Assembly: GCA_002189035.1 (NCBI GenBank)
Contig: NEEC01000015.1
Location: 186,001-250,000 of the forward strand
Direction of reading: 5' to 3'
DNA: 64,000 nucleotides
DNA from: Utricularia gibba
Lineage: Eukaryota > Streptophyta > Magnoliopsida > Lamiales > Lentibulariaceae
Part shown: one piece after another, positions 1 through 64,000 of the stretch
Numbering within the stretch: the stretch's first letter is position 1
How the letters are laid out: each line of letters begins with the position of its first letter
Notes under the pieces: generated by a model
Database searches by the model: none
Seen by the model: only the letters and a program-made list of their open reading frames with translations
What the model was told of the DNA's origin: nothing
Made by a program: the position numbers and the translations under genes

Positions 1-695
1 GACTTCTCTTCCTTCGTCTCCTCTTGCTGCCCCCCGCAGATTTTCTCAGTTAGGACCCTAATCTGTTGCCAGAAACATTGCAATTTACAACAAGGGAGAT
101 AAGAGAGGGATGAGTTTGAATCTGCGTTACCTCGTTGCTCATTTCCTCGTTCTCTTTGAAAAGCTTGACGTAATCCGCTTTTAATTTCTCATAACTTGCT
201 TTCAAGCAAGTGTAATCTTTCTCCAGAAGCTTGGTTTTGTATCTTGCCCTTCTATTCTGAAACCAGATAGCAATTTGTCTTGGCTGTAAACCAACTTCTT
301 TGGCAATCTGGGCTTTTCTCTCTGGCTCAAGCTTATTCTCCAACTCAAATGTTTTCTCAAGAAACTGAACTTGCTCAGGTTTCAAACGCCGTTTCTTCGG
401 CAAACAACCGCCGTCCAACTCCTCACAGGAATTCTCCGTTTTATCAGCATCCCCTAGTTCCACATTTCCCAATGTTAGCACAAATTTCTTCAAATAGGAT
501 ACAAAAACCCATAAACAAGAAGCTACAAACAAAAAAAACGATAAGAAAGAAGAAACATCTGTTTTTTTTTTTTTTTTTTTTTTTTTTACCTTGAACAGAG
601 GAAACCCAAACAGGGGGGTCACAAGGAGCGTTCTCAGTCTTGATGAAAACCTTTTCAGAGGCAGAGCAATCTTGAACCTCGTTGCTGCTTTCCAT
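1..695 (-). CDS. Class I HD-Zip transcription factor, HAT5/ATHB1-ATHB54 type, 3' end outside the window
   Basis: This gene encodes a nuclear homeodomain-leucine zipper factor that binds pseudopalindromic AATNATT sites as a dimer. I place exons at 695-590, 453-131 and 62-1; the phases close exactly (35 codons plus 1 base, then 108 codons). The second exon is chosen because a CTAAC branch-point-like motif lies about 20 bases before its AG and because it joins an acidic linker directly to the homeodomain. The homeodomain spans about residues 55-110, with helix 3 reading [14 protein letters not shown] leucine zipper follows ([10 protein letters not shown]...) and continues in exon 3, where the frame stays open to the window edge. 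The start is the ATG giving [14 protein letters not shown] and the [12 protein letters not shown] spacing resemble HAT5/ATHB1 or ATHB54 more than the ATHB7/12 or ATHB40 groups. The C-terminal activation domain is missing because of the window boundary. Intron 1 begins with a very long poly-A run on the coding strand. Confidence 0.9.
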
Positions 696-3110
696 TGACT
701 TCCCAGTAAGAAAAAAACACAGAAAGATCGGAACTTTACTGAGAGAAAATGATCAGATGACGTGGATGAAGTGAACCGAGTTAGAGCATTAGGGAAATGT
801 AACAGTCTTCGCCGTAGCTGCGCAGCAGCACACTCATCAGTCGGCAGATGGGGAAAAAGTAGATAGTTTTTCCTTAGAGAAAAAAAAAATTAGGCGTCGA
901 AATAACAAGAGTGGGGATGAAGATGAGAAGAGAGAGATTGTGTGAAGGTGAAGCAGGAAGAGCTGGGATGACGCTTGCAGCAGAATATAACAGAGTAGCT
1001 CGTTTCTTGCGGGAAAGAAACTCGTCATGTGAAATGACCGTCGAGCCCCCCCGGGCCAGCACCATGCACGGGCATTTGAAAAATATCCCCAAAAATAAAC
1101 TCATCCCCACCTTAAACAAGGTAACGCAATACGAACAAGATAGAGTCAAAAATATCATTTTTATGTCGCATTCAAACATGTAGAATTGATTATTGAAATT
1201 AAAGATACATCGATGGATCCAATGAATATACATGATACAAGTATATAATAAACATTGATTATATTAGAAACGAATTTTTTTTCTAATATAATTTTTTCTA
1301 GTTATTTATAATTCTGTATAAAATTATTTGTTTTAATACGCACAAAACGAATTTGCGGGTGTGGTGCTTTCCTTCATCCCAAACATCTAAAGAGAGAGTG
1401 TGTCTGGTCTGTATGTGAGGATGATGGAAGGGCATAAATGGGAAAGGGAGGGAAAGGAAATAAGAAGCGACAAGTGGGAGGAAAACAAGGGAGGGCTCGA
1501 AGCCGTCCAATCAGTCGCCATCACGCTGCCAGCTCTGCGCCCCCCTCCACTAACTCTCACGAACCCAAACCCAGCAATCAGACAGACCTTAACAACATCA
1601 TCTAATTTTAACATGAAAAAAAAAAAGGAAGCAAGGCCAAGAAAAAGCAAATGAATCTGTATTTGTGGGTCAGACAGAACGAGGGAAGTGCATGCGATGC
1701 GACTCAAGCGGCTGGCGCCTCAGCTCATCTCATCTCCCTCGGTACTTGTAGCCAATGAATTTATTCTGCATTGGGCTGGCCCACTTTCCGTTTGATAGGT
1801 CGCTGTTTTGGGCCAATGCCCGATTTCCTTCACATGCCATGCCCTGTCCCCATCACTTGGAATTGCCTCCCCGATGGAGATGTTTTGTGCCTCTGCTTTT
1901 CAAATTCATAATTTAATTTTTAAAAAATACCTTTGAATGAGAAAAATCAAATGGACCGTATGAATGAATTACATAAAGCTGTTACTGGATGCAGATAGGA
2001 ACAAATAAATGCTACGAAACGTGGAAAACCACGTGTACCCACAAATTTGAAATAAATTTCTATAATATTTTTGGGCCTGTTTACCGGGCTCTCGAATTTG
2101 TTGTGGATCATGGGTGCGAGGCCCGGCCCGAGATTGTTATTGATGACATCATCTCTATGTCACCCTCTGGGTAGGCCACCTGGTGAGAAAAAAAAAGTGA
2201 TTTTTTTTTTTATCGTGGTGAAAATGACATGTGCAATCCTCCCTCGTCTTCAACACACTGACATCCATTTTTTATATTTTTTGAAACTTCTGAACATCCA
2301 TATCATTACCAGAAAGCCGTTGAAATTTCAACGTATATTGTGGAGTTGTTGGTACTCTGACATGAAGCCGCCATACTTGTGTAAGAAAATTGTCAAATGG
2401 TTCCTAATTTTCTTGAAATAAATCCGCTCTTGTTGAATACAAATATTTTGATTCTTTCCCTTTCCTTCCTGTTTGCACGTCAAAGCAGCCAAGGAATGGA
2501 AAGTAAAGGTTGGCATTCCTGCCCTTTAGTTGGATACCATGGAAAAGCTAGATGCTATAATCCTTGCTTTAGAATGGTAACGCTGATTTGTGTTAACTCC
2601 ATCGCACTATCGCACTCAATCATTGCTTCAAATTTTTGCTTTTGTATATATTCTTCAAGAATGTGAATCTCTCTTTATTGGGCACTGGGCTGATCTTGTC
2701 TGCTCTGCCTCTGGGTTGCTCCAAACTACCGTGTGTTTTTGTACACGGTATTTAGATCGTGATGTGGGTAGGCGTAAGATGCATTTTTTTTTTTTTTTTG
2801 TTTCTATTTCAAGCTAGAGTGTTATGCCTTTGGAGTTCAAGGATTTGACTCGCTGTTTGAAACGCTTCGTGCCTGTTCGGTTTTCTTACCTGATATAGGG
2901 AATCATGCATTTTCGTGAGCCGGGTGGTTTTTTCTTTTTGTGGGTGTGCTGATTTTGTTGGAACGATCAGTAACATCCGACAAAAAAAAAAAGAACAATT
3001 CTTCAAAAACGGAACTATGATTTTGATTTGTTTATTACGGCTATGGTCTTCAGGTTGGATGAATGTAGAGTGATTTTTTGGGATTTGGATGATTTGGGTT
3101 TCCGCCAAAC
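696..3110. other. Intergenic and 5' leader region
   Basis: This region holds the divergent upstream sequences of the left HD-Zip gene (-) and the PBL34-like kinase gene (+). The first 150 bases are the probable HD-Zip 5' UTR. A G-box core CACGTG lies near 2031. Poly-T and poly-A tracts are frequent, for example at about 2784-2799. The part after about 2700 is probably leader sequence of the kinase gene. The short open frames here have no recognisable domain and no plausible codon pattern, so I call no gene. Confidence 0.5.
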
Positions 3111-5138
3111 ATGGGATTAGGTGGCAATGGCTGGAAAATGGAATCCTGGGAAGGGAAAAAATTCGAAAATGGGAAGAAGAAAGATCCAAACACAATCAAA
3201 GAATTTGGGTGCTGTACACGTTTAAGGTTCTTTGGATGCTGTACAACTTCAAGATCCAAAGTTGATAGCTCTATTAGCAGTATCGGTTCTAATGGTAATT
3301 CCTCTTCGTTTTTGTAAATTGTGTTTCCGCAGCCTGCTCGTCAAGTATTTGATCCGCATGTCCCTGAATATAGCTTCTTAGTGGGTATGGATTTTGATCT
3401 CATGAGTATGCTGTGAGGTGCAAGATGCGTTCTTCTTCTATATATTTCTCGAGTCCAGATTCAGAGTGAGTAGATTTATCTTCTAACTGTTCCATCACTC
3501 GTTGTCGCAAACAGAAAGTAAATCGACCAACGATGCATACAAGAATCAACCGGCCGTCCAACCAGTCCCATCTACATCAACAAGAAATTGTGGAAGTAAA
3601 TCTTCCAGCCTCAAATTTGAAGAGGACCTTAAAGTTTCTTCCCGGCTGCGGAAATTTTCTTTTGATGATCTAAGGTTGGCTACACGAAACTTTAGGCCAG
3701 ATTCACTTCTTGGTGAAGGGGGTTTGGATGTGTCTTCAAAGGGTGGATTGAGGAAAACGGTACAGCTCCTGTTAAACCCGGAACAGGCCTTACGGTTGCA
3801 GTCAAGACTCTGAATCATGATGGGCTTCAAGGTCACAAGGAGTGGCTGGTCTGATCTTTTCTAAATTCTATTTCTAAGTAGTTTCTTTGTGTTTATTTTC
3901 ACGTTGTATTTCATCCAGTTCTCTTGAGTGGCATTCGATTTTTCTGCAGGCTGAAGTTAACTTCTTGGGTGATTTAGTGCACCCTAACTTGGTTAAGTTA
4001 ATTGGCTACTGTATCGAAGATGATCAACGGTTGTTGGTCTATGAATTCATGCCCAGAGGAAGCTTGGAAAACCATCTGTTCAGGCGTATGGCCGTTGACA
4101 CTCCTTGTTAATTTGTGCTGATTAACTCCACATAAATCGGCCAAGTGATCTTCCCATTTTCTGTTGATCATAGGATGCTTGCCGCTTCCTTGGTGCATTA
4201 GGATGAAAATAGCTCTTGGTGCTGCAAAGGGTCTTGCTTTCCTTCATGAGGAAGCAGAAAGGCCAATCATATATCGTGATTTTAAGACATCGAACATACT
4301 TTTGGATGCTGTGAGTTCCATCGAAGTCTCAGCAGTCTTTGCACCGGATTGTTTACCAGACAAAGTGTGTTCAATCTGGCTGATCCCTAAGCTTTTCTTT
4401 TGTAACAGGAGTACAATGCGAAGCTTTCTGATTTTGGGCTTGCAAAGGATGCCCCAGATGAAGGAAAAACACATGTTTCCACTCGTGTCATGGGAACCTA
4501 TGGCTATGCTGCTCCAGAATATGTCATGACAGGTATGTACCCATCTTCCCTATCTTGATCTTCCGTTGAAATCCTGCAAGAGTTTACAGTGAACAGCAGC
4601 GATAAACATGTTCTGATGCGGTTGCTTTGCAGGTCATCTTACATCGAAAAGTGATGTCTACAGCTTCGGTGTGGTTCTCCTTGAGATGATCACAGGTAGA
4701 AGATCAATGGACAAGAACCGTCCAAATGGTGAGCACAATCTTGTGGAATGGGCTAGGCCTCATCTGAGTGACAAGAGGCGGTTTTATCGTCTTATTGATC
4801 CTCGGCTTGAGGGCCATTTTTCCATCAAAGGTGCCCAACGAGCTGCGCAGTTGGCAATTCACTGTCTGAATCGGGATGCAAAATCTAGGCCCCGGATGAG
4901 TGAAGTTGTTGAAGCCTTAAAACCTTTGCCACACCTGAAGGACATGGCTAGCTCATCTTACTATTTTCAGACGATGCAAGTAAACCCCCATGGTCGAAAT
5001 GGTCTTAGAACTCAGGTGTCCCAAGCCAGAAACGCGTCTCAGCAGCATCCAAGAAGCCTCTTCGTTGCGCATGGTGCTCATGCTTCACCTTTTCATCAGC
5101 TAGCTCGTGATTCTCCAGAACCAGATCCAAAACCGTAG
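3111..5138 (+). CDS. Receptor-like cytoplasmic kinase, RLCK-VII PBL34/35/36 type, apparent one-base frameshift
   Basis: This is a membrane-anchored Ser/Thr kinase of the family that relays signals from pattern-recognition receptors. Exons are 3111-3294, 3515-3848, 3950-4085, 4174-4310, 4409-4532 and 4633-5138, with canonical splice sites and matching phases. The N-terminus starts MGLGG (Gly2 is a possible myristoylation site) and carries two Cys pairs for possible palmitoylation. Kinase landmarks are the glycine loop, [22 protein letters not shown], the [15 protein letters not shown] activation segment and [15 protein letters not shown]. The C-terminal stretch [20 protein letters not shown] is typical of PBL34/35/36. 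One T is missing from the glycine loop codons at 3723-3725 (GGT TTG GAT where GGT TTT GGA is expected), so the sequence as given stops at 3813. With the base restored the reading frame gives about 473 residues. Homology on both sides of the break is close, which favours a sequence error over a dead gene. The gene converges on VDAC, with 318 bases between the stop codons. Confidence 0.9.
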
Positions 5139-5456
5139 GAGATACATCTCGCCTCCTGTCTTCCCTTTTTTTCTCCTTTTGGTGTGGTGTTATGTTATGT
5201 TTTCTGGTAAATGAAACGCATTGAGGTCTTTGCAGCATAGCATCAACAAAAAGTTTAGCAATGTAAAGGTCCTTGTATGCAAATGTTGTTCAATTTAGTA
5301 TCGTAGTAAGCTATCAAATGGGTTCGTTCATAAATGATTATTACCACAATAAAAGCCTCAAGGTTCAACAAATCAACAGTGTGGTCTTATTCATATGTTT
5401 TCTTTGTGGGGAAAAAATAAGGCATCCCAATGTTAGAAGCACTGCTCCTCCTGGTT

Positions 5457-7158
5457 TCATGGCTTGAGAGCTAAAGCCAGTCCAATCTTTGCGCTTTTCT
5501 CAATGGCTCTTGTGTCCACTTCGCCTGAAACTGTGATCAGGGACTTTGGGCGAAATTCATGCTGAATGAGAGCGCTGGCCTTTCCATAGTTGTTTATTCT
5601 AGCTTTCACAGCAGTCAGCGGATCAAGAGGATGCTGTGTACCAATATTCAGCGTGTTTTCCTTGGTTGAGAAATTGTGAGTGAACTCAGCTCCAACCGCA
5701 GTACTGCTCAAGGGGCTAACAGTATGGAAGTATGATGCAGCAAGAGTTTCACCCTTGTCACTCCTGCATCAAGATTAGTTCAAGAAACTCACATCAGTAT
5801 TTGATCTACATGTAACACTATTTTCTTTAGTAACATACAGGATCAATGACGCAATCAAATCTGCATTGGTGAAGCTGAACCCTGCATTGTATTTGGTAAA
5901 ATTCCCAGTAGCCGTGTCAAATGAGACATCAGTTCCAAAAGAAATGTTTTGACTTCCAGCAACACCAGAGAAGTTGATAACCGGCTTTCCCGTCAGTCCA
6001 AGACTAGTGCTAATTCCAGCATACTCATGAAAGTACTGAATTTCCACCTGTGACCAAAGGTTCAACACAACGAAATTATTAGGCCTCTGTTAAAAACTGC
6101 CATGCCCTTGCGTGCTTTAGATGTTCCCATATGAATTGCATGATGAAACTAACATGGCTCAATGGCAAAAATCACCTTGCCAGACTTCGGGTCGGGAGCA
6201 TTGAAACCAATGATGGCCTTCACTCCAGGAGCAGGCTCATCAACAGTGAAAGTTGCTTGAACCTGAATACCAAGGAATTTACAGTGCACAAACATAGAAT
6301 CTTATCTAGTATGCACAAACAAAAGTGTATACATGGATCGATTTCTAAGTATCGAGTAGCAAGAATCCGGGTCATTACAATACCTTGGAGTTCACATCAA
6401 CTTTTACATCCGCTGTGATGTTCTTGTGCTTCAATTGGGTGGTAACATCAGCCAACAGCAAATCACCCCTTTTAAGCCCTGTTGAAGTAATCGACTACAA
6501 AACCAAATATAACATAAAAATCAGGACGGTTCTGAAAGCTCGCTCCAGGCTTTTCTATTGATGATGACTACAATTATATGCATATTCTACAAATTTGACA
6601 GAAAGACAAACTTCAACAATCTCCGGTGTAAAATCTGTTAATAAGCCCCCATAGATCATCAGGTACAAATACCATGAAAGTTAAAACAACACGATAAACG
6701 TCACTCGACCTTGACTCTCTAAGCCAAAGAAGGCTTTTTATGTCAAGTGTTTTTCATTAAATGTGGATACAGGAAAAGAAAACACTCGTCACTCAATACC
6801 AAAATAACACAGTCAAGCTTACAAACATAAAAGCATTCCTATTCCAAAGAATGCTTTTTCTTCACGAGCCCCATGAACTGGGGCGGCGTCCATTATAAGA
6901 AATGAAAAACAAACGAGAAAGCAATATAATCACTCACCAACCCGTTTGAAGTATAGGTTGTGAGGGTGACTTTGTGGTCTCCCTGATAATCCTTGTACAG
7001 AAGATCTGAGAAAAACAAAAAGACCAAAAAAACAACGATACCTGTTTCAAAAAATCACAGCGATGCATACCAAAAATTCAAACCAATAAACGAAAGCAAT
7101 CACCTCTAGCCTTCTTCCCAATATCTGAATACAACCCTGTACTCTTTACGTAGACCAT
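5457..7158 (-). CDS. VDAC: Voltage-dependent anion channel, mitochondrial outer membrane porin
   Basis: This is a 19-stranded beta-barrel porin that passes metabolites and ions across the mitochondrial outer membrane. Exons are 7158-7104, 7005-6938, 6494-6384, 6262-6176, 6047-5839 and 5763-5457; all phases close and give 278 residues, the normal family length being about 276. Family landmarks are [18 protein letters not shown] at the N-terminal helix, the STGLKRGD segment with the GLK motif, [47 protein letters not shown], and the C-terminal [21 protein letters not shown]. The N-terminus ([11 protein letters not shown]) is about two residues longer than the usual MVKGPGLYS. I see no frameshift. 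Its 5' end lies 390 bases from the ESS2 start on the opposite strand, so the two genes probably share a bidirectional promoter. The neighbouring PBL34-like kinase matches the gene pair found in Arabidopsis. Confidence 0.97.
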
Positions 7159-7548
7159 TTTCGTTCTTGTCAAGTAGTGCTGAGAAATCTCCAACACAGA
7201 ACCAGAAAAGAAACACCGAAATGGAGAAGAGTCTTCACCTTGTGGTGTGTGTTAGGTTTCAGGCTTTCATTGTTAACCCCTTGAATTTTGTGATTCCTTG
7301 GGAAAAAATTTCTTTAATTTTATTTCCATATTATCAGGACTTAATTTACGTTTTTATCCAAATATACAAAACTACCGGATCGGGTTGGCCCGCAAACGTG
7401 GCGCAATATAGATTGTTGGCGTGGGAGCGGAAGGCAACATCAGAGTTCTTCGCTCCCCCAAATTGCGAGAGCCCTAGAATACTTTCCCTTCGATCTGGAT
7501 TGATCTCCTGGTGGTCAGATCGCGGCGCGTTTCAGAAACGCAAGCATT
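7159..7548. promoter_or_regulatory. Shared divergent promoter of VDAC and ESS2
   Basis: The start codons of VDAC (-) and ESS2 (+) are separated by 390 bases. The region contains both 5' UTRs and I see no clear TATA box for either gene, as is common for housekeeping plant genes. A plus-strand open frame from 7167 runs through this seg­ment, but its codons show no domain and it overlaps the ESS2 start in another frame. Confidence 0.6.
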
Positions 7549-9105
7549 ATGTTGTCATCTCCTGGCCACTCCCCGCGTCGCCTCTCTACGCCGTCGCCGG
7601 CCCTCTCCCCTTCCATCTCCTCCGATCTAAACCCTAAATTTTCTCGTGGTTCGGCATCGGGTTCTGATTTAACCACTGTAAAGCGCCGCAGGAAATCGGT
7701 TGTTCTTGACGAGGACAGCTATGTCGCCGCTATTGAGAAGATCATCGAGCGAGACTTCTTCCCAGATATTTCCAAACTGCGGGATCGCCTCGATTGGTTG
7801 CAGGCAGTTAGAACCCAGGATCCTCTTCTTATTCGCGAGGCACAGTTAAAGATTCTTGAAAGGCGCCGTCTTTCGAAAGGGGGTGAAGCTGCGGCAGGTG
7901 CTTCTTTACGCGACGCGTCTTTGACCCCTGGTTTATCTTTTTTACGGAATGCTTCCGTTACACCCTCCTTTAGTGAGCGCACGGAAAAAATTGCGATGCC
8001 TGTACAAGGCGATGGCTCTAGTGATGGAGAAGAGCCGGTTGATTCTTCGTTGTCGCTGGATGAATTCTTTAGGAGGTATACGAGTGAGGACAATGAGAGT
8101 TTCGCTAGAATACTCGAAAAAGTGAATAGGAAAAGAAAGGAAAAGTATGGATATTTGTTGGAATCCGGTGAATCTGGGTTGAATTCCGGGAACAACTTGA
8201 TTGACAATGCAACTGCTCGGGAAAAATGTGCGACCGATGGTTATGGTACATCGTATCAGCCTGTGCATACATTGGAGGGATGGAAGCACACGCCGAAGAA
8301 CTTGTTGATGTATTATCCTGCTGATAATGGGGAGGCTCCCCTCACTGAAGAGGATAGAGCCCTCAGGCTGAAAGGTCTAACGAAGGAGATTAAACGATCC
8401 AATACACGGTTCCATGTAAAGGCTTTGGATTCAGATGCACCAAAAGGTGATGAAAGTACTATTATTTATGCACCTGTTGTTGGGAGTACACCACTTCCGG
8501 CTTCCCGGCGAGATAGTCAGGTGAAGAAATATGATTTAGAAGACTTGAGGAAGACGCCTAACATGTATTATCTCGAATCTGATAAGAAGGCAGATAATGG
8601 ATATAGTTTCGTGAAAACGCCTTCTCCTGCACCAGGGGTTGATGAGTCACCATTTATCACCTGGGGTGAGATCGAGGGGACACCACTGAGGCTAGAGCAA
8701 GAAGAAACGCCCATTGATATTGGTGGTAGCGGTGATGGTCCACAGTTTCGGATACCCCTACCACCATCAAGGGATGTAAAGGCACATTCTTTATCGAGGG
8801 AAGCTGCAAGAAAGATTAGAGAGAAATCAAGGATGTTTCAGAAGCCGCCTTTGCCATCATCAGTTAGAGGAGGAAGCGCAAGCCCAAGCTCACAGGTTTT
8901 CTCACATGCTGGCCGGAAGTTTATCAGGAAAGCAATTGCTAAATCGCCTCTTTCCATTGATGAGTCTCTTCGAGCAAGTTATCGAAGTGCAAGTCCTGTA
9001 TCCATTCCTTCCAAAACAGGTAGAAGCATGTCCAGGTTGGGTAGAGGTGCCAGCGTTGATTCAAGGTCACCGTCTGTCGCGGATGGCTCTGATCCAGCTT
9101 GGTAG
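7549..9105 (+). CDS. ESS2: Splicing factor ESS2/DGCR14 (ES2) homologue
   Basis: This gene encodes a nuclear protein of the Es2/DGCR14 family, associated with spliceosomal C complexes and splice-site fidelity. It is one uninterrupted exon of 518 codons. The diagnostic N-terminal block is VLDEDSYVAAIEKIIERDFFPDISKLRDRLDWLQAV (about residues 51-86, coiled-coil-like). Other conserved parts are SLDEFFRRYTSEDNESF, WKHTPKNLLMYYPAD, a long stretch with ITWGEIEGTPLRLE, and the basic region LSREAARKIREKSRMFQ. The C-terminal tail is rich in Ser and Arg-Ser. The start MLSSPGHSPRR is supported by resemblance to plant homologues, which begin with a similar SPGHSPR segment. It converges on the LRR pseudokinase gene, leaving 298 bases between stop codons. 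Confidence 0.95.
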   Translation: MLSSPGHSPRRLSTPSPALSPSISSDLNPKFSRGSASGSDLTTVKRRRKSVVLDEDSYVAAIEKIIERDFFPDISKLRDRLDWLQAVRTQDPLLIREAQLKILERRRLSKGGEAAAGASLRDASLTPGLSFLRNASVTPSFSERTEKIAMPVQGDGSSDGEEPVDSSLSLDEFFRRYTSEDNESFARILEKVNRKRKEKYGYLLESGESGLNSGNNLIDNATAREKCATDGYGTSYQPVHTLEGWKHTPKNLLMYYPADNGEAPLTEEDRALRLKGLTKEIKRSNTRFHVKALDSDAPKGDESTIIYAPVVGSTPLPASRRDSQVKKYDLEDLRKTPNMYYLESDKKADNGYSFVKTPSPAPGVDESPFITWGEIEGTPLRLEQEETPIDIGGSGDGPQFRIPLPPSRDVKAHSLSREAARKIREKSRMFQKPPLPSSVRGGSASPSSQVFSHAGRKFIRKAIAKSPLSIDESLRASYRSASPVSIPSKTGRSMSRLGRGASVDSRSPSVADGSDPAW

Positions 9106-9403
9106 ATCTGTTATCTGGGAACTTACTGTTTGTGCTAGTGTTCTTTATCAGAAAACTTGTTGAAGCTCTATCTGTAAGATATTATGTATCATCCTTTCCT
9201 CGTGGAGCATGCTCAATCACCCAATAAGGTGTACTTGTACGAATCTGTTACCTGATTCGAAGTTTTTACTTATCCCCAGTTGCCATTTGTGTGGAATGTG
9301 GTAAAGTTTTGAACTCCATGGGAATACACCGTTGCAAGCTTTTCTTTTTTTATCAAATACTAACCAATCAAATTGGACAGATGTGAGATTATGTCCCGCA
9401 TCG

Positions 9404-12075
9404 CTACATCTTATTACTGAAGCTACCACTCAGGTTTCCACTGTAAGTCCCGCCGAGGTTTCCACTACTTGTCCATCCTTCTTGAACCTGAACTGAATAT
9501 TGCATGTGCCAAAGCACATCTTCAACTGTTGGTCGTGCAGCAGGGTCCTTGCGTAGGCAATCGATCGTTATCTGTGCCATGGTTTTAAGCGAATCATAGG
9601 CATATGTCCCGCGCATTGAGGGGTCTATTACATCTCGCAAGTCTGATGTTGATTCTGCCAAGCCCATCTCTAGCTGAAAATGGAGATCATCTACTTCGTG
9701 CTGAGCAGTTGTAGGTCTGCCTGTGATAGCTTCAGCCAAAATAACACCCAGTTGGTAGATATCTTCCTTTTCTGGATATTTTCTGCAAGAAAAGGAAGTC
9801 GAAATACCAGCTGAGAAATCGGAAAGAAGATGAATGAGGTCAAGGAAGGTGAAATAGGCGGTTACTGGGGGTTTGAGGTTTCTGGTCTGTTGAGAAGGCT
9901 TTCTGGTCCAACCTGAAAGGACACAAATATGCGTGAGAGTTTAGCTGGTAAACTCTGTAATATAAGAAGCCTTCGAACAAAAAACGAACTCTCACCGTAG
10001 ATGGTAAGCTTATGTTGTAGTTGCTGATTTTTACAGTAAGAGTCTCATCCAGCAGAATGCTGTCTAGTTTCAAGTCATTTCCAACAATTCCTCCAGAATG
10101 CAGGTACTGAATCCCTCTTGCTATGCCCAAGGTGATCGCCATTCTCTGAGGCCATTTCAAGAACTCCCTTCTCCTCCAATCTGCAATATGGAAGCACATG
10201 ATGAGTTTGCTTCTTCAGAAATAAATTATGTTATTCCTTTTTCCAGATTCTGGATTCGAGTACCCATTAGATGATCTTTCAATGATCCGTTGGTGACATA
10301 TTCAAGCACAATGAAAACAGTGCTAGCTGTGTTTGGATAGTCATGGTGGGTGGCGATGCAGTGACCGAGAACGCTGACCAGATGCCGGTGTCTCAGCTTT
10401 GAGATCACCTCCATATGCTGATTCAGGGCTTGAGGTGCGTGCTTCTGTTTCATCTTCAAGCATTTTATCAGGACAACGGAGCCATTCCCAAGCCACCCCT
10501 TGAATAGCTGAAAATTATTGCAAGAAAACAGTAGTCACTTTTTACTCGTCTATTCCATTTAATACTTACTACTCACAGATGAATGAGAATCAGCTTACCT
10601 GTCCCTGTGGTCCGTCTTGCAGAAGATTCGATGTGTCAAAGTTGTTTGTTGCATCCTCCATTTCATCAACTGTGAAAACATTATATGGTGGCAATGCGGA
10701 AGATGTGATCCTCAGAGGCTGGTGTGCATGCCCTATGAGAACGCAGGAGAAATGTTAAGAGCTCTTGTAGCCAGTCCTACTACATTGAGGAAAAGAGTGT
10801 GTTTTATATACTAACTTGCCAGCAGAGAGGCGGGGGGCGGACTCTTCTCCATCATCAAGCTTTCAGATTTCTGGCGAATGTCTCCTCCCCACAGATACTT
10901 CTTCACAAGAAGCAATATCAGAGTCCCCACCAACACTAAAGCCACAAAAATCCCAGAAAGGATGCCAACAACAATTCCAAGTTTCATGGTTGTTTGCCCT
11001 TCCCGGCTTCGCTTGGGGGCGGCTGAACTGCTATCGCATCCTTTTGACAGAAAGCAGACGATTTCTGATACCTCGAGGTTGAGTTCGAGAGGCAATTCCA
11101 TGAAGTGATCACTGTCTTGTTTCCCTTGTTTGACTCAAGACAAGAAGGTAACTCTCCTAGCAGAGAGTTGTTTGAAAGGTCCACATAACTGAGATTCAAA
11201 TTGCAAGAGATGTCACCATCAAGTTCTCCACTCAGCTCGTTCTTGCCAAGATTTATATACTGGATTGATGGCAAAGAAAACAGGAAAGCTGGGATTGGTC
11301 CAATGAGCTTGTTGGATGAAACATCAAGGATTTGCAGATTATTCATCTCCTTGAAAGCTTGAGGGATTTCTGATCTTAGAGAATTGTTCCCCAGAGAAAT
11401 TCTCACAAGACTGTCAGCTACGGAAGGAAACTCAGGTCCCAGCTCATTGTTACTTAAATCCAACTCTTGAAGCAAAGGTAAGCTTCTGAGATCAGGAACA
11501 CTTCCATTGAACAGATTATCACTCAGCACAAGGCTTCTCAATAGTGGATAAGTAGATACAGAAAGTGGGATTTCTCCAGAAATGAAATTTGAAGTCAAAT
11601 TCAAAACCTCAAGCGATTTAAACCGGTTGATTTTCCCCGGCAAGGGCCCCCACAGTCCCAAAGAAACCAATGACAGCCTCTGCAAACTCCAGAGCTTGGT
11701 TAACACGGTGAGGAATGAATCTAGTGAGAATCTTTCAGACAAACTCTGTTGATAAACAGTGAAATTTGAAGCCTCAGCGGTCAGCCCTTGAATCCTTGAT
11801 GGAGAGCTTTTGTTTCCGACAATGGAGAGCTCAGTCACATGATTCCCTGAACAGGAGATTGTAAGGGAAGGTGTCGCAGGAAGAGAACAAAAATCTGTCC
11901 AACTGTTCCAAGATTGAAGAGGAGGAGGATACTCCAGAAGTTGCTGAATCTGCAAAAGGATCCTGCTCTCCGCTTGAGCCAATTGTTGCGCATCAGAAAA
12001 AAGTGAACCGCAAATAAGGAGAAAAGCAGAGTAACACCACAAACAGAACCGAACCCATGAAAACTCTTTGCCCAT
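9404..12075 (-). CDS. Inactive LRR receptor-like kinase (At2g02780/At3g03770 type), apparent one-base frameshift
   Basis: This is a plasma-membrane LRR receptor with a pseudokinase domain. Exons are 12075-10816, 10732-10599, 10507-10264, 10180-9996, 9912-9866 and 9782-9404. The protein has a signal peptide (about residues 1-28), an N-terminal cap (LQSWNSWTDFC), about seven to eight LRRs (for example LEVLNLTSNFISGEIP), a juxtamembrane Cys pair, one membrane span (LGIVVGILSGIFVALVLVG), then the kinase-like domain. Catalytic motifs are lost: the HRD position reads GND (VGNDLKLDSILL) and the DFG position reads SNY (KISNYNISL). Signalling by phosphotransfer is therefore unlikely and a scaffold role is inferred. 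In the juxtamembrane region a run of five C on the coding strand (plus strand G 11015-11019) is one base short: the upstream frame stops after AIAVQPPPSEAGKGKQP, while the membrane span is in the next frame. With one base added all exons close to about 749 residues. Confidence 0.9.
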
Positions 12076-13384
12076 TACACTGAAACTTCAATCAACAGAA
12101 ACCAAAACATTAACCCCACACCGATTTCGCTGAGATCCTCATCAGTTGAGTAACCGGCCAGCTACCATTTCCCATCAGCATTCAATAAAGCTGGAATCTT
12201 TGATCGGTTGGAGCTTGCCTGAGAACTGAAAAAGCTGGAAGCTGTACACGCAATAATGATTTGCTGAAACCGTGTAGTGGGTCTGCTATAAAAAGTAGCC
12301 TCCTCTAACCAGTTCATCAAAGGAAAATGGGAAACGGAAAAGAAAAACAAAAAACCTGTAAAATTATCCGTCAGTGAACAGTTAGCTGTCGGTCAGATGA
12401 AATCAATGCAGGTTGACGTATAGCTTCATTCACATCTCAAGATATCTTAATTTCGCAATCTTCATTTCATCTCCAGCTGCGCACCTCCACAAAAAAATAT
12501 ATTTTCATTAAATATTGAGAATTTCAACATAAAGTTCTTCCTCCCTCTTGCAATGGACAGCAACATCTTTTACCCCCCGGCCTACAGTATCGCAGTGCAG
12601 CAAATGAGCACCAGCCATCATTCACTCATCAAAAGCTTCCAATGGATCAAGCGTAAAGTTCTATTGGACTGGGTAAAAGCTAAACACTTGATTGGATTTC
12701 TTTTTTTGGATGCTCGAGCATTTGATCCGCCCCGAAGGCATCTGATTGTCGGCTGTGACCCAATGTGTGAATCCCTTCAATGCTTATATTGCACATGCCC
12801 ATCGAGAATGAAAAACAAAAGTGGGCAGTTGGAGTATTACGTAATCATTGTCGGCTGTGACGTGGCCTACCTGCTCTGAATGCCTTGCTCTTGAATCCTT
12901 TGAGTGCTCACCATCTGTATCGCCATGATGGGGATTTGGAGCTTTCTATCAGATTCTACGGCTTTGATTTCTCGTGAATGTTTGGTGGATTATCATTCTG
13001 CATGTGTTTGACTTTGTTTTGCTGGAGTCACTGTCTCCTATTTTCGATTTTTTAAATGGTAAATATTTATTCAATTTTTTTTCTATTTCTAGTCTCATGA
13101 TTTTGTGACATGTATAGCTATTAATTTTTGTATATATTGTTTAATTAGTGCTATTATAATTATATTCTTAACTCATAAAATAAATACAACATAATTTATA
13201 AAAGTTCCTTTAAATCCTAATCCCTCGATCAACCACTACGGTACTATTACAAGATTCAGATATATGCAGCGAAATATTCAGAGAAAGCACACCACCATTG
13301 TCCATTGTCCATTGTCCTGAAGCTCAACTCAGATGGCAACTGCGAGTGGAGGTACGCAAGCTCCTGAAGGCATGTTGGCCTCTA
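12076..13384. other. Intergenic region between the LRR pseudokinase and the PBL3-like kinase
   Basis: The first 300 bases are the probable 5' UTR and promoter of the LRR pseudokinase gene. About 13000-13250 is AT-rich. The remainder up to 13384 includes the 3' flank of the PBL3-like gene. I see no further gene; the open frames at 12553 and 12162 have no recognisable content. Confidence 0.5.
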
Positions 13385-15229
13385 TCAACCAGAGTTTCTG
13401 GCAGAATGATCGGGAGGATGGAGCTCTTCGAGTTTGGCCAACACGTCCGCCATTCGAGGCCGCAGTTTCCGGTCATGGTTAATACATTCCGACGCGATTG
13501 AAGCGGCGGCGAGCGCAGCCTTCAGGGAGTATTTACCTTCGAGACGAACATCCATTATTCGAAACAGCTTCCTTCTGTCTGCTAAATACGCTGCCGCCCA
13601 TTCCACTAGTCTCTGTTCGTCACCCACCTTCGATTTGTCGATCGCAGGACGGCCAGATAGCAGTTCCAACAAAACGACTCCGAAACTGTAGACATCGCTC
13701 TTTGAAGACAGTCTACCTGTTCGCAGAGGCATTTGTGAGCAAAAGGGTCTGATAAACAAGGGGCAAAGTTCAGTTCTTTAACCTGTGGCGACATATTCAG
13801 GAGCAGCATAGCCCTTTGTACCTATAACTTGAGTTGATACATGTGTCCTTTCGCCTTTAGGACCGGCCTTCGCCAGACCGAAATCTGATAACTTCGCATT
13901 GAATTCCTGCATTGACCAAAATCGTCCCGTTATCAAAGTCATGAAGTGAAATTCTCAGATCGTTCAATGGAACTACCTTATCAAGAAGAATGTTTGACGC
14001 CTTGCAGTCTCTGTAAATAACTTGGTCTTCAGCTTCGTGCAAGAAAACGAGGCCACGAGCAGCATCAGCCGCGATCTTGATCCTCGTTGCCCAAGGCAGG
14101 GAATGGTTGCCCTCTGGAAAACAACAGTAATTACTAGCAAATGCAGAAAAGGAAAAAGCTTTCACTGATTTGGTCAAGGAAGTTCATGAATATAAAATAT
14201 ACTTTGAAACAAATGGTTTTCAAGGCTTCCTCTGGGCATATACTCGTAAACTAATAGCCGGCTTTGTCCCTCGGAACAGTATCCTATGAGTTTAACCAGG
14301 TTTGGATGACGAAGTTGTCCCAGATAGTTCACTTCTGTCTGAAAAAAGGAGTACGGTTAAAAGAGGATGCTACTGGCATCAATTAAGTAAAAACTATCTG
14401 ATCATGTATCAGAGAGTACCAGCCATTGCTTGTGACCTTGAAATCCCTCGGGCTTCAACTGCTTCACAGCAACAACCAATCCGCTACCAGGTCTCACAGG
14501 ACTGAGTGTATGTTCATCAATCCAACCCTTGTAAACATATCCAAATCCGCCTTCTCCAATAAGGCCATCTGGCGAAAAGTTACGAGTTGCTTTCTTTAGC
14601 TCGTTAAAGGAGAAGGCTTTCACATTGATTGATGACAATATTTCAGCTTCTGATCTTGGAAGAGGAAGGAATTGGGGTATGTTTTCCCTAGTGTCCTCTG
14701 TACTGATATTCCTACTGTTAAGGGAAGTGATTCCACTTGAAGGAGCTAATGAACTGCTCGATATCTTGTAGATTCTTGAACCGTCTAAATTCAAGGAATG
14801 AAGAGCATGAATCAGTGATAAACCAAAATCAAGCAGTACTTCAATCCAATAAAGCGCTAGCTAACTAAAAGCAATTCATCACAGTGAAGATACTCCGCAT
14901 CAGTTAGCAATAATTGCAACGGATTTTTTCAACTCCAATTCAGAAAACAGAGCATATAACTTAGGTCATAATCCTCCTTCAGGCGATGAACCATGCAAAA
15001 CTGGGAAAAAAAAGAAACAAAAATAACTACGAATCCTTGAAATAAGTAGCTTTCTTGTATTACTGATAAAAAAAGTAGATGTCTTTTATCAAGAAACAAA
15101 CCGAATATAAGAACCTTTACTCCATTGCAATTGAATACAGGAAAGAGGTGACAGGAGAAGAAATATAATACCAGATGCCGAACTGACGTTTGCATCAACC
15201 CTTGCCGGCAAAACGAAGCAATTTCCCAT
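13385..15229 (-). CDS. Receptor-like cytoplasmic kinase, RLCK-VII PBL2/3/4 type, intact
   Basis: This is a Ser/Thr kinase probably anchored at the plasma membrane. Exons are 15229-15172, 14784-14420, 14338-14203, 14113-13977, 13906-13783 and 13716-13385; all phases close to 383 residues with no frameshift. The start MGNCF provides Gly2 and Cys4 for myristoylation and palmitoylation, as in PBL3 (MGNCLDSS). [25 protein letters not shown] precedes the kinase domain. Motifs seen are [53 protein letters not shown] (Phe to Cys after the RD), [26 protein letters not shown] and [19 protein letters not shown]. The C-terminal tail after the kinase domain is short compared with Arabidopsis PBL3. I take it as an active kinase. 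It lies upstream of the LRR pseudokinase gene on the same strand, like At2g02800 and At2g02780 in Arabidopsis (from memory). Confidence 0.93.
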
Positions 15230-15856
15230 ATATGTCTCAAACGAGGCAACTGCAAGACGCCTTAAATACTACACCTTGTAAGCCCCAGGAAGGGGAGCAT
15301 CTGAAACCATTTGAGAATCAACGGACTGGGTCAACTAGTGAAGAAATTCCATAAAAAAAACCAAGACCGGTCCAAGACATAACCGGAGTTTTGTAATAGC
15401 GGTGGTGTACATGCGAAGAAAACCAGTATTTGGCATGTTTCTCCTCCAAGGTGTCAAAACGACACAAATGTAAACGCCCTGAACCCCACAACTACCCAAT
15501 TTTTACACATTTCCCAGCAAACCGTAGTGACCGTTTTCATGGTCCTGGTCATGCCTTACACCCCCAACCCGCCAATCAATTACGCGTCTTTGTTACCTAA
15601 TGCAACTAGACATCGTCATTTTAGCATGAATAATTTCACACCGCTTCTGCCTGTTTTAGACGTCATCCATCTTTGTGGAAAGATAAGAACAACTTAATGG
15701 AAGATGTGTGTGAAGGTAAATGACAAATGGTATGAAATGGATTTGTCTTGCCTAACAAACTGACCGAATAAAATTTCCCTGACTTGACTTATCTTCACAC
15801 AAACCATGTTTCCTTTCTAGTACTAACCCTTCTGAAAAAACAAAGAAAGGAATATA
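15230..15856. promoter_or_regulatory. Upstream region of the PBL3-like kinase
   Basis: This 627-base gap holds the promoter and 5' UTR of the PBL3-like gene and the 3' flank of the small gene at 15857. I see no open frame of interest in it. Confidence 0.4.
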
Positions 15857-16286
15857 TCACAAGGCAATGGAAGATTGAATCCACGACAGGTCTCCATCAG
15901 TCCTTATTCTAAAGCTATCAGTATCAAGATAAGAAGTTGCTTCAGAATCACTATTGTCTTCTCTTTTGAGAAACTTACGCATCAATTCACCCTGGTCAAG
16001 ATTCAAGCCCATGATGCAAGAATCAAATGCGTGTGCATCCCTTTCACGCAAAGGCGGCCGGCGTTCAAAGCAACTTGAGCGAAAGTTTCATTCATAGCGC
16101 GCCGAGGTTCCGTGAACATTTCAAAAAGCTCATTAAATGCAATCTTTTTCATCCCAAATTATGTCAATTGGATGAGGTTCCCGACACAAACAACTTACCC
16201 TCCCTCAGATCCTGGACCCTACAGTTGACCGCAATGTCGCCGGAGTCGTCGGCGACGGTTGACGTTTTCGTCGAGGGAGTCATCAT
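15857..16286 (-). CDS. Small unknown protein gene, apparently frameshifted
   Basis: I do not recognise this gene. A downstream frame ends at 15857 and contains ERRPPLRERDAHAFDSC, LNLDQGELMRKFLKRED, NSDSEATSYLDTDSFRI and DLSWIQSSIAL, with a composition typical of real plant protein. Just upstream, a second frame contains ELFEMFTEPRRAMNETFAQVA. The two join if one T is added to the coding strand (plus strand A-run 16067-16069), giving FAQVAFERRPPL. Farther upstream, ATG at 16286 opens MMTPSTKTSTVADDSG and runs into a strong GTAAGT donor at 16197. Whether this is a first exon with a 70-base intron, or translation starts at the ATG at 16152 (MKKIAFNELF), is unresolved because the phases do not close cleanly. 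The missing base matches the pattern of other genes here. Confidence 0.35.
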
Positions 16287-16665
16287 CGCTTTCGTTGTGA
16301 GCTAGGGCGTGCGTTGGTGCGTTTGATACTTGGAGATGACGTGGCGGATCTCCCACCACTTGTTTGCTTTAAAGACAATGAGAGTGGTCAAATTCGTAAA
16401 AGAACTTACTCTGGATTCTATCTAATTCAGGCAATTATTACATGCTAACCATTTACGTGCAACAATTGTTTTAAAAAAATAATCTGAGATAAATATCCAA
16501 TTCCCATTTTATGTTCTAATTTGTGAATTAATTCTACATAATTATATTTATAATAGTAGAGAGTTTTTCCAACGGCAACACTAATCTCCTATTTCAATGT
16601 AAAATCTGGAGAAGAGGACTAAAAATCCTGGAATTTTTCAAACGATGTACTTGGGATCCTCATTT

Positions 16666-17587
16666 TCAGGTGAAGCGGTGTTCGCCCCACGGCCACAATA
16701 TTCCTTGCTCATCCACTCCACAGAACGTGCTGCAGTAGAAGCTACTACTTCCTTCCTTGACAACTTGACCTATTCTGGAGCCATAGAGTTCAGCCGACAG
16801 CCGGCTCTCGATGGCTGGATTTCTTGAAATCTCGATCTTGGTTTCTGAGCTGTTCTCGGTTCGGTTGCTTGATGACTCTTCAGTCCCCCTGTTCGGATTC
16901 GCCATCTCTGTTTTCCCCATGTTGTTCAGGACCAGTATCTGAATCAGCAACGTATAAATGTCACCATCTTTTTCACTATGGATACGGCGAATCAAAATAA
17001 ATGTCTTACGTTCACCTCAGCATGAAGCTTCAGGTTCTGTGCGCGAAGAGCATCGTTTTCAGCTCTGGCTGCTTCGACCTGACGTTTGAGAAGATTGTAG
17101 TTTTTCTCGAGCTGCTTTGTCTTCCATCGGGCTCTTCTGTTTTGAAACCAGATAGCTACTTGCCGCGGCTGCAGCCCCAGATCCCGAGCCAATTGGGTTT
17201 TCCTCTCGGGATCGAGCTTGCTCCCCAGCTCGAAGCTCCTCTCGAGTGTCTTCACTTGCTCCATGTCGAGCCTCCGCTTCTTTTCTCCCCCGTCGTCGGA
17301 TAACTCGTCTTCCCCGTTGCTGTTTCGCTTCGTTTCTTCGTATAATCCAGCGCCGTTTTCGTACCTCATCGATGATGATCTCTTCCCATCTAACAGGAAC
17401 AGAATTATATGCATACTCTTCAAGAAGAAACCATACAGACAATCAATCAATTCAGTAAGTTACCCAGAAAACCATGAGGAAGAATAGGAGCAGGAGAGAT
17501 GTATGAGGGTCTGTGAATATCAGCAGCTGCAGCATCATCGTGAGAGAATTGGAGTTGGAGCATGAAGTTTGGATGGAAAAACCCCAT
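16666..17587 (-). CDS. Class I HD-Zip transcription factor, ATHB13/ATHB23/ATHB20 type
   Basis: This is a homeodomain-leucine zipper regulator of the ATHB3/13/20/23 clade. Exons are 17587-17464, 17389-17016 and 16938-16666, closing to 256 residues. The start reads [13 protein letters not shown], comparable to MSFFPSNFM in ATHB13. An acidic stretch ([19 protein letters not shown]) precedes the homeodomain; then come [40 protein letters not shown] and a zipper ([26 protein letters not shown]). I end exon 2 at GAG before GTGAAC because the join LHAEILVLNN matches the family pattern; a donor six bases downstream is possible. The C-terminus has the clade-typical aromatic motif ([12 protein letters not shown]), like FWPWLDQ in ATHB13. 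This is the second HD-Zip I gene in the window and belongs to a different clade from the first, so it is not a local tandem copy. Confidence 0.94.
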
Positions 17588-17822
17588 TTTTTCTCATGGG
17601 GATGATTTATCAGAACCCGTCAAGCCAGAGACTGAAAACTTGAGAGAGGCCTCATGAAAGTGCCACCTTGGACGAAATTATTTGTAAAGCTTTCAACTTT
17701 TATTTTCCTCCCACATTTTCCTATAAGCTTCGAGCAAATTGACATTCAAAAGATACATATTTTTTTTTATCATACACATATGTCGTTTTCCTCACAGTTA
17801 GAAGATATCCATGTCTTTATCA

Positions 17823-18115
17823 CTAGGAACCAGCTTTCTCGGCGGGCGCTCTCTCGTTGTCAGACATCTGGTTCCTGGGGTCCGATCCAACATCCGACAC
17901 GTGCATGTGTGCGCTGTCCGGGGCTGACTCAACACCAGAGCTCAGCCCTTTTGGAGTAACAAAAGTTAGTTTACAGGTAGGCGTTGGCGATAGATGCGAG
18001 AGCCTCGTCCAGAACTTGTTAGATCTATCAGGGACGAAGATGGAAATCTCTCAAGGAATGGATCCACGGGTGAGATCATGCCTGCTGATGTGCTAGTCGA
18101 CATCTCTTGGAACAT
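17823..18115 (-). CDS. Small unknown protein gene, apparently frameshifted
   Basis: I do not recognise this gene. Two overlapping frames have strong protein-like composition: one starts at 18115 or 18103 (MFQEM-STSTSAGMISPVDPF, then LERFPSSSLIDLTSSG and RQRLPV) and hits a stop just after; the other continues with LTFVTPKGLSSGVESAPDSA and SDNERAPAEKAGS to a stop at 17823. Adding one A to the coding strand (plus strand T-run 17970-17972) joins them into about 97 residues. The product would be hydrophilic, rich in Ser and Pro and probably disordered. It could also be the last exon of a larger gene, because an AG precedes the start. No homology can be claimed. Confidence 0.33.
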
Positions 18116-18726
18116 ACTCACTATCTGTCATCATTCAGTCATATCCAAAAAAAACCAACTGGATCACTAATTCAACTTGATTTAGACTCTTACAAGACTA
18201 TCATTTGTTGCACAGATCATTAAACGAGTTTGTTCTCATAGATTTGTTCCAACAGAAGATAAACTCTTGAAGATCAAACGTGATATATTGTTTATTTGGA
18301 AGAAGAGCAGAAGCGGAATGGCATGGATCTTCACACAGATAGAGCAAAAGACTGTAGCTTGTAGGCCATGTGACAGCAGCTGAACACCCAACGGACAATC
18401 CCTTCAAAAGAAAGGCACTTCCTGCCAACTATTGCTCAATACTGAAACTCTAAACACATTACTATGTTATCTTGAACCATAAAAATGACAACTGTGAGCA
18501 AAATTATGGTAAGGGGTGTGTACTTCACTATGCCAACAAAGATGTCTAGTGTTCTAAAGTTTACCATTAACAAAAAGGGACTGGCCCTGGCTTCGTTTCA
18601 CACATCTTCTCCACAATGGACTGTGCATCGTCTGGCTGCTACTTCAATACAACCAACCTCTCACGAGAAAAATAAGAATGACGGTGTGTGTTGATTCAGA
18701 TGCTATTTGCAATGGGGTAAAAGAAT
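18116..18726. other. Gap between the small gene and the sucrose transporter
   Basis: This 611-base stretch contains the 3' flank and probable 3' UTR of the sucrose transporter gene. Open frames on both strands are short and not coding-like. Confidence 0.4.
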
Positions 18727-21700
18727 TTAACCAAGATGGAAACCAGTTGACTTGAAAGAACTGCTTGCAAGGTCTGGAAGCATGCGAACTGCAATGATAC
18801 CAGCTCCCAGTGCGGATACCGAAGCTAAGACAAAAGCTGGTATGTTGCCACCCCGAATAAAGCATCCCAAGGTCCAGCACCAAGGGATACAATCATCTGG
18901 AATAAATCAATCGTTCACTTGAATATGAATGCAGATTTGGAATTTTTGTGGCAGATAAACAGATGTCTCGTAAGATGGGCGTTACCCCTATGAAAGTATA
19001 CCAATAGAGAGAAAAAAAAAATCAACCTGGGGTATCACAATGGCAAGATTAAGAACTCCGATGGCCAATCCTGAAAAAAAACAAAAACCAAAATCATGAT
19101 CGAGAAAATTTTGGAGTTCAAAGAGAAAGATGATGGCACGGGGAGTAAGACAGCAATTTTCAGCATACCTTGCCCACCTCCTGAATCAGCAGTTAATTCA
19201 GCTGTAACAGAAAACGGTACACTATAGGTAATCTGAAATGCACATGAAAGAAGTTAACAATGTTAAGCTTACGATGCATTTAAGAGAAAAAAAAAAAAAA
19301 AAACTTACTGCAAGAGGAACTCCAAGAAGAGCAAAAACAACCAATGACGCAATTTTAGTAGTTCTGCTTGCACCAATTATATGCTGGATTTCATTAGAGT
19401 GTTGTCTAGCAGATACCAAGCTGATGATGGCAGTAAAACCCATGCAAATAAATACAACAAAATTGCTAGTGGCCCATACTAGCCTTGGTCCGATAAATTG
19501 GCACATAGGATCAATAAAGAAGGAGCTGATGCCCAGGACAACCTGCATTCATCAAAAGAGGTCCACAATACGCACGATCAGTCATTGGATTGCCCAATGA
19601 TATTCCCAGTAATTCGTATAAGTGGAAGTCATGAGCCAAACTTCATTTGATTGTGGGTTCTTACAGAATTCAATAGCAAACCAAATGCACCTTCTCTCAC
19701 ACCTTGATTGTAGGCTTGAACTTCAGCATTCTCTCCAGTTGGATCGCCATGAAAAACTTCCCTTCCCATCCAGTCTGTGTCAAAGAGAAAAAATGGGAAC
19801 CAGGACAGCTACATAAAACAGAAAAAAAAAAAACATAGAAATCAGAATATAGAATTATCGAAAGGTACATGTGCCGACAAATCAAATATAGTTTGGAGTA
19901 CGTACCCAAGTCAAAGCCATGACAGCAAGCACTGAATGCATAGCAGGAGGTAAATGACGCAAGCTGGTTAGCAGGTTAACCAATACTGCTCCTGGACTGT
20001 TGTGAAAATTGTCACTTCTTTCTGAAATTCTTTTTTCAGATCCTGCAGCATCATCTACAGAATAATTCCTATTAGGCTGAACTTCCAGCTCATAGAAACT
20101 CGTATGGGAAGCAACTTTCAATTTTGAAAGCTCGGAAGACTCAGTGAGCTCAATTTCATCCAAAAGGGGAGCAGAATCTGATACATTGTGTAGTTGATCA
20201 GGAATCAAGGGTACTTCCCTAGCGAAGTAGAGGGTCACAAGTGTACACAGAGAAAGAAACACCTGCGTAACATCCAAAATTAGAAGCTAAATGATGAAAA
20301 ATTATGTACACATTACTGACAACATACTCACCACTGCAACCAAGAATGCAGCTTTGAGGTTCCCACATGGCTCACAACAAGCTCTGTTTGTTAGAAAGGG
20401 AAACCAGCTGCATATGAAAACAAAAACCATATAAGATGAGCAAGGTTATTATGCATACAAGGATGTAGATCAGCTTTACTCAGTGTTTTGATCATTTTTC
20501 TTGCATGATAAATTTGGTGTGTCAAATAATTCTTGAAATGAATATACCATAATCTCATCTTCACCTGTGCCATTTACCACTAGCCCCTGCTGAAAATCCC
20601 AGAATATTGCCAACAGCCATCCAAGAGCAAAATATTGCATTTGCAGAATTTCTCTGGTCAGGCCCTACAATTGAACGAGAAATTTGATTGGTAACCAAAA
20701 TAAGAGAACAGGAACCTCTGCTGGAGATCCAATAACATCCCACAATCATAGGACCAGAAGCCAAAGTTTCCAACTAAACATGTATTTTCACAAGCAAGTG
20801 AAATAAAATTATTCTCCTTCTTTCTTGTTTATCAATAAGAAAAGGCTAAAAAACAAAAGAATGATGTAGCAGGAGCAGAAGTGGGATTACCTGATAAATC
20901 AGCCAAGAGCGCTCTAGCTGGACCCTAGTAACAGTGAATACAGTCAATTTCCAAAGAGCAATTAGGGGAACACTAGCTGAGAGCTTCTTGACAAGTCACA
21001 TTAGAATCTACCTGTACAGTGTTGTTCGCAAGGTCAAGCATCCAGAATCCAATTACAAAAATAAATGCTGCCCTGGTTCGAGTACCTTTAAATATGCTGA
21101 ATTGAGAAGGGTTCAGACACATAAACTTAGATAACAAGTATGGACAGCAGAAAAGGGTGCGACAAACCTGCAATGCTCCTTTGTATCACCTAAAATGTAA
21201 CCAATGTCAGCCGAAAACCCAATAATGATGACCTGGTATAGAAGATTCAGTTAGGCATATATATAACTTCAGGTGACAAAAAGTGTTCATTGTGCCATAC
21301 ATACTGCGATGCATATCATTATAGCTCCTACAAAGATGAAAGGCCTCCGCCTGCCATACTTTGAAGTGCATTTATCGCTCCATATGCCAACGCAAGGTTG
21401 AACCTGGGGTTCGAGCTCAACTCAATTAAAAACCAAATCGAAACACTGGAGGCGTAGAAACTCAAAAGAAGAAAAAAAATATGGTCTTACAGCATACCAC
21501 TAGTCCAGTTATTGGTCCACAAAGCCATATGAAAGAAGAAGCAGCATGACCAATACCAAGCGTCTGTTGATAAAATGACATTTAACCCAAATCCAATCAA
21601 TCAGAGGTACACCACAGACAAAAAAATCAGGCCATTTCCGTACAAACCGCCTTCCATTGTCACCTTCATTGACAATTCCCATCGACGACCAAGTACCTCC

Positions 21701-22006
21701 CCCGCAAACCATAAAATCAATTCGCGAGCTTGCACTCACCTGAACATACGGGGTTAGAAGGGACAGCTGAAGGGCCCATCCGAACTGCACCCCTGCTGCC
21801 ACCGTGCAACTGAGTATCAGGGTCCAAAGACTGCAGTTTTTTGACGGCGGACGGGTCCGATCGGGATCCGGAGACAACTCACTCTCTTCAGATGGCAATG
21901 ATGGTTTATGGATCTGTTCCGCGCTCCGTGTTTCCCATTCCTCGGCGCCCACCAGCTCCACTTCCCTCTTCAAGTTCCTGTATGGAACCCTAGTCGGTAA
22001 TTCCAT
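18727..22006 (-). CDS. SUC3: Sucrose-proton symporter, SUC3/SUT2 type, apparent one-base frameshift in last exon
   Basis: This is a 12-span major facilitator protein that imports sucrose with protons across the plasma membrane. There are fourteen exons: 22006-21740, 21563-21498, 21403-21305, 21232-21168, 21096-21012, 20924-20891, 20664-20565, 20407-20332, 20262-19906, 19808-19665, 19542-19309, 19232-19169, 19070-19027 and 18896-18727. Landmarks are [82 protein letters not shown], the long central loop, [14 protein letters not shown] and [13 protein letters not shown]. The long N-terminus and central loop place it in the SUC3/SUT2 clade. In the last exon the coding-strand G-run (plus strand C 18851-18854) is one base short, so WDALFG is followed by a premature stop. 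The true C-terminus [15 protein letters not shown]...STGFHLG lies in the next frame. With the base restored the protein has about 601 residues. Confidence 0.94.
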
Positions 22007-22450
22007 TATTTTCACCACCGAAATCGCTTCGGCAACACCGATTCAAATCTCTAACTTTTCATGATCTGATTCTAATGGATGAAGCCACCGCCCGGAAAAA
22101 ATCAACGGTTTGTTTATGGTTGCGAGAGTCGTCCCATTTAGAACAGACACCAAGGGTACAATAGTCATTCTCATAATAAAAAATAACGTTATTATTATTT
22201 CTATCTCGTTTCTGAATTTCCAAGAGAGAAAAAAAAACTTTTTTTAAAATTTGTAGTCTATAAAAAAATATTTAAATAAAAAAGGATAACGAGGATGAGG
22301 AGAGCGATATGGAAATAAATTAAATTACAAATGAATTTTATGTAAAATATTAATTATTTTGTTAAAAACGAACTCCTAGCTGCCACACAATTTGAATTCT
22401 GAATAGGGAAATTTAGGCAGGTTCTTTTATTTCTATTTCATTGGATACCC

Positions 22451-22480
22451 CGACACGCTGATACTCGTATCAGCGTGTCG
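22451..22480. repeat. Perfect 14-base inverted repeat with 2-base spacer
   Basis: CGACACGCTGATAC at 22451-22464 is followed by TC and then its exact reverse complement GTATCAGCGTGTCG at 22467-22480. It lies between the SUC3 start codon (22006) and the PRE stop codon (22600), both genes being on the minus strand, so it falls in the distal SUC3 promoter or PRE 3' flank. A poly-T tract follows at about 22487. It could form a hairpin in RNA or a cruciform, or be a remnant of a small mobile element; its function is unknown. Confidence 0.9.
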
Positions 22481-22599
22481 CCGGTCTTTTTTTTTTTCTT
22501 TTTGTACTCTGGTTACTCATGGGTGCTGGCTGAAGCTGATACATACAGGGGCATCCCCAAACCAGCAAACCCTAAAATGCACCACAACAACGACTCAGT

Positions 22600-23407
22600 C
22601 TAATTTCCGGTCAGTAAAGCCCTGATTACGGCTGCTTCGTCGCTGCCGACGTCCGCCGTCGCAAGCAGCTGCGACAGGCGCTCGCTGAGATCGCTGATCT
22701 CTCGTTGCAAGCCTCTGATGTAGACACAGGTCTCTTCAAGCACCTTGGTTGCTGAAACCTGGAAGCTCATGGACCCATTTGGTCAGTGAACACATCATCA
22801 TTCCTTTCTTTCTTTTTTTTTAGTTTCACAGCAACCGAGATCGATGCATTATCATCAAACAGACACACAGAAGGATAAACACATGGGGTCACGACAGTAA
22901 CTGAGTTGATTCAAACTCTTTTAAATGAGTCTTCGTGTGTGTTCGTGGCGTTCTTCCAGAACCCATCTAACTAACTCACTGCCTACCGCGTGGATCACCA
23001 TTATCTCCATTAAAAAAAGGCAAGAAAATCCAAACGGATCCGAGTGAAAGAGAATCCACCGTACATTGGATAGACAAGGAAATATTTATGTTATCCTACA
23101 ACGTGGATGTTGATTATCGGGGCTCGCCACACGCCACAAGACAGTGGGGCGAAAGTGAAGAAGCAAACGAACGAGCAGGCATCAAGCATTTTTTAAGACA
23201 GCAGCATTGTATGAATTATTCATAACACAGCATTTCAGTGTTAGACCTTGCTCTCCTGATGCAAACAAGTACCTTGTTACAGTTTCCGGTGCGGCGGGTG
23301 ATCTCGGGGATGGCCTGCTCCATCCTGGAAACAAGGGCAGCGATTTGCTCCTCGGTTATCCTCGACGAAGCAGCCGGTTTTCGGGAGGTTTCTCTTCGGG
23401 AGGACAT
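22600..23407 (-). CDS. Atypical non-DNA-binding HLH protein, PRE/KIDARI family
   Basis: This is a small nuclear helix-loop-helix regulator that promotes cell elongation by titrating inhibitory bHLH proteins in gibberellin, brassinosteroid and light signalling. Exon 1 is 23407-23273 (45 codons) and exon 2 is 22758-22600, giving 97 residues; PRE proteins are usually about 92-94. The N-terminus [20 protein letters not shown] is followed by helix 1 ([17 protein letters not shown]), a loop (TRRTGNCNK), then helix 2 ([32 protein letters not shown]). The basic region lacks the His-Glu-Arg DNA contact residues. The 514-base intron falls at the usual PRE position, just before the VSA motif. A CCAAT box and a telo-box lie upstream. 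The neighbouring SUC3 and ATHB23-type genes suggest the KIDARI (PRE6) group. Confidence 0.93.
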
Positions 23408-23458
23408 TGTTATAGATGGAGGGGGATAAGAGGAGTAAGAATGTGAGGGCGTGAGAAT

Positions 23459-23490
23459 TAGGGTTTGTCCCGCGTCGTGCTATTTATTGG
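23459..23490 (-). promoter_or_regulatory. PRE core promoter elements: CCAAT box, TATA-like and telo-box
   Basis: Reading on the minus strand, CCAAT (23490-23486) overlaps a TATA-like AATAAATAG. It is followed 15-20 bases later by AAACCCTA (23466-23459), a telo-box often found in promoters of genes active in growing tissue. The ATG is about 50 bases farther on. Confidence 0.5.
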
Positions 23491-26346
23491 AATGAGAAAA
23501 CGGATAAAAGAATTCGAAGCCATTCGAATGGTGGAAAACGGGAAAACAAGAAGCAATTTCATTGCTTGCTTTTGGAGACAAGTTGGGAGAGATAAATGAA
23601 TGGAGATTGGTGATCCTTTTTTTTTTTTTCTTTTTTTTTTTTTGTAAGAAGGTGTTAATATGTCAGACAAACGTGTCGTTAGGTGACACATCGATTCGTG
23701 ACTCGATTCTCGAACAAAGTGTGCCGATTTTAAGGCAATGGGCCAAAACCCACGTTAAGACATTAAATTCCATCCGAAAAAGGAGAGGAAGAGAGACCAA
23801 GAAGAGGGCGATCCACACAAAAATTTGGAGAGGGAGCAAACCAACTTCCCACAAAAGCGTGATGAAATGACACAAGAATCAATGATTTTGAGATTTTATT
23901 ATAAGATGATGTGCTACAATGAAAAAATATACTCGACTTTGGACAGCATTTGACGTCCTATCCAAAACAGATATAATGAACTTGCAAGAACAAGTCATAA
24001 ACTCGACAAACGAAACCCTTGTCCGATAAAAATGAGATTGTGATTTTGTTATCAAAGCATAGTTGCTCATGCCTACATACTTGATAATTGTGTCCGACAT
24101 CCTTATTGGATATATATCTGCCATATATTTCGTAATATTTTAAATATGGTAATATCTCAATATATATTATTATATTCAAAAATAAATATATATTCAAAAT
24201 TATTGGTAATTCACCAATTCATATGTGACTCTTTTCGGATTTGACGTAACGCATTCTATAGGATTTCATACGTGAACATAGGTATGGAGATTTCTTTTGA
24301 AGACGACTCTTTAGAGTTGGAGGGATAACTTTATTTCTTTGTTTTGTATAAGATTTAAAGTCTGTAACACGGTGTTGATATTATAATTATTGTTTTGATC
24401 GTTTGTCACATTGATTCATTCAATTCCAGAAAAACCAATTTGCATAATATGTTGAGTGCTCTCCATTTTTTCTTCAAATTTCCATATCATTAAAAAGTTG
24501 TGTCGTTGTCTCTGCATATTAATTGATTACAACCACTTATTATACACTTACATTGATCAGACAACACTATGCATCTCTATATAAATAAGAAGAGGAAGAC
24601 CAAGATGAAAGAATTTGGACAAGATTGTCAGGCGATACAATTCAGCTGATGCAAGTGTAGCACAACACATGTTTCAGAATGATTATCTGAGCGCATAATT
24701 ACTAGAGCCCGGAGTTATCGAAGAAGTTACTTGACCAATTATTTCAGAACGTGGGTTCAGCCTCGTCCACTACCGGATCCACTTTGAACACCGACGACGA
24801 GTGCTCTGCAACCGGGTGTCGTATTCTGATAAAAAGGAAATTTAGTGTCGCTTACAATTTGTGTCCAAAGAGTTTAGTCACATGGATGGGGCCGAGGCAG
24901 AGTGGATCCAAAGGTCTGAGCGGCGTCAGAATCCGAGGAGGCCGCTGCTCCACACCTCGCATTGCCGTCAACCTGCACATAAGAAGAGACCCCTCCTCAC
25001 TCGGCTTAACTTTATTGAAATTCAAGAACCAATAGGTTATACAAGCACAATTAAAATTTAAACAACGTGAATCATATTAAAAAAGATTAGATTCAATTGA
25101 TTATTAATAATTTATAATTTTTTATATATGTAATTATTTGACTTTAAAATATCGTTTTCTTATAATAAACCTGAGGGATGCTGTCCTCCGAGGCAGAAGC
25201 AAACGGCGGCGTATTGATCTCCATCCGCAAGTCATGTGGGGGGTGGGACAATGATCATCTTACTTCAACCACATGCACTCACTACATGTTTTCTTCTTCT
25301 GAATCCGACAGTTTGGCGTGGATTTGTAAGACATTAAATGTTATTTTATATTAAATAATAAACATTTGATATTTAATATCATAAATCATGCATTCAATTA
25401 TTTAGATGAAACCCATAGTTATGTATTAGATAAATTTAATTAATTAATCTTATGATGTAAAGTACAACATTAATATGATTATTTTTTATAGTCATTTTAA
25501 TAATATGGTATATAAATTTAATTATAATAATTTTATGAAATACATCATAAATAATTCTTTTTTAAATTAAATTCTTTACAAATATACTTATGTTTTTAAA
25601 ATTTGTATAAATTTATATCATTCATATTTACTATACAAAACTAAAACTTGGAAATTACATTTTTGCAGGCCGCTGCTCCTGGATGAATGAAGACGTGGTC
25701 CAATCAGCAGCCTCCACGAGGACGTTCGGATTGATGAGTTTCGGTTACCTGGTAGAGGGGCGTACGTGTTCCCCCATTGACATTTCTGCACCCCCCCGAG
25801 TTGGCGCCAAGACTCCTCCTCCTCCTTTTTATTATATTTCATTTATTCACATAATACGTAGCGTAACCCGCACGAAATAATTTCCTCCCTCAAGTTTCAA
25901 GCACGTTTTGTTTGACTTTTGGGCCTCCCCCGAGTGCCGTAGCTCTCCCCGTTTCGGCATCGTGGGATTTGGAGCTTTCTTTTTCTTGTTTGCCGGTTTC
26001 CACTGCCCTTTTCACCCCTTTACACCGTTGACCCAGACATGGCGCTATAAATACTAAAAATATTAATTTTTTATTATACAAATAACAATTAATAATAAAC
26101 CTTGAGGTACCCAAAATTGGGCGCTGCCACCCATTAGAGAAAGGCAAGGTAAATTAAAAATAGAGGTAGGTGGAGGTGGACACGGAAAGCAAGTCGTCAG
26201 GACCTAAACCGCCTGCCTATTCCTCCTACGTATGTAACGAAAATAAAATAAAATAATAATAAAGATAGCGCCAATTATGAGGTGCTAATAGTGACACTGT
26301 GCATCCATCTCTATTATTGTAAAGCCAAGAGCGGAGAAGGAGACGT

Positions 26347-26366
26347 GGATGGATGGATGGATGGAT
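26347..26366. repeat. (GGAT)5 microsatellite
   Basis: Five perfect GGAT units within a purine-rich stretch in the gap between PRE and the F-box gene. A run of GAT units follows at about 26478-26492. Confidence 0.9.
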
Positions 26367-28257
26367 GTCCGAGCAGTATTCTACTTCCGGGGGCTTATCT
26401 CCACCAAATCCTCTGGCTTCGGAATATTGAATGAAATTTCAGAGTAATATTATTCAGGAAGAGAAGGTCTGGGGTGGGGATGATGATGATGATATGAGGG
26501 AATAATAATAACAAGAGGGAGGATTGAGGAATGAATCTAATCTGCATTGCATTGCGTTGCATTGGTGTGTAGGTGTAGTGCCTGCCCATCATCACGACTA
26601 CTTCTACTTTGAAAGTTAGGCGGCTGGCTGGGTGTGAAGTGTGAACCAACTACTGGTTCCCTGGAGAGGACCACGCTTCCGGAATTCTCCAATGGGGTGC
26701 GCCGCTTTCCCTCCGAACGCGTCCCGTCGCCGCCGCCGCCGCCGCGTCAGGGGAGGACGCGGGCCCCACTCCACTGTCTCTATTCCAATCCGCTGCTCAT
26801 CGCACGCAACTCAGGAAGATCAAAGTCATAACAACAATTACTTTTTTCATTAAATTGAGTTATTTATATGTGAGTATATAATTATACTCTTTTTTTTTTT
26901 TTTATAGATGACTACAAATTCAAAGTCTATTTTTTAAATAATTGCAATTGTAGCAATAGAATAAATTCATTTCAATTTATAATGTCTTAGTATAATAATT
27001 TTAATATAAATATATCTCAATTAAAATGTGATTCCTAAGAATATGAGCAAATATATCATTTATTTATAAAAATTTTTTTTTACTCTACAAACATGAATAA
27101 ATTCTATGATTTCAATCATATATTAATTCTTGCTTTATTAAAATTTTTAATTTTGATAAAATCAATTATAGAGTGGTTTTTACTTTAAAATATACATCAA
27201 TTCTCATTTACTCTAATTTATATATTCCAATATACTGTTGGGATGTAAAAAGTCGTGGTGGGGATCGAATATAGTTAGGTGTACCATTTGAAATCATTTT
27301 ATTTTATGATTGGGTTTGTCTCATAAAATAATGTTTTTTATGACATCTGGTGGGCTCAAGAGTATTACTATCAAACTCAACTAAACTAAAATACAGATCT
27401 AATCCTTGGTCTAAGCCAAGTAATTATAAATTTTCTGAAATCGTTTAAAAGTATGATATCATACTAACCTGACTACAACTTTTTTCATAAAGGATATTGA
27501 AATTAAAAGAGTTATAAAAACCATTTCATATATTGTACTCTGCATTATTTGAAACTCAAAAAATATCAAATAGTTCGAATAAATTACAATTTATGAGCTA
27601 TCAATAATAATGAATAATGGTTTTTACCGATATGAATGAACAATTAATATTAAACTTAGATATTTCTAGTTATTTGAACGTTAAAAATACGGGATTCTTT
27701 TTAATATGGAGGAATGTTGGGGGGTGCGCATGTGAAAAATGGGATTCGTAGATAAGGCATTTAGGCGGTGAATGTTTGAAAGTCAAGAAACTCCTTTAGA
27801 TGGATCCATAAGCACGCCATGTTGAACAGGGGCGTTCCCGGGTGCCATCCAGATCAGCAAACTCATGCTTTACCGACATCAAAATTCATAATTATTTTCT
27901 TTTTTTTAGTTTAAATAATACATGTGGAGATCCTATTTTCCTTAATTTTCTTATTTTAATCAATAAAAAAGTATTTTTAATTGTAAAATATGAAGCCTGT
28001 TACTTTTTATCACATCGAGTTGGGTTAAACCAGGCAGACGCTCTTTTTTTTTTTTTTTTTTTTTTTTGTTGGAAGTTACGAAAGGGAAAATGTTTTTACG
28101 AATTAGGGACAAAAAATGAAGCACGCGCTGTGATTCGGATAAAAGGGTTGGTTCTGTAAGATGACGCCCGAGCGCGGAAGACCCGAGCTTTGGGTTGGAT
28201 TTGCGGAGAGGTTTTTCTTTGCAGGAGGGGAACTCGAGTTATCTGTCTATCTGCGCC

Positions 28258-28290
28258 CCTCCTCTCTCTCTCTATCTCTCTTTCTCTTAC
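28258..28290 (+). promoter_or_regulatory. CT-rich tract in the F-box gene leader
   Basis: A pyrimidine tract of alternating CT and TCT units lies in the probable promoter or first non-coding exon of the F-box/kelch gene. Such tracts are frequent near plant transcription starts. Confidence 0.4.
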
Positions 28291-28473
28291 TTGAGGAGAA
28301 TAAACACTGGGGAACAGGGGGAAAGGGAAAGGAGAGCAAGATAAAGGAATACGGAAAAGTTCTAGATTTTCCGCTCGCTTGTAGATAGATTAGATGCCTG
28401 TGAAGGAGCAGAGGAGGGGGTATTTTGATAGTTCCGATCAGAATTCTTATTCTGTTCCATATTGGACACGTTC

Positions 28474-29213
28474 GTGAGTTCCCTTTCTCGGATGCAAATT
28501 TCCTTATTTTGGACTCTTGTGTCTCCTTATTTCTGTTTACAAGAACGAATTTGCGTGACCCTTTTTGTCTTGAAATCTGTTGACGGCTGATTAGTTTGAT
28601 GGGTCTGAGGATTTCGGCGAGATGGGTGTTAGTTGATCTGGATTAGGGTGATCTGATGCTGATTTTCTTGTTTCTAATCAGTTTGATTGGCCAAGGGTTT
28701 GATTTTACGGTTTCTTTCTCGGTTGTTGAATCTGGGCATGTCCTTTTCCTGAAAAATCGTAGATTCTAGTTGATGATTAGAGGTTTTTGAATCTGGGGCT
28801 TTCTGCTTTGTAATTGTAATTTTGGCTTTTGATTAACCAGATTTAAGAAAGATCAATCAGCTCGGTGATGTTTATGAATCTGAGGCTTCCTTCCTGTATG
28901 ATGTTTTTCCCAGTCGGCTTACCTTTCGAATGTGTTGTTCCTGTTTTGCTTTACAGATATTGTCTTTTTACTTTGTAAAGCATTGACCAAGATCGGGATT
29001 GTTTGTGTTTTTGGGTGTTGACCAGTGTGCTGTATTAGTTTCCCTGTATCAATTGTGCACCGTTATTCAGCTGCCGGAATTTTTTCTTTTCTGTAAAACT
29101 TCCGTGTCGTGTAGGCCAGAACTCTGATATGGTGTTTTTTTTGCGTACGCTTTGAGCTGCTGAGAATCTGCAAGTTTAGGAATTTCAAAATCATTTCTTT
29201 TCTGCTCTTGCAG
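28474..29213 (+). other. Probable 5' UTR intron of the F-box/kelch gene
   Basis: A strong donor (TTC/GTGAGTT at 28474) and an acceptor (CTGCTCTTGCAG ending at 29213) bound a T-rich 740-base segment. No coding frame crosses it, and the ATG lies 70 bases after the acceptor. Long leader introns are common in this F-box/kelch family. Confidence 0.6.
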
Positions 29214-29283
29214 TTGGACTTCTCTCTGTGGAAGCCGTCTCTGCAACCATTGATTAAACACTTTCGTTTCTGCTGAGCAAGAC

Positions 29284-30584
29284 ATGCTGGAAGAAAGGCC
29301 TTGTTTCATTACAGTAGACTACAACAGGACCTGCGAACGCGAAGACAGTTGGCGGATGAATTTCCTGCCAGTAAAAGTCGAAGCTCATCCGAGCAAGCGA
29401 CCTTTGGAAACGGATGGAAATGAGGATGACGTGAGGAAGGTCCCCAAGCATTCTGGTAACGGGCTTTTGCTCATTGATTCTGATCCCCATGAAGAATCTG
29501 ATAGCCAAAGGCATGCCAGCGACAGCTCCGATTCAAGTTCATTAATCGCTGCCATTGGAAGAGACATATCCATCAGTTGCATCATTCGCTGTTCTAGAGC
29601 TAATTATGGGGTGATTGCATCACTGAACCGGAGCTTCAGGGATCTCATCCGAAGTGGTGAGCTCTACAGGGCTAGACGCCAGAACGGAATGGTGGAGCAT
29701 TGGGTTTATTTTTCATGCCAGCTACTCGAGTGGGAAGCTTTCGATCCCATTCACCGGCGTTGGATGAGTGTACCTCCGATGGATTTCAACAATTGCTTCG
29801 TGTTCGCAGACAAAGAATCCTTAGCTGTCGGGACTGATCTTCTTGTTTTTGGAAAGGATCTGATGTCCCATGTGATCTACCGGTATAGTTTGTTGACAAA
29901 TACGTGGATGAACGGAGTATCCATGAACCAGCCGCGATGTCTGTTCGGGTCCGCAAGCCTGGGCGAGATTGCAATCCTCGCAGGTGGCTGTGATTCAAAC
30001 GGAAACATTCTGAGCTCTGCAGAGCTGTACAATTCAGAAGAAGGCACTTGGACTGCTCTTCCAAGCATGAACAAGCCAAGAAAGATGTGCTCGGGAGTAT
30101 TCATGGATGGAAAATTCTACGTCATCGGTGGGATTGGAGGAAAGGACTCGAAGCTTCTTCACTGTGGAGAAGAGTACGACTTGGAGTCTCGAACATGGCG
30201 AGAACTCCCCAACATGTCTCCGGTTCGGGTCGCGGGAAACGATGCAGCTGCCACCTCTGAAGCTCCTCCCCTGATAGCTGTTGTAGATAATCAACTATAC
30301 GCGGCAGATTACGCCGCAATGGAGGTCAAGAAGTACATGAAGGAACAGGGCGTTTGGATCTCCGTTGGACACCTCCCGGAAAGAGCAGACTCAATGAACG
30401 GCTGGGGCCTAGCCTTCAGAGCATGTGGTCATCGTCTTATAGTCATCGGGGGCCTCGAAACACCGCAGAAGGTTACATCGAAGTGAACTCATGGGTTCCC
30501 GGAGACGGCCCTCCGGCGTGGGAGCTGCTCGGCAGGAAGAGCTCCGGCAGCTTCGTTTACAACTGCGCTGTGATGGGGTGCTGA
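29284..30584 (+). CDS. F-box/kelch-repeat protein, SKIP11/At1g26930 type, apparent one-base frameshift
   Basis: This is a probable substrate-recognition subunit of an SCF ubiquitin ligase. It is a single coding exon. The N-terminal 80 residues are acidic and Ser-rich. The F-box spans about residues 90-135 (LIAAIGRDISISCIIRCSRA...LNRSFRDLIRSGELYRARR). Kelch repeats follow, recognisable by GG doublets and spaced Trp residues: IAILAGGCDSNGNILSSAELY, TWTALPSMNKPRKMCSGVF, FYVIGGIGGKD and TWRELPNMSPVR. As given the frame stops at 30486, after LIVIGGLETPQKVTSK. One base is missing in the G/C run at 30448-30454; restoring it gives IGGPRNTAEGYIEVNSWVPG and the conserved C-terminus SGSFVYNCAVMGC, ending at 30584 (about 433 residues). 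The frame immediately downstream is conserved, so I treat the gene as functional with a sequence error. Confidence 0.93.
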
Positions 30585-31841
30585 ATCCACTGCCGGATGA
30601 GATGGTGATCCATGGCCCCTCCTAATGTAACCTTTCTAGAACACTTACGCATTCGTCATCCACACACACGTGAAAAAAAAAAGGAAAAAAAAAAAAAGCG
30701 TTCAATGGCTTCTCCCTTTCAATAATTTTCCACTCTTTCTTGTCAATGCTATTTTGTCTGTGCTCTGTAAACAAGTATGCGGCAAAAGGTAAAATCATTA
30801 TTTTAAATCATTAAAAAAACGGAACTGTTTATATAAATATTTCATAATTTTTAAAAATAGATGGTATATAAAATTAGTAAAAGAGAGGAGGGTGGAACTG
30901 GAGGGGGAAACAACAAAAAGAGAAAGGGGGGTGATTGAAGAATACGAATTCCTAGGGGATAAAAGTGGAAGGGGGGAAAAAAGGTCAAAAGTGGGTTGGG
31001 GGGGGCACGTGCCGGTAATGAATGAATGGAACCAAAGGTTCACTGTTGGTTGATCGCAACCGCACACACCTACCCATCACACTCATCCTGCCCGTCCATT
31101 TATTGCATATTCCTCTACCGCCTATCCGTAGCAATGAGAGCCTACTCCAAAATAATAAATAGTATTTCAAGACACCAAAATAGATAGATAGATATAAAAA
31201 AGAAACCAAAAGTATTATTACAAACTTTGTATTGACCGGATAGGACAGTGTGGCGGCCCGCTGTCCACGACCCCAACCCCTCCCCTCACTTTTATTTTTC
31301 ATTTTTAAAGAAACACTTGTCCGGACAAAAATCATGCTGATTTGGAGAACACGACTATATTATTAAATTATTATTATTCTATAAGTATGGTGATTATCGG
31401 GATTTATTAGAAATGTGGTCATACTCTCTTGATTGTGTAAGAAAAATGACCAATCATGGTGTAAAATTTTTAACTCACCAAGTTAGTGTATAGATATCCA
31501 CTTTTATAAATGAGCTAATTATGAAAACTTGTGTGGGATAAAAAATAATCCCATAATGTGGTTTTGAATCCTTCCCTCTACGAATTCTATATTGTTAGTT
31601 TTTTTTTTCTAAAATTAATTTTCGAAAATTACTTGCAACAAAATATAATTTATTAAAAATAAGAGGCAATTCTAAAAAATATTATAATTCAACTGTTCAA
31701 TAAAAACCGGGAGGGGATGATTCGCCTCGAGAGTGCAGCCTTTTCCCCCCCTCTATATAAACCGTTCCATACCGTTCTCTCTCATCTCTCGACGTCCCCT
31801 TCCCCCATCCGAAGTTTAAAACCGCATTTGTCTGTTCTTCA
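30585..31841. other. Intergenic region between F-box gene and acidic protein gene
   Basis: This region holds the F-box 3' UTR, A-rich tracts near 30674-30698, a G-box (GGCACGTGCC, about 31006-31015) and AT-rich sequence to 31730. Nothing else is recognised. Confidence 0.4.
31754..31760 (+). promoter_or_regulatory. TATA box of the acidic protein gene
   Basis: TATATAA lies 82 bases before the ATG at 31842, preceded by a pyrimidine tract and followed by a C/T-rich leader. This is a good core promoter geometry. Confidence 0.75.
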
Positions 31842-32291
31842 ATGGCGGAGCTTCACCAAAAGCGCCTCCGTGACGAGGCATCGACTGAGGACTCAACCTC
31901 CTCTCCGAAGCGCCAGAAGCCGCCGTACGAATCGATACTGGACCTACTAGACGGCGAGCATGAGGACGACGGAGATCCAGGCGTGGATCTTTCCGCGATC
32001 CTAACGAGCTTCCAGCAAGAACTGGAATCTCCGTCGTCCATCACCGCCGAGATTCCTCAGATTCGCGGCGAATCTGAGGCAGAATCGGTTATGAGGCGTC
32101 TTCTCGAAGCTTCCGATGACGAGCTAGGGATTCCGAACGGCGCAAATGATTACGTTGACGCAGTCGAGAATGACATCATCTTTAGAATTGACGAAAATGC
32201 GCTCTGGGAGCTGGAGGATGACGACAGCGATTTCTGCGCAGTGCAGCAGCAGTTTCCGGAGGAGGATATGATGCCACTTTATGAAAATTAG
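31842..32291 (+). CDS. Small acidic plant protein of unknown function
   Basis: A complete 149-residue single-exon frame follows a well-placed TATA box and an A-rich ATG context. I do not recognise a named family. The N-terminus is basic and may act as a nuclear signal (KRLRDEAS...SPKRQKPPYE). The rest is strongly acidic, with IDENALWELEDDDSDF near the end and a helical-looking segment SILDLLDGEHEDD. No membrane span or signal peptide is visible. The 5' flank, high GC of the frame against an AT-rich surround, and absence of stops support a real gene. A nuclear regulatory role is only a guess from composition. Confidence 0.7.
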   Translation: MAELHQKRLRDEASTEDSTSSPKRQKPPYESILDLLDGEHEDDGDPGVDLSAILTSFQQELESPSSITAEIPQIRGESEAESVMRRLLEASDDELGIPNGANDYVDAVENDIIFRIDENALWELEDDDSDFCAVQQQFPEEDMMPLYEN

Positions 32292-34657
32292 GAGTACTCT
32301 AGGGGCTGAAATGAAAAAAAAAAATACATGAAAACGATGTAGGCGAATGTTTGAACATGGGTGGTGTTCTTTTTTCTGGATTTCCCTTTTTACCCCTGTG
32401 TTTTATGTACAAACTCCCACTTTTTCCATTGGCTGCCTGCCAAGTTTTGGTACCCCTTCATGAGATTGTAAAGGGCCTTTTTATCCAATATTATTCCCAC
32501 TTTAAAAATAGCGCGCATCATTCATAATATATTTAAACTCAAAGTCACAAGAGTAAAAATGAATTTCATTTATTATAAACTAATATTTATTTAAAAAATT
32601 AAGTTTGAATTATTCATAATAGGGATTGCATTAAATTAGAACTACGATTCAACTGTTTTGAACCACGAACCACTAAAAAATTGATTTACGGTTTTTTAAA
32701 CCATTTAAAATACTTATTCGCATGGTTGTAGAATACTTACATAATAATAAAAAAAAGGGTCACGATTCCCATGGGGTTGAGTTCAAAATGGTTGGAACAT
32801 ATCTTGAAAATGTGACTCTTGCCCCCAACGTGCCTCTTCACTTTGCGGGAAAACATGATTCCAAAAGTTGCACCCAACTCGCAAGTGGCATCAACCATCT
32901 CAATATTTCAAAATATATTATATGTGTATAAAAAAAGAAAAATGGTCAAATTTGTAAATCAATATGATTCATGAATCATTTAGAAAAGTAACAATTCTAT
33001 TTTTATCTCTCATATACTATGATCAATTTTTTTTATATATGTGATAATCATTTTTTGGACCAAGCATCAGTAGGAATTACGCGTAGAATGGCTTTCCGAT
33101 GAGAAAAAGAAAAGGAGTGGAGGCGAATCCGTAGCCCGTCGCGGTCGCTGTTGCTGTTGGGAGCTTAAGAATGATGGATGTGTGTGGAAGAAGACGGATG
33201 CGTGACGAATCTGTAGACCCAAACCCTAACCCTAACCCTCTCCTCCTCTCCCGTCCCTTCCAATCTACCCCTCAAAGTATAGCTGTGATTTAAATGCTCC
33301 AATTAGTTTTGATATTTGATTGACAAAATGTTTTTTTTCCATTTAAATTATATCAAACCCCAATTTGATCTAACGGAATCCACACCTCAAATACACATGG
33401 AATATATTGTAAACCCGAACTTTGAAATATATGATTATAATCATGTGTAGACTGGAAGCATCATTTGGGCATGAAAAATTAAATATTACATACATCAAAT
33501 ACACATGGGAGTCCAGATTTGGGTGTGGGTTTCTGTTTTGGAGGTTGGTAAATAAAAATAAGTAAATGAGAATATTAATGAATGGTGTGAAGTAGTGGTA
33601 TGGAGGAGGACCCAATCCAATCCAACCCAACCCAAGGTGTAGAGAGGAGAGGAGAGGACAGCACAGCGCAAGTTGGGGAGTGCAGAATATACGGTGGTCC
33701 GGGCGCGGGAAATTAACTACACCCGCGGGGTCCACCTGCCTCCCTTAACGGTCTCCACCTTCTTTCATTACAACGTAAAAATAAAACGTATCTCTCTATT
33801 CAAATATTTTAAGATTTTTCCCTTTTTCTCATAAAATTATTGATTTTCATTTTTCAAATAAATATAAATTAATATACAACTAATGTAGCTTTGTCACGTT
33901 GCAAATACTTCGTATGTGAATAAGATAAAATATATTTGGTTTGCTTATATTTAAAAAAAATTGATGTGCGGTGATTAAACTTTAGATGATAATTAACTTG
34001 TGAGATTAGAATTAGTATTAAGTAAAATAAACAAGGCATGATTTTATACAAGTGTGTGTACATGAGATTAAAAAAACCTACTAATTACAATTCATTTAAT
34101 CAATGAAATAATCATCCTATCATTTTTTAATCATATGCTTAAATCAATTTAGTAATATCAAACAAACACTACATTATGAAATATTTGATAGATAGTTTTA
34201 AATTCAATTAAAAATTTCATTTATATTAAATTCTACGTGTTTATCTTATATATTTAAATTCATTTATTAATTATATTTTGAATTTAAATACATAAATTAA
34301 TTTTAAACAAATTAGGAAACGCACCTTTATATATCCAAAAAGTTAGTTCCAAGGATTTGTTTTCCTGAACCAAACTTATCAAGACTGAGAGAAAGAAGCA
34401 CCATTAACTAGCAATTGAGTGGTGCGAGGGAAGTGATGGTTCCTCCAATTTCCTCTTTCTTACATCTCGCTTCAAGTTTCTGCTGCAGTAGTTCTAAAAA
34501 GTGTCGGGATAGATTCATGTCTGAAGATGTGCGTTGTTTCTATAGTTGATCAAAATCCACACTCCCAAGTTCAACTGAGACAACCCTGCAATCCTCCGTT
34601 GAATCTAATCTATATTTGAAAAGATCAGAGCGGTGAAACAGAGATGGGGCTTACCGC
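32292..34657. other. AT-rich intergenic region
   Basis: About 2.4 kb with many A/T tracts. A short array AAACCCTAACCCTAACCC lies at 33221-33238. A GGAGAGGAGAGGA purine stretch lies near 33644. I see no gene; the open frames at 32722 and 33370 are in low-complexity AT-rich DNA. Confidence 0.5.
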
Positions 34658-36480
34658 TTAGAGACCTTGAATCAGTTCTTTGATGTCATACCCTTGGAGC
34701 TACATGATAACCAAGAAGAAAATGCACAATCTTGTTACGGATTGAAAAGGGGGAAAAAAAAAGCTTGTGTTGGGGAAGCAGTTACCTGGAGAAAAGTGAG
34801 CAGCAAGATGACTCCCGAGTTCCAAAAGGCGTGAATCGTTATCGGAGTCAAAAGATTACGCGTCTGAGCATACGAGAACCCCAGAGCAGTTCCTAATAGT
34901 TATGTGAATTCAGCATACAACAAGTCCCAGGATAAAGAAGAAACCGTGTTTGCTCACAGGTTTGGTTTCTACATCTGTTTCTTTGTTCTAATGTTTTTCT
35001 TTAGAACTGAAAGAAAATATCTTCTAGTAATAAGTAGGGTCGGTAGAAGCATACCGAGGGCGAATAGCTGTGGGAATTCTCCGGGAGTGAGATGAGCACC
35101 AGCAAATACAGCCGCACTGATCAGCACTGAAACAGGGGTTGGTAGCCTGCTCACACGAGTAGAAAGAAGTGAATGAAACCATCTAAAAAGGATACCCTGT
35201 TTCCCGTCTTTTCAAGATAGAATTGATCCTGAAAGGGATGTACCATTTCGTGAGAGACACCAAGAAGAACCCCCGAAAGACAGTTTCCTCAAGAATAGGA
35301 GCAAGTACACCAGTGATTCCAACCAAGCAACCCGTACTATGCATCATTAGCATTGGATGTGAGGGAACTTACAAAATGAGTATCTAAGTTTGAAAAGTAA
35401 GCCATTCATTACCTGATGGTTGAAGCGCCAATCAAGGGAAGCAATTTCACAAGAGCATCCGTCTGTTTAGACGAAAAAACATCGTCCTCAAGCCAGGGAA
35501 GTTTCAGAGCAGAATGGAAATTAATCAGAAAAAATTAGGCTCATTCTGACCTCTCTCTGTGGCGGCTCACCATTGAGAAATGATACTGCTGCTCCTGTCA
35601 AGGCAACAGACGCTATACCCCCCGCAAGGCCGATTGCAGCCCATAACAACCAACCTTGCTTGAGATCAAAGGGCTCCTTCCAATCTGGAGAAACTGAGGA
35701 TAAGTATCTGCCAGCAAAAGCAGTGACACAAACTTGAGCAAGTTACCGTAACGATATATGTCATCTGGAAGAGGAGAGAGCGACTTTGTCAGACTAAGAA
35801 GGACTGCAAGAACCACCGTCGTAGCGATCCTACAAAAAAATGTAAAAGCACAAGGAATTCTGAGTTCAGAGAGAAAGGTACACTCGTAAACTGATAGATG
35901 ACTGAAATAATGAATAATACGCTTGGTCTAGGAACAGAATCTCAGCCTTCTGATCCAAGCTTAACGCTTCAATATTCAACCCCGAATACTCTAATGCTAC
36001 TGCCTCAATTATTCCTGTCAAAGCAAAACTGTCTGGAAGACCAATTAGCCCCTTGTTCATCTTCATATCATTCGCATTAAAAATTAACATTAAAATTCAC
36101 CTCAATCCACATGCTAGTGAGGTCAACGATATAGTTTGCCAGTTCCATGGAACGTCCCACCTTTTCACTATTCGCCAATTTAGCCCGCTATCCTATTAAA
36201 GATCAAACATTGGGTGCGATCGCTGGCTACCGCAAAAAAAAAAAAAAAAAGTATGAAGCAAAGGATTTACTTTCTGGACAGGATCCTCGGAATCACCGTT
36301 CTTGAAACAGCATATGCTCCTCCTGCAACCTCTTTCGACGCTTGTCCGAAGCTTGAGCGAAAACACGCAATCTTTGGGCAACTGAAACTGGGTTTTTAGA
36401 GATGGGAGACGTTTCGCCGCGAGAGAAGCGGAGGAGACGATGGAAGATGACCGACAGAAGGTATACAGAGATAAAGCCAT
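34658..36480 (-). CDS. Plastid CPBP/CAAX (Abi) family intramembrane protease
   Basis: This is a glutamic-type intramembrane protease-like protein, probably in the plastid. There are ten exons, all in phase: 36480-36271, 36192-36101, 36028-35921, 35829-35747, 35693-35551, 35462-35413, 35336-35244, 35146-35055, 34892-34786 and 34699-34658, giving 339 residues. The Ser/Arg-rich N-terminus (MALSLYTFCRSSSIVSSASL) looks like a transit peptide. After it come KRWDVPWNWQTISLTSLACG and several hydrophobic spans. Catalytic motif 1 is EETVFRGFF (EExxxR), motif 2 is FAGAH (FxxxH), and motif 3 is ITIHAFWNS (HxxxN-like). All expected catalytic residues are present. It resembles Arabidopsis At1g14270 by my recollection. 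A TATA box lies only about 36 bases from the ATG. The DMP gene ends 264 bases upstream on the same strand. Confidence 0.93.
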
Positions 36481-36515
36481 CAGTTACTGAATCTCACTGG
36501 AGTCGAATAGATAGC

Positions 36516-36522
36516 ATTTATA
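36516..36522 (-). promoter_or_regulatory. TATA box of the CPBP protease gene
   Basis: TATAAAT on the minus strand, 36 bases upstream of the ATG at 36480. If it is used, the 5' UTR is only about 5-10 bases; a more upstream start is equally possible. Confidence 0.45.
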
Positions 36523-36744
36523 TGGCCGGGGAATCCTGGAAGATAAGGTGAGATGTGATTTTCTATCTTCTTTCTGCTCGCTGCCGGGGTCAATCCGTAA
36601 ATTGAATATTTTTCCAGGGCGAAAGTGAAAATTACACCGGAAAAATTTTCTTTTTCCTTTTAGGCCCACTTAAATAAAAACGTTGCGAAAATGCAACTTG
36701 TTTAGATAGTAGTTTTGAGAATGGAATGGAAGAGGGCCACGCGC

Positions 36745-37407
36745 CTACGCAGCGACGCAGCCTATTCCGTATCTAGTAGTCGGAAAAACAAGAAACAACC
36801 CACTGCAGATAATGCCGACCATCAACGGGAAACTCTGCATCACCTGATCCAACTCCGCCGTGTGCCGGGGGAACACGCAGTCGGTGACACGGTGGTCCGA
36901 CAGCGCGATTGCCTCGAAAACGAGCGCCGACATCACCGCGTGGACGAAATCGCTCAGCCCAACTTTGTACTTGTCTTCTTTGGGAACTTCCACCCCCAGC
37001 CCCGCCTTGAAAACCGCCAGCCCCTTCGGCGTCACGAAGCCGTAGTACACTTTCCCGTCGGCGGCTCGGAAGGAGTCGGTGAAGTGGAAGAAGAAGCAGG
37101 AGAGCGTGCAGAGACCCAGGAGCGCGTAGATCATCTGGGTGGTGACGTGGGTGCAAGCGCCGCCGGAGTAGATCGACGGGAGGACCATTTCGAAGGTGAG
37201 TAGGGTTCCAGTGGGGAGAAAGTTGGCCAGTAATGTCGTTTTGGACAGAGTTTTCTGGACGCCACTCGCCATCGCGCGGCGCGCACGGCGGCCGGAGGTG
37301 GTGGTGGGTTCTGGAGTTACATCGATTTCTGGGTGGAGCGGTGGCGGATCAAGATGCGGGGAGGATGTGTAGACCTTTATTCCGATGGATTCCGCCGATT
37401 TCTCCAT
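36745..37407 (-). CDS. DUF679 membrane protein (DMP)
   Basis: A single-exon 220-residue protein of the plant DMP family, whose members act in membrane remodelling, senescence and, for some, gamete fusion. The N-terminal third is soluble and Pro-rich (SSPHLDPPPLHPEIDVTPEP). Four membrane segments follow: TTLLANFLPTGTLLTFEMVLP, MIYALLGLCTLSCFFFHF, SDFVHAVMSALVFEAIALSD and MVGIICSGLFLVFPTTRYGIG. The family motif around FTDSFRAADGKVYYGFVTPKGLAVF is clear, as is the conserved Asp-Phe-Val-His. The ending TTRYGIGCVAA is typical. The coding sequence is very GC-rich. The 5' end faces the aminoacylase gene, with 308 bases between start codons. Confidence 0.95.
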   Translation of the reverse strand: MEKSAESIGIKVYTSSPHLDPPPLHPEIDVTPEPTTTSGRRARRAMASGVQKTLSKTTLLANFLPTGTLLTFEMVLPSIYSGGACTHVTTQMIYALLGLCTLSCFFFHFTDSFRAADGKVYYGFVTPKGLAVFKAGLGVEVPKEDKYKVGLSDFVHAVMSALVFEAIALSDHRVTDCVFPRHTAELDQVMQSFPLMVGIICSGLFLVFPTTRYGIGCVAA

Positions 37408-37715
37408 CTCGCGTTTTTCCGCAGAAGAAACCTTTGTGAATAAAAATGGGATTTGCGGTTTCTTACGATCGGGATTTTTGAAATTATGAACCTAACCGTT
37501 GGCGGTTCCAGAAAAAGAAATATCACAAAATACCACCGCATTTTCTAACAAATTCTAATTTAGCCCCAAACAAAACAATGTGAGAAATTAGATTTCGCCA
37601 CTACGGACGACGGTGAATGGACTAGGCGACGGTAGTGAAGTTGAATTTGGATTCTGAGACAAATGAATATGTGATCGGAACGTAGGGTTGCAAGAAGTAT
37701 TCCCAGGTCGAGAAA
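37408..37715. promoter_or_regulatory. Divergent promoter between DMP and aminoacylase genes
   Basis: Only 308 bases separate the two start codons, so regulatory elements are likely shared. No clear TATA box is visible for either gene. Confidence 0.5.
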
Positions 37716-39052
37716 ATGGCTGGGTTCCGCCGCCCACATTCGCCATTGATTCCGGCGATTATCCTCGCCCTTGTGTTATTACCATCCATGAAAGCTGAGG
37801 ATCCCGATTCAATTGTAGCTCGATTTCAAGCGTACCTGAGAATCAACACTGCCCATCCCAACCCTGATTACAAGGGGCCGCCGATTTCATCGCCACCCAA
37901 GCCAAATCCCTATCCTTGGATACACAAATCCTTGAATTCGTCGCCGGAAAACCAGTGCTGCTTCTAACCTGGACCGGAACAGACCCCTCCCTGCCGTCGA
38001 TTCTCCTCAATTCGCACACCGACGTCGTCCCCGCCGAGGACCACAAGTGGCACCGCCCTCCATTCGCCGCTGAAATCGATGAATTCTCCGGTCATATCTA
38101 CAGCCGTGGTTCGCAGGACATGAAATGTGTCGGCATTCAGTATCTGGAGGCGATTCGTAAACTTCAGGCTTCTGGGTTTCGTCCCCTGCGCTCCGTGCAT
38201 TTATCCTTCGTCCCCGATGAGGAAATTGGAGGCCATGATGGTGCTGAAAAGTTCGCAGGTTCTGAAATTTTTAAGAATCTGAATGTGGGCATTGTCCTAG
38301 ACGAAGGTTTGGCCTCGCCGACGAACGAATATCGGGTTTTCTACGGCGAAAGGGTTCCTTGGTGGACTGTGATTAAGGCGAAGGGCGCTCCAGGGCATGG
38401 AGCTAAGCTGTATGACAACACGGCTATGGAGAATCTTCTCAAAAGTATTGAAAGCGTAAGGAGATTCAGAAGCTCACAGTTTGATTTGGTCAAGAACGGA
38501 ATCAAAGCTGAAGGGGAAGTTGTTTCTGTGAACATGGTTTTTCTCAAAGCAGGGACGCCATCTCCAACTGGCTTCGTGATGAATTTGCAGCCATCTGAAG
38601 CTGAAGCAGGTTTCGATATCCGGGTTCCACCGACAGCAGATGAAGAATCGCTTGAAAGAAGGATCGCTGAGGAGTGGGCTCCCTCTGTGAGAAACATGAC
38701 CTTTGAATTCAAGCACAGAGCTTTATCCAAAGACAAGAATGGGACGCCATTGATCACAGTTTTAGACACTTCAAATCCTTGGTGGGGATTGCTGCAAGAT
38801 GGGGTGAGAAACGCCGGCGGGAAACTGAGTCAACCGGAGATTTTTACGGCGTCCACCGATGCGCGATACTTCAGGGAACTTGGTTTGCCGGCGATCGGAT
38901 TCTCACCGATGGCGAACACTCCTCTTCTTCTCCATGACCACAACGAGTTCCTGAACAAAGATGAGTACTTGAGGGGAATCTCTGTGTACGAATCCATCAT
39001 CAGAGCTTTCGCATCCTACGCTCAGCAGATCAAACGGGATGATGAACTGTGA
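37716..39052 (+). CDS. ACY1: Aminoacylase-1, M20 metallopeptidase family, apparent one-base frameshift
   Basis: This zinc enzyme hydrolyses N-acyl amino acids to free amino acids. It is a single exon. A signal peptide is visible (LIPAIILALVLLPSMKAE, about residues 10-27), suggesting secretory or ER targeting. Metal ligands and active-site motifs are NSHTDVVPAE (His), RGSQDMKCVGIQY (bridging Asp), PDEEIGGHDGAEKF (Glu pair), LDEG near 38300 and LLLHDHNEFLN (C-terminal His). The dimerisation domain contains KAKGAPGHGAKLYDNTAMENL. Near the start one G is missing from the run at 37874-37877: the upstream frame reads NPDYKGPPISSPP, whereas with a fifth G it reads DYKGAADFIATQAKSLSLDTQI, the expected family sequence. 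The restored protein has about 445 residues. Without restoration, the main frame lacks its signal peptide and starts at an internal Met at 37916. Confidence 0.94.
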
Positions 39053-39970
39053 CATGTGTAACAACAAGCCGGGTTCCTTTTTCGTCCTCGCTCTCTTATT
39101 TAATAAAAATTTAAAAACGCCATTTCCGTATTAGCATATATTAATATTTTATTCGTAGACAAAACTGGTTTTTTTTTTTTTTAAATTAATTCAATTTAAA
39201 ATTTCACTGAAAAGCTGCTGCGTGTCATTAGTTTTCTGTACATCTTTATTTTTTAATTAAGAGAAGCAGCATTCAGTTAAATGGGCCCGGCGTGGGCCTC
39301 CTCCGAGGCCCATCGTATTTTTCAGTTGTCACGTAGCCCAGTCTCCAGCTCAGGGGGAAGGCAAACTGTCGGGTCCCGACTTCTGCGGGCCCATCCCACT
39401 TGTGATTATAATAATCAAAATATTTAAAAAATATTCATCATCATTAATTTTAAAGTATTTTAATGAAATATCGTTATATTAATGATACGCTATTGAATTA
39501 ATTCATTTTTTAGAATAGCTTTGGGGCTGTGTTAGGGTTTGGTGGTTTCGTTGAAATCCCCAAGTCCATTTCAAGACTGGGAGAAAATCTCTCTTTCTTT
39601 GTCAGCATGCGGGTTAACAGCTTGACCGGAAAAGGCGGAAACAGTGGCATGGCCGTGAAGAATCAAAGAGTCCAAGTTGGTGTCTCTGAAGGACGTGCAG
39701 AAGCGAAGCTGCAATGTGTGGTCTGATTTCTGCTTTTATTTTTGAGTACCCATTTCAACAATCCTTCGTCATCAGAAGGTGTTACCGTTGCGATTCTTGG
39801 TGCGAGTAGAGATCGGAATCATGGACAAGAACCAGAATGGTGCGTACAATTCGCATCGGAGTGAGTTATTCACAGAGAAGAGAGAACAGAGATGAGGTCA
39901 CAGAAAAACGGGAAATCAGAAAAATCCACCCCCCCCCCCCCCCCATAGATTGATAGCATAGTTTTTTTAT
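39053..39970. other. Convergent intergenic region with a poly-C tract
   Basis: This holds the 3' flanks of the aminoacylase (+) and MYB (-) genes. A poly-C run of 16 bases lies at 39929-39944, close to the MYB 3' end. The small open frame at 39529 has no domain. Confidence 0.5.
39929..39944. repeat. Poly-C homopolymer, 16 bases
   Basis: An uninterrupted run of 16 C in the 3' flank of the MYB gene. Its length in the assembly may not be exact. Confidence 0.85.
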
Positions 39971-41004
39971 TCATAGAGCACCAACTCCTAGGAAGTCTAT
40001 GAACGGCGGCGGTGACCCCGTTGGCGCCGGAGATTCCACTCCACCGGAGACTTTCTCTGGGGATGGATTGAAGTTAAAATGTAGCAAATATGGAGATGGG
40101 TTGTTGAAAATGTTGATCACTTCAGCGGTACTGCTCTGCCTCCGCCTCGCCCCTGAAACCCACATAATTTACGATTCGGTTTACGTGTATTACGAGATTT
40201 TCTTAAAAAAGTAGAATCTTGAAAGGAGTTCAATACCTGGGAAGACTTCAAGTGACCGCTGAGGCGACCAGAAGCCACCGCCCACGGCGGTGAAGTTGGC
40301 TTGCGGATGTGGCGGTGGAGCAAATTGAAACTCAGAGTGTTGTTGTTCGACTTCCATAGCTTTGTACACAAACTGACTCATCTTCCTCCTCCTACAAGCA
40401 CTTGATTGTTCTCGGTATCTTCTAGCCATTATTACATGCCAATGATTCTTAACAGCATTGTCTGTTCGCCCTGGGAAAAGTCGGGCAATCATCGCCCATT
40501 TGTTTCCGTACAGTCTATGAGCAGTCATTAGCCTCTCTTCTTCTTCATCTGTGAATGCCCTTCTATTTATCCTCGGATCCAGCTGATTGAACCATCTCAA
40601 TCTGCAACTTTTACCTTCAAATTTCCACACATTTTCTCTTTTAAAAAACGCATGAAAAACATACAATAATGAATCTTTTCTGTTGTGGGCTTTGCTCCTT
40701 TAGAGTCACCTGATCTTCCTTGAAGCTTCTCTGCAATGAGGTTCCAGTTTTGAGGTCCATAAACTGCAACAAGCTCCTTCAACTTCGCATCCTCTGCTGG
40801 CCTCCAGTGACCTCTGGTACAAAGCTTTATGTGCTGCTGTTGCACATTTGACCCATCACGCTGATGATCTTCTGGATTTTTCAGGCTTGAGTTGAGATCA
40901 ATGCTCTGCTGGTTTATTGACAAAAAGGTGAAATCTTTGTACACCATAGAAGAAGAATCTGATGATGAGGAGGAAGAATTCCCATTTCTCTGATGAAAGC
41001 TCAT
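39971..41004 (-). CDS. R2R3-MYB transcription factor, MYB105/MYB117 (LOF) type
   Basis: This is a nuclear regulator of the clade that controls organ boundaries and secondary growth (MYB52/54/105/110/117). Exons are 41004-40710, 40614-40237 and 40152-39971; phases close to 284 residues. The two MYB repeats are recognisable from [60 protein letters not shown] and [31 protein letters not shown] follows directly, which is diagnostic for this clade. The N-terminal 65 residues are Ser- and Gln-rich and the C-terminus is Pro-rich, ending [13 protein letters not shown]. The start MSFHQRNG is preferred over an upstream in-frame start, which would add a hydrophobic leader. The 5' UTR is about 300 bases if the TATA box near 41325 is used. 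The SET-domain gene nearby matches the SDG35-MYB117 neighbourhood in Arabidopsis. Confidence 0.94.
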
Positions 41005-41324
41005 GTTCTTTCCAACAACACAAGACAAAGAACAGAATGAGAGTTGTAACAGAAAGCTGATGAACAACTACAACAACAACAAAGACTCCTCCTTTTCCTC
41101 CTGTTCTCCTATTTGTGCTTTGTCCCTGGGGCTAGGCTTTGACTGAGATAAATACTTCCTGACATTACACGCTTTAGAGGTTATTTTAATGTAAAACAGG
41201 ATGTGAAGCGTTAATGATGAGCGAGCGAGCACTGTTTGGGGTATCAAAAAGGGGCCATCCGTGTGTGGTTGATTGAGACAAAGGACACTCAACTTGTGGT
41301 GCTCTTCCTTACACAAGGCATTTA

Positions 41325-41332
41325 TTTTTATA
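41325..41332 (-). promoter_or_regulatory. Possible TATA box of the MYB105/117-type gene
   Basis: TATAAAAA on the minus strand, about 320 bases upstream of the ATG. The spacing requires a fairly long leader. Confidence 0.4.
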
Positions 41333-44200
41333 GCCTGTAGTGTAGTGTAGTAGTCTATGTCTACCAACTATTAACTATTTTGTGTTGGGGCTCTGTCTTA
41401 TTCCACATTTAATAATCCATGTTGCCTGCTTTTCTCAGTCCATTGAAAAAACAAAACAAACTTTAATAGCAATTGTCTGCTTCTAATCATATGATGAACG
41501 TGTCCATGCAAACCACCTTGTGTGTCTGAAAGAAAGCTTACGTTTTTCTGCACTGAATGTATTCTTGTTCTGAAGAAAGTCGACGAATTCAGGGTAATGA
41601 AACGATGAAAACGCAATGAAATACAAATTCAACTTAACTTTGGGGTGCTTTCATGTGATGTTCCTATTTGATGATGACTACACACAATTTGAAATGCTTC
41701 ACAAACTTGTATATTTTAGTGTACATCTTTGGAAGCGGTGAAAGGACTTCAAAATTCACAGCAGCAGCCAGTAGTAAATGTAAATGGTAAATGAAATGGT
41801 CAATTTGTTCAATCGCATCAGTGAAATAATTTCATAGTTTCAGAGTGTCTGCAATCACATGACAGGAATCTGTCTGTCAATGCTGCCTGATTGGGTGTTA
41901 GCTGGTTTTCCTTAGAGTTCCTCCACTAACCAACAAGAGAGTACCCTAAGCAATGACATAGGGGTGATGAGAACCCTCCCTCTCTCTAACTCTCTCTCTC
42001 CTCCCTTCAACCGCTCATGTGAAGAAAAGTAGGACCATTTTCTTTTGAAGATCTACTGGAATTAAAAAGGCAGCTGGTTTCACTAACAGCCACTGGGATC
42101 TTCAAAATCCCAGTGGATGTTTGTGCAGTCACAGCATTCTTTTCACTAAGAGTCTTGTGACTCTGAAGAGATAATCAATCAATTTGATCTGACAAGTAAC
42201 AGACATCACAAATATGTTAGCGTGGATATGCTACAAAGGAAAATGTGTTAGTGTGGAGATACTACAATTGGTGGCAACAGAAATGAAGCTCATTTGGAAG
42301 ACTAATGATCCTGACTCCACCTTGAAAAAAATGATGCTCCAGGTTTCGAGAAAAGCAATGGGGAAAATAAAAAAAGTTAGAGTGGAGAGAAGAGGCTTTT
42401 AATGAAGAAACCAGATGTGACAGTGGCTTAGACCTCCAGATGGGAATTATTGGTTAGTTCCTGCAAGAAATGTAACAGATGCACATCTCATCAGTTGTTG
42501 TGGACATCATGTCAAATATGAGTCATGTCTCATTCATTTTCCCAACTACACTGTTGAAGTTCAATCTTCTGTAACATTATCATCATCATTCATCAAGCCC
42601 CTTTTCTGGATTCAAGTCATGTCTCATCAATGCATTTTTCCATTTTTCTTCAATGACTTGATCTATGATAGTGGGATGTAGCACGCTCTGTGGACGTCTA
42701 ACTATACAGTACTTCATGGAAAAAAAATGAACCTCGTCATTTACTGTAGGATAAAAAATCCTCTTTGGACTCCCCATTTTGTGCAACTAGCTGGCCTACA
42801 AGAGGTAAGAGAAGAATGTAAGATATCAGAAGGTTTAGAAATCAGAATGCAAGCTAAAATTGGTAAAATAAAGGTTGAGTTTAAACAGTTTCCCATGATT
42901 TGGAGGAGATGGTAACAATTCAAGGGGCAGCAGTGAGGATAATAGTCATATGAAATCAAATACCCTGTTTTGCTACATGCAAATTTTGAACAACTGTTAA
43001 GAAATCAATTCTTCTAATGACCCCACTGCCCTTGTCCTCCAGTACCAATCATCAGTGGTTGACGTGAACAGTAGTTAGAACTAAGAGACTGATCCACAGG
43101 AACAGTCAGAATAGGGGTAGGGGCATTGGTGAGAATACACATTTTCAGGACATCAATTCAATTGGAGACAATTCTCTTTTCCCCGTGCATTGCAGAGATG
43201 TTTGTTTGAATTCAAATATTTTTCAAGCTCCGCATTTTAACTTTTTCCTTGTTGATGATTCCCAAGAACAAAATGAAGAGAAATGAATGCTTTGAACAGA
43301 CGAAAACTTACCAAGAGTAAGGTTTGCATCACTGGGGCAGGGCAGATCTGAATCCGGCCAGCCTTTTAAAGGACTAACTGAATTAGTTTCTGTCTTCTTT
43401 GGCAACCGTGGAGGGGTAACTCCATTGACAGCATTCGTACTTTTTCATGCAAACTGCAGCAAAAATAAAAGGCTACAGTTTCTGCCTCAATATCTTCAAT
43501 CTAGCAGACCTTGCCTGCAAGCAAGTATTACTCCCATTTATTGAAATTTGACTGCCCTTTTCACTGTCAAAAAACTGCACAGCTACCCAATGAAAAAGAT
43601 CAGGATCTAACGCCTATACTCAAGTTCGTGCTTTGACAGATGAGACTAATAAAATTCACTTGCTGTACTGAAATCATCTAATGCCTCATTTTCTCCAATG
43701 AAGGTAGACAACGACAAGGATCCCATAAAAACAATACAAAGGCTCTGTGGAGCTATTGGTCGAGCAAGTGGTAGACAAGCACACGGTGTGAACGAGGCCC
43801 ATAGATTCTGCGGTGATATGTCCCACAGTTTCATAAGTAAAATTGAATCTCCTTTTTCGCCTCTCTGTGATGGGTTTTAGCCACTGTTCCACAAACAAGG
43901 ACCTACAAAAAACAATTCAGCAACCCGAAAAGCACAAACAGGATCGCTTTCTAACAGTTGAATCTTTTTCTTCGAAGAATAACACTTCGGACAACGAATT
44001 GCATCGTTATTCATCACTGTAATCCTTTGCCTTGCTCATAAACGCTAATATAATATTTAACCAGGAACACCACATTTTCCAATGTAATCACTTTCCATAC
44101 GAACAAACTCTTGTCGTTCAGATGGATTAGTACAATAACGCTTATGGCAGGTGGCAACTGGTTATCCAAAATCTGGGAGACAAACATAAGACGTTGGTCA
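41333..44200. other. MYB upstream region and unassigned sequence downstream of the RING gene
   Basis: The left part is probable MYB promoter; a CT-rich run lies near 41977-42003. Around 43312-43455 on the minus strand there is an exon-like segment: an AG acceptor after a T-rich tract, a protein-like frame (TPPRLPKKTETNSVSPLKG, then DSDLPCPSDANLTLG) and a perfect GTAAGT donor at 43311. It lacks a closed start. Another minus-strand frame at 43646-43834 (FIGENEALDDFSTASEFY at its end) may be coding. These may be parts of an unrecognised or broken gene; I cannot assemble one. Confidence 0.35.
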
Positions 44201-45718
44201 TCACTTCATACTTGGACCACCTGTTGAGCCAGAGGCGCCGTTGCCTAAGGACCCAATAAACAACCGGGGGGAACGAGAGCCACTTTTCCTCAACTTCCCT
44301 GTGAAATTTCTGCCAATGTCGCTCTTAAAATGAGGGCTCTTTCCAAACCGGCTCCGGCTAAGAGAAAGCAGTGGGTTGCAAGGAGGGGTGTGTAGCACTC
44401 CCTCGACGCAGTCTCCAGCTTGGGTGCATGTCCATGGCCTTGATGGCCCGCCCTCGCGAATAGGCTTCACCAGGGGGAAACCACTTCTTGCTTTGTGGGA
44501 TACACGGTGATCAGGGGAACTTTCTTTACCTTCTTCCAGCTTGCTGCAGATGGGGCATGGCGGGTCGCTTTTGCGTGCCTTTGGGGTTGTTTGATCTAAG
44601 CACTCCACATGGAAGACATGGCAACAGGAAAGGACTCCGGAAATTGGCATGTCTCCTGTTTTCACAATTCTACGAGAACTCCATGGAGATCGTTGTGAAA
44701 GATATCGGTCACACAGTCCACATGTGAAATGCCCACCTGCGGGACTTGGCGGCCTGTTGTTTGGATACATCTCAAATGGCTCTTGTGCTTCTGTGAAATC
44801 GACACTGCTACTAGCAGACCGATGATGGTGATGGACATCTCTTTGAAGTGCGATGTTTCCAAATTCCGGAACTGCAGCAGGGCCAGAAGATTGAATTCCT
44901 CCATTGTATGACTCGGATGGCAATGACAATGGATGGATCGCCTTCGGCATGAAGGATCTACGGTTGCGATGGGATAGATTAGACTTGAACATAGTTTCAG
45001 TATCATAACTGCTATCCGATCTTGATGATGCAGAGCCGACACTATCTCGATATGCAGATGTCCCCTGTAAAATTATCCAGATCAGTAAACAACATTGCTC
45101 AATTCCAGAAGCTGTACATTAAAAATAAAAAAAGCACAGCAAGCCAGTTTTGTACCTCCATGGTAGGAGAAAAAGGTAAAGGCCGCATGACTCCTGAAAA
45201 AGGATAATATAGAGAAGCAACGTTAGCAAGTTTTGATATTCACAAATGAACTAATATAGAAAGCCCAAAAGTCTACATCGGCACGGTTGTAACGATTCCC
45301 GGAATTCATACGTACAAAGAGGGAAAAAGTATTGATTCATACCCCTCAAAGTAATATGATCATCAGAAATGATTTCTTGCACCACTGGGGGAGTCCATTG
45401 CTGGCCAGAAGATATGTCAGATGGACTGCTGAGATACTGATCAATACCATCAGATACTAAAGTTTGATGATTAGCATTATTTGCTCTCATCCAACTTCTA
45501 CTTTCTCTGCTGTTTGACGAGACTGAGGATCCATTTATTTGAATACCATTCTGAGAGCCGAATGAAGGAGCATCAGGATGGAACTGAGCATCCCACCTTG
45601 TCAGACGAGGAGAAAAACTAGTGTTAGTTCTCCAGTAGGGCTCTCGGGGGCCGACCGACCAGTCCTGGCTGGTGGCATTCGATCCATGTCTCGCAGCCAC
45701 ACAACAAAGGGACCCCGT
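44201..45718 (-). CDS. RING-finger protein with MGSLCC-like N-terminus; start codon reads ACG
   Basis: This is a probable E3 ubiquitin ligase of unknown target. Exons are 45718-45343, 45193-45156 and 45064-44201, in phase. The RING is in exon 3: CGLCDRYLSQRSPW, GVLSCCHVFHVECLDQ and PPCPICSKLEEG give the C-x2-C, C-H, H-x2-C and C-x2-C ligands, with a longer first loop than usual. The remainder is Ser/Pro-rich and probably disordered. Related plant proteins start MGS-CCVAA, a possible myristoylation and palmitoylation site. Here the matching codons are ACG GGG TCC CTT TGT TGT GTG GCT GCG, so ACG stands where ATG is expected, with A at -3 and G at +4. No in-frame ATG lies upstream in this exon before a TGA. 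Initiation may use ACG, an upstream exon, or a later Met; a base-call error is also possible. Total length from ACG is about 426 residues. Confidence 0.85.
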
Positions 45719-46754
45719 TTTAGCTATCTTTCAAGGTACAGCAGCAAAAAAGTAGAGAAAACTTCCCCCAGCTCCTCCCACAAACTTCCAGGATCGAAGA
45801 TAGAAAGAAATCAACAAGCTGCTTCCGGAAATCCGCCTCGCTCTCAAGATACAAGCTAATAACTTTGATGAAAACTGGTGGTAAACATACTTCTACCACT
45901 TCTTAAATTCCCAAGGAAACTACACTTGCGAACCGCTTTCTGTCAAATTCGCATGCAAACATCTAGAGAGCACCATTTTCTTTACCTAAAACAATAAAAG
46001 AGTTCTGTCCATGTCTGAAAGCTGTTCAAATGAACATGACCTGCATAATTTAAGAGATTCTACTCATTATCGACATAGCAGTTGCAAGAAACATTAAAAA
46101 GCTATAACTCCGAGTGAAGACAGTTACTCAGACAGAAAGAACAAAACTTGTTCAATATTTATACCAGAAAACGTCCACCACCAAAAGGGCTTTTTTACAT
46201 AATTCTCATAAATAGCAGCCAGTCAATAACTTCACATTACTGTAATTTACGGCAGCTGCCTACAAGCTCCATAAACACTGAAGAAAGCTAAAAAGTCAAA
46301 CAATCTTCAGCTGAAGATTGAAAATATAAAACCCCAGACAACAAAATACCAACACATAACCCTACCAAAACCCAATATAAGCTTGCGAACGCATACCTCT
46401 GCGGGAGAAAAGGCCGACGGAAAGCGCGCATTTCAGGTTGTAACTGTTTGCAGATGAAATCAAGGAACCCTATATTGACACTGACCAGACGTATCCGTGA
46501 CTTTTCATGACTTCTGTTTCGGTTTTTTGACCCAAATTTTTCGCTATTTATTTTGAACTCCTCCAGTATAATTCATATCATTATTTGGCCCCTCCCGCTT
46601 TCGTTTGCTTCCATAAATTACTTTAATTAAATTAAATTACCTTAACCCCTGTGGAATTGCGTATTGTCGTCTACAAATGCGACAAAGACTTGCCCTAATT
46701 CTAATGTGAATTGGGCTGATTCCTGATGGGGCTTCTGGCAGACACGGGCCCAAT
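45719..46754. other. Leader and promoter of the RING gene
   Basis: A probable non-coding first exon ends at a donor (GAG/GTATGCG) near 46397, followed by a leader intron up to a position near 45723. The rest is promoter and the 3' flank of the SET gene. No further gene is seen. Confidence 0.45.
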
Positions 46755-48368
46755 TCAGCCCAGTTGACCCAGGCGTCTTAGTGCGGGTTTCTTCATTATC
46801 TTTCCATAAATACCCTTCCCCAACTTCTCGGCTTTCTCCATCTCATCAATGCCCTTTTTTGTCTTTAAACTAGCCGTTAAAACTCTCAAAATTCTTTCAT
46901 CACTTCCGGCGATGTCCGTCACGCTTTCAACGACCGTCTCCACCGCCGGGATCTTCCTGCCCCACTTTCCGATCATCTTCTCTGACGTGAAAACTTCCTC
47001 ATAAACTGCCCACATCGACGCCCTCAAAAACCCTTTACCTTTTCCCTTTACCATCATCTTCCTCATGGTTTCTTCGAATCTGTAAATCATATTCCCTAAT
47101 TCACCATAATCTTTGCCTTGGGTCGTCATCAACTTCTCGAATTCCCTCAATTCTTCATTCTTCCATATCCGTTCCTCGAATTCGCATCTCTTGCAGTTGC
47201 AATTGAACCCCCAGTTCTTCGACATTTCCCTCCGTTTACCCGGAAACGTAAGAACATCGAAGTAAGCGAACGTGAGTTCTTCCCCTGCCTTCAAATCCTT
47301 GGAAGCGTGAACAAGAACATGATCGCCGATGTGTAAGCGGCGCACGTTTGGAGTGCAGGAATGGTTGATGAACGAAGGCAAAATCCATAGCCCCACGCTC
47401 TTGTAATCCGAGTTTTTCCCTAAAACCTTGGATGATTCCCCGTTCTCGACCATGGCGTTCACGTCCAAAATGTTAACCAGTTTCTGCTTTTCTATATCAA
47501 CCCCAGAAACATTAGTTTCAGGCTTGAAATTTTGAACATCAGGAACATCAACAATCTGCTCATTCTCCCCCGTTGATAGATTGGATATCAAAGCTTTGAG
47601 TTTTCTGCAATTTTCCATAGATTTCTCAACTCTATTTACGAAGTTCTTCCATAAGACCATTTGGGCATTTTCATCAGAATCTTGTGAGATTATAACTCTC
47701 TCAACAGCCACCGCTTTTGTCACTAAAACCAGAGATCCAGATTCAATGTTTTTTGTTGCGAACAACCCACGGCCACTTAATTCCGACTTTCTGATCTCCA
47801 CCGCGCCGACGAACTCCGCAAACTCAGGCGGTTTGCCGTTGAACCCACTCAGAACCCAATCTGAAATGTCAAATCCGCCAGTTCTTGATAGATACTCAAG
47901 CTTCTTACATTTCTCCAGAAGCAGATCTACCTCATCCACACTGTCACCACTCCCCTGTGCCGACTTCAAACACTCCAAAGCCAATCTATACCTATTCATA
48001 CTCAACAAAATCTTACCTTTACACAGTAAAGTCTTGACATGGGAACTCTCGATCCCCAGTGCTTCATCACAATCGTCCAATGCTTCGGAATACCTCAGCA
48101 TCCTCGCCCCAGCCTCTGCCCTGTTGGAGTAGGCTAAACACAGAGCTTTACGCAGCTTTTTGAGTTGCTCTCCATCTGGGTTCTTCTGGGAAATCGATTC
48201 TTCGCAAAGGGAGATTATTTGAGAGTAGGTTTTCATGGAATCGTCATATTCTTCTCTGAGGCGAAGCTCCGTAGCTTTGGATCTTAAGATCTGCATCCAC
48301 TCCTCCTTTCCGTCGTCTTCTAATTCTTCTCCGACGCCTGCCTGCAACCCATCCGTTGCTCTCACCAT
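46755..48368 (-). CDS. TPR and SET domain protein, SDG35/ATXR-like
   Basis: This is a predicted protein lysine methyltransferase of the SMYD-like plant group. It is a single exon of 537 residues from the ATG in GAGGAAATGGTGAGAGC. Residues about 30-170 form TPR-like helices (ATELRLREEYDDSMKTYSQII, ALCLAYSNRAEAGARMLRYSEALDDCDEAL, LLCKGKILLSMNRYRLALECL). The SET domain starts at VEIRKSELSGRGLFATKNIESG and is split by a long insert. It ends with the catalytic core LPSFINHSCTPNVRRLHIGDHVLVHASKDLKAGEELTFAYFD, and the post-SET Cys cluster reads FNCNCKRCEFEE. NHSC and the ELTFAYFD Tyr are present, so catalysis is plausible. The reading frame is open far upstream through an AC repeat (encoding a Cys-Val run), but that part is promoter and I exclude it. 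My best match is Arabidopsis SDG35 (At1g26760) by recollection. Confidence 0.9.
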   Translation of the reverse strand: MVRATDGLQAGVGEELEDDGKEEWMQILRSKATELRLREEYDDSMKTYSQIISLCEESISQKNPDGEQLKKLRKALCLAYSNRAEAGARMLRYSEALDDCDEALGIESSHVKTLLCKGKILLSMNRYRLALECLKSAQGSGDSVDEVDLLLEKCKKLEYLSRTGGFDISDWVLSGFNGKPPEFAEFVGAVEIRKSELSGRGLFATKNIESGSLVLVTKAVAVERVIISQDSDENAQMVLWKNFVNRVEKSMENCRKLKALISNLSTGENEQIVDVPDVQNFKPETNVSGVDIEKQKLVNILDVNAMVENGESSKVLGKNSDYKSVGLWILPSFINHSCTPNVRRLHIGDHVLVHASKDLKAGEELTFAYFDVLTFPGKRREMSKNWGFNCNCKRCEFEERIWKNEELREFEKLMTTQGKDYGELGNMIYRFEETMRKMMVKGKGKGFLRASMWAVYEEVFTSEKMIGKWGRKIPAVETVVESVTDIAGSDERILRVLTASLKTKKGIDEMEKAEKLGKGIYGKIMKKPALRRLGQLG

Positions 48369-48434
48369 TTCCTCCTGTTCTGGAAAATGAGACAAACGCT
48401 TGCAACGGTCGACAAAACACCTACGGACAGCAAC

Positions 48435-48442
48435 TATATATA
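48435..48442 (-). promoter_or_regulatory. TATA box of the TPR-SET gene
   Basis: TATATATA (self-complementary) lies 67-74 bases upstream of the ATG at 48368, a normal distance for a short 5' UTR. Confidence 0.7.
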
Positions 48443-48443
48443 A

Positions 48444-48466
48444 ACACACACACACACACACACACA
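48444..48466. repeat. (AC)11 microsatellite directly upstream of a TATA box
   Basis: A perfect AC dinucleotide tract (TG on the gene strand) directly flanks the TATA box of the SET gene. Length variation here would change the core promoter. Confidence 0.95.
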
Positions 48467-48967
48467 ACTGAATATTAATTGGTAAGTGCAACGGCTACAA
48501 GGAACACAGTTGTGAAAATTACAAAATCCGCCCCAACTTTTGGTCAAAATCCTGGAAAATGACTTCCGTATTCAAATATGGTGGGGCCCTTTCTCTCTAA
48601 CCAAACCTACATTACTATTTAGTGTATAGTTTTTCATTGATTTGATTGTCAAAATAACAATTATTATTATTTTTTATATAATAAAAACAACGAGGATCAG
48701 AATCAGGATATCAAGTTTTAAATCTCAATCCCTTTCCAAGTGAGATTCCCCGTAATATCATGAAGCTTTTGAATTCAAAACATTCTCATTTTTGTTTTGT
48801 TTCCATAAAAATTAGAACTATTTAAATTCAAAAAAATTGATTTGTATACAATTATAATGAATATTATTATATTAATATATTTTCCCTGGTTACAAAAAAC
48901 ACATCCTCTTCAATCCTGTCCTTCGGCACTCTAAAACGCCTGGAGTTTAGTGTCAGTAATCGGCCGT

Positions 48968-51900
48968 TTACTTGAGGAAGTAGGAGCCATCTCTGTATTC
49001 CAGCTTCTCCTCTGCAACAAGACCACCCAAAAAGCTCTGCAGCTGTTGGAGTGACTTGTCGTACGGAGGATCACTCACGCAGAACATCTGTTGTCATACG
49101 GTGGATCAGACCAGGTGGTTCGGGCATGCGAAACTAACAACGACATGAGCATTAAGTTGAAGAATGTACCTTGAGTGTGTTGTGTATCCGGTCCAGCGCC
49201 ATGCTGCCAAAATTGGTGAGCATCCCTGTGATGAACTTCTGCGTAAAAGGAACACCAACAGTTGAGCAACAAATCAGATTTCATAATCCATAAATAGTGA
49301 AAACCACCAGATATTATAAGCCAAAAAAGAGACATGAGTGTCAAGGTTTCGCATTATCAGGTAGGAATTGAGCAACACAACCAGATGCGTATCTAATTTG
49401 TTTCACTGCAGCACATTTGAATCTTAATGTGTAACTTGCCCACAGATGGCATGTACATACCTCGTACACAAGCATTTCTTTGTGCAGTTGATCCTCAACA
49501 GATGCCACTGAACTCTCAGCATCCTCATCACCAACTATAAACTCGTCACAGGTGGTAACTGTCCCAGCCTTTTCATTGTCAACCAATGCTTCCACCAATG
49601 TAAATGTATGGTCACCAGTCCCCAAAATCGATTCCACTAGAATACCCTGAAACCAATGTAAATGCATTGAGGAGAGCTGGATGTGATGAGCTGATTAAGG
49701 AACATCGCATTCATCTTCTTGAAAGATCTTTGAGAAATAATTTTACTCAGGAGCGGCAGGCCTCAGTACGCCCACCTTGTTTATCCAAAAATATATTCTC
49801 TTTCTCAGGATATCCTCAGACACACCAACGGCAGCTGCAAGATCCTTGGAGTGCCAACTGAGAGTACAAGGCAGAGTGACTTGGAATGCTCTCAAAAATA
49901 ACAACCATATTATAGAACCATATATTTACTTTTGTCACACCTGGATTGCTCTTCAAAGTTGCAGATAATTGAAGCTTGAAGAGGTGTAACGTTGAACGGT
50001 AATGCCCTGTCTCCAAATTGCAGTTCTAGCTGAGAAAAAATGCTTAGAAATTAGGGTATAATGCCACACTCCAAAAAGAAACAACAACATCAATCGGATA
50101 CAAAGAAGTTGCATCCAGTTGCAGGATATATTTGGCAACTAATTGATGAATCTCACCTTTACAGTACCAAGATTATTCTTCCAGAGAAGTTTACGTGGGG
50201 TCTTGATTTCATTGTATCTTCTAGCGTAATCACTTAAAAGCTGCTCCACGGGCCCAGGTACAATAATTGCTTCTTCCTGGGAAAGCAAAAAAACGTGACA
50301 AGCAAATTCATTTCCTAGACAAGTAAAGTTGTTAACTTGTATGTTCAGCCTTGGTGCCAAAATCCTGCAAATATATCACACTTTTGCGCATTGGTATCAT
50401 TACCTGGATACTTGGCCAGAAATTTGCTGAGATAATAGTAGCATTAACCCTATCCAGGGACAAGTCATGCTTTCCTATATGAGGCCCAGGTTGCTGTTTC
50501 ATTGTTGCTTGTACGTTCGTGTTAGTTCTTTTCGAGTCAATCAGATCATTAAGCATAATTTCACACTTTTGCATGCTGCTGTCACCAAAATGAATCTGAA
50601 ACAATCAACAGCAATGGATTAGTGAGGTTTAAAAAAGATAAGTTAAAGTAGGAGAGGAGTAAATTTCTGCATCATTAAATAATCTTCATGAATGACCTTG
50701 AGAAGTTCCAAGATGCGTATTTCTGAGTCAATGTCGTAATCAGATTTATTAAGCAGCTTCTCAGCTAGCATAACACGATACTCATTCACTAGCTGCTCCT
50801 TTGAACCAATTATGCCAACAATCATGCCAAGAATATCAGTCTTCCTTTGGTATCTTCCACCCTTCAAAGGATCTGCTTCAACCGGATCAGGCTCCCAACT
50901 GCAGTGCAGAAAGCACAAACCCATCAATACTTCTTAAAGAACATGTTTCATGTCATTAATGACATCACAAACCCTTTGGTTTCTGGGAAACCATTAATCT
51001 TCATCTTATATTATTTTTCAGAAAGTTATTACTACCTTTGCGCATTTATCCAAGCTTGCTTATCATCAACATTTATATCATCATCAAAGCCAGAGTTCTC
51101 TTGATTTTCTTCATCTCGATTTAATTCTTCAAGAAGACTGTCTCCGGGATTCCCTGGTCCATTAGAATCGCCACTGCTTCCATCAGTGAGCATAGTGACA
51201 ATGCATTTAATAGTTTCCTTTCTACCCTTCAAGTACTCTCTTATTGGTTCACCAACCGCATCAAGAAATACACCAGAAGGATCCATTGTTCGAAGGGCCT
51301 TAATAGTTGAAACATACTGGTGCAGTATATCATTTGTAGAAGCACCAGCTGTCAGCAAACGGTATTTTAATGAAGCAATGAAAGAATCGACAAGCTTGGA
51401 GTGCTGCCCCGTGTAGTCAAGGCATCGTTTCAGGTCCTCAATAGCAGGGGAACTAAGAAAGACCACAAATAATAAGTAACAAAACTAGCTAGAACAATCA
51501 AGAGAATGTTAAAATGGTAAAATAAATGGCGCACTCTCTGAAAATTCTTATTGATAAAAAATAAAGAGAGAAGAATCATTGACCGCACAGTTTTCAAAAA
51601 AATGAAATTTCACAATGTAACCATGTTAAGGTAAAAGTTGCACAAAAGCATGACAAGAACAAAAAGGACACGGCTTTACCTTTCAGGATAATCCACAATT
51701 ATCTCAAAAAGCTTGGATATTCTTAGATCTTGTAATGTCTCATAAGCAAAATACTCTAAGCGCATCTGCCATCGCACAAGTGCCTCATTAGGAATTCCAG
51801 TTCCTTGATATTTAAAACTAGGCGGAGACGCCAGTGGGGATTTCGTTCCACATGAGTGCCTTTCAGGAACATTAGAGTCACCCAAATAAGCAGTAAGAGC

Positions 51901-53653
51901 ATGCAAAAATTGAAGTGGAACTGCCTGAAAATTTAGCATAATGTGTTAGCAATAATATTTTTACCAATTCAACGAACAAAAATAGCTCAAAACTTCATTA
52001 AAGCTTTTTAAATGAAGGAAATGGAGAACCCGAACATATAGTTTTTAGTGAGAACCACCTGTATCCATCCTTTAATAGAATCCAACACTGAAAATCGGAA
52101 CTCGTCACCAGCCAAATCATGAACTTTAGCCTGAACCCAGAAAGCAAAGAACATCAGAGATAGAAAATATAATGTTTCCACAAACAGAACAAAAAATTGC
52201 ATTGGAATAAATGAGGCATCATAGAACTGCCTATGCAAAGTTAACCTTTAGCAGCCAAAAAATAGCTGATGCATAAGCCTCTTCTGCCATGGAGGTTAAT
52301 CCAAGATTCCTGAGATTAAGGACAACTTCTGCGATATTCCTCACCAATTTGCCGTTTTTCAGAGTCACTCCATGTAGATGATTTTGATTGTCATCTATTT
52401 CTGCAGCTCGGCATTCCACGCTCATTGGGTTGCTTATATTTAAGTTGCTATGATCCTCAAGTTCATTAGCCACAATTTCATTTATTTCCTCCAGTTGACC
52501 CCTAAAGTACCATTGAAGCAAATCTGGGAAAGAATATAATCACCATTCAGAATATTACAAAGTGACCACTGACGAAATGAATAGACCCTACTGAAACACA
52601 GGCATAGCAGCAATCAAATGCTTTCTTGCATCGTCTCCAAAAAAAAGCCTTCTTTCAAACCACGGAACAACATAAAGTTAAGACACCTGGTAAGCTTTGA
52701 CACGCACACGCAGGGAACAACTACCTGAAAAATACCATGGAAGAGTGGCCAGCAGAGCTGAAGATACCGTAAACTCAAATTTTGAGATAAGAAAGTTTGC
52801 GTCTCCATACGAATTTGTTTGTCTCTTGGAGTCGCTCACGTTGCAAGTCTGTAAAGCCTCAACCAGCATCAAGAGGCATTGCATTAAATAATTTTTCCCA
52901 GAAGATATCTCCTCTAGAGCTTTGTGTAGGATACCCTGCATCTCCACTTGGTGATCCTGTTAAAAGACATGACATCACAATTCTAAAACTGAAATAGCAT
53001 AAATATTTCATTATCTCTCCATCATTTCCATGAAAAAAAAACAATTAGATTTACGAAAATAAAATAATAGGAATCATGCAAGACAAGACCCACCTACCAA
53101 GTCCATAATGTCTAGAACTGAAGCGCCTTCAGAACTATCAAAATGACTCCAGAACTTCGGGGCCAACTTTTTTTCAAATATATCCTGTGCAACCCCAATA
53201 TCAACGATGATTGTCTTGCAGAATATCTAGACTTAATTTTTGAAGGTAAATGATTGCAGTAAATCACCAGAAGGACTTTCATTAGGAACCCAAGAGTAAA
53301 ATAAAATAGACTAGAAAGGGCTTTTACAAAAACATTTACGAAAATGATTTTAACAGAACCCAAATCGAGGAAATCAGTAAAGTTCTTCGTTTTTCTAGCT
53401 GGATTCAGACCTCCACAGAGCATAGAAAATGCTCAACCATCAGCGACTCGAGTCCCATTGCGCAGAGACTTCTCACCGGTGGCAACAAATCGCCAGTGAA
53501 CGGCGAATCGCCTGGCCCCCCTCTAAGAAGGCCATCAGTTGCTAAACAAAAATCATTCCAACCATCCGACAGCTCTTCAACTGAAGTCGAAGTCAATGAG
53601 TCCAGTATCCCAAAATCACACATTGGAGACGACACCAAACCTTTTCCCGCCAT
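48968..53653 (-). CDS. APC2: Anaphase-promoting complex subunit 2 (cullin-like)
   Basis: This is the cullin scaffold of the APC/C ubiquitin ligase, which pairs with RING subunit APC11 and drives exit from mitosis. I find fifteen exons in perfect phase: 53653-53411, 53184-53098, 52956-52725, 52523-52246, 52130-52059, 51924-51680, 51452-51036, 50898-50697, 50595-50404, 50276-50157, 50029-49941, 49857-49776, 49646-49461, 49238-49170 and 49087-48968. They give 877 residues, close to the plant APC2 length of about 865. The cullin homology core reads WEPDPVEADPLKGGRYQRKTDILGMIVGIIGSKEQLVNEYRVMLAEKLL. Then come RILELLKIHFGDSSMQKCEIMLNDL, ANFWPSIQ and LLWKNNLGTVKLELQF. The C-terminal winged-helix B has KDLAAAVGVSEDILRKRIYFW and ends AEEKLEYRDGSYFLK. 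No frameshift is present in this large gene. The start MAGKGLVSSPMCDF is the only sensible Met. Confidence 0.95.
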
Positions 53654-54106
53654 TCCAGAGCCCCCTTCTTCTCCAAAAGAACAAAAAACGTCACAACATT
53701 CCCGAAACGAAACGAAACCCGGATATTTCCATTACGAGTTGTCCGCGTAGCCCAGGACTTTCTTGGGCTAATCAGCCCAACAGCGGCCCGACCAGCCAAA
53801 TTACGGAATGCGTCAATTCAGGCCTCTGGGTTACCCTTAAACTCCTAATCCCATTTTTTTTTCCTACCAAAAATTATTTTAATTAGAAAAAATAAAATTT
53901 AAATTTTATTATCAGCATCTTTTAAAAAACAAAACCTGATTGCTAAAACTCCCATATTTGTGATCCAGAGCGATTGCACGCGCTAACAATAAAAGTGAAA
54001 TCGTGTGTTTATGTGGTGAATAATTTGGACCACACGAGATAAAAAGCGTGCTTGCAGAAGCATAAGCAGCACCTGGGGTGGGTCACCGTTAAACATGGAG
54101 TTTAGT

Positions 54107-54129
54107 CCCCCCCCCCCCCCCCCCCCCCC
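54107..54129. repeat. Poly-C homopolymer, 23 bases
   Basis: An uninterrupted run of 23 C bases in intergenic DNA. Such runs are rare in plant genomes and could form i-motif or G-quadruplex structures; the exact length is uncertain. Confidence 0.9.
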
Positions 54130-57100
54130 ACGATCACTTTTCACCAACTCCCCTTTTCAAATTACTTTTCAGGTGCCCTTTTTAATACCCACAATGAAAA
54201 TATTGAGAATTACTGGCTGGGATTTCGAATCCGGGCCGGGCGGGGGCGCACCGGTTTGAGTGTAAAACGGGTTCACTGATCAGAACCATGCAAAAAAATC
54301 CAACACAGAGATCGGGGTTACTGCTTCGCACATTACATTGGCTTTTTTCTTCTGTTCTATGCACCCATTGTGCTTTGGTGTGGAAGCGGGAATACTTATC
54401 ATTTGTTTGGGAGAAATCATCTATCTCTATGATGATTATTATTATTTGCTGAAGGGAGGAACAAAGCTCATTATGGAGAAATGGTTTCATTGTCTCCTCT
54501 TGCTAGGTTAAATTTTAGAATCAATGAACTGGTTGTGGTGCCAAGGAGATGGCAACCTGCACAAATCTGCAGCCTTTTTGACTAATGGCTTGCTCTTCCC
54601 TCGGCAGTTTCCACAGAGGGGAGAGGAGATTGCCTAAGAAATGGAGCCTCGTCTTCAAACCCCATTCCCTAATCAACCCTCCTTTTGTCTCCTCCAAATC
54701 CCTCCCACGTCAGAATCCCCATTTTCAGCTCCTGAAACAAACGATGCATCTCATAGCCACAGATGATGCATCTGGCACCCCACTGGAGTTGTTTCCAAAG
54801 AGCCTGTGTTCTGTGCCTATGCATTTGAAGGCATACATTAAATATCAACCGTAGGTAAATTGTTTGTATCTTCTGTGCACCGGAATCATTCCCCGTCATC
54901 ATATGCATATGTGTATACTCGATTCGATGGGTACGGAGATCAGTCTCAGGCGATGGCGAGAGTCTCTACAAGGAACTGAATTTTTTAATGCAGTAAAATC
55001 AAGTAAAGAATTCACTTGGGGGTAAAATAAGAAGGACCCGGCAGCCAACACCGAACTGGACTTTGGCAGACCGTAGAGGTAACGGAAAATAAGCTCTTCC
55101 AGACATTTTACTCCACGGGACTATTTTTTTACTTTCACCGATCTACTCATACCCAGCTGCGTCACTTGATGTTCTCAGCACAGCGATTCAACTAAGGAAA
55201 AAGTTACCCATAGGATTCACTGCCCTCCGTTTGATATACTGTAAAATCTCAATGCCATGGATGCAGCAACGAGCTTACACCACATCACCCTTTCGAAAAT
55301 AGTACGACCCGGAAATGATTTAATGGACAAGTAATTTACTGATGTCTTTTTATTTCTCCTATATTACACACATATAAGAAAAAAGTGAAACACGCAAATA
55401 AAGGTTAAAAAAAATGAGGGAAAAATTATTACTGACTCACTGATCGAAATTACAGTAATAATTGAATAGCTGAAAGCTGAGACACTGAATCCGTTGTTCC
55501 TGCCAGATGCACACAACGGTCAGATGGAGATCTCCTAATTTGGGGGGCCCGTGTGACACGTGGCGCGCTACCAAAAAACCTCATGCTGCATTTTCCCCTT
55601 AAAAAAATTAAAATATTTTTCCCCAGCGCCATAATTTATATTGATATTTTTCATTGATTGCAGTAATTTAGTTACGTTAATTATAAGGATGATCATAATG
55701 ATGTTAGAAGAACATCTATCTATCTCTCCCAGTAATGGAGTACTGTACTCATCTGACGATGCCCATTATTCAATGATTAGGATAATGACTGCGGGTCTAT
55801 ACTCTGAAAATGAGGAATGTTGTTCATGCTGCTCAACCACATGCTAAAAAATAAATAAAATTTATAAAAGCCTATTAATAAATATTTATGAAAAATATGT
55901 AGATAATAAGAAATATAATGCATATTTGATTAATAAATTATAAGTAAGATGAAAGAGATTGTATTTATATTAAAGATAATTATGCTATTATTATACTTTA
56001 ATGTAAATAAAAATAAAAACATCAAATGAATAGTGAAAATTAATATCTATATACTTCAATATTATCAAATTCCCATATCTTATCTAGATTAATGAATATT
56101 GGATTCTGATATATCTTCAATATTTTTCATCAAATGTCACCTAATAAATGTACTATAAATTAGAAAAATGCAGTTTAAATCATTAAAATTAGGAACCTTC
56201 CCTTTCAATTTCCTAACAAGGACACTCAAGTCAACCATCCACGGCACTGCGAATGATTTTTTTTCCTTATTTTTGGCCGCGTCACTTCGAATGATATCTC
56301 CTCATTTAATTGCATCGACTTTTAGTAATGGTAGGTTGCCAAATATAGACGATCTCCATTACTCCCCTACCGCGATCACCATGTCAAGGACGGATTCATG
56401 GGAGTTTATTAGTGAATTAATTTTATTTTAGCAAATGTCTGGTCTCCCTTTTGCCAGTCAATTTGGCAAATTGGCGCCAAGGTGATGAAAACACGAAATT
56501 GAAGTTTCGAATTCGATTCTTGAATATGATTAGGACACGGGGTTCAAACATTTGAATGGGGGAGGCCGACGGTTGGGTGCGATGGATCTGCAGAATTGAA
56601 CATTCAAATTCTAATTTCATAGTGTTGGTTGATGCCATTTATAGCAGAAGCAGAACGTGGCCCCTGGACAAGTATCATTATAATTCAATATAATGCGTTT
56701 ATTTTCTGACAAAGTAAATGCCTCCTCCACTGCAGACACGCGTACACACACAATTACAAGATTGGGCCCTGCTTGTTTTTTCAACCATTTTTTATATTTT
56801 AAATATATTATTATTATCATCATTCAATCCTCATTTAAATACCATAACCATCACTCCCTTTTTTTTAAAAAAAATATTGTTTACAGAAAAATAAACAAAA
56901 TGAAGCAAGTTAAGTCCTGAATTGAATTTAGTTAGCATTGAATTATTCATTGGCCCACAATTTAAAAACAAAAATAACAATAAAAATGAAAAAACGTTTG
57001 GGACGACAGATTACGGGACAGCATTCAATTCTTATCGCCTGGAGCTGGAAACACGAACGCGTACAAAAAATAAATACATTATTCCATTATGTTTCAATTA

Positions 57101-57372
57101 CTCTGCTTGAGAAATGCAAGCGGTTTTCCTCATAAATCTTGTGGGTGGAGTATTTAATACCAGGGCTCAACATATTTGTTTATATTTTCAATTCGATTAT
57201 CCGACGCTATTTTCTTAATATATTTTGAATTGGGTAAATAAGTATTCAGGCTTCGGACAAAAAAATAGTGATAATAATTAGAGGTTAGAAGGTGGTCTTG
57301 GTGTGTGGTGTGGGGGTAAATTTTAGTTGAATTTCGAATTTTCACCTGGTTGGGGGTATTTTTCACATGCAT

Positions 57373-57381
57373 TATATATAA
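57373..57381 (+). promoter_or_regulatory. TATA box of the MIXTA-like MYB gene
   Basis: TATATATAA lies about 72-80 bases before the ATG at 57453, an ideal core promoter distance. Confidence 0.75.
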
Positions 57382-57452
57382 CCCCACGAATCCCAAAAAC
57401 GTGGTGGTAGTGGTTTACTTACTTCTCTGCGCTCATATTCTTCTTCCAGCTG

Positions 57453-58518
57453 ATGGAGCGACCGACTTCTGAGGCGAACGAAGAGCTGAAAAAGGGTCCA
57501 TGGACCAGAGAAGAAGACCAGAAACTCCTCGCCTACATCGAGCAGCACGGCCAAGGAAGCTGGCGCTCGCTCCCTGCAAAAGCCGGTAACGCTCCCTCCT
57601 TGTGATTTGTGTGTTGTTCAAGGAAATGAAAACCAACGCTTCAGCTTTGGGGCTTCGTGGTTCTCAGGGCTTCAGAGATGCGGCAAAAGCTGCCGGTTAC
57701 GATGGACGAATTACCTCCGCCCCGATATCAAGAGGGGCAAGTTCAGTACTCATGAAGAGAAGACTATCATCAGGCTCCACGCCCTCCTCGGAAACAGGTA
57801 CTGTACGACGAGTGTTGAGAAAGTAGGAATAGGAAGAAGTTGACTTGGGAATAAGTTTCAGCAGTGTTGGTGTTGTAGATGGTCGGCCATTGCGGCGCAT
57901 TTGCCCAAGAGGACAGACAACGAGATCAAGAACTACTGGAACACTCGTCTCAAGAAGCGGCTCACGAGAATGGGGATCGATCCGGTGACACACAAGCCCA
58001 AGAACATCCCTGGCGGGCAGTCGAAGCAAGCCGCGAAGCTGAGGCATATGGCACAGTGGGAGGCGGCGCGGCTCGAAGCGGAGGCCCGTCTGGCGCGGGA
58101 ATCCAAGTTCTTGTCCAGCCTCCACCTTCTGCAGAGGTCGGCGATTTTGCCGCAGCAGCCGCAGTCGGCGCAGCCGTGCTTGGACGTGCTCAAGGCTTGG
58201 CAAGCCACCGGCGCTTCCAAGTGCTTCTTCGGCTCGCTCGAGTCGCCGACTTCGACGCTAGCGGCGGTCCACGCCGTGGAGGAAAAGGGCAAGATGGACA
58301 ACCCGACGCATGCAAATGACGAGAGTCTTAATAGCTTGACGACTTATCCACTGTTTTACGGCGGGTACAATGTCTCCGACACCGTTGACCTCGCCGCAGA
58401 CGGCTACAGCGTGTCCGCGTCCGGAAGCGACACCGTGGAGCTCGAGGACACGAGGAATTACTGGAATGAGCTACTGAACATGGTGACCAATTCCGCGATG
58501 GAGCTGCCGGGCTTTTAG
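57453..58518 (+). CDS. R2R3-MYB transcription factor, subgroup 9 (MIXTA/MYB16/MYB106-like)
   Basis: This is a nuclear regulator of epidermal cell shape, trichome branching and cuticle formation. Exons are 57453-57585, 57668-57797 and 57879-58518, closing to 300 residues. Repeat R2 reads [21 protein letters not shown] and [24 protein letters not shown]3 reads [20 protein letters not shown] and [31 protein letters not shown] and the subgroup 9 signature [18 protein letters not shown] follow. The N-terminus ([15 protein letters not shown]) is not the usual MGRSPCCDK, and the C-terminal part is rather GC-rich with a late acidic stretch ([20 protein letters not shown]). No frameshift is seen. MYB16 and MYB106 lie in the same Arabidopsis blocks as PBL34/VDAC3 and PBL35/VDAC1 by my recollection, which fits this neighbourhood. 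Confidence 0.94.
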
Positions 58519-59950
58519 GGGGTACTTTCGTAAATTGCGTGTACCGTTAGGAAGCAGGAAGTCTATTTAAGGATGTGTATTAATAACTATAAATTGTTAG
58601 TGATTTTCCGATTTTCTGCATAAACCAAACGCAAGATCCAACGATGCGTGTATTATGGGCCGCAGTATGTATTAGTTATTGGGCCACGATGCTACCCTAC
58701 AAAAGCCCGTATTTAAGCAGCGCATCATAAAATATCTAGTTGGGATTTAGGCGTCAACTGCGTTTGAAAATTAGCGGTTGAGTGGCGGTGTTCAGTGATT
58801 TGTCGTGCGTCTACGGAGATCCGTTTTGTGGCGTATCTTCCCGCAGATCCTCACCGATTCACGCTCAACTTGATGTTCTTCCGGTAGCTGTTGGCGAGTA
58901 TCAAGTGAAGGTTGGGGAGTTTCACGATTCGCTAATCCGGAGGAGTTGCTTGTGTTACTGACATGTACTTCCACGATTCTATCCTAATCTTGATTTTCCC
59001 TACGAGACGAGTCTAATCGGGCAATAAGATGCCGTATGTGGAGGGAGATGTGACGATTGTTCTTTGTTCCTCCGCCGATCAAGCTCTTCGAAATCTGGTT
59101 CTGAACAGAGTCTAATCGAACTTTCTGGAGAGAATCTGTGGCTGATTTTTGTGTGACCGAAGGCCTGATTTTCTTAAGCAACTTAGTGAGTGATGTGTTG
59201 ATTCTTTTCCTAGTTGCTTAGGTTGAAATATGGATCGATCTCTTTATGGTCGTATTCTTGTTCTTTTGTGTTGCTAGGAGAAAAATTTAAATGAAACCGC
59301 ATCAATGCAGGTGAGTAGTTCTTAGACGAACGAAAGGAAGCAATCAAGGGATGTACATTTCGTCACCAAATGGCGTCAATATTTATGATGATTGCATGAG
59401 CTCCGGTCGGTACCGCTGATGCAATCGCGGTCGCTCTTCGTAGACGATCTTACTCAGTTACAACACTTGAGCGAGCATGCGAGAGGTTCGGATCTGCCTG
59501 TTTTTTTTTTCGAATTTCTTGCCGATTTCCGCGTTTTGGGCACATGCGCCGTTCATGAGCTGTGGGCGAAGGTGAGAAACCTTCACCCCTTTCGACTGAA
59601 CGACTAGCAGTACGGTAAAAACGGCTTAGACTCCGGGGAACACATCGGATATTTTCCATAAATGCTGGCCATCCAGTGCGTCCCGGATCCCACACACGTA
59701 ACCCTTCTTCTCTCACATCACAAACTCTACTGGTATCACCAATAATCTAATTTCTCATCCAGCATATCTTGTTCTCCGATTTGACCCGGGATAGTTTATT
59801 TTCATATTCGTTGTTGCTATTCTCAGATAACCGGAGTGTATGGAGCTGCATTGGTGATACGAGTGATGATATGACCAGGGAATCCAACGATATGAAGGGA
59901 AAACGCGGGGCACCAACATAGCCAAACATGCCTCTTAATCGACGGCCAAT
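58519..59950. other. Coding-like relics without a recognisable gene
   Basis: After the MYB 3' UTR (to about 58.65 kb) the base composition becomes balanced. On the plus strand, a stretch without ATG at about 58783-58960 stays open (pieces: VAVFSDLSCVYGDPFCGVSS, LDVLPVAVGEYQVKVGEFHD). Another frame runs at 59392-59607 (MQSRSLFVDDLTQLQHLSEH, HELWAKVRNLHPF). The pieces change frame and are interrupted by stops. They may be a decayed transposon or host gene fragment; I cannot name the family and see no terminal repeats. Confidence 0.3.
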
Positions 59951-62040
59951 GGTAAGAGTGGGTAATCATGATATTCAGGCAATCTATAAACTAGGTATCA
60001 TTATAAAATATTATTAGTTTTCAATAAATTAGATATCTTATTTTTATTAGTATTTTAATGGCAATATTCTTATTATTAAGTATATTAAAAATAGTAAAAT
60101 ACAATGATGCGATATTTATCAGACTCTGTTATTTCAAAAACAAGTCTTCTACTTATTATTTTGAGAATGTTTTAGTTAAAAGCTAATGGTGTAATATTTT
60201 TATATAAATTTAATGAAAAAATCTTATAAAAAATGTGATAATTTCTTATTAAAAAATATGTGTATTAAATTTGATATTATGTTTAAATTATTAATAAGAT
60301 TAGATGTATCCATATATGTACATCGTGAAATTAATTTTATTTATATTTAATTTCAAATAAATCATTTATAAATGATGTTTGGATTGTAATTTATCTATTG
60401 ATTTAAATTTAATGTTAAAGTTAAAATTTTATTTAATATTTTTTCAAGAATATTTTACTATTAACATTTATCTTTAAATCAGCACACATAATTAACTGAT
60501 ATAAATATAAATAAGTATATTATTGATTTATTAAAAATAAAAAGTAGTGTGTAAAATTATCTATTTTAATATTTAATTTGATAGTGAATTAGTTTGGAAT
60601 TATATGTTAGTTATGTTAGTTACAGATATAATTTTTCATTTATGATTTTGTTAATAATAAACATATATTTATGCATTAAATAAATTTAATTACCCTCAAT
60701 ATATTTTTATTTCAAATATCTTTAATTGTCAATTTTTTTATTTTTATTTTTATCAATAAATAGATTGTGTATATTTTCTCTATTTTTCTTGTGTTTAACA
60801 AAATGACATGAATAATGGGAAATAAAATGTCAAAAAGCACCAGAATTCATTTCAAAATTTGTTTGGTCATTATTTTTTTATGATAATACAAATAAAATTG
60901 TTTACAAAAAAAAACACAATATTTTTCAATTTTCTATGTTATTCATATTTAATTTCAAATAAATTAAACATTTAGCACATTTAATTTACAAATATATATT
61001 AGTATAGTTAATACAAAATTAGTCTAGAATGAACGGAAAAAAGTAATAACCTCTGCTTAGAATAAAAATTTTGAAACATAACTAAAATGACTACAAATTA
61101 TAAAATATTGTATAAATTAGATGTATATTAATGAACACCAAATAATACACACGTTTTAAAACATAAACAACTATATGAAACATGATAAACAAAATATCAG
61201 ACTCAAAAACCCTTAAAATTTATCATACTGCGTTTTCCTCATGCTTGGTATGATAGGAATTGAGTTAGATTAGGTTTGCAAAAAAAATATCGAAATACAA
61301 GCACAGTAAAATCATTTAAATAAATAACTAAAATATTTAATATACAGACAAACACAAATACAAATTTCAGCTAAGATTGGAATCCGGTAGCCGTATTTGA
61401 CAGCTCAATTAGATTGGTTTACTATACAAGACAAGTTTAAAATACCCGTTTATGTTGTCGACATATAGCATGCCCAAGTCACTTAAAATACACACTCGCA
61501 TTTCTGATTTTTTATCCAACCCAAAAAATACTATGATTGCAGAACAGCAGACGACATTTGATCCTAGCAAAATATCCACTAGACTACACACACCACATAT
61601 AACAAGAGCAACCTAAGTTTGTTGGTAGTGGTTTTTGAATCATCAAAAAGAAGAAAATAGACTACTCCCTATGAAACTACTATCATGCAGGAGCGTGCAA
61701 CTGAATTAAGAAATTCATGGAATAAATCCCATCCTCACAACACAGAAATGTAGCTTCTAGAAAATCTCACTTTAATCTCACACTCACCATAGCATATTAC
61801 ATCGACGTCCAAGAAACAGTTAAAAAAATCAGGAAATCCACATATACTCCTCCAGCATTACCATTTTCAGACATCTAATACTTTTTTTTTTTTTTTTTGC
61901 TTCAATACTTAAGGCCACTCATGACAAGCAACCACATGATTGAAGTGAATAATATCAAGTTCATATTAAAGAAGTTACGGATAGAAATGTAGGGACAGAA
62001 TAATGATTCTTCAGCATTAGCTAAAAGAGAACTCACATTT
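59951..62040. other. AT-rich intergenic region
   Basis: About 2 kb of very AT-rich DNA with A/T homopolymers (for example poly-T at about 61881-61899). I see no gene, RNA or ordered repeat in it. Confidence 0.55.
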
Positions 62041-62435
62041 TTTTCACACAACATACCCTCTTTATTCCAGCCGAGTTGATTGGTGCCTCAGCTGATGCAG
62101 CATTGTAGATGCTGAATCACGGTCCCCGAGCTCCAAAAAGCCTTTGATGAATGAATATGTCAATAGATTGCATGTGAGACACTCACAGACTCCTGTTACA
62201 TGGAAACATTAAACGCCTTAGACTTCCTACGATTGCTTTTCAGATGAATAACATCACGTGCGAGATTGAGATGAGAATCATAAATGGAAGATCTACATCC
62301 GTTGCAGCTCTGCAGATGCTCAACCGATTGGCGATAACATCACTACATATCCAGAAAATGGTTAGTTAATGTTGTGTAGTTCGAAGAGAAATGGTGGATC
62401 ATCGAGAAAAGAAAAAACGCTACTTGGATTGGTGA

Positions 62436-63400
62436 TTATAGGAACATGGACAACTGACTAGGCCACATCTCGTCAGGGTATGCATGTTTGATGAAACTGA
62501 CTGATGGTTGATTCATACTTAGAGTAACTAGAACACCAACTAGATGTCCTTGATATAGCACACTCCAAGCTCGGACACCAAGAATCTCTGCCTGAAGCAA
62601 ACCTGGATCAGGAATGGAGAATTTACATTAAACTCTCTATCCCACTACAATCAGCAATAGTTAGTCTATAAGAGCGTGACTCAAAAGAAGAGATTCAAAA
62701 TAAAAATCATCTTCAGAGGAAGCACTGCATATTCAACCGTAGCCTCAACACCAGACCACTAATTCTACGCAGAGTTAAGCATACTTGTAGTTGAAATCAC
62801 AGCTTGGAAAAATTACGTCGATGTTATTTTGACAATATGTGGTGCAAATTAACGTGCCATAAGGTGGAAACATCTTGGCAATTTATCTGACCATAAATGC
62901 CTCCTTGAAAGTTCAGAACGTGTGAACGCCGTACACGAGAATCGAAGCTGGCTAGTGCCACACTCTTCATAAAATGAGGTAATCCGGAAGTACTGCGACG
63001 GCAACAAAACGCGATCTAAGAGAGGTACCGTAGGGCCTTGACCTTGAGTGATTTCCCCGTGTAGATCGGGATGCTTCCTACGAATTGTACACTAAAGCGT
63101 TATTAAACTGAAAATGAACCGCCGCTGTCGTCATCTCCATGAATACTAGGCATTTTACTCCCGATCCATGAGAGTTCAAGCGCCCACGAGTGAAGTAACG
63201 GCGTTTTCTAAGGTTTCTCGGTTATAACACCTTCTCGAAACGCTCTTTCTGGAAACAATCGCAACCGGAAGTGATCCGCGCAAAGCGTTGAAAGGATTCT
63301 CATCCTCAACACACGATAACTCCTCCATGAGATTCCTCACCTTCACCCGCCCCTCGGCGACCGCCTCTTTTTTCCCGCTGCATTTCGGCCAATGGCTCGG
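62436..63400 (-). pseudogene. Unidentified broken or mis-assembled gene
   Basis: Several long minus-strand segments look coding but change frame. Segment A (63400-63179, 74 open codons) contains KEAVAEGRVKVRNLMEEL and DENPFNALRGSLPVAIVS and ends at a TGA. Segment B (63091-62852, 80 open codons) contains HPDLHGEITQGQGPTVPLLD, LPSQYFRITSFYEECG and ELSRRHLWSDKLPR. Segment C (62602-62436) follows a good acceptor and reads AEILGVRAWSVLYQGHLVGV, MNQPSVSFIKHAYPDEMW. B and C can be spliced in phase (donor after 62872, acceptor before 62602). ATG GAT CGG GA at about 63170, with GTAAAA after it, could splice to B to give MDREKHPDLHG. I do not recognise the family. It may be a real multi-exon gene with sequence errors or a decaying copy. 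Confidence 0.35.
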
Positions 63401-63615
63401 TCAAGTTCAGAATTCAAAGTTCTTCTTATAAATTAATTAATGAAAAAACACACAATTTCTTTTTTTTTTTCCTACCTATCAACTAAATATAGCATCTTAT
63501 CCAAACACGGCAATATTGGAAAATAGAACAATTTATAAATAAATTAATCAACCGTACGTAATTCCAAATACCTGCATCTGTGAATAAACACATGGCATGA
63601 CTTGAGGAGATCGAT

Positions 63616-64000
63616 TCATACTAAGGCACAGGCAGGGGTTTGATGGTAACACAAGAAGTAGGAATCGGGTGCAATCTTTATAGGGAGCAGATCACCTGGA
63701 AGCAACTCCGGTTTCAGAGTCTGCAAGTTCAACAGATTCCCATTGAGCAGATCAGCATTGCTCTGGATGTGTCCAACCATGGGACTCACATAGTGTTCTT
63801 CTCTTTTGCTTGAGGCAGCAGTCTTCATGTCGCCTCCAAGTTCGAGTCATTCGGTACCCAAACTCCGAATCTCATCGAATTCGACAGGTGATCTGACGCA
63901 GTGCCACTACATTCTGTGAAACAAACTCATAATTATGTAATAGTGATCTGAAGCTGCGTTGATCTGATGGGAGCACTGGACTTGATAACATAGCATCTGC
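63616..64000 (-). other. Possible 3' exon of a gene continuing beyond the right edge
   Basis: A 70-codon minus-strand frame at 63828-63616 (MKTAASSKREEHYVSPMVGH, LNLQTLKPELLPGDLLPIKI) has good codon composition but follows an in-frame TGA. In the same frame, RSPVEFDEIRSLGTE comes just before that TGA. Another frame reads SNSMRFGVWVPNDSNLEAT after an AG acceptor near 63919. This could be the last exon and 3' UTR of a gene starting outside the window. No family is recognised. Confidence 0.25.

Follow-up and report, generated by a model that had tools for sequence, protein, structure and literature searches.

Five genes in a stretch of Utricularia gibba DNA each carry a frame change. With a probability that we put at about 95%, these frameshifts are consensus errors left behind in an assembly built from long reads only. 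The stretch, referred to here as the window, comprises 64,000 nucleotides (G000:C412:186001-250000) of an assembly of 100,091,633 bases in 516 contigs. How would such errors arise? Consensus calling would drop one base from a G or C homopolymer, the contraction would become commoner as the run gets longer, and each slip falling in coding DNA would shift the frame by minus one and split the gene model. Homopolymer contraction is an already known error of long-read consensus, as described in excerpts of one report (PMC4888979), and a passage of a related source deals with such errors in PacBio CLR data after Quiver (PMC12007338). The U. gibba genome is listed in part of a review as an HGAP assembly with 88x SMRT coverage, a contig N50 of 3.4 Mb and 581 contigs, a number that differs from the 516 here (PMC5793159), and the platform behind the assembly was presumably PacBio CLR with HGAP/Quiver. 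Plant genes matched by family searches include those for a homeodomain-leucine zipper protein, an LRR receptor kinase, a eukaryotic porin, a sucrose transporter and a DUF679 protein, with GRAS genes found elsewhere in the genome.

Frame changes in five genes of the window

The first-pass annotation had described one frameshift in each of five genes, all of them deletions in short homopolymers and none of them intronic. Comparison with sister copies from the same genome bears this out: each gene has a frame change, all five are minus-one and lie at or beside a G/C run, and sister copies are in frame. A one-base step leaves no space for an intron. The runs that it had named are all present and are given below as they read on the forward strand.

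Site 1 affects the glycine-rich loop encoded by a receptor-like cytoplasmic kinase gene (3487-5138, plus strand; paralogue alignment, last exon matching PF07714 at E 2.3e-7, limits set by eye), which we take to be of the PBS1-like type. Here a G run (3718-3722) is followed by a T run (3723-3725), and the paralogue alignment shows 3718-3725 to be one base short relative to three of four aligned paralogues, with L027 on contig C414 being short at the same codons. The G run is present in both short copies, that of the window and L027. A base is indeed missing at or beside T 3723-3725, as had been claimed, but the adjoining G run is at least as likely a place of the loss as the T run.

Site 2 belongs to an LRR receptor-like kinase gene (9407-12087, minus strand; PF00560/PF13855 in a 367-aa piece, paralogues on C2 and C451, limits by eye) whose leucine-rich repeat part and membrane-helix part are in different frames. 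Alignment to both paralogues shows the window to be net seven bases shorter (two extra, nine missing), which amounts to a minus-one change. Its likeliest place is the run at 11015-11019 (G on the forward strand, C on the coding strand), in the part that joins the leucine-rich repeats to the membrane helix. The minus-one change therefore stands, but its exact placement at this run does not, because the seven-base difference is spread over a variable stretch in which the relatives leave the place unfixed.

At site 3 the frame is lost in the final exon of a sucrose transporter gene (GPH_sucrose; 18727-22042, minus strand, limits by eye), whose exons match TIGR01301 at G000:C412:205267-207832, corresponding to window positions 19267-21832. 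Comparison of the last exon shows the run at 18851-18854 (C on the forward strand, G on the coding strand) to be one base short relative to both paralogues, on C244 and C213. Site 4, close to the 3' end of a kelch-repeat gene (29284-30584, plus strand; PF01344, E 1.8e-33; homoeologue at C375:3006977-3008442, 84%), consists of a G run (30448-30452) followed by CC (30453-30454). Alignment of paralogues and homoeologue shows 30448-30454 to be one base short relative to five of six copies, namely the homoeologue and four of the five others, all in frame; the L030 copy has a one-base gap of its own at this run. Site 5, a G run at 37874-37877, comes early in an M20 peptidase or aminoacylase-1-like gene (37716-39052, plus strand; PF01546, E 4.5e-32; aminoacylase-1, PDB 1q7l, E 6.7e-52; homoeologue at C375:3003963-3005291, 89%) and is one base short relative to the homoeologue, the one copy aligned, which is in frame.

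For the genes at sites 4 and 5, the whole coding part was compared with the homoeologue, over 1,505 columns at 83.7% identity for the kelch gene and 1,332 columns at 88.7% for the M20 gene. Within this comparison the break is the sole coding gap whose length is not a multiple of three, and neither gene has a second frame-changing gap. Apart from site 5, the M20 gene differs in length from its homoeologue only by three bases near the stop.

Is the coding sequence beyond the breaks still under constraint? Past the break at site 1, the next 121 bases differ from L026 at 19 places, and all 19 are third codon positions. At site 5 such positions account for 85 of 124 differences, counted against the homoeologue, and at site 4 for 9 of 16, the phase there having been re-read by hand. 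No relaxation of constraint past the break was found at sites 1, 4 and 5, the sites covered by this test, in which a very recent gene loss would leave no trace. In the plant itself, all five genes most likely remain undamaged.

Positions 1-39058 of the window correspond to a collinear, inverted homoeologous segment at G000:C375:3003963-3020113 (L024, L025), with matches of 71-89% identity; some window genes, for example the sucrose transporter, have no match there. This arrangement would fit an old whole-genome duplication. A search of positions 1-60000 found no redundant, near-identical contig over the five sites, the sister copies having at most 89% identity over the five genes. The window also contains a short dispersed repeat at 25006-25166, with no fewer than 39 matches across the genome (73-91% identity) and possibly a MITE-like element, as well as a short interstitial telomere-like CCCTAA repeat at 33224-33235. 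C runs of unusual length occur at 39929-39944 (16 bases) and 54107-54129 (23 bases). Long runs that stand elsewhere in the window (three of C7, and G8, C16 and C23) count against consensus error.

Frame changes in GRAS genes and redundant contigs

GRAS genes are largely intronless, mostly consisting of one exon, and were picked as the control family for this reason: within such a gene, an additional match in another frame reveals a frame change. Searching for the family gave 70 matches, which by our count represent 46 loci. Alignment to the best sister protein was carried out for 42 of these; the others are C316 and C412:853787, which were compared with each other, and the fragments C177 and C321. 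Seven of the 42 were not counted, since L005 and L012 have introns, L008 and L016 are redundant contig ends, and L015, L018 and L060 are decayed or poorly aligned. L018 has two internal stops and looks like a true pseudogene.

The 35 counted loci, with 39,980 bases, contain 19 frame changes in 13 loci. All 19 are of the minus-one class, comprising 16 one-base deletions and three two-base insertions, the latter included because they equal minus-one plus a codon; no plus-one change was counted. When none of the 42 loci is left out, 24 minus-one and six plus-one changes are found in 19 loci. A G/C run of at least four lies within 9 bases of 12 of the 19 events, compared with 10% of random positions (p ~3e-8), and a run of at least five accompanies seven of the 19, compared with 2.3% (p ~1e-7). 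The excess persists over all 42 loci (13/30 events versus 10%). A/T runs of at least four show no excess (3/19 versus 14%, p 0.5), and two of the 19 lack a nearby G/C run of at least three. Each event was paired with the longest G/C run up to 9 bases away, a procedure that biases towards long runs; on this basis the event rate rises with inferred run length, from 5/148 for runs of four to 5/33 for five, 2/6 for six and 5/5 for seven. Three stops occur in the 35 loci, all in the last few aligned codons, and none is internal.

Single-base loss is one-sided in the window (5/5), in the counted GRAS loci (19/19) and, to a lesser degree, in all 42 (24/30). Location at homopolymers together with a rate rising with run length was found for G/C runs only. 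The density, 19 events per 39,980 GRAS bases, is much higher than that of PacBio CLR/Quiver homopolymer errors in the genome of a bacterium whose chromosome measures 2.9 Mb, for which part of one report gives 561 deletions (PMC4888979), in a comparison that is loose because coverage and DNA differ.

Redundant copies of single loci, all away from the window sites, were compared as well. Mutation would be expected to yield substitutions as well, while consensus error need not. Contig C316 (38 kb) and C412 differ over 7,895 columns by four mismatches and 13 gaps, and in all 13 gaps the bases are missing in C316. These gaps range from one to nine bases (including 2, 4, 7 and 9), and not all fall in G/C runs, some being in A/T or mixed sequence, which means that errors other than G/C contraction occur there too. 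The end of C414 has no mismatch to C422 over 1,181 columns and four gaps, all missing in C414; the start of C416 has none over 922 columns and one gap, in C416. At both C316/C412 and C414/C416/C422, it is thus mainly or only missing bases that set the copies apart, as consensus error predicts.

An EF-1alpha cluster (L022, G000:C1:2666000-2675999) has near-identical copies in both orientations. Among three of these, two match exactly along 1,394 bases; the third shows no mismatches and two gaps, with the bases missing there in both. A longer inverted match of this locus, over 2,381 columns, has diverged to 92.65%. The inverted pair L023 on C304 has no difference over 2,179 bases, so not all duplicates show errors.

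The first-pass annotation had named residual long-read consensus error as the likely cause. One-sidedness, G/C-run context, the rate in relation to run length, a similar density in GRAS genes and private missing bases all support this, and for each single site we infer error as well.

Gene decay, slippage and recoding as alternatives

Could the five genes be young pseudogenes, freed by whole-genome duplication while their homoeologues carry the function? For two of the five, a copy with the frame open is present in the syntenic homoeologous segment (C375:3,003,963-3,020,113), a redundancy that would tolerate loss, and real decay does happen in this genome, as GRAS locus L018 illustrates. Like pseudogenes of duplicated genes, those at sites 4 and 5 have lost the frame in one copy with the homoeologue in frame; unlike them, the five sites include no plus-one shift, sites 4 and 5 have no second frame change in the coding part, and constraint is kept where tested, the third-position bias continuing past the break at sites 1, 4 and 5. 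Moreover, the GRAS events are one-sided (19/19 in 35 loci), and the sucrose transporter has no match in the C375 segment. True decay should bring stops and shifts in both directions, and the gap comparison at sites 4 and 5 found no such further damage. A gene that seems to show it is the plastid-derived psaA, which lies, damaged, beside psaB (744-aa open frame) at G000:C515:70174-74549 (L021). Initially a plastid-gene control, psaA was dropped as such and kept as a contrast, because C515 also carries cox1, in two pieces, and is therefore mitochondrial, which makes psaA most likely transferred plastid DNA in true decay. Its frames, read by eye, contain stops plus shifts both ways, to which consensus error may add. 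Where comparison was possible, the five genes do not look like it. With codon structure kept past the break at the three tested sites and no internal stops in the 35 GRAS loci, we judge pseudogenisation very improbable for the five genes, in agreement with the first-pass annotation, which had doubted that it was widespread.

Real one-base deletions in the G/C runs of the plant are a still weaker candidate and, in our view, very improbable. Under a bias resembling microsatellite instability, for instance from weakened mismatch repair, a clonal aquatic plant would acquire just such a spectrum, with one-base deletions whose rate goes up with run length, and substitution rates in this family are among the highest in angiosperms, according to a passage in one source (PMC5749785). 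Slippage would also give insertions, however, none of which was counted as such in the 35 GRAS loci, and A/T runs are spared, showing no excess. Redundant contigs of one locus differ mainly or only by private missing bases, and a living plant with 13 of 35 GRAS loci broken is hard to credit. MutS-type ATPase domain matches on seven contigs also speak against lost repair, as domain presence and not as proof that repair works. We give equally little credence to the boldest version, in which a bias towards slippage by minus one at G/C mononucleotide runs became fixed in the clonal genome and contributed to its shrinkage; it would require a lack of insertions, an exemption of A/T runs and misleading redundant contigs. 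Some places of frame change recur in paralogues, which would suit programmed ribosomal frameshifting, or micro-introns, at conserved G/C runs: the window shares the glycine loop of the kinase with L027 and the run in the kelch gene with L030, and one conserved glycine-glycine-proline-proline motif is affected in the GRAS genes L001, L002, L003 and L006. Such recurrence is nevertheless expected, because glycine and proline codons create G/C runs, and further paralogues have the frame open at sites 1 and 4, so that we regard this explanation as barely credible.

Consequences for reading the U. gibba genome

We conclude that the five breaks are almost certainly leftover sequencing errors, not biology, and as such they raise no biological question. 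Do errors of this kind also explain gene truncations reported for U. gibba? An N-terminal truncation of its DCL3 has been published (PMC8333044). RNase III matches occur in pairs at four loci, on C255, C244, C3 and C213; Dicer_dimer matches accompany three of them and are absent at C213, although a missing match in an assembly is no proof of absence. The C213 locus (L063, G000:C213:2754500-2763500), with RNase III and no Dicer_dimer, is a DCL3 candidate and agrees with the published truncation. About 1.3 kb upstream of this gene, open frames on the opposite strand resemble, by eye, an RNA-binding protein gene. The paired RNase III matches, the missing Dicer_dimer and these gene-like upstream frames disfavor an artefact of frame errors, which thus do not seem to explain the DCL3 truncation.

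A literature search, with the original genome paper (10.1073/pnas.1702072114) outside its scope, found no report of such a frame-error rate in U. gibba. If consensus error is indeed the cause, any tally of lost genes, truncated proteins or pseudogenes that is based on the assembly would be too high, since 13 of the 35 counted GRAS loci do not fit a single-frame gene model. The finding is of value as a caution, with roughly one in three counted GRAS loci mis-framed in the assembly: claims of loss of function in U. gibba would need transcript or short-read support.
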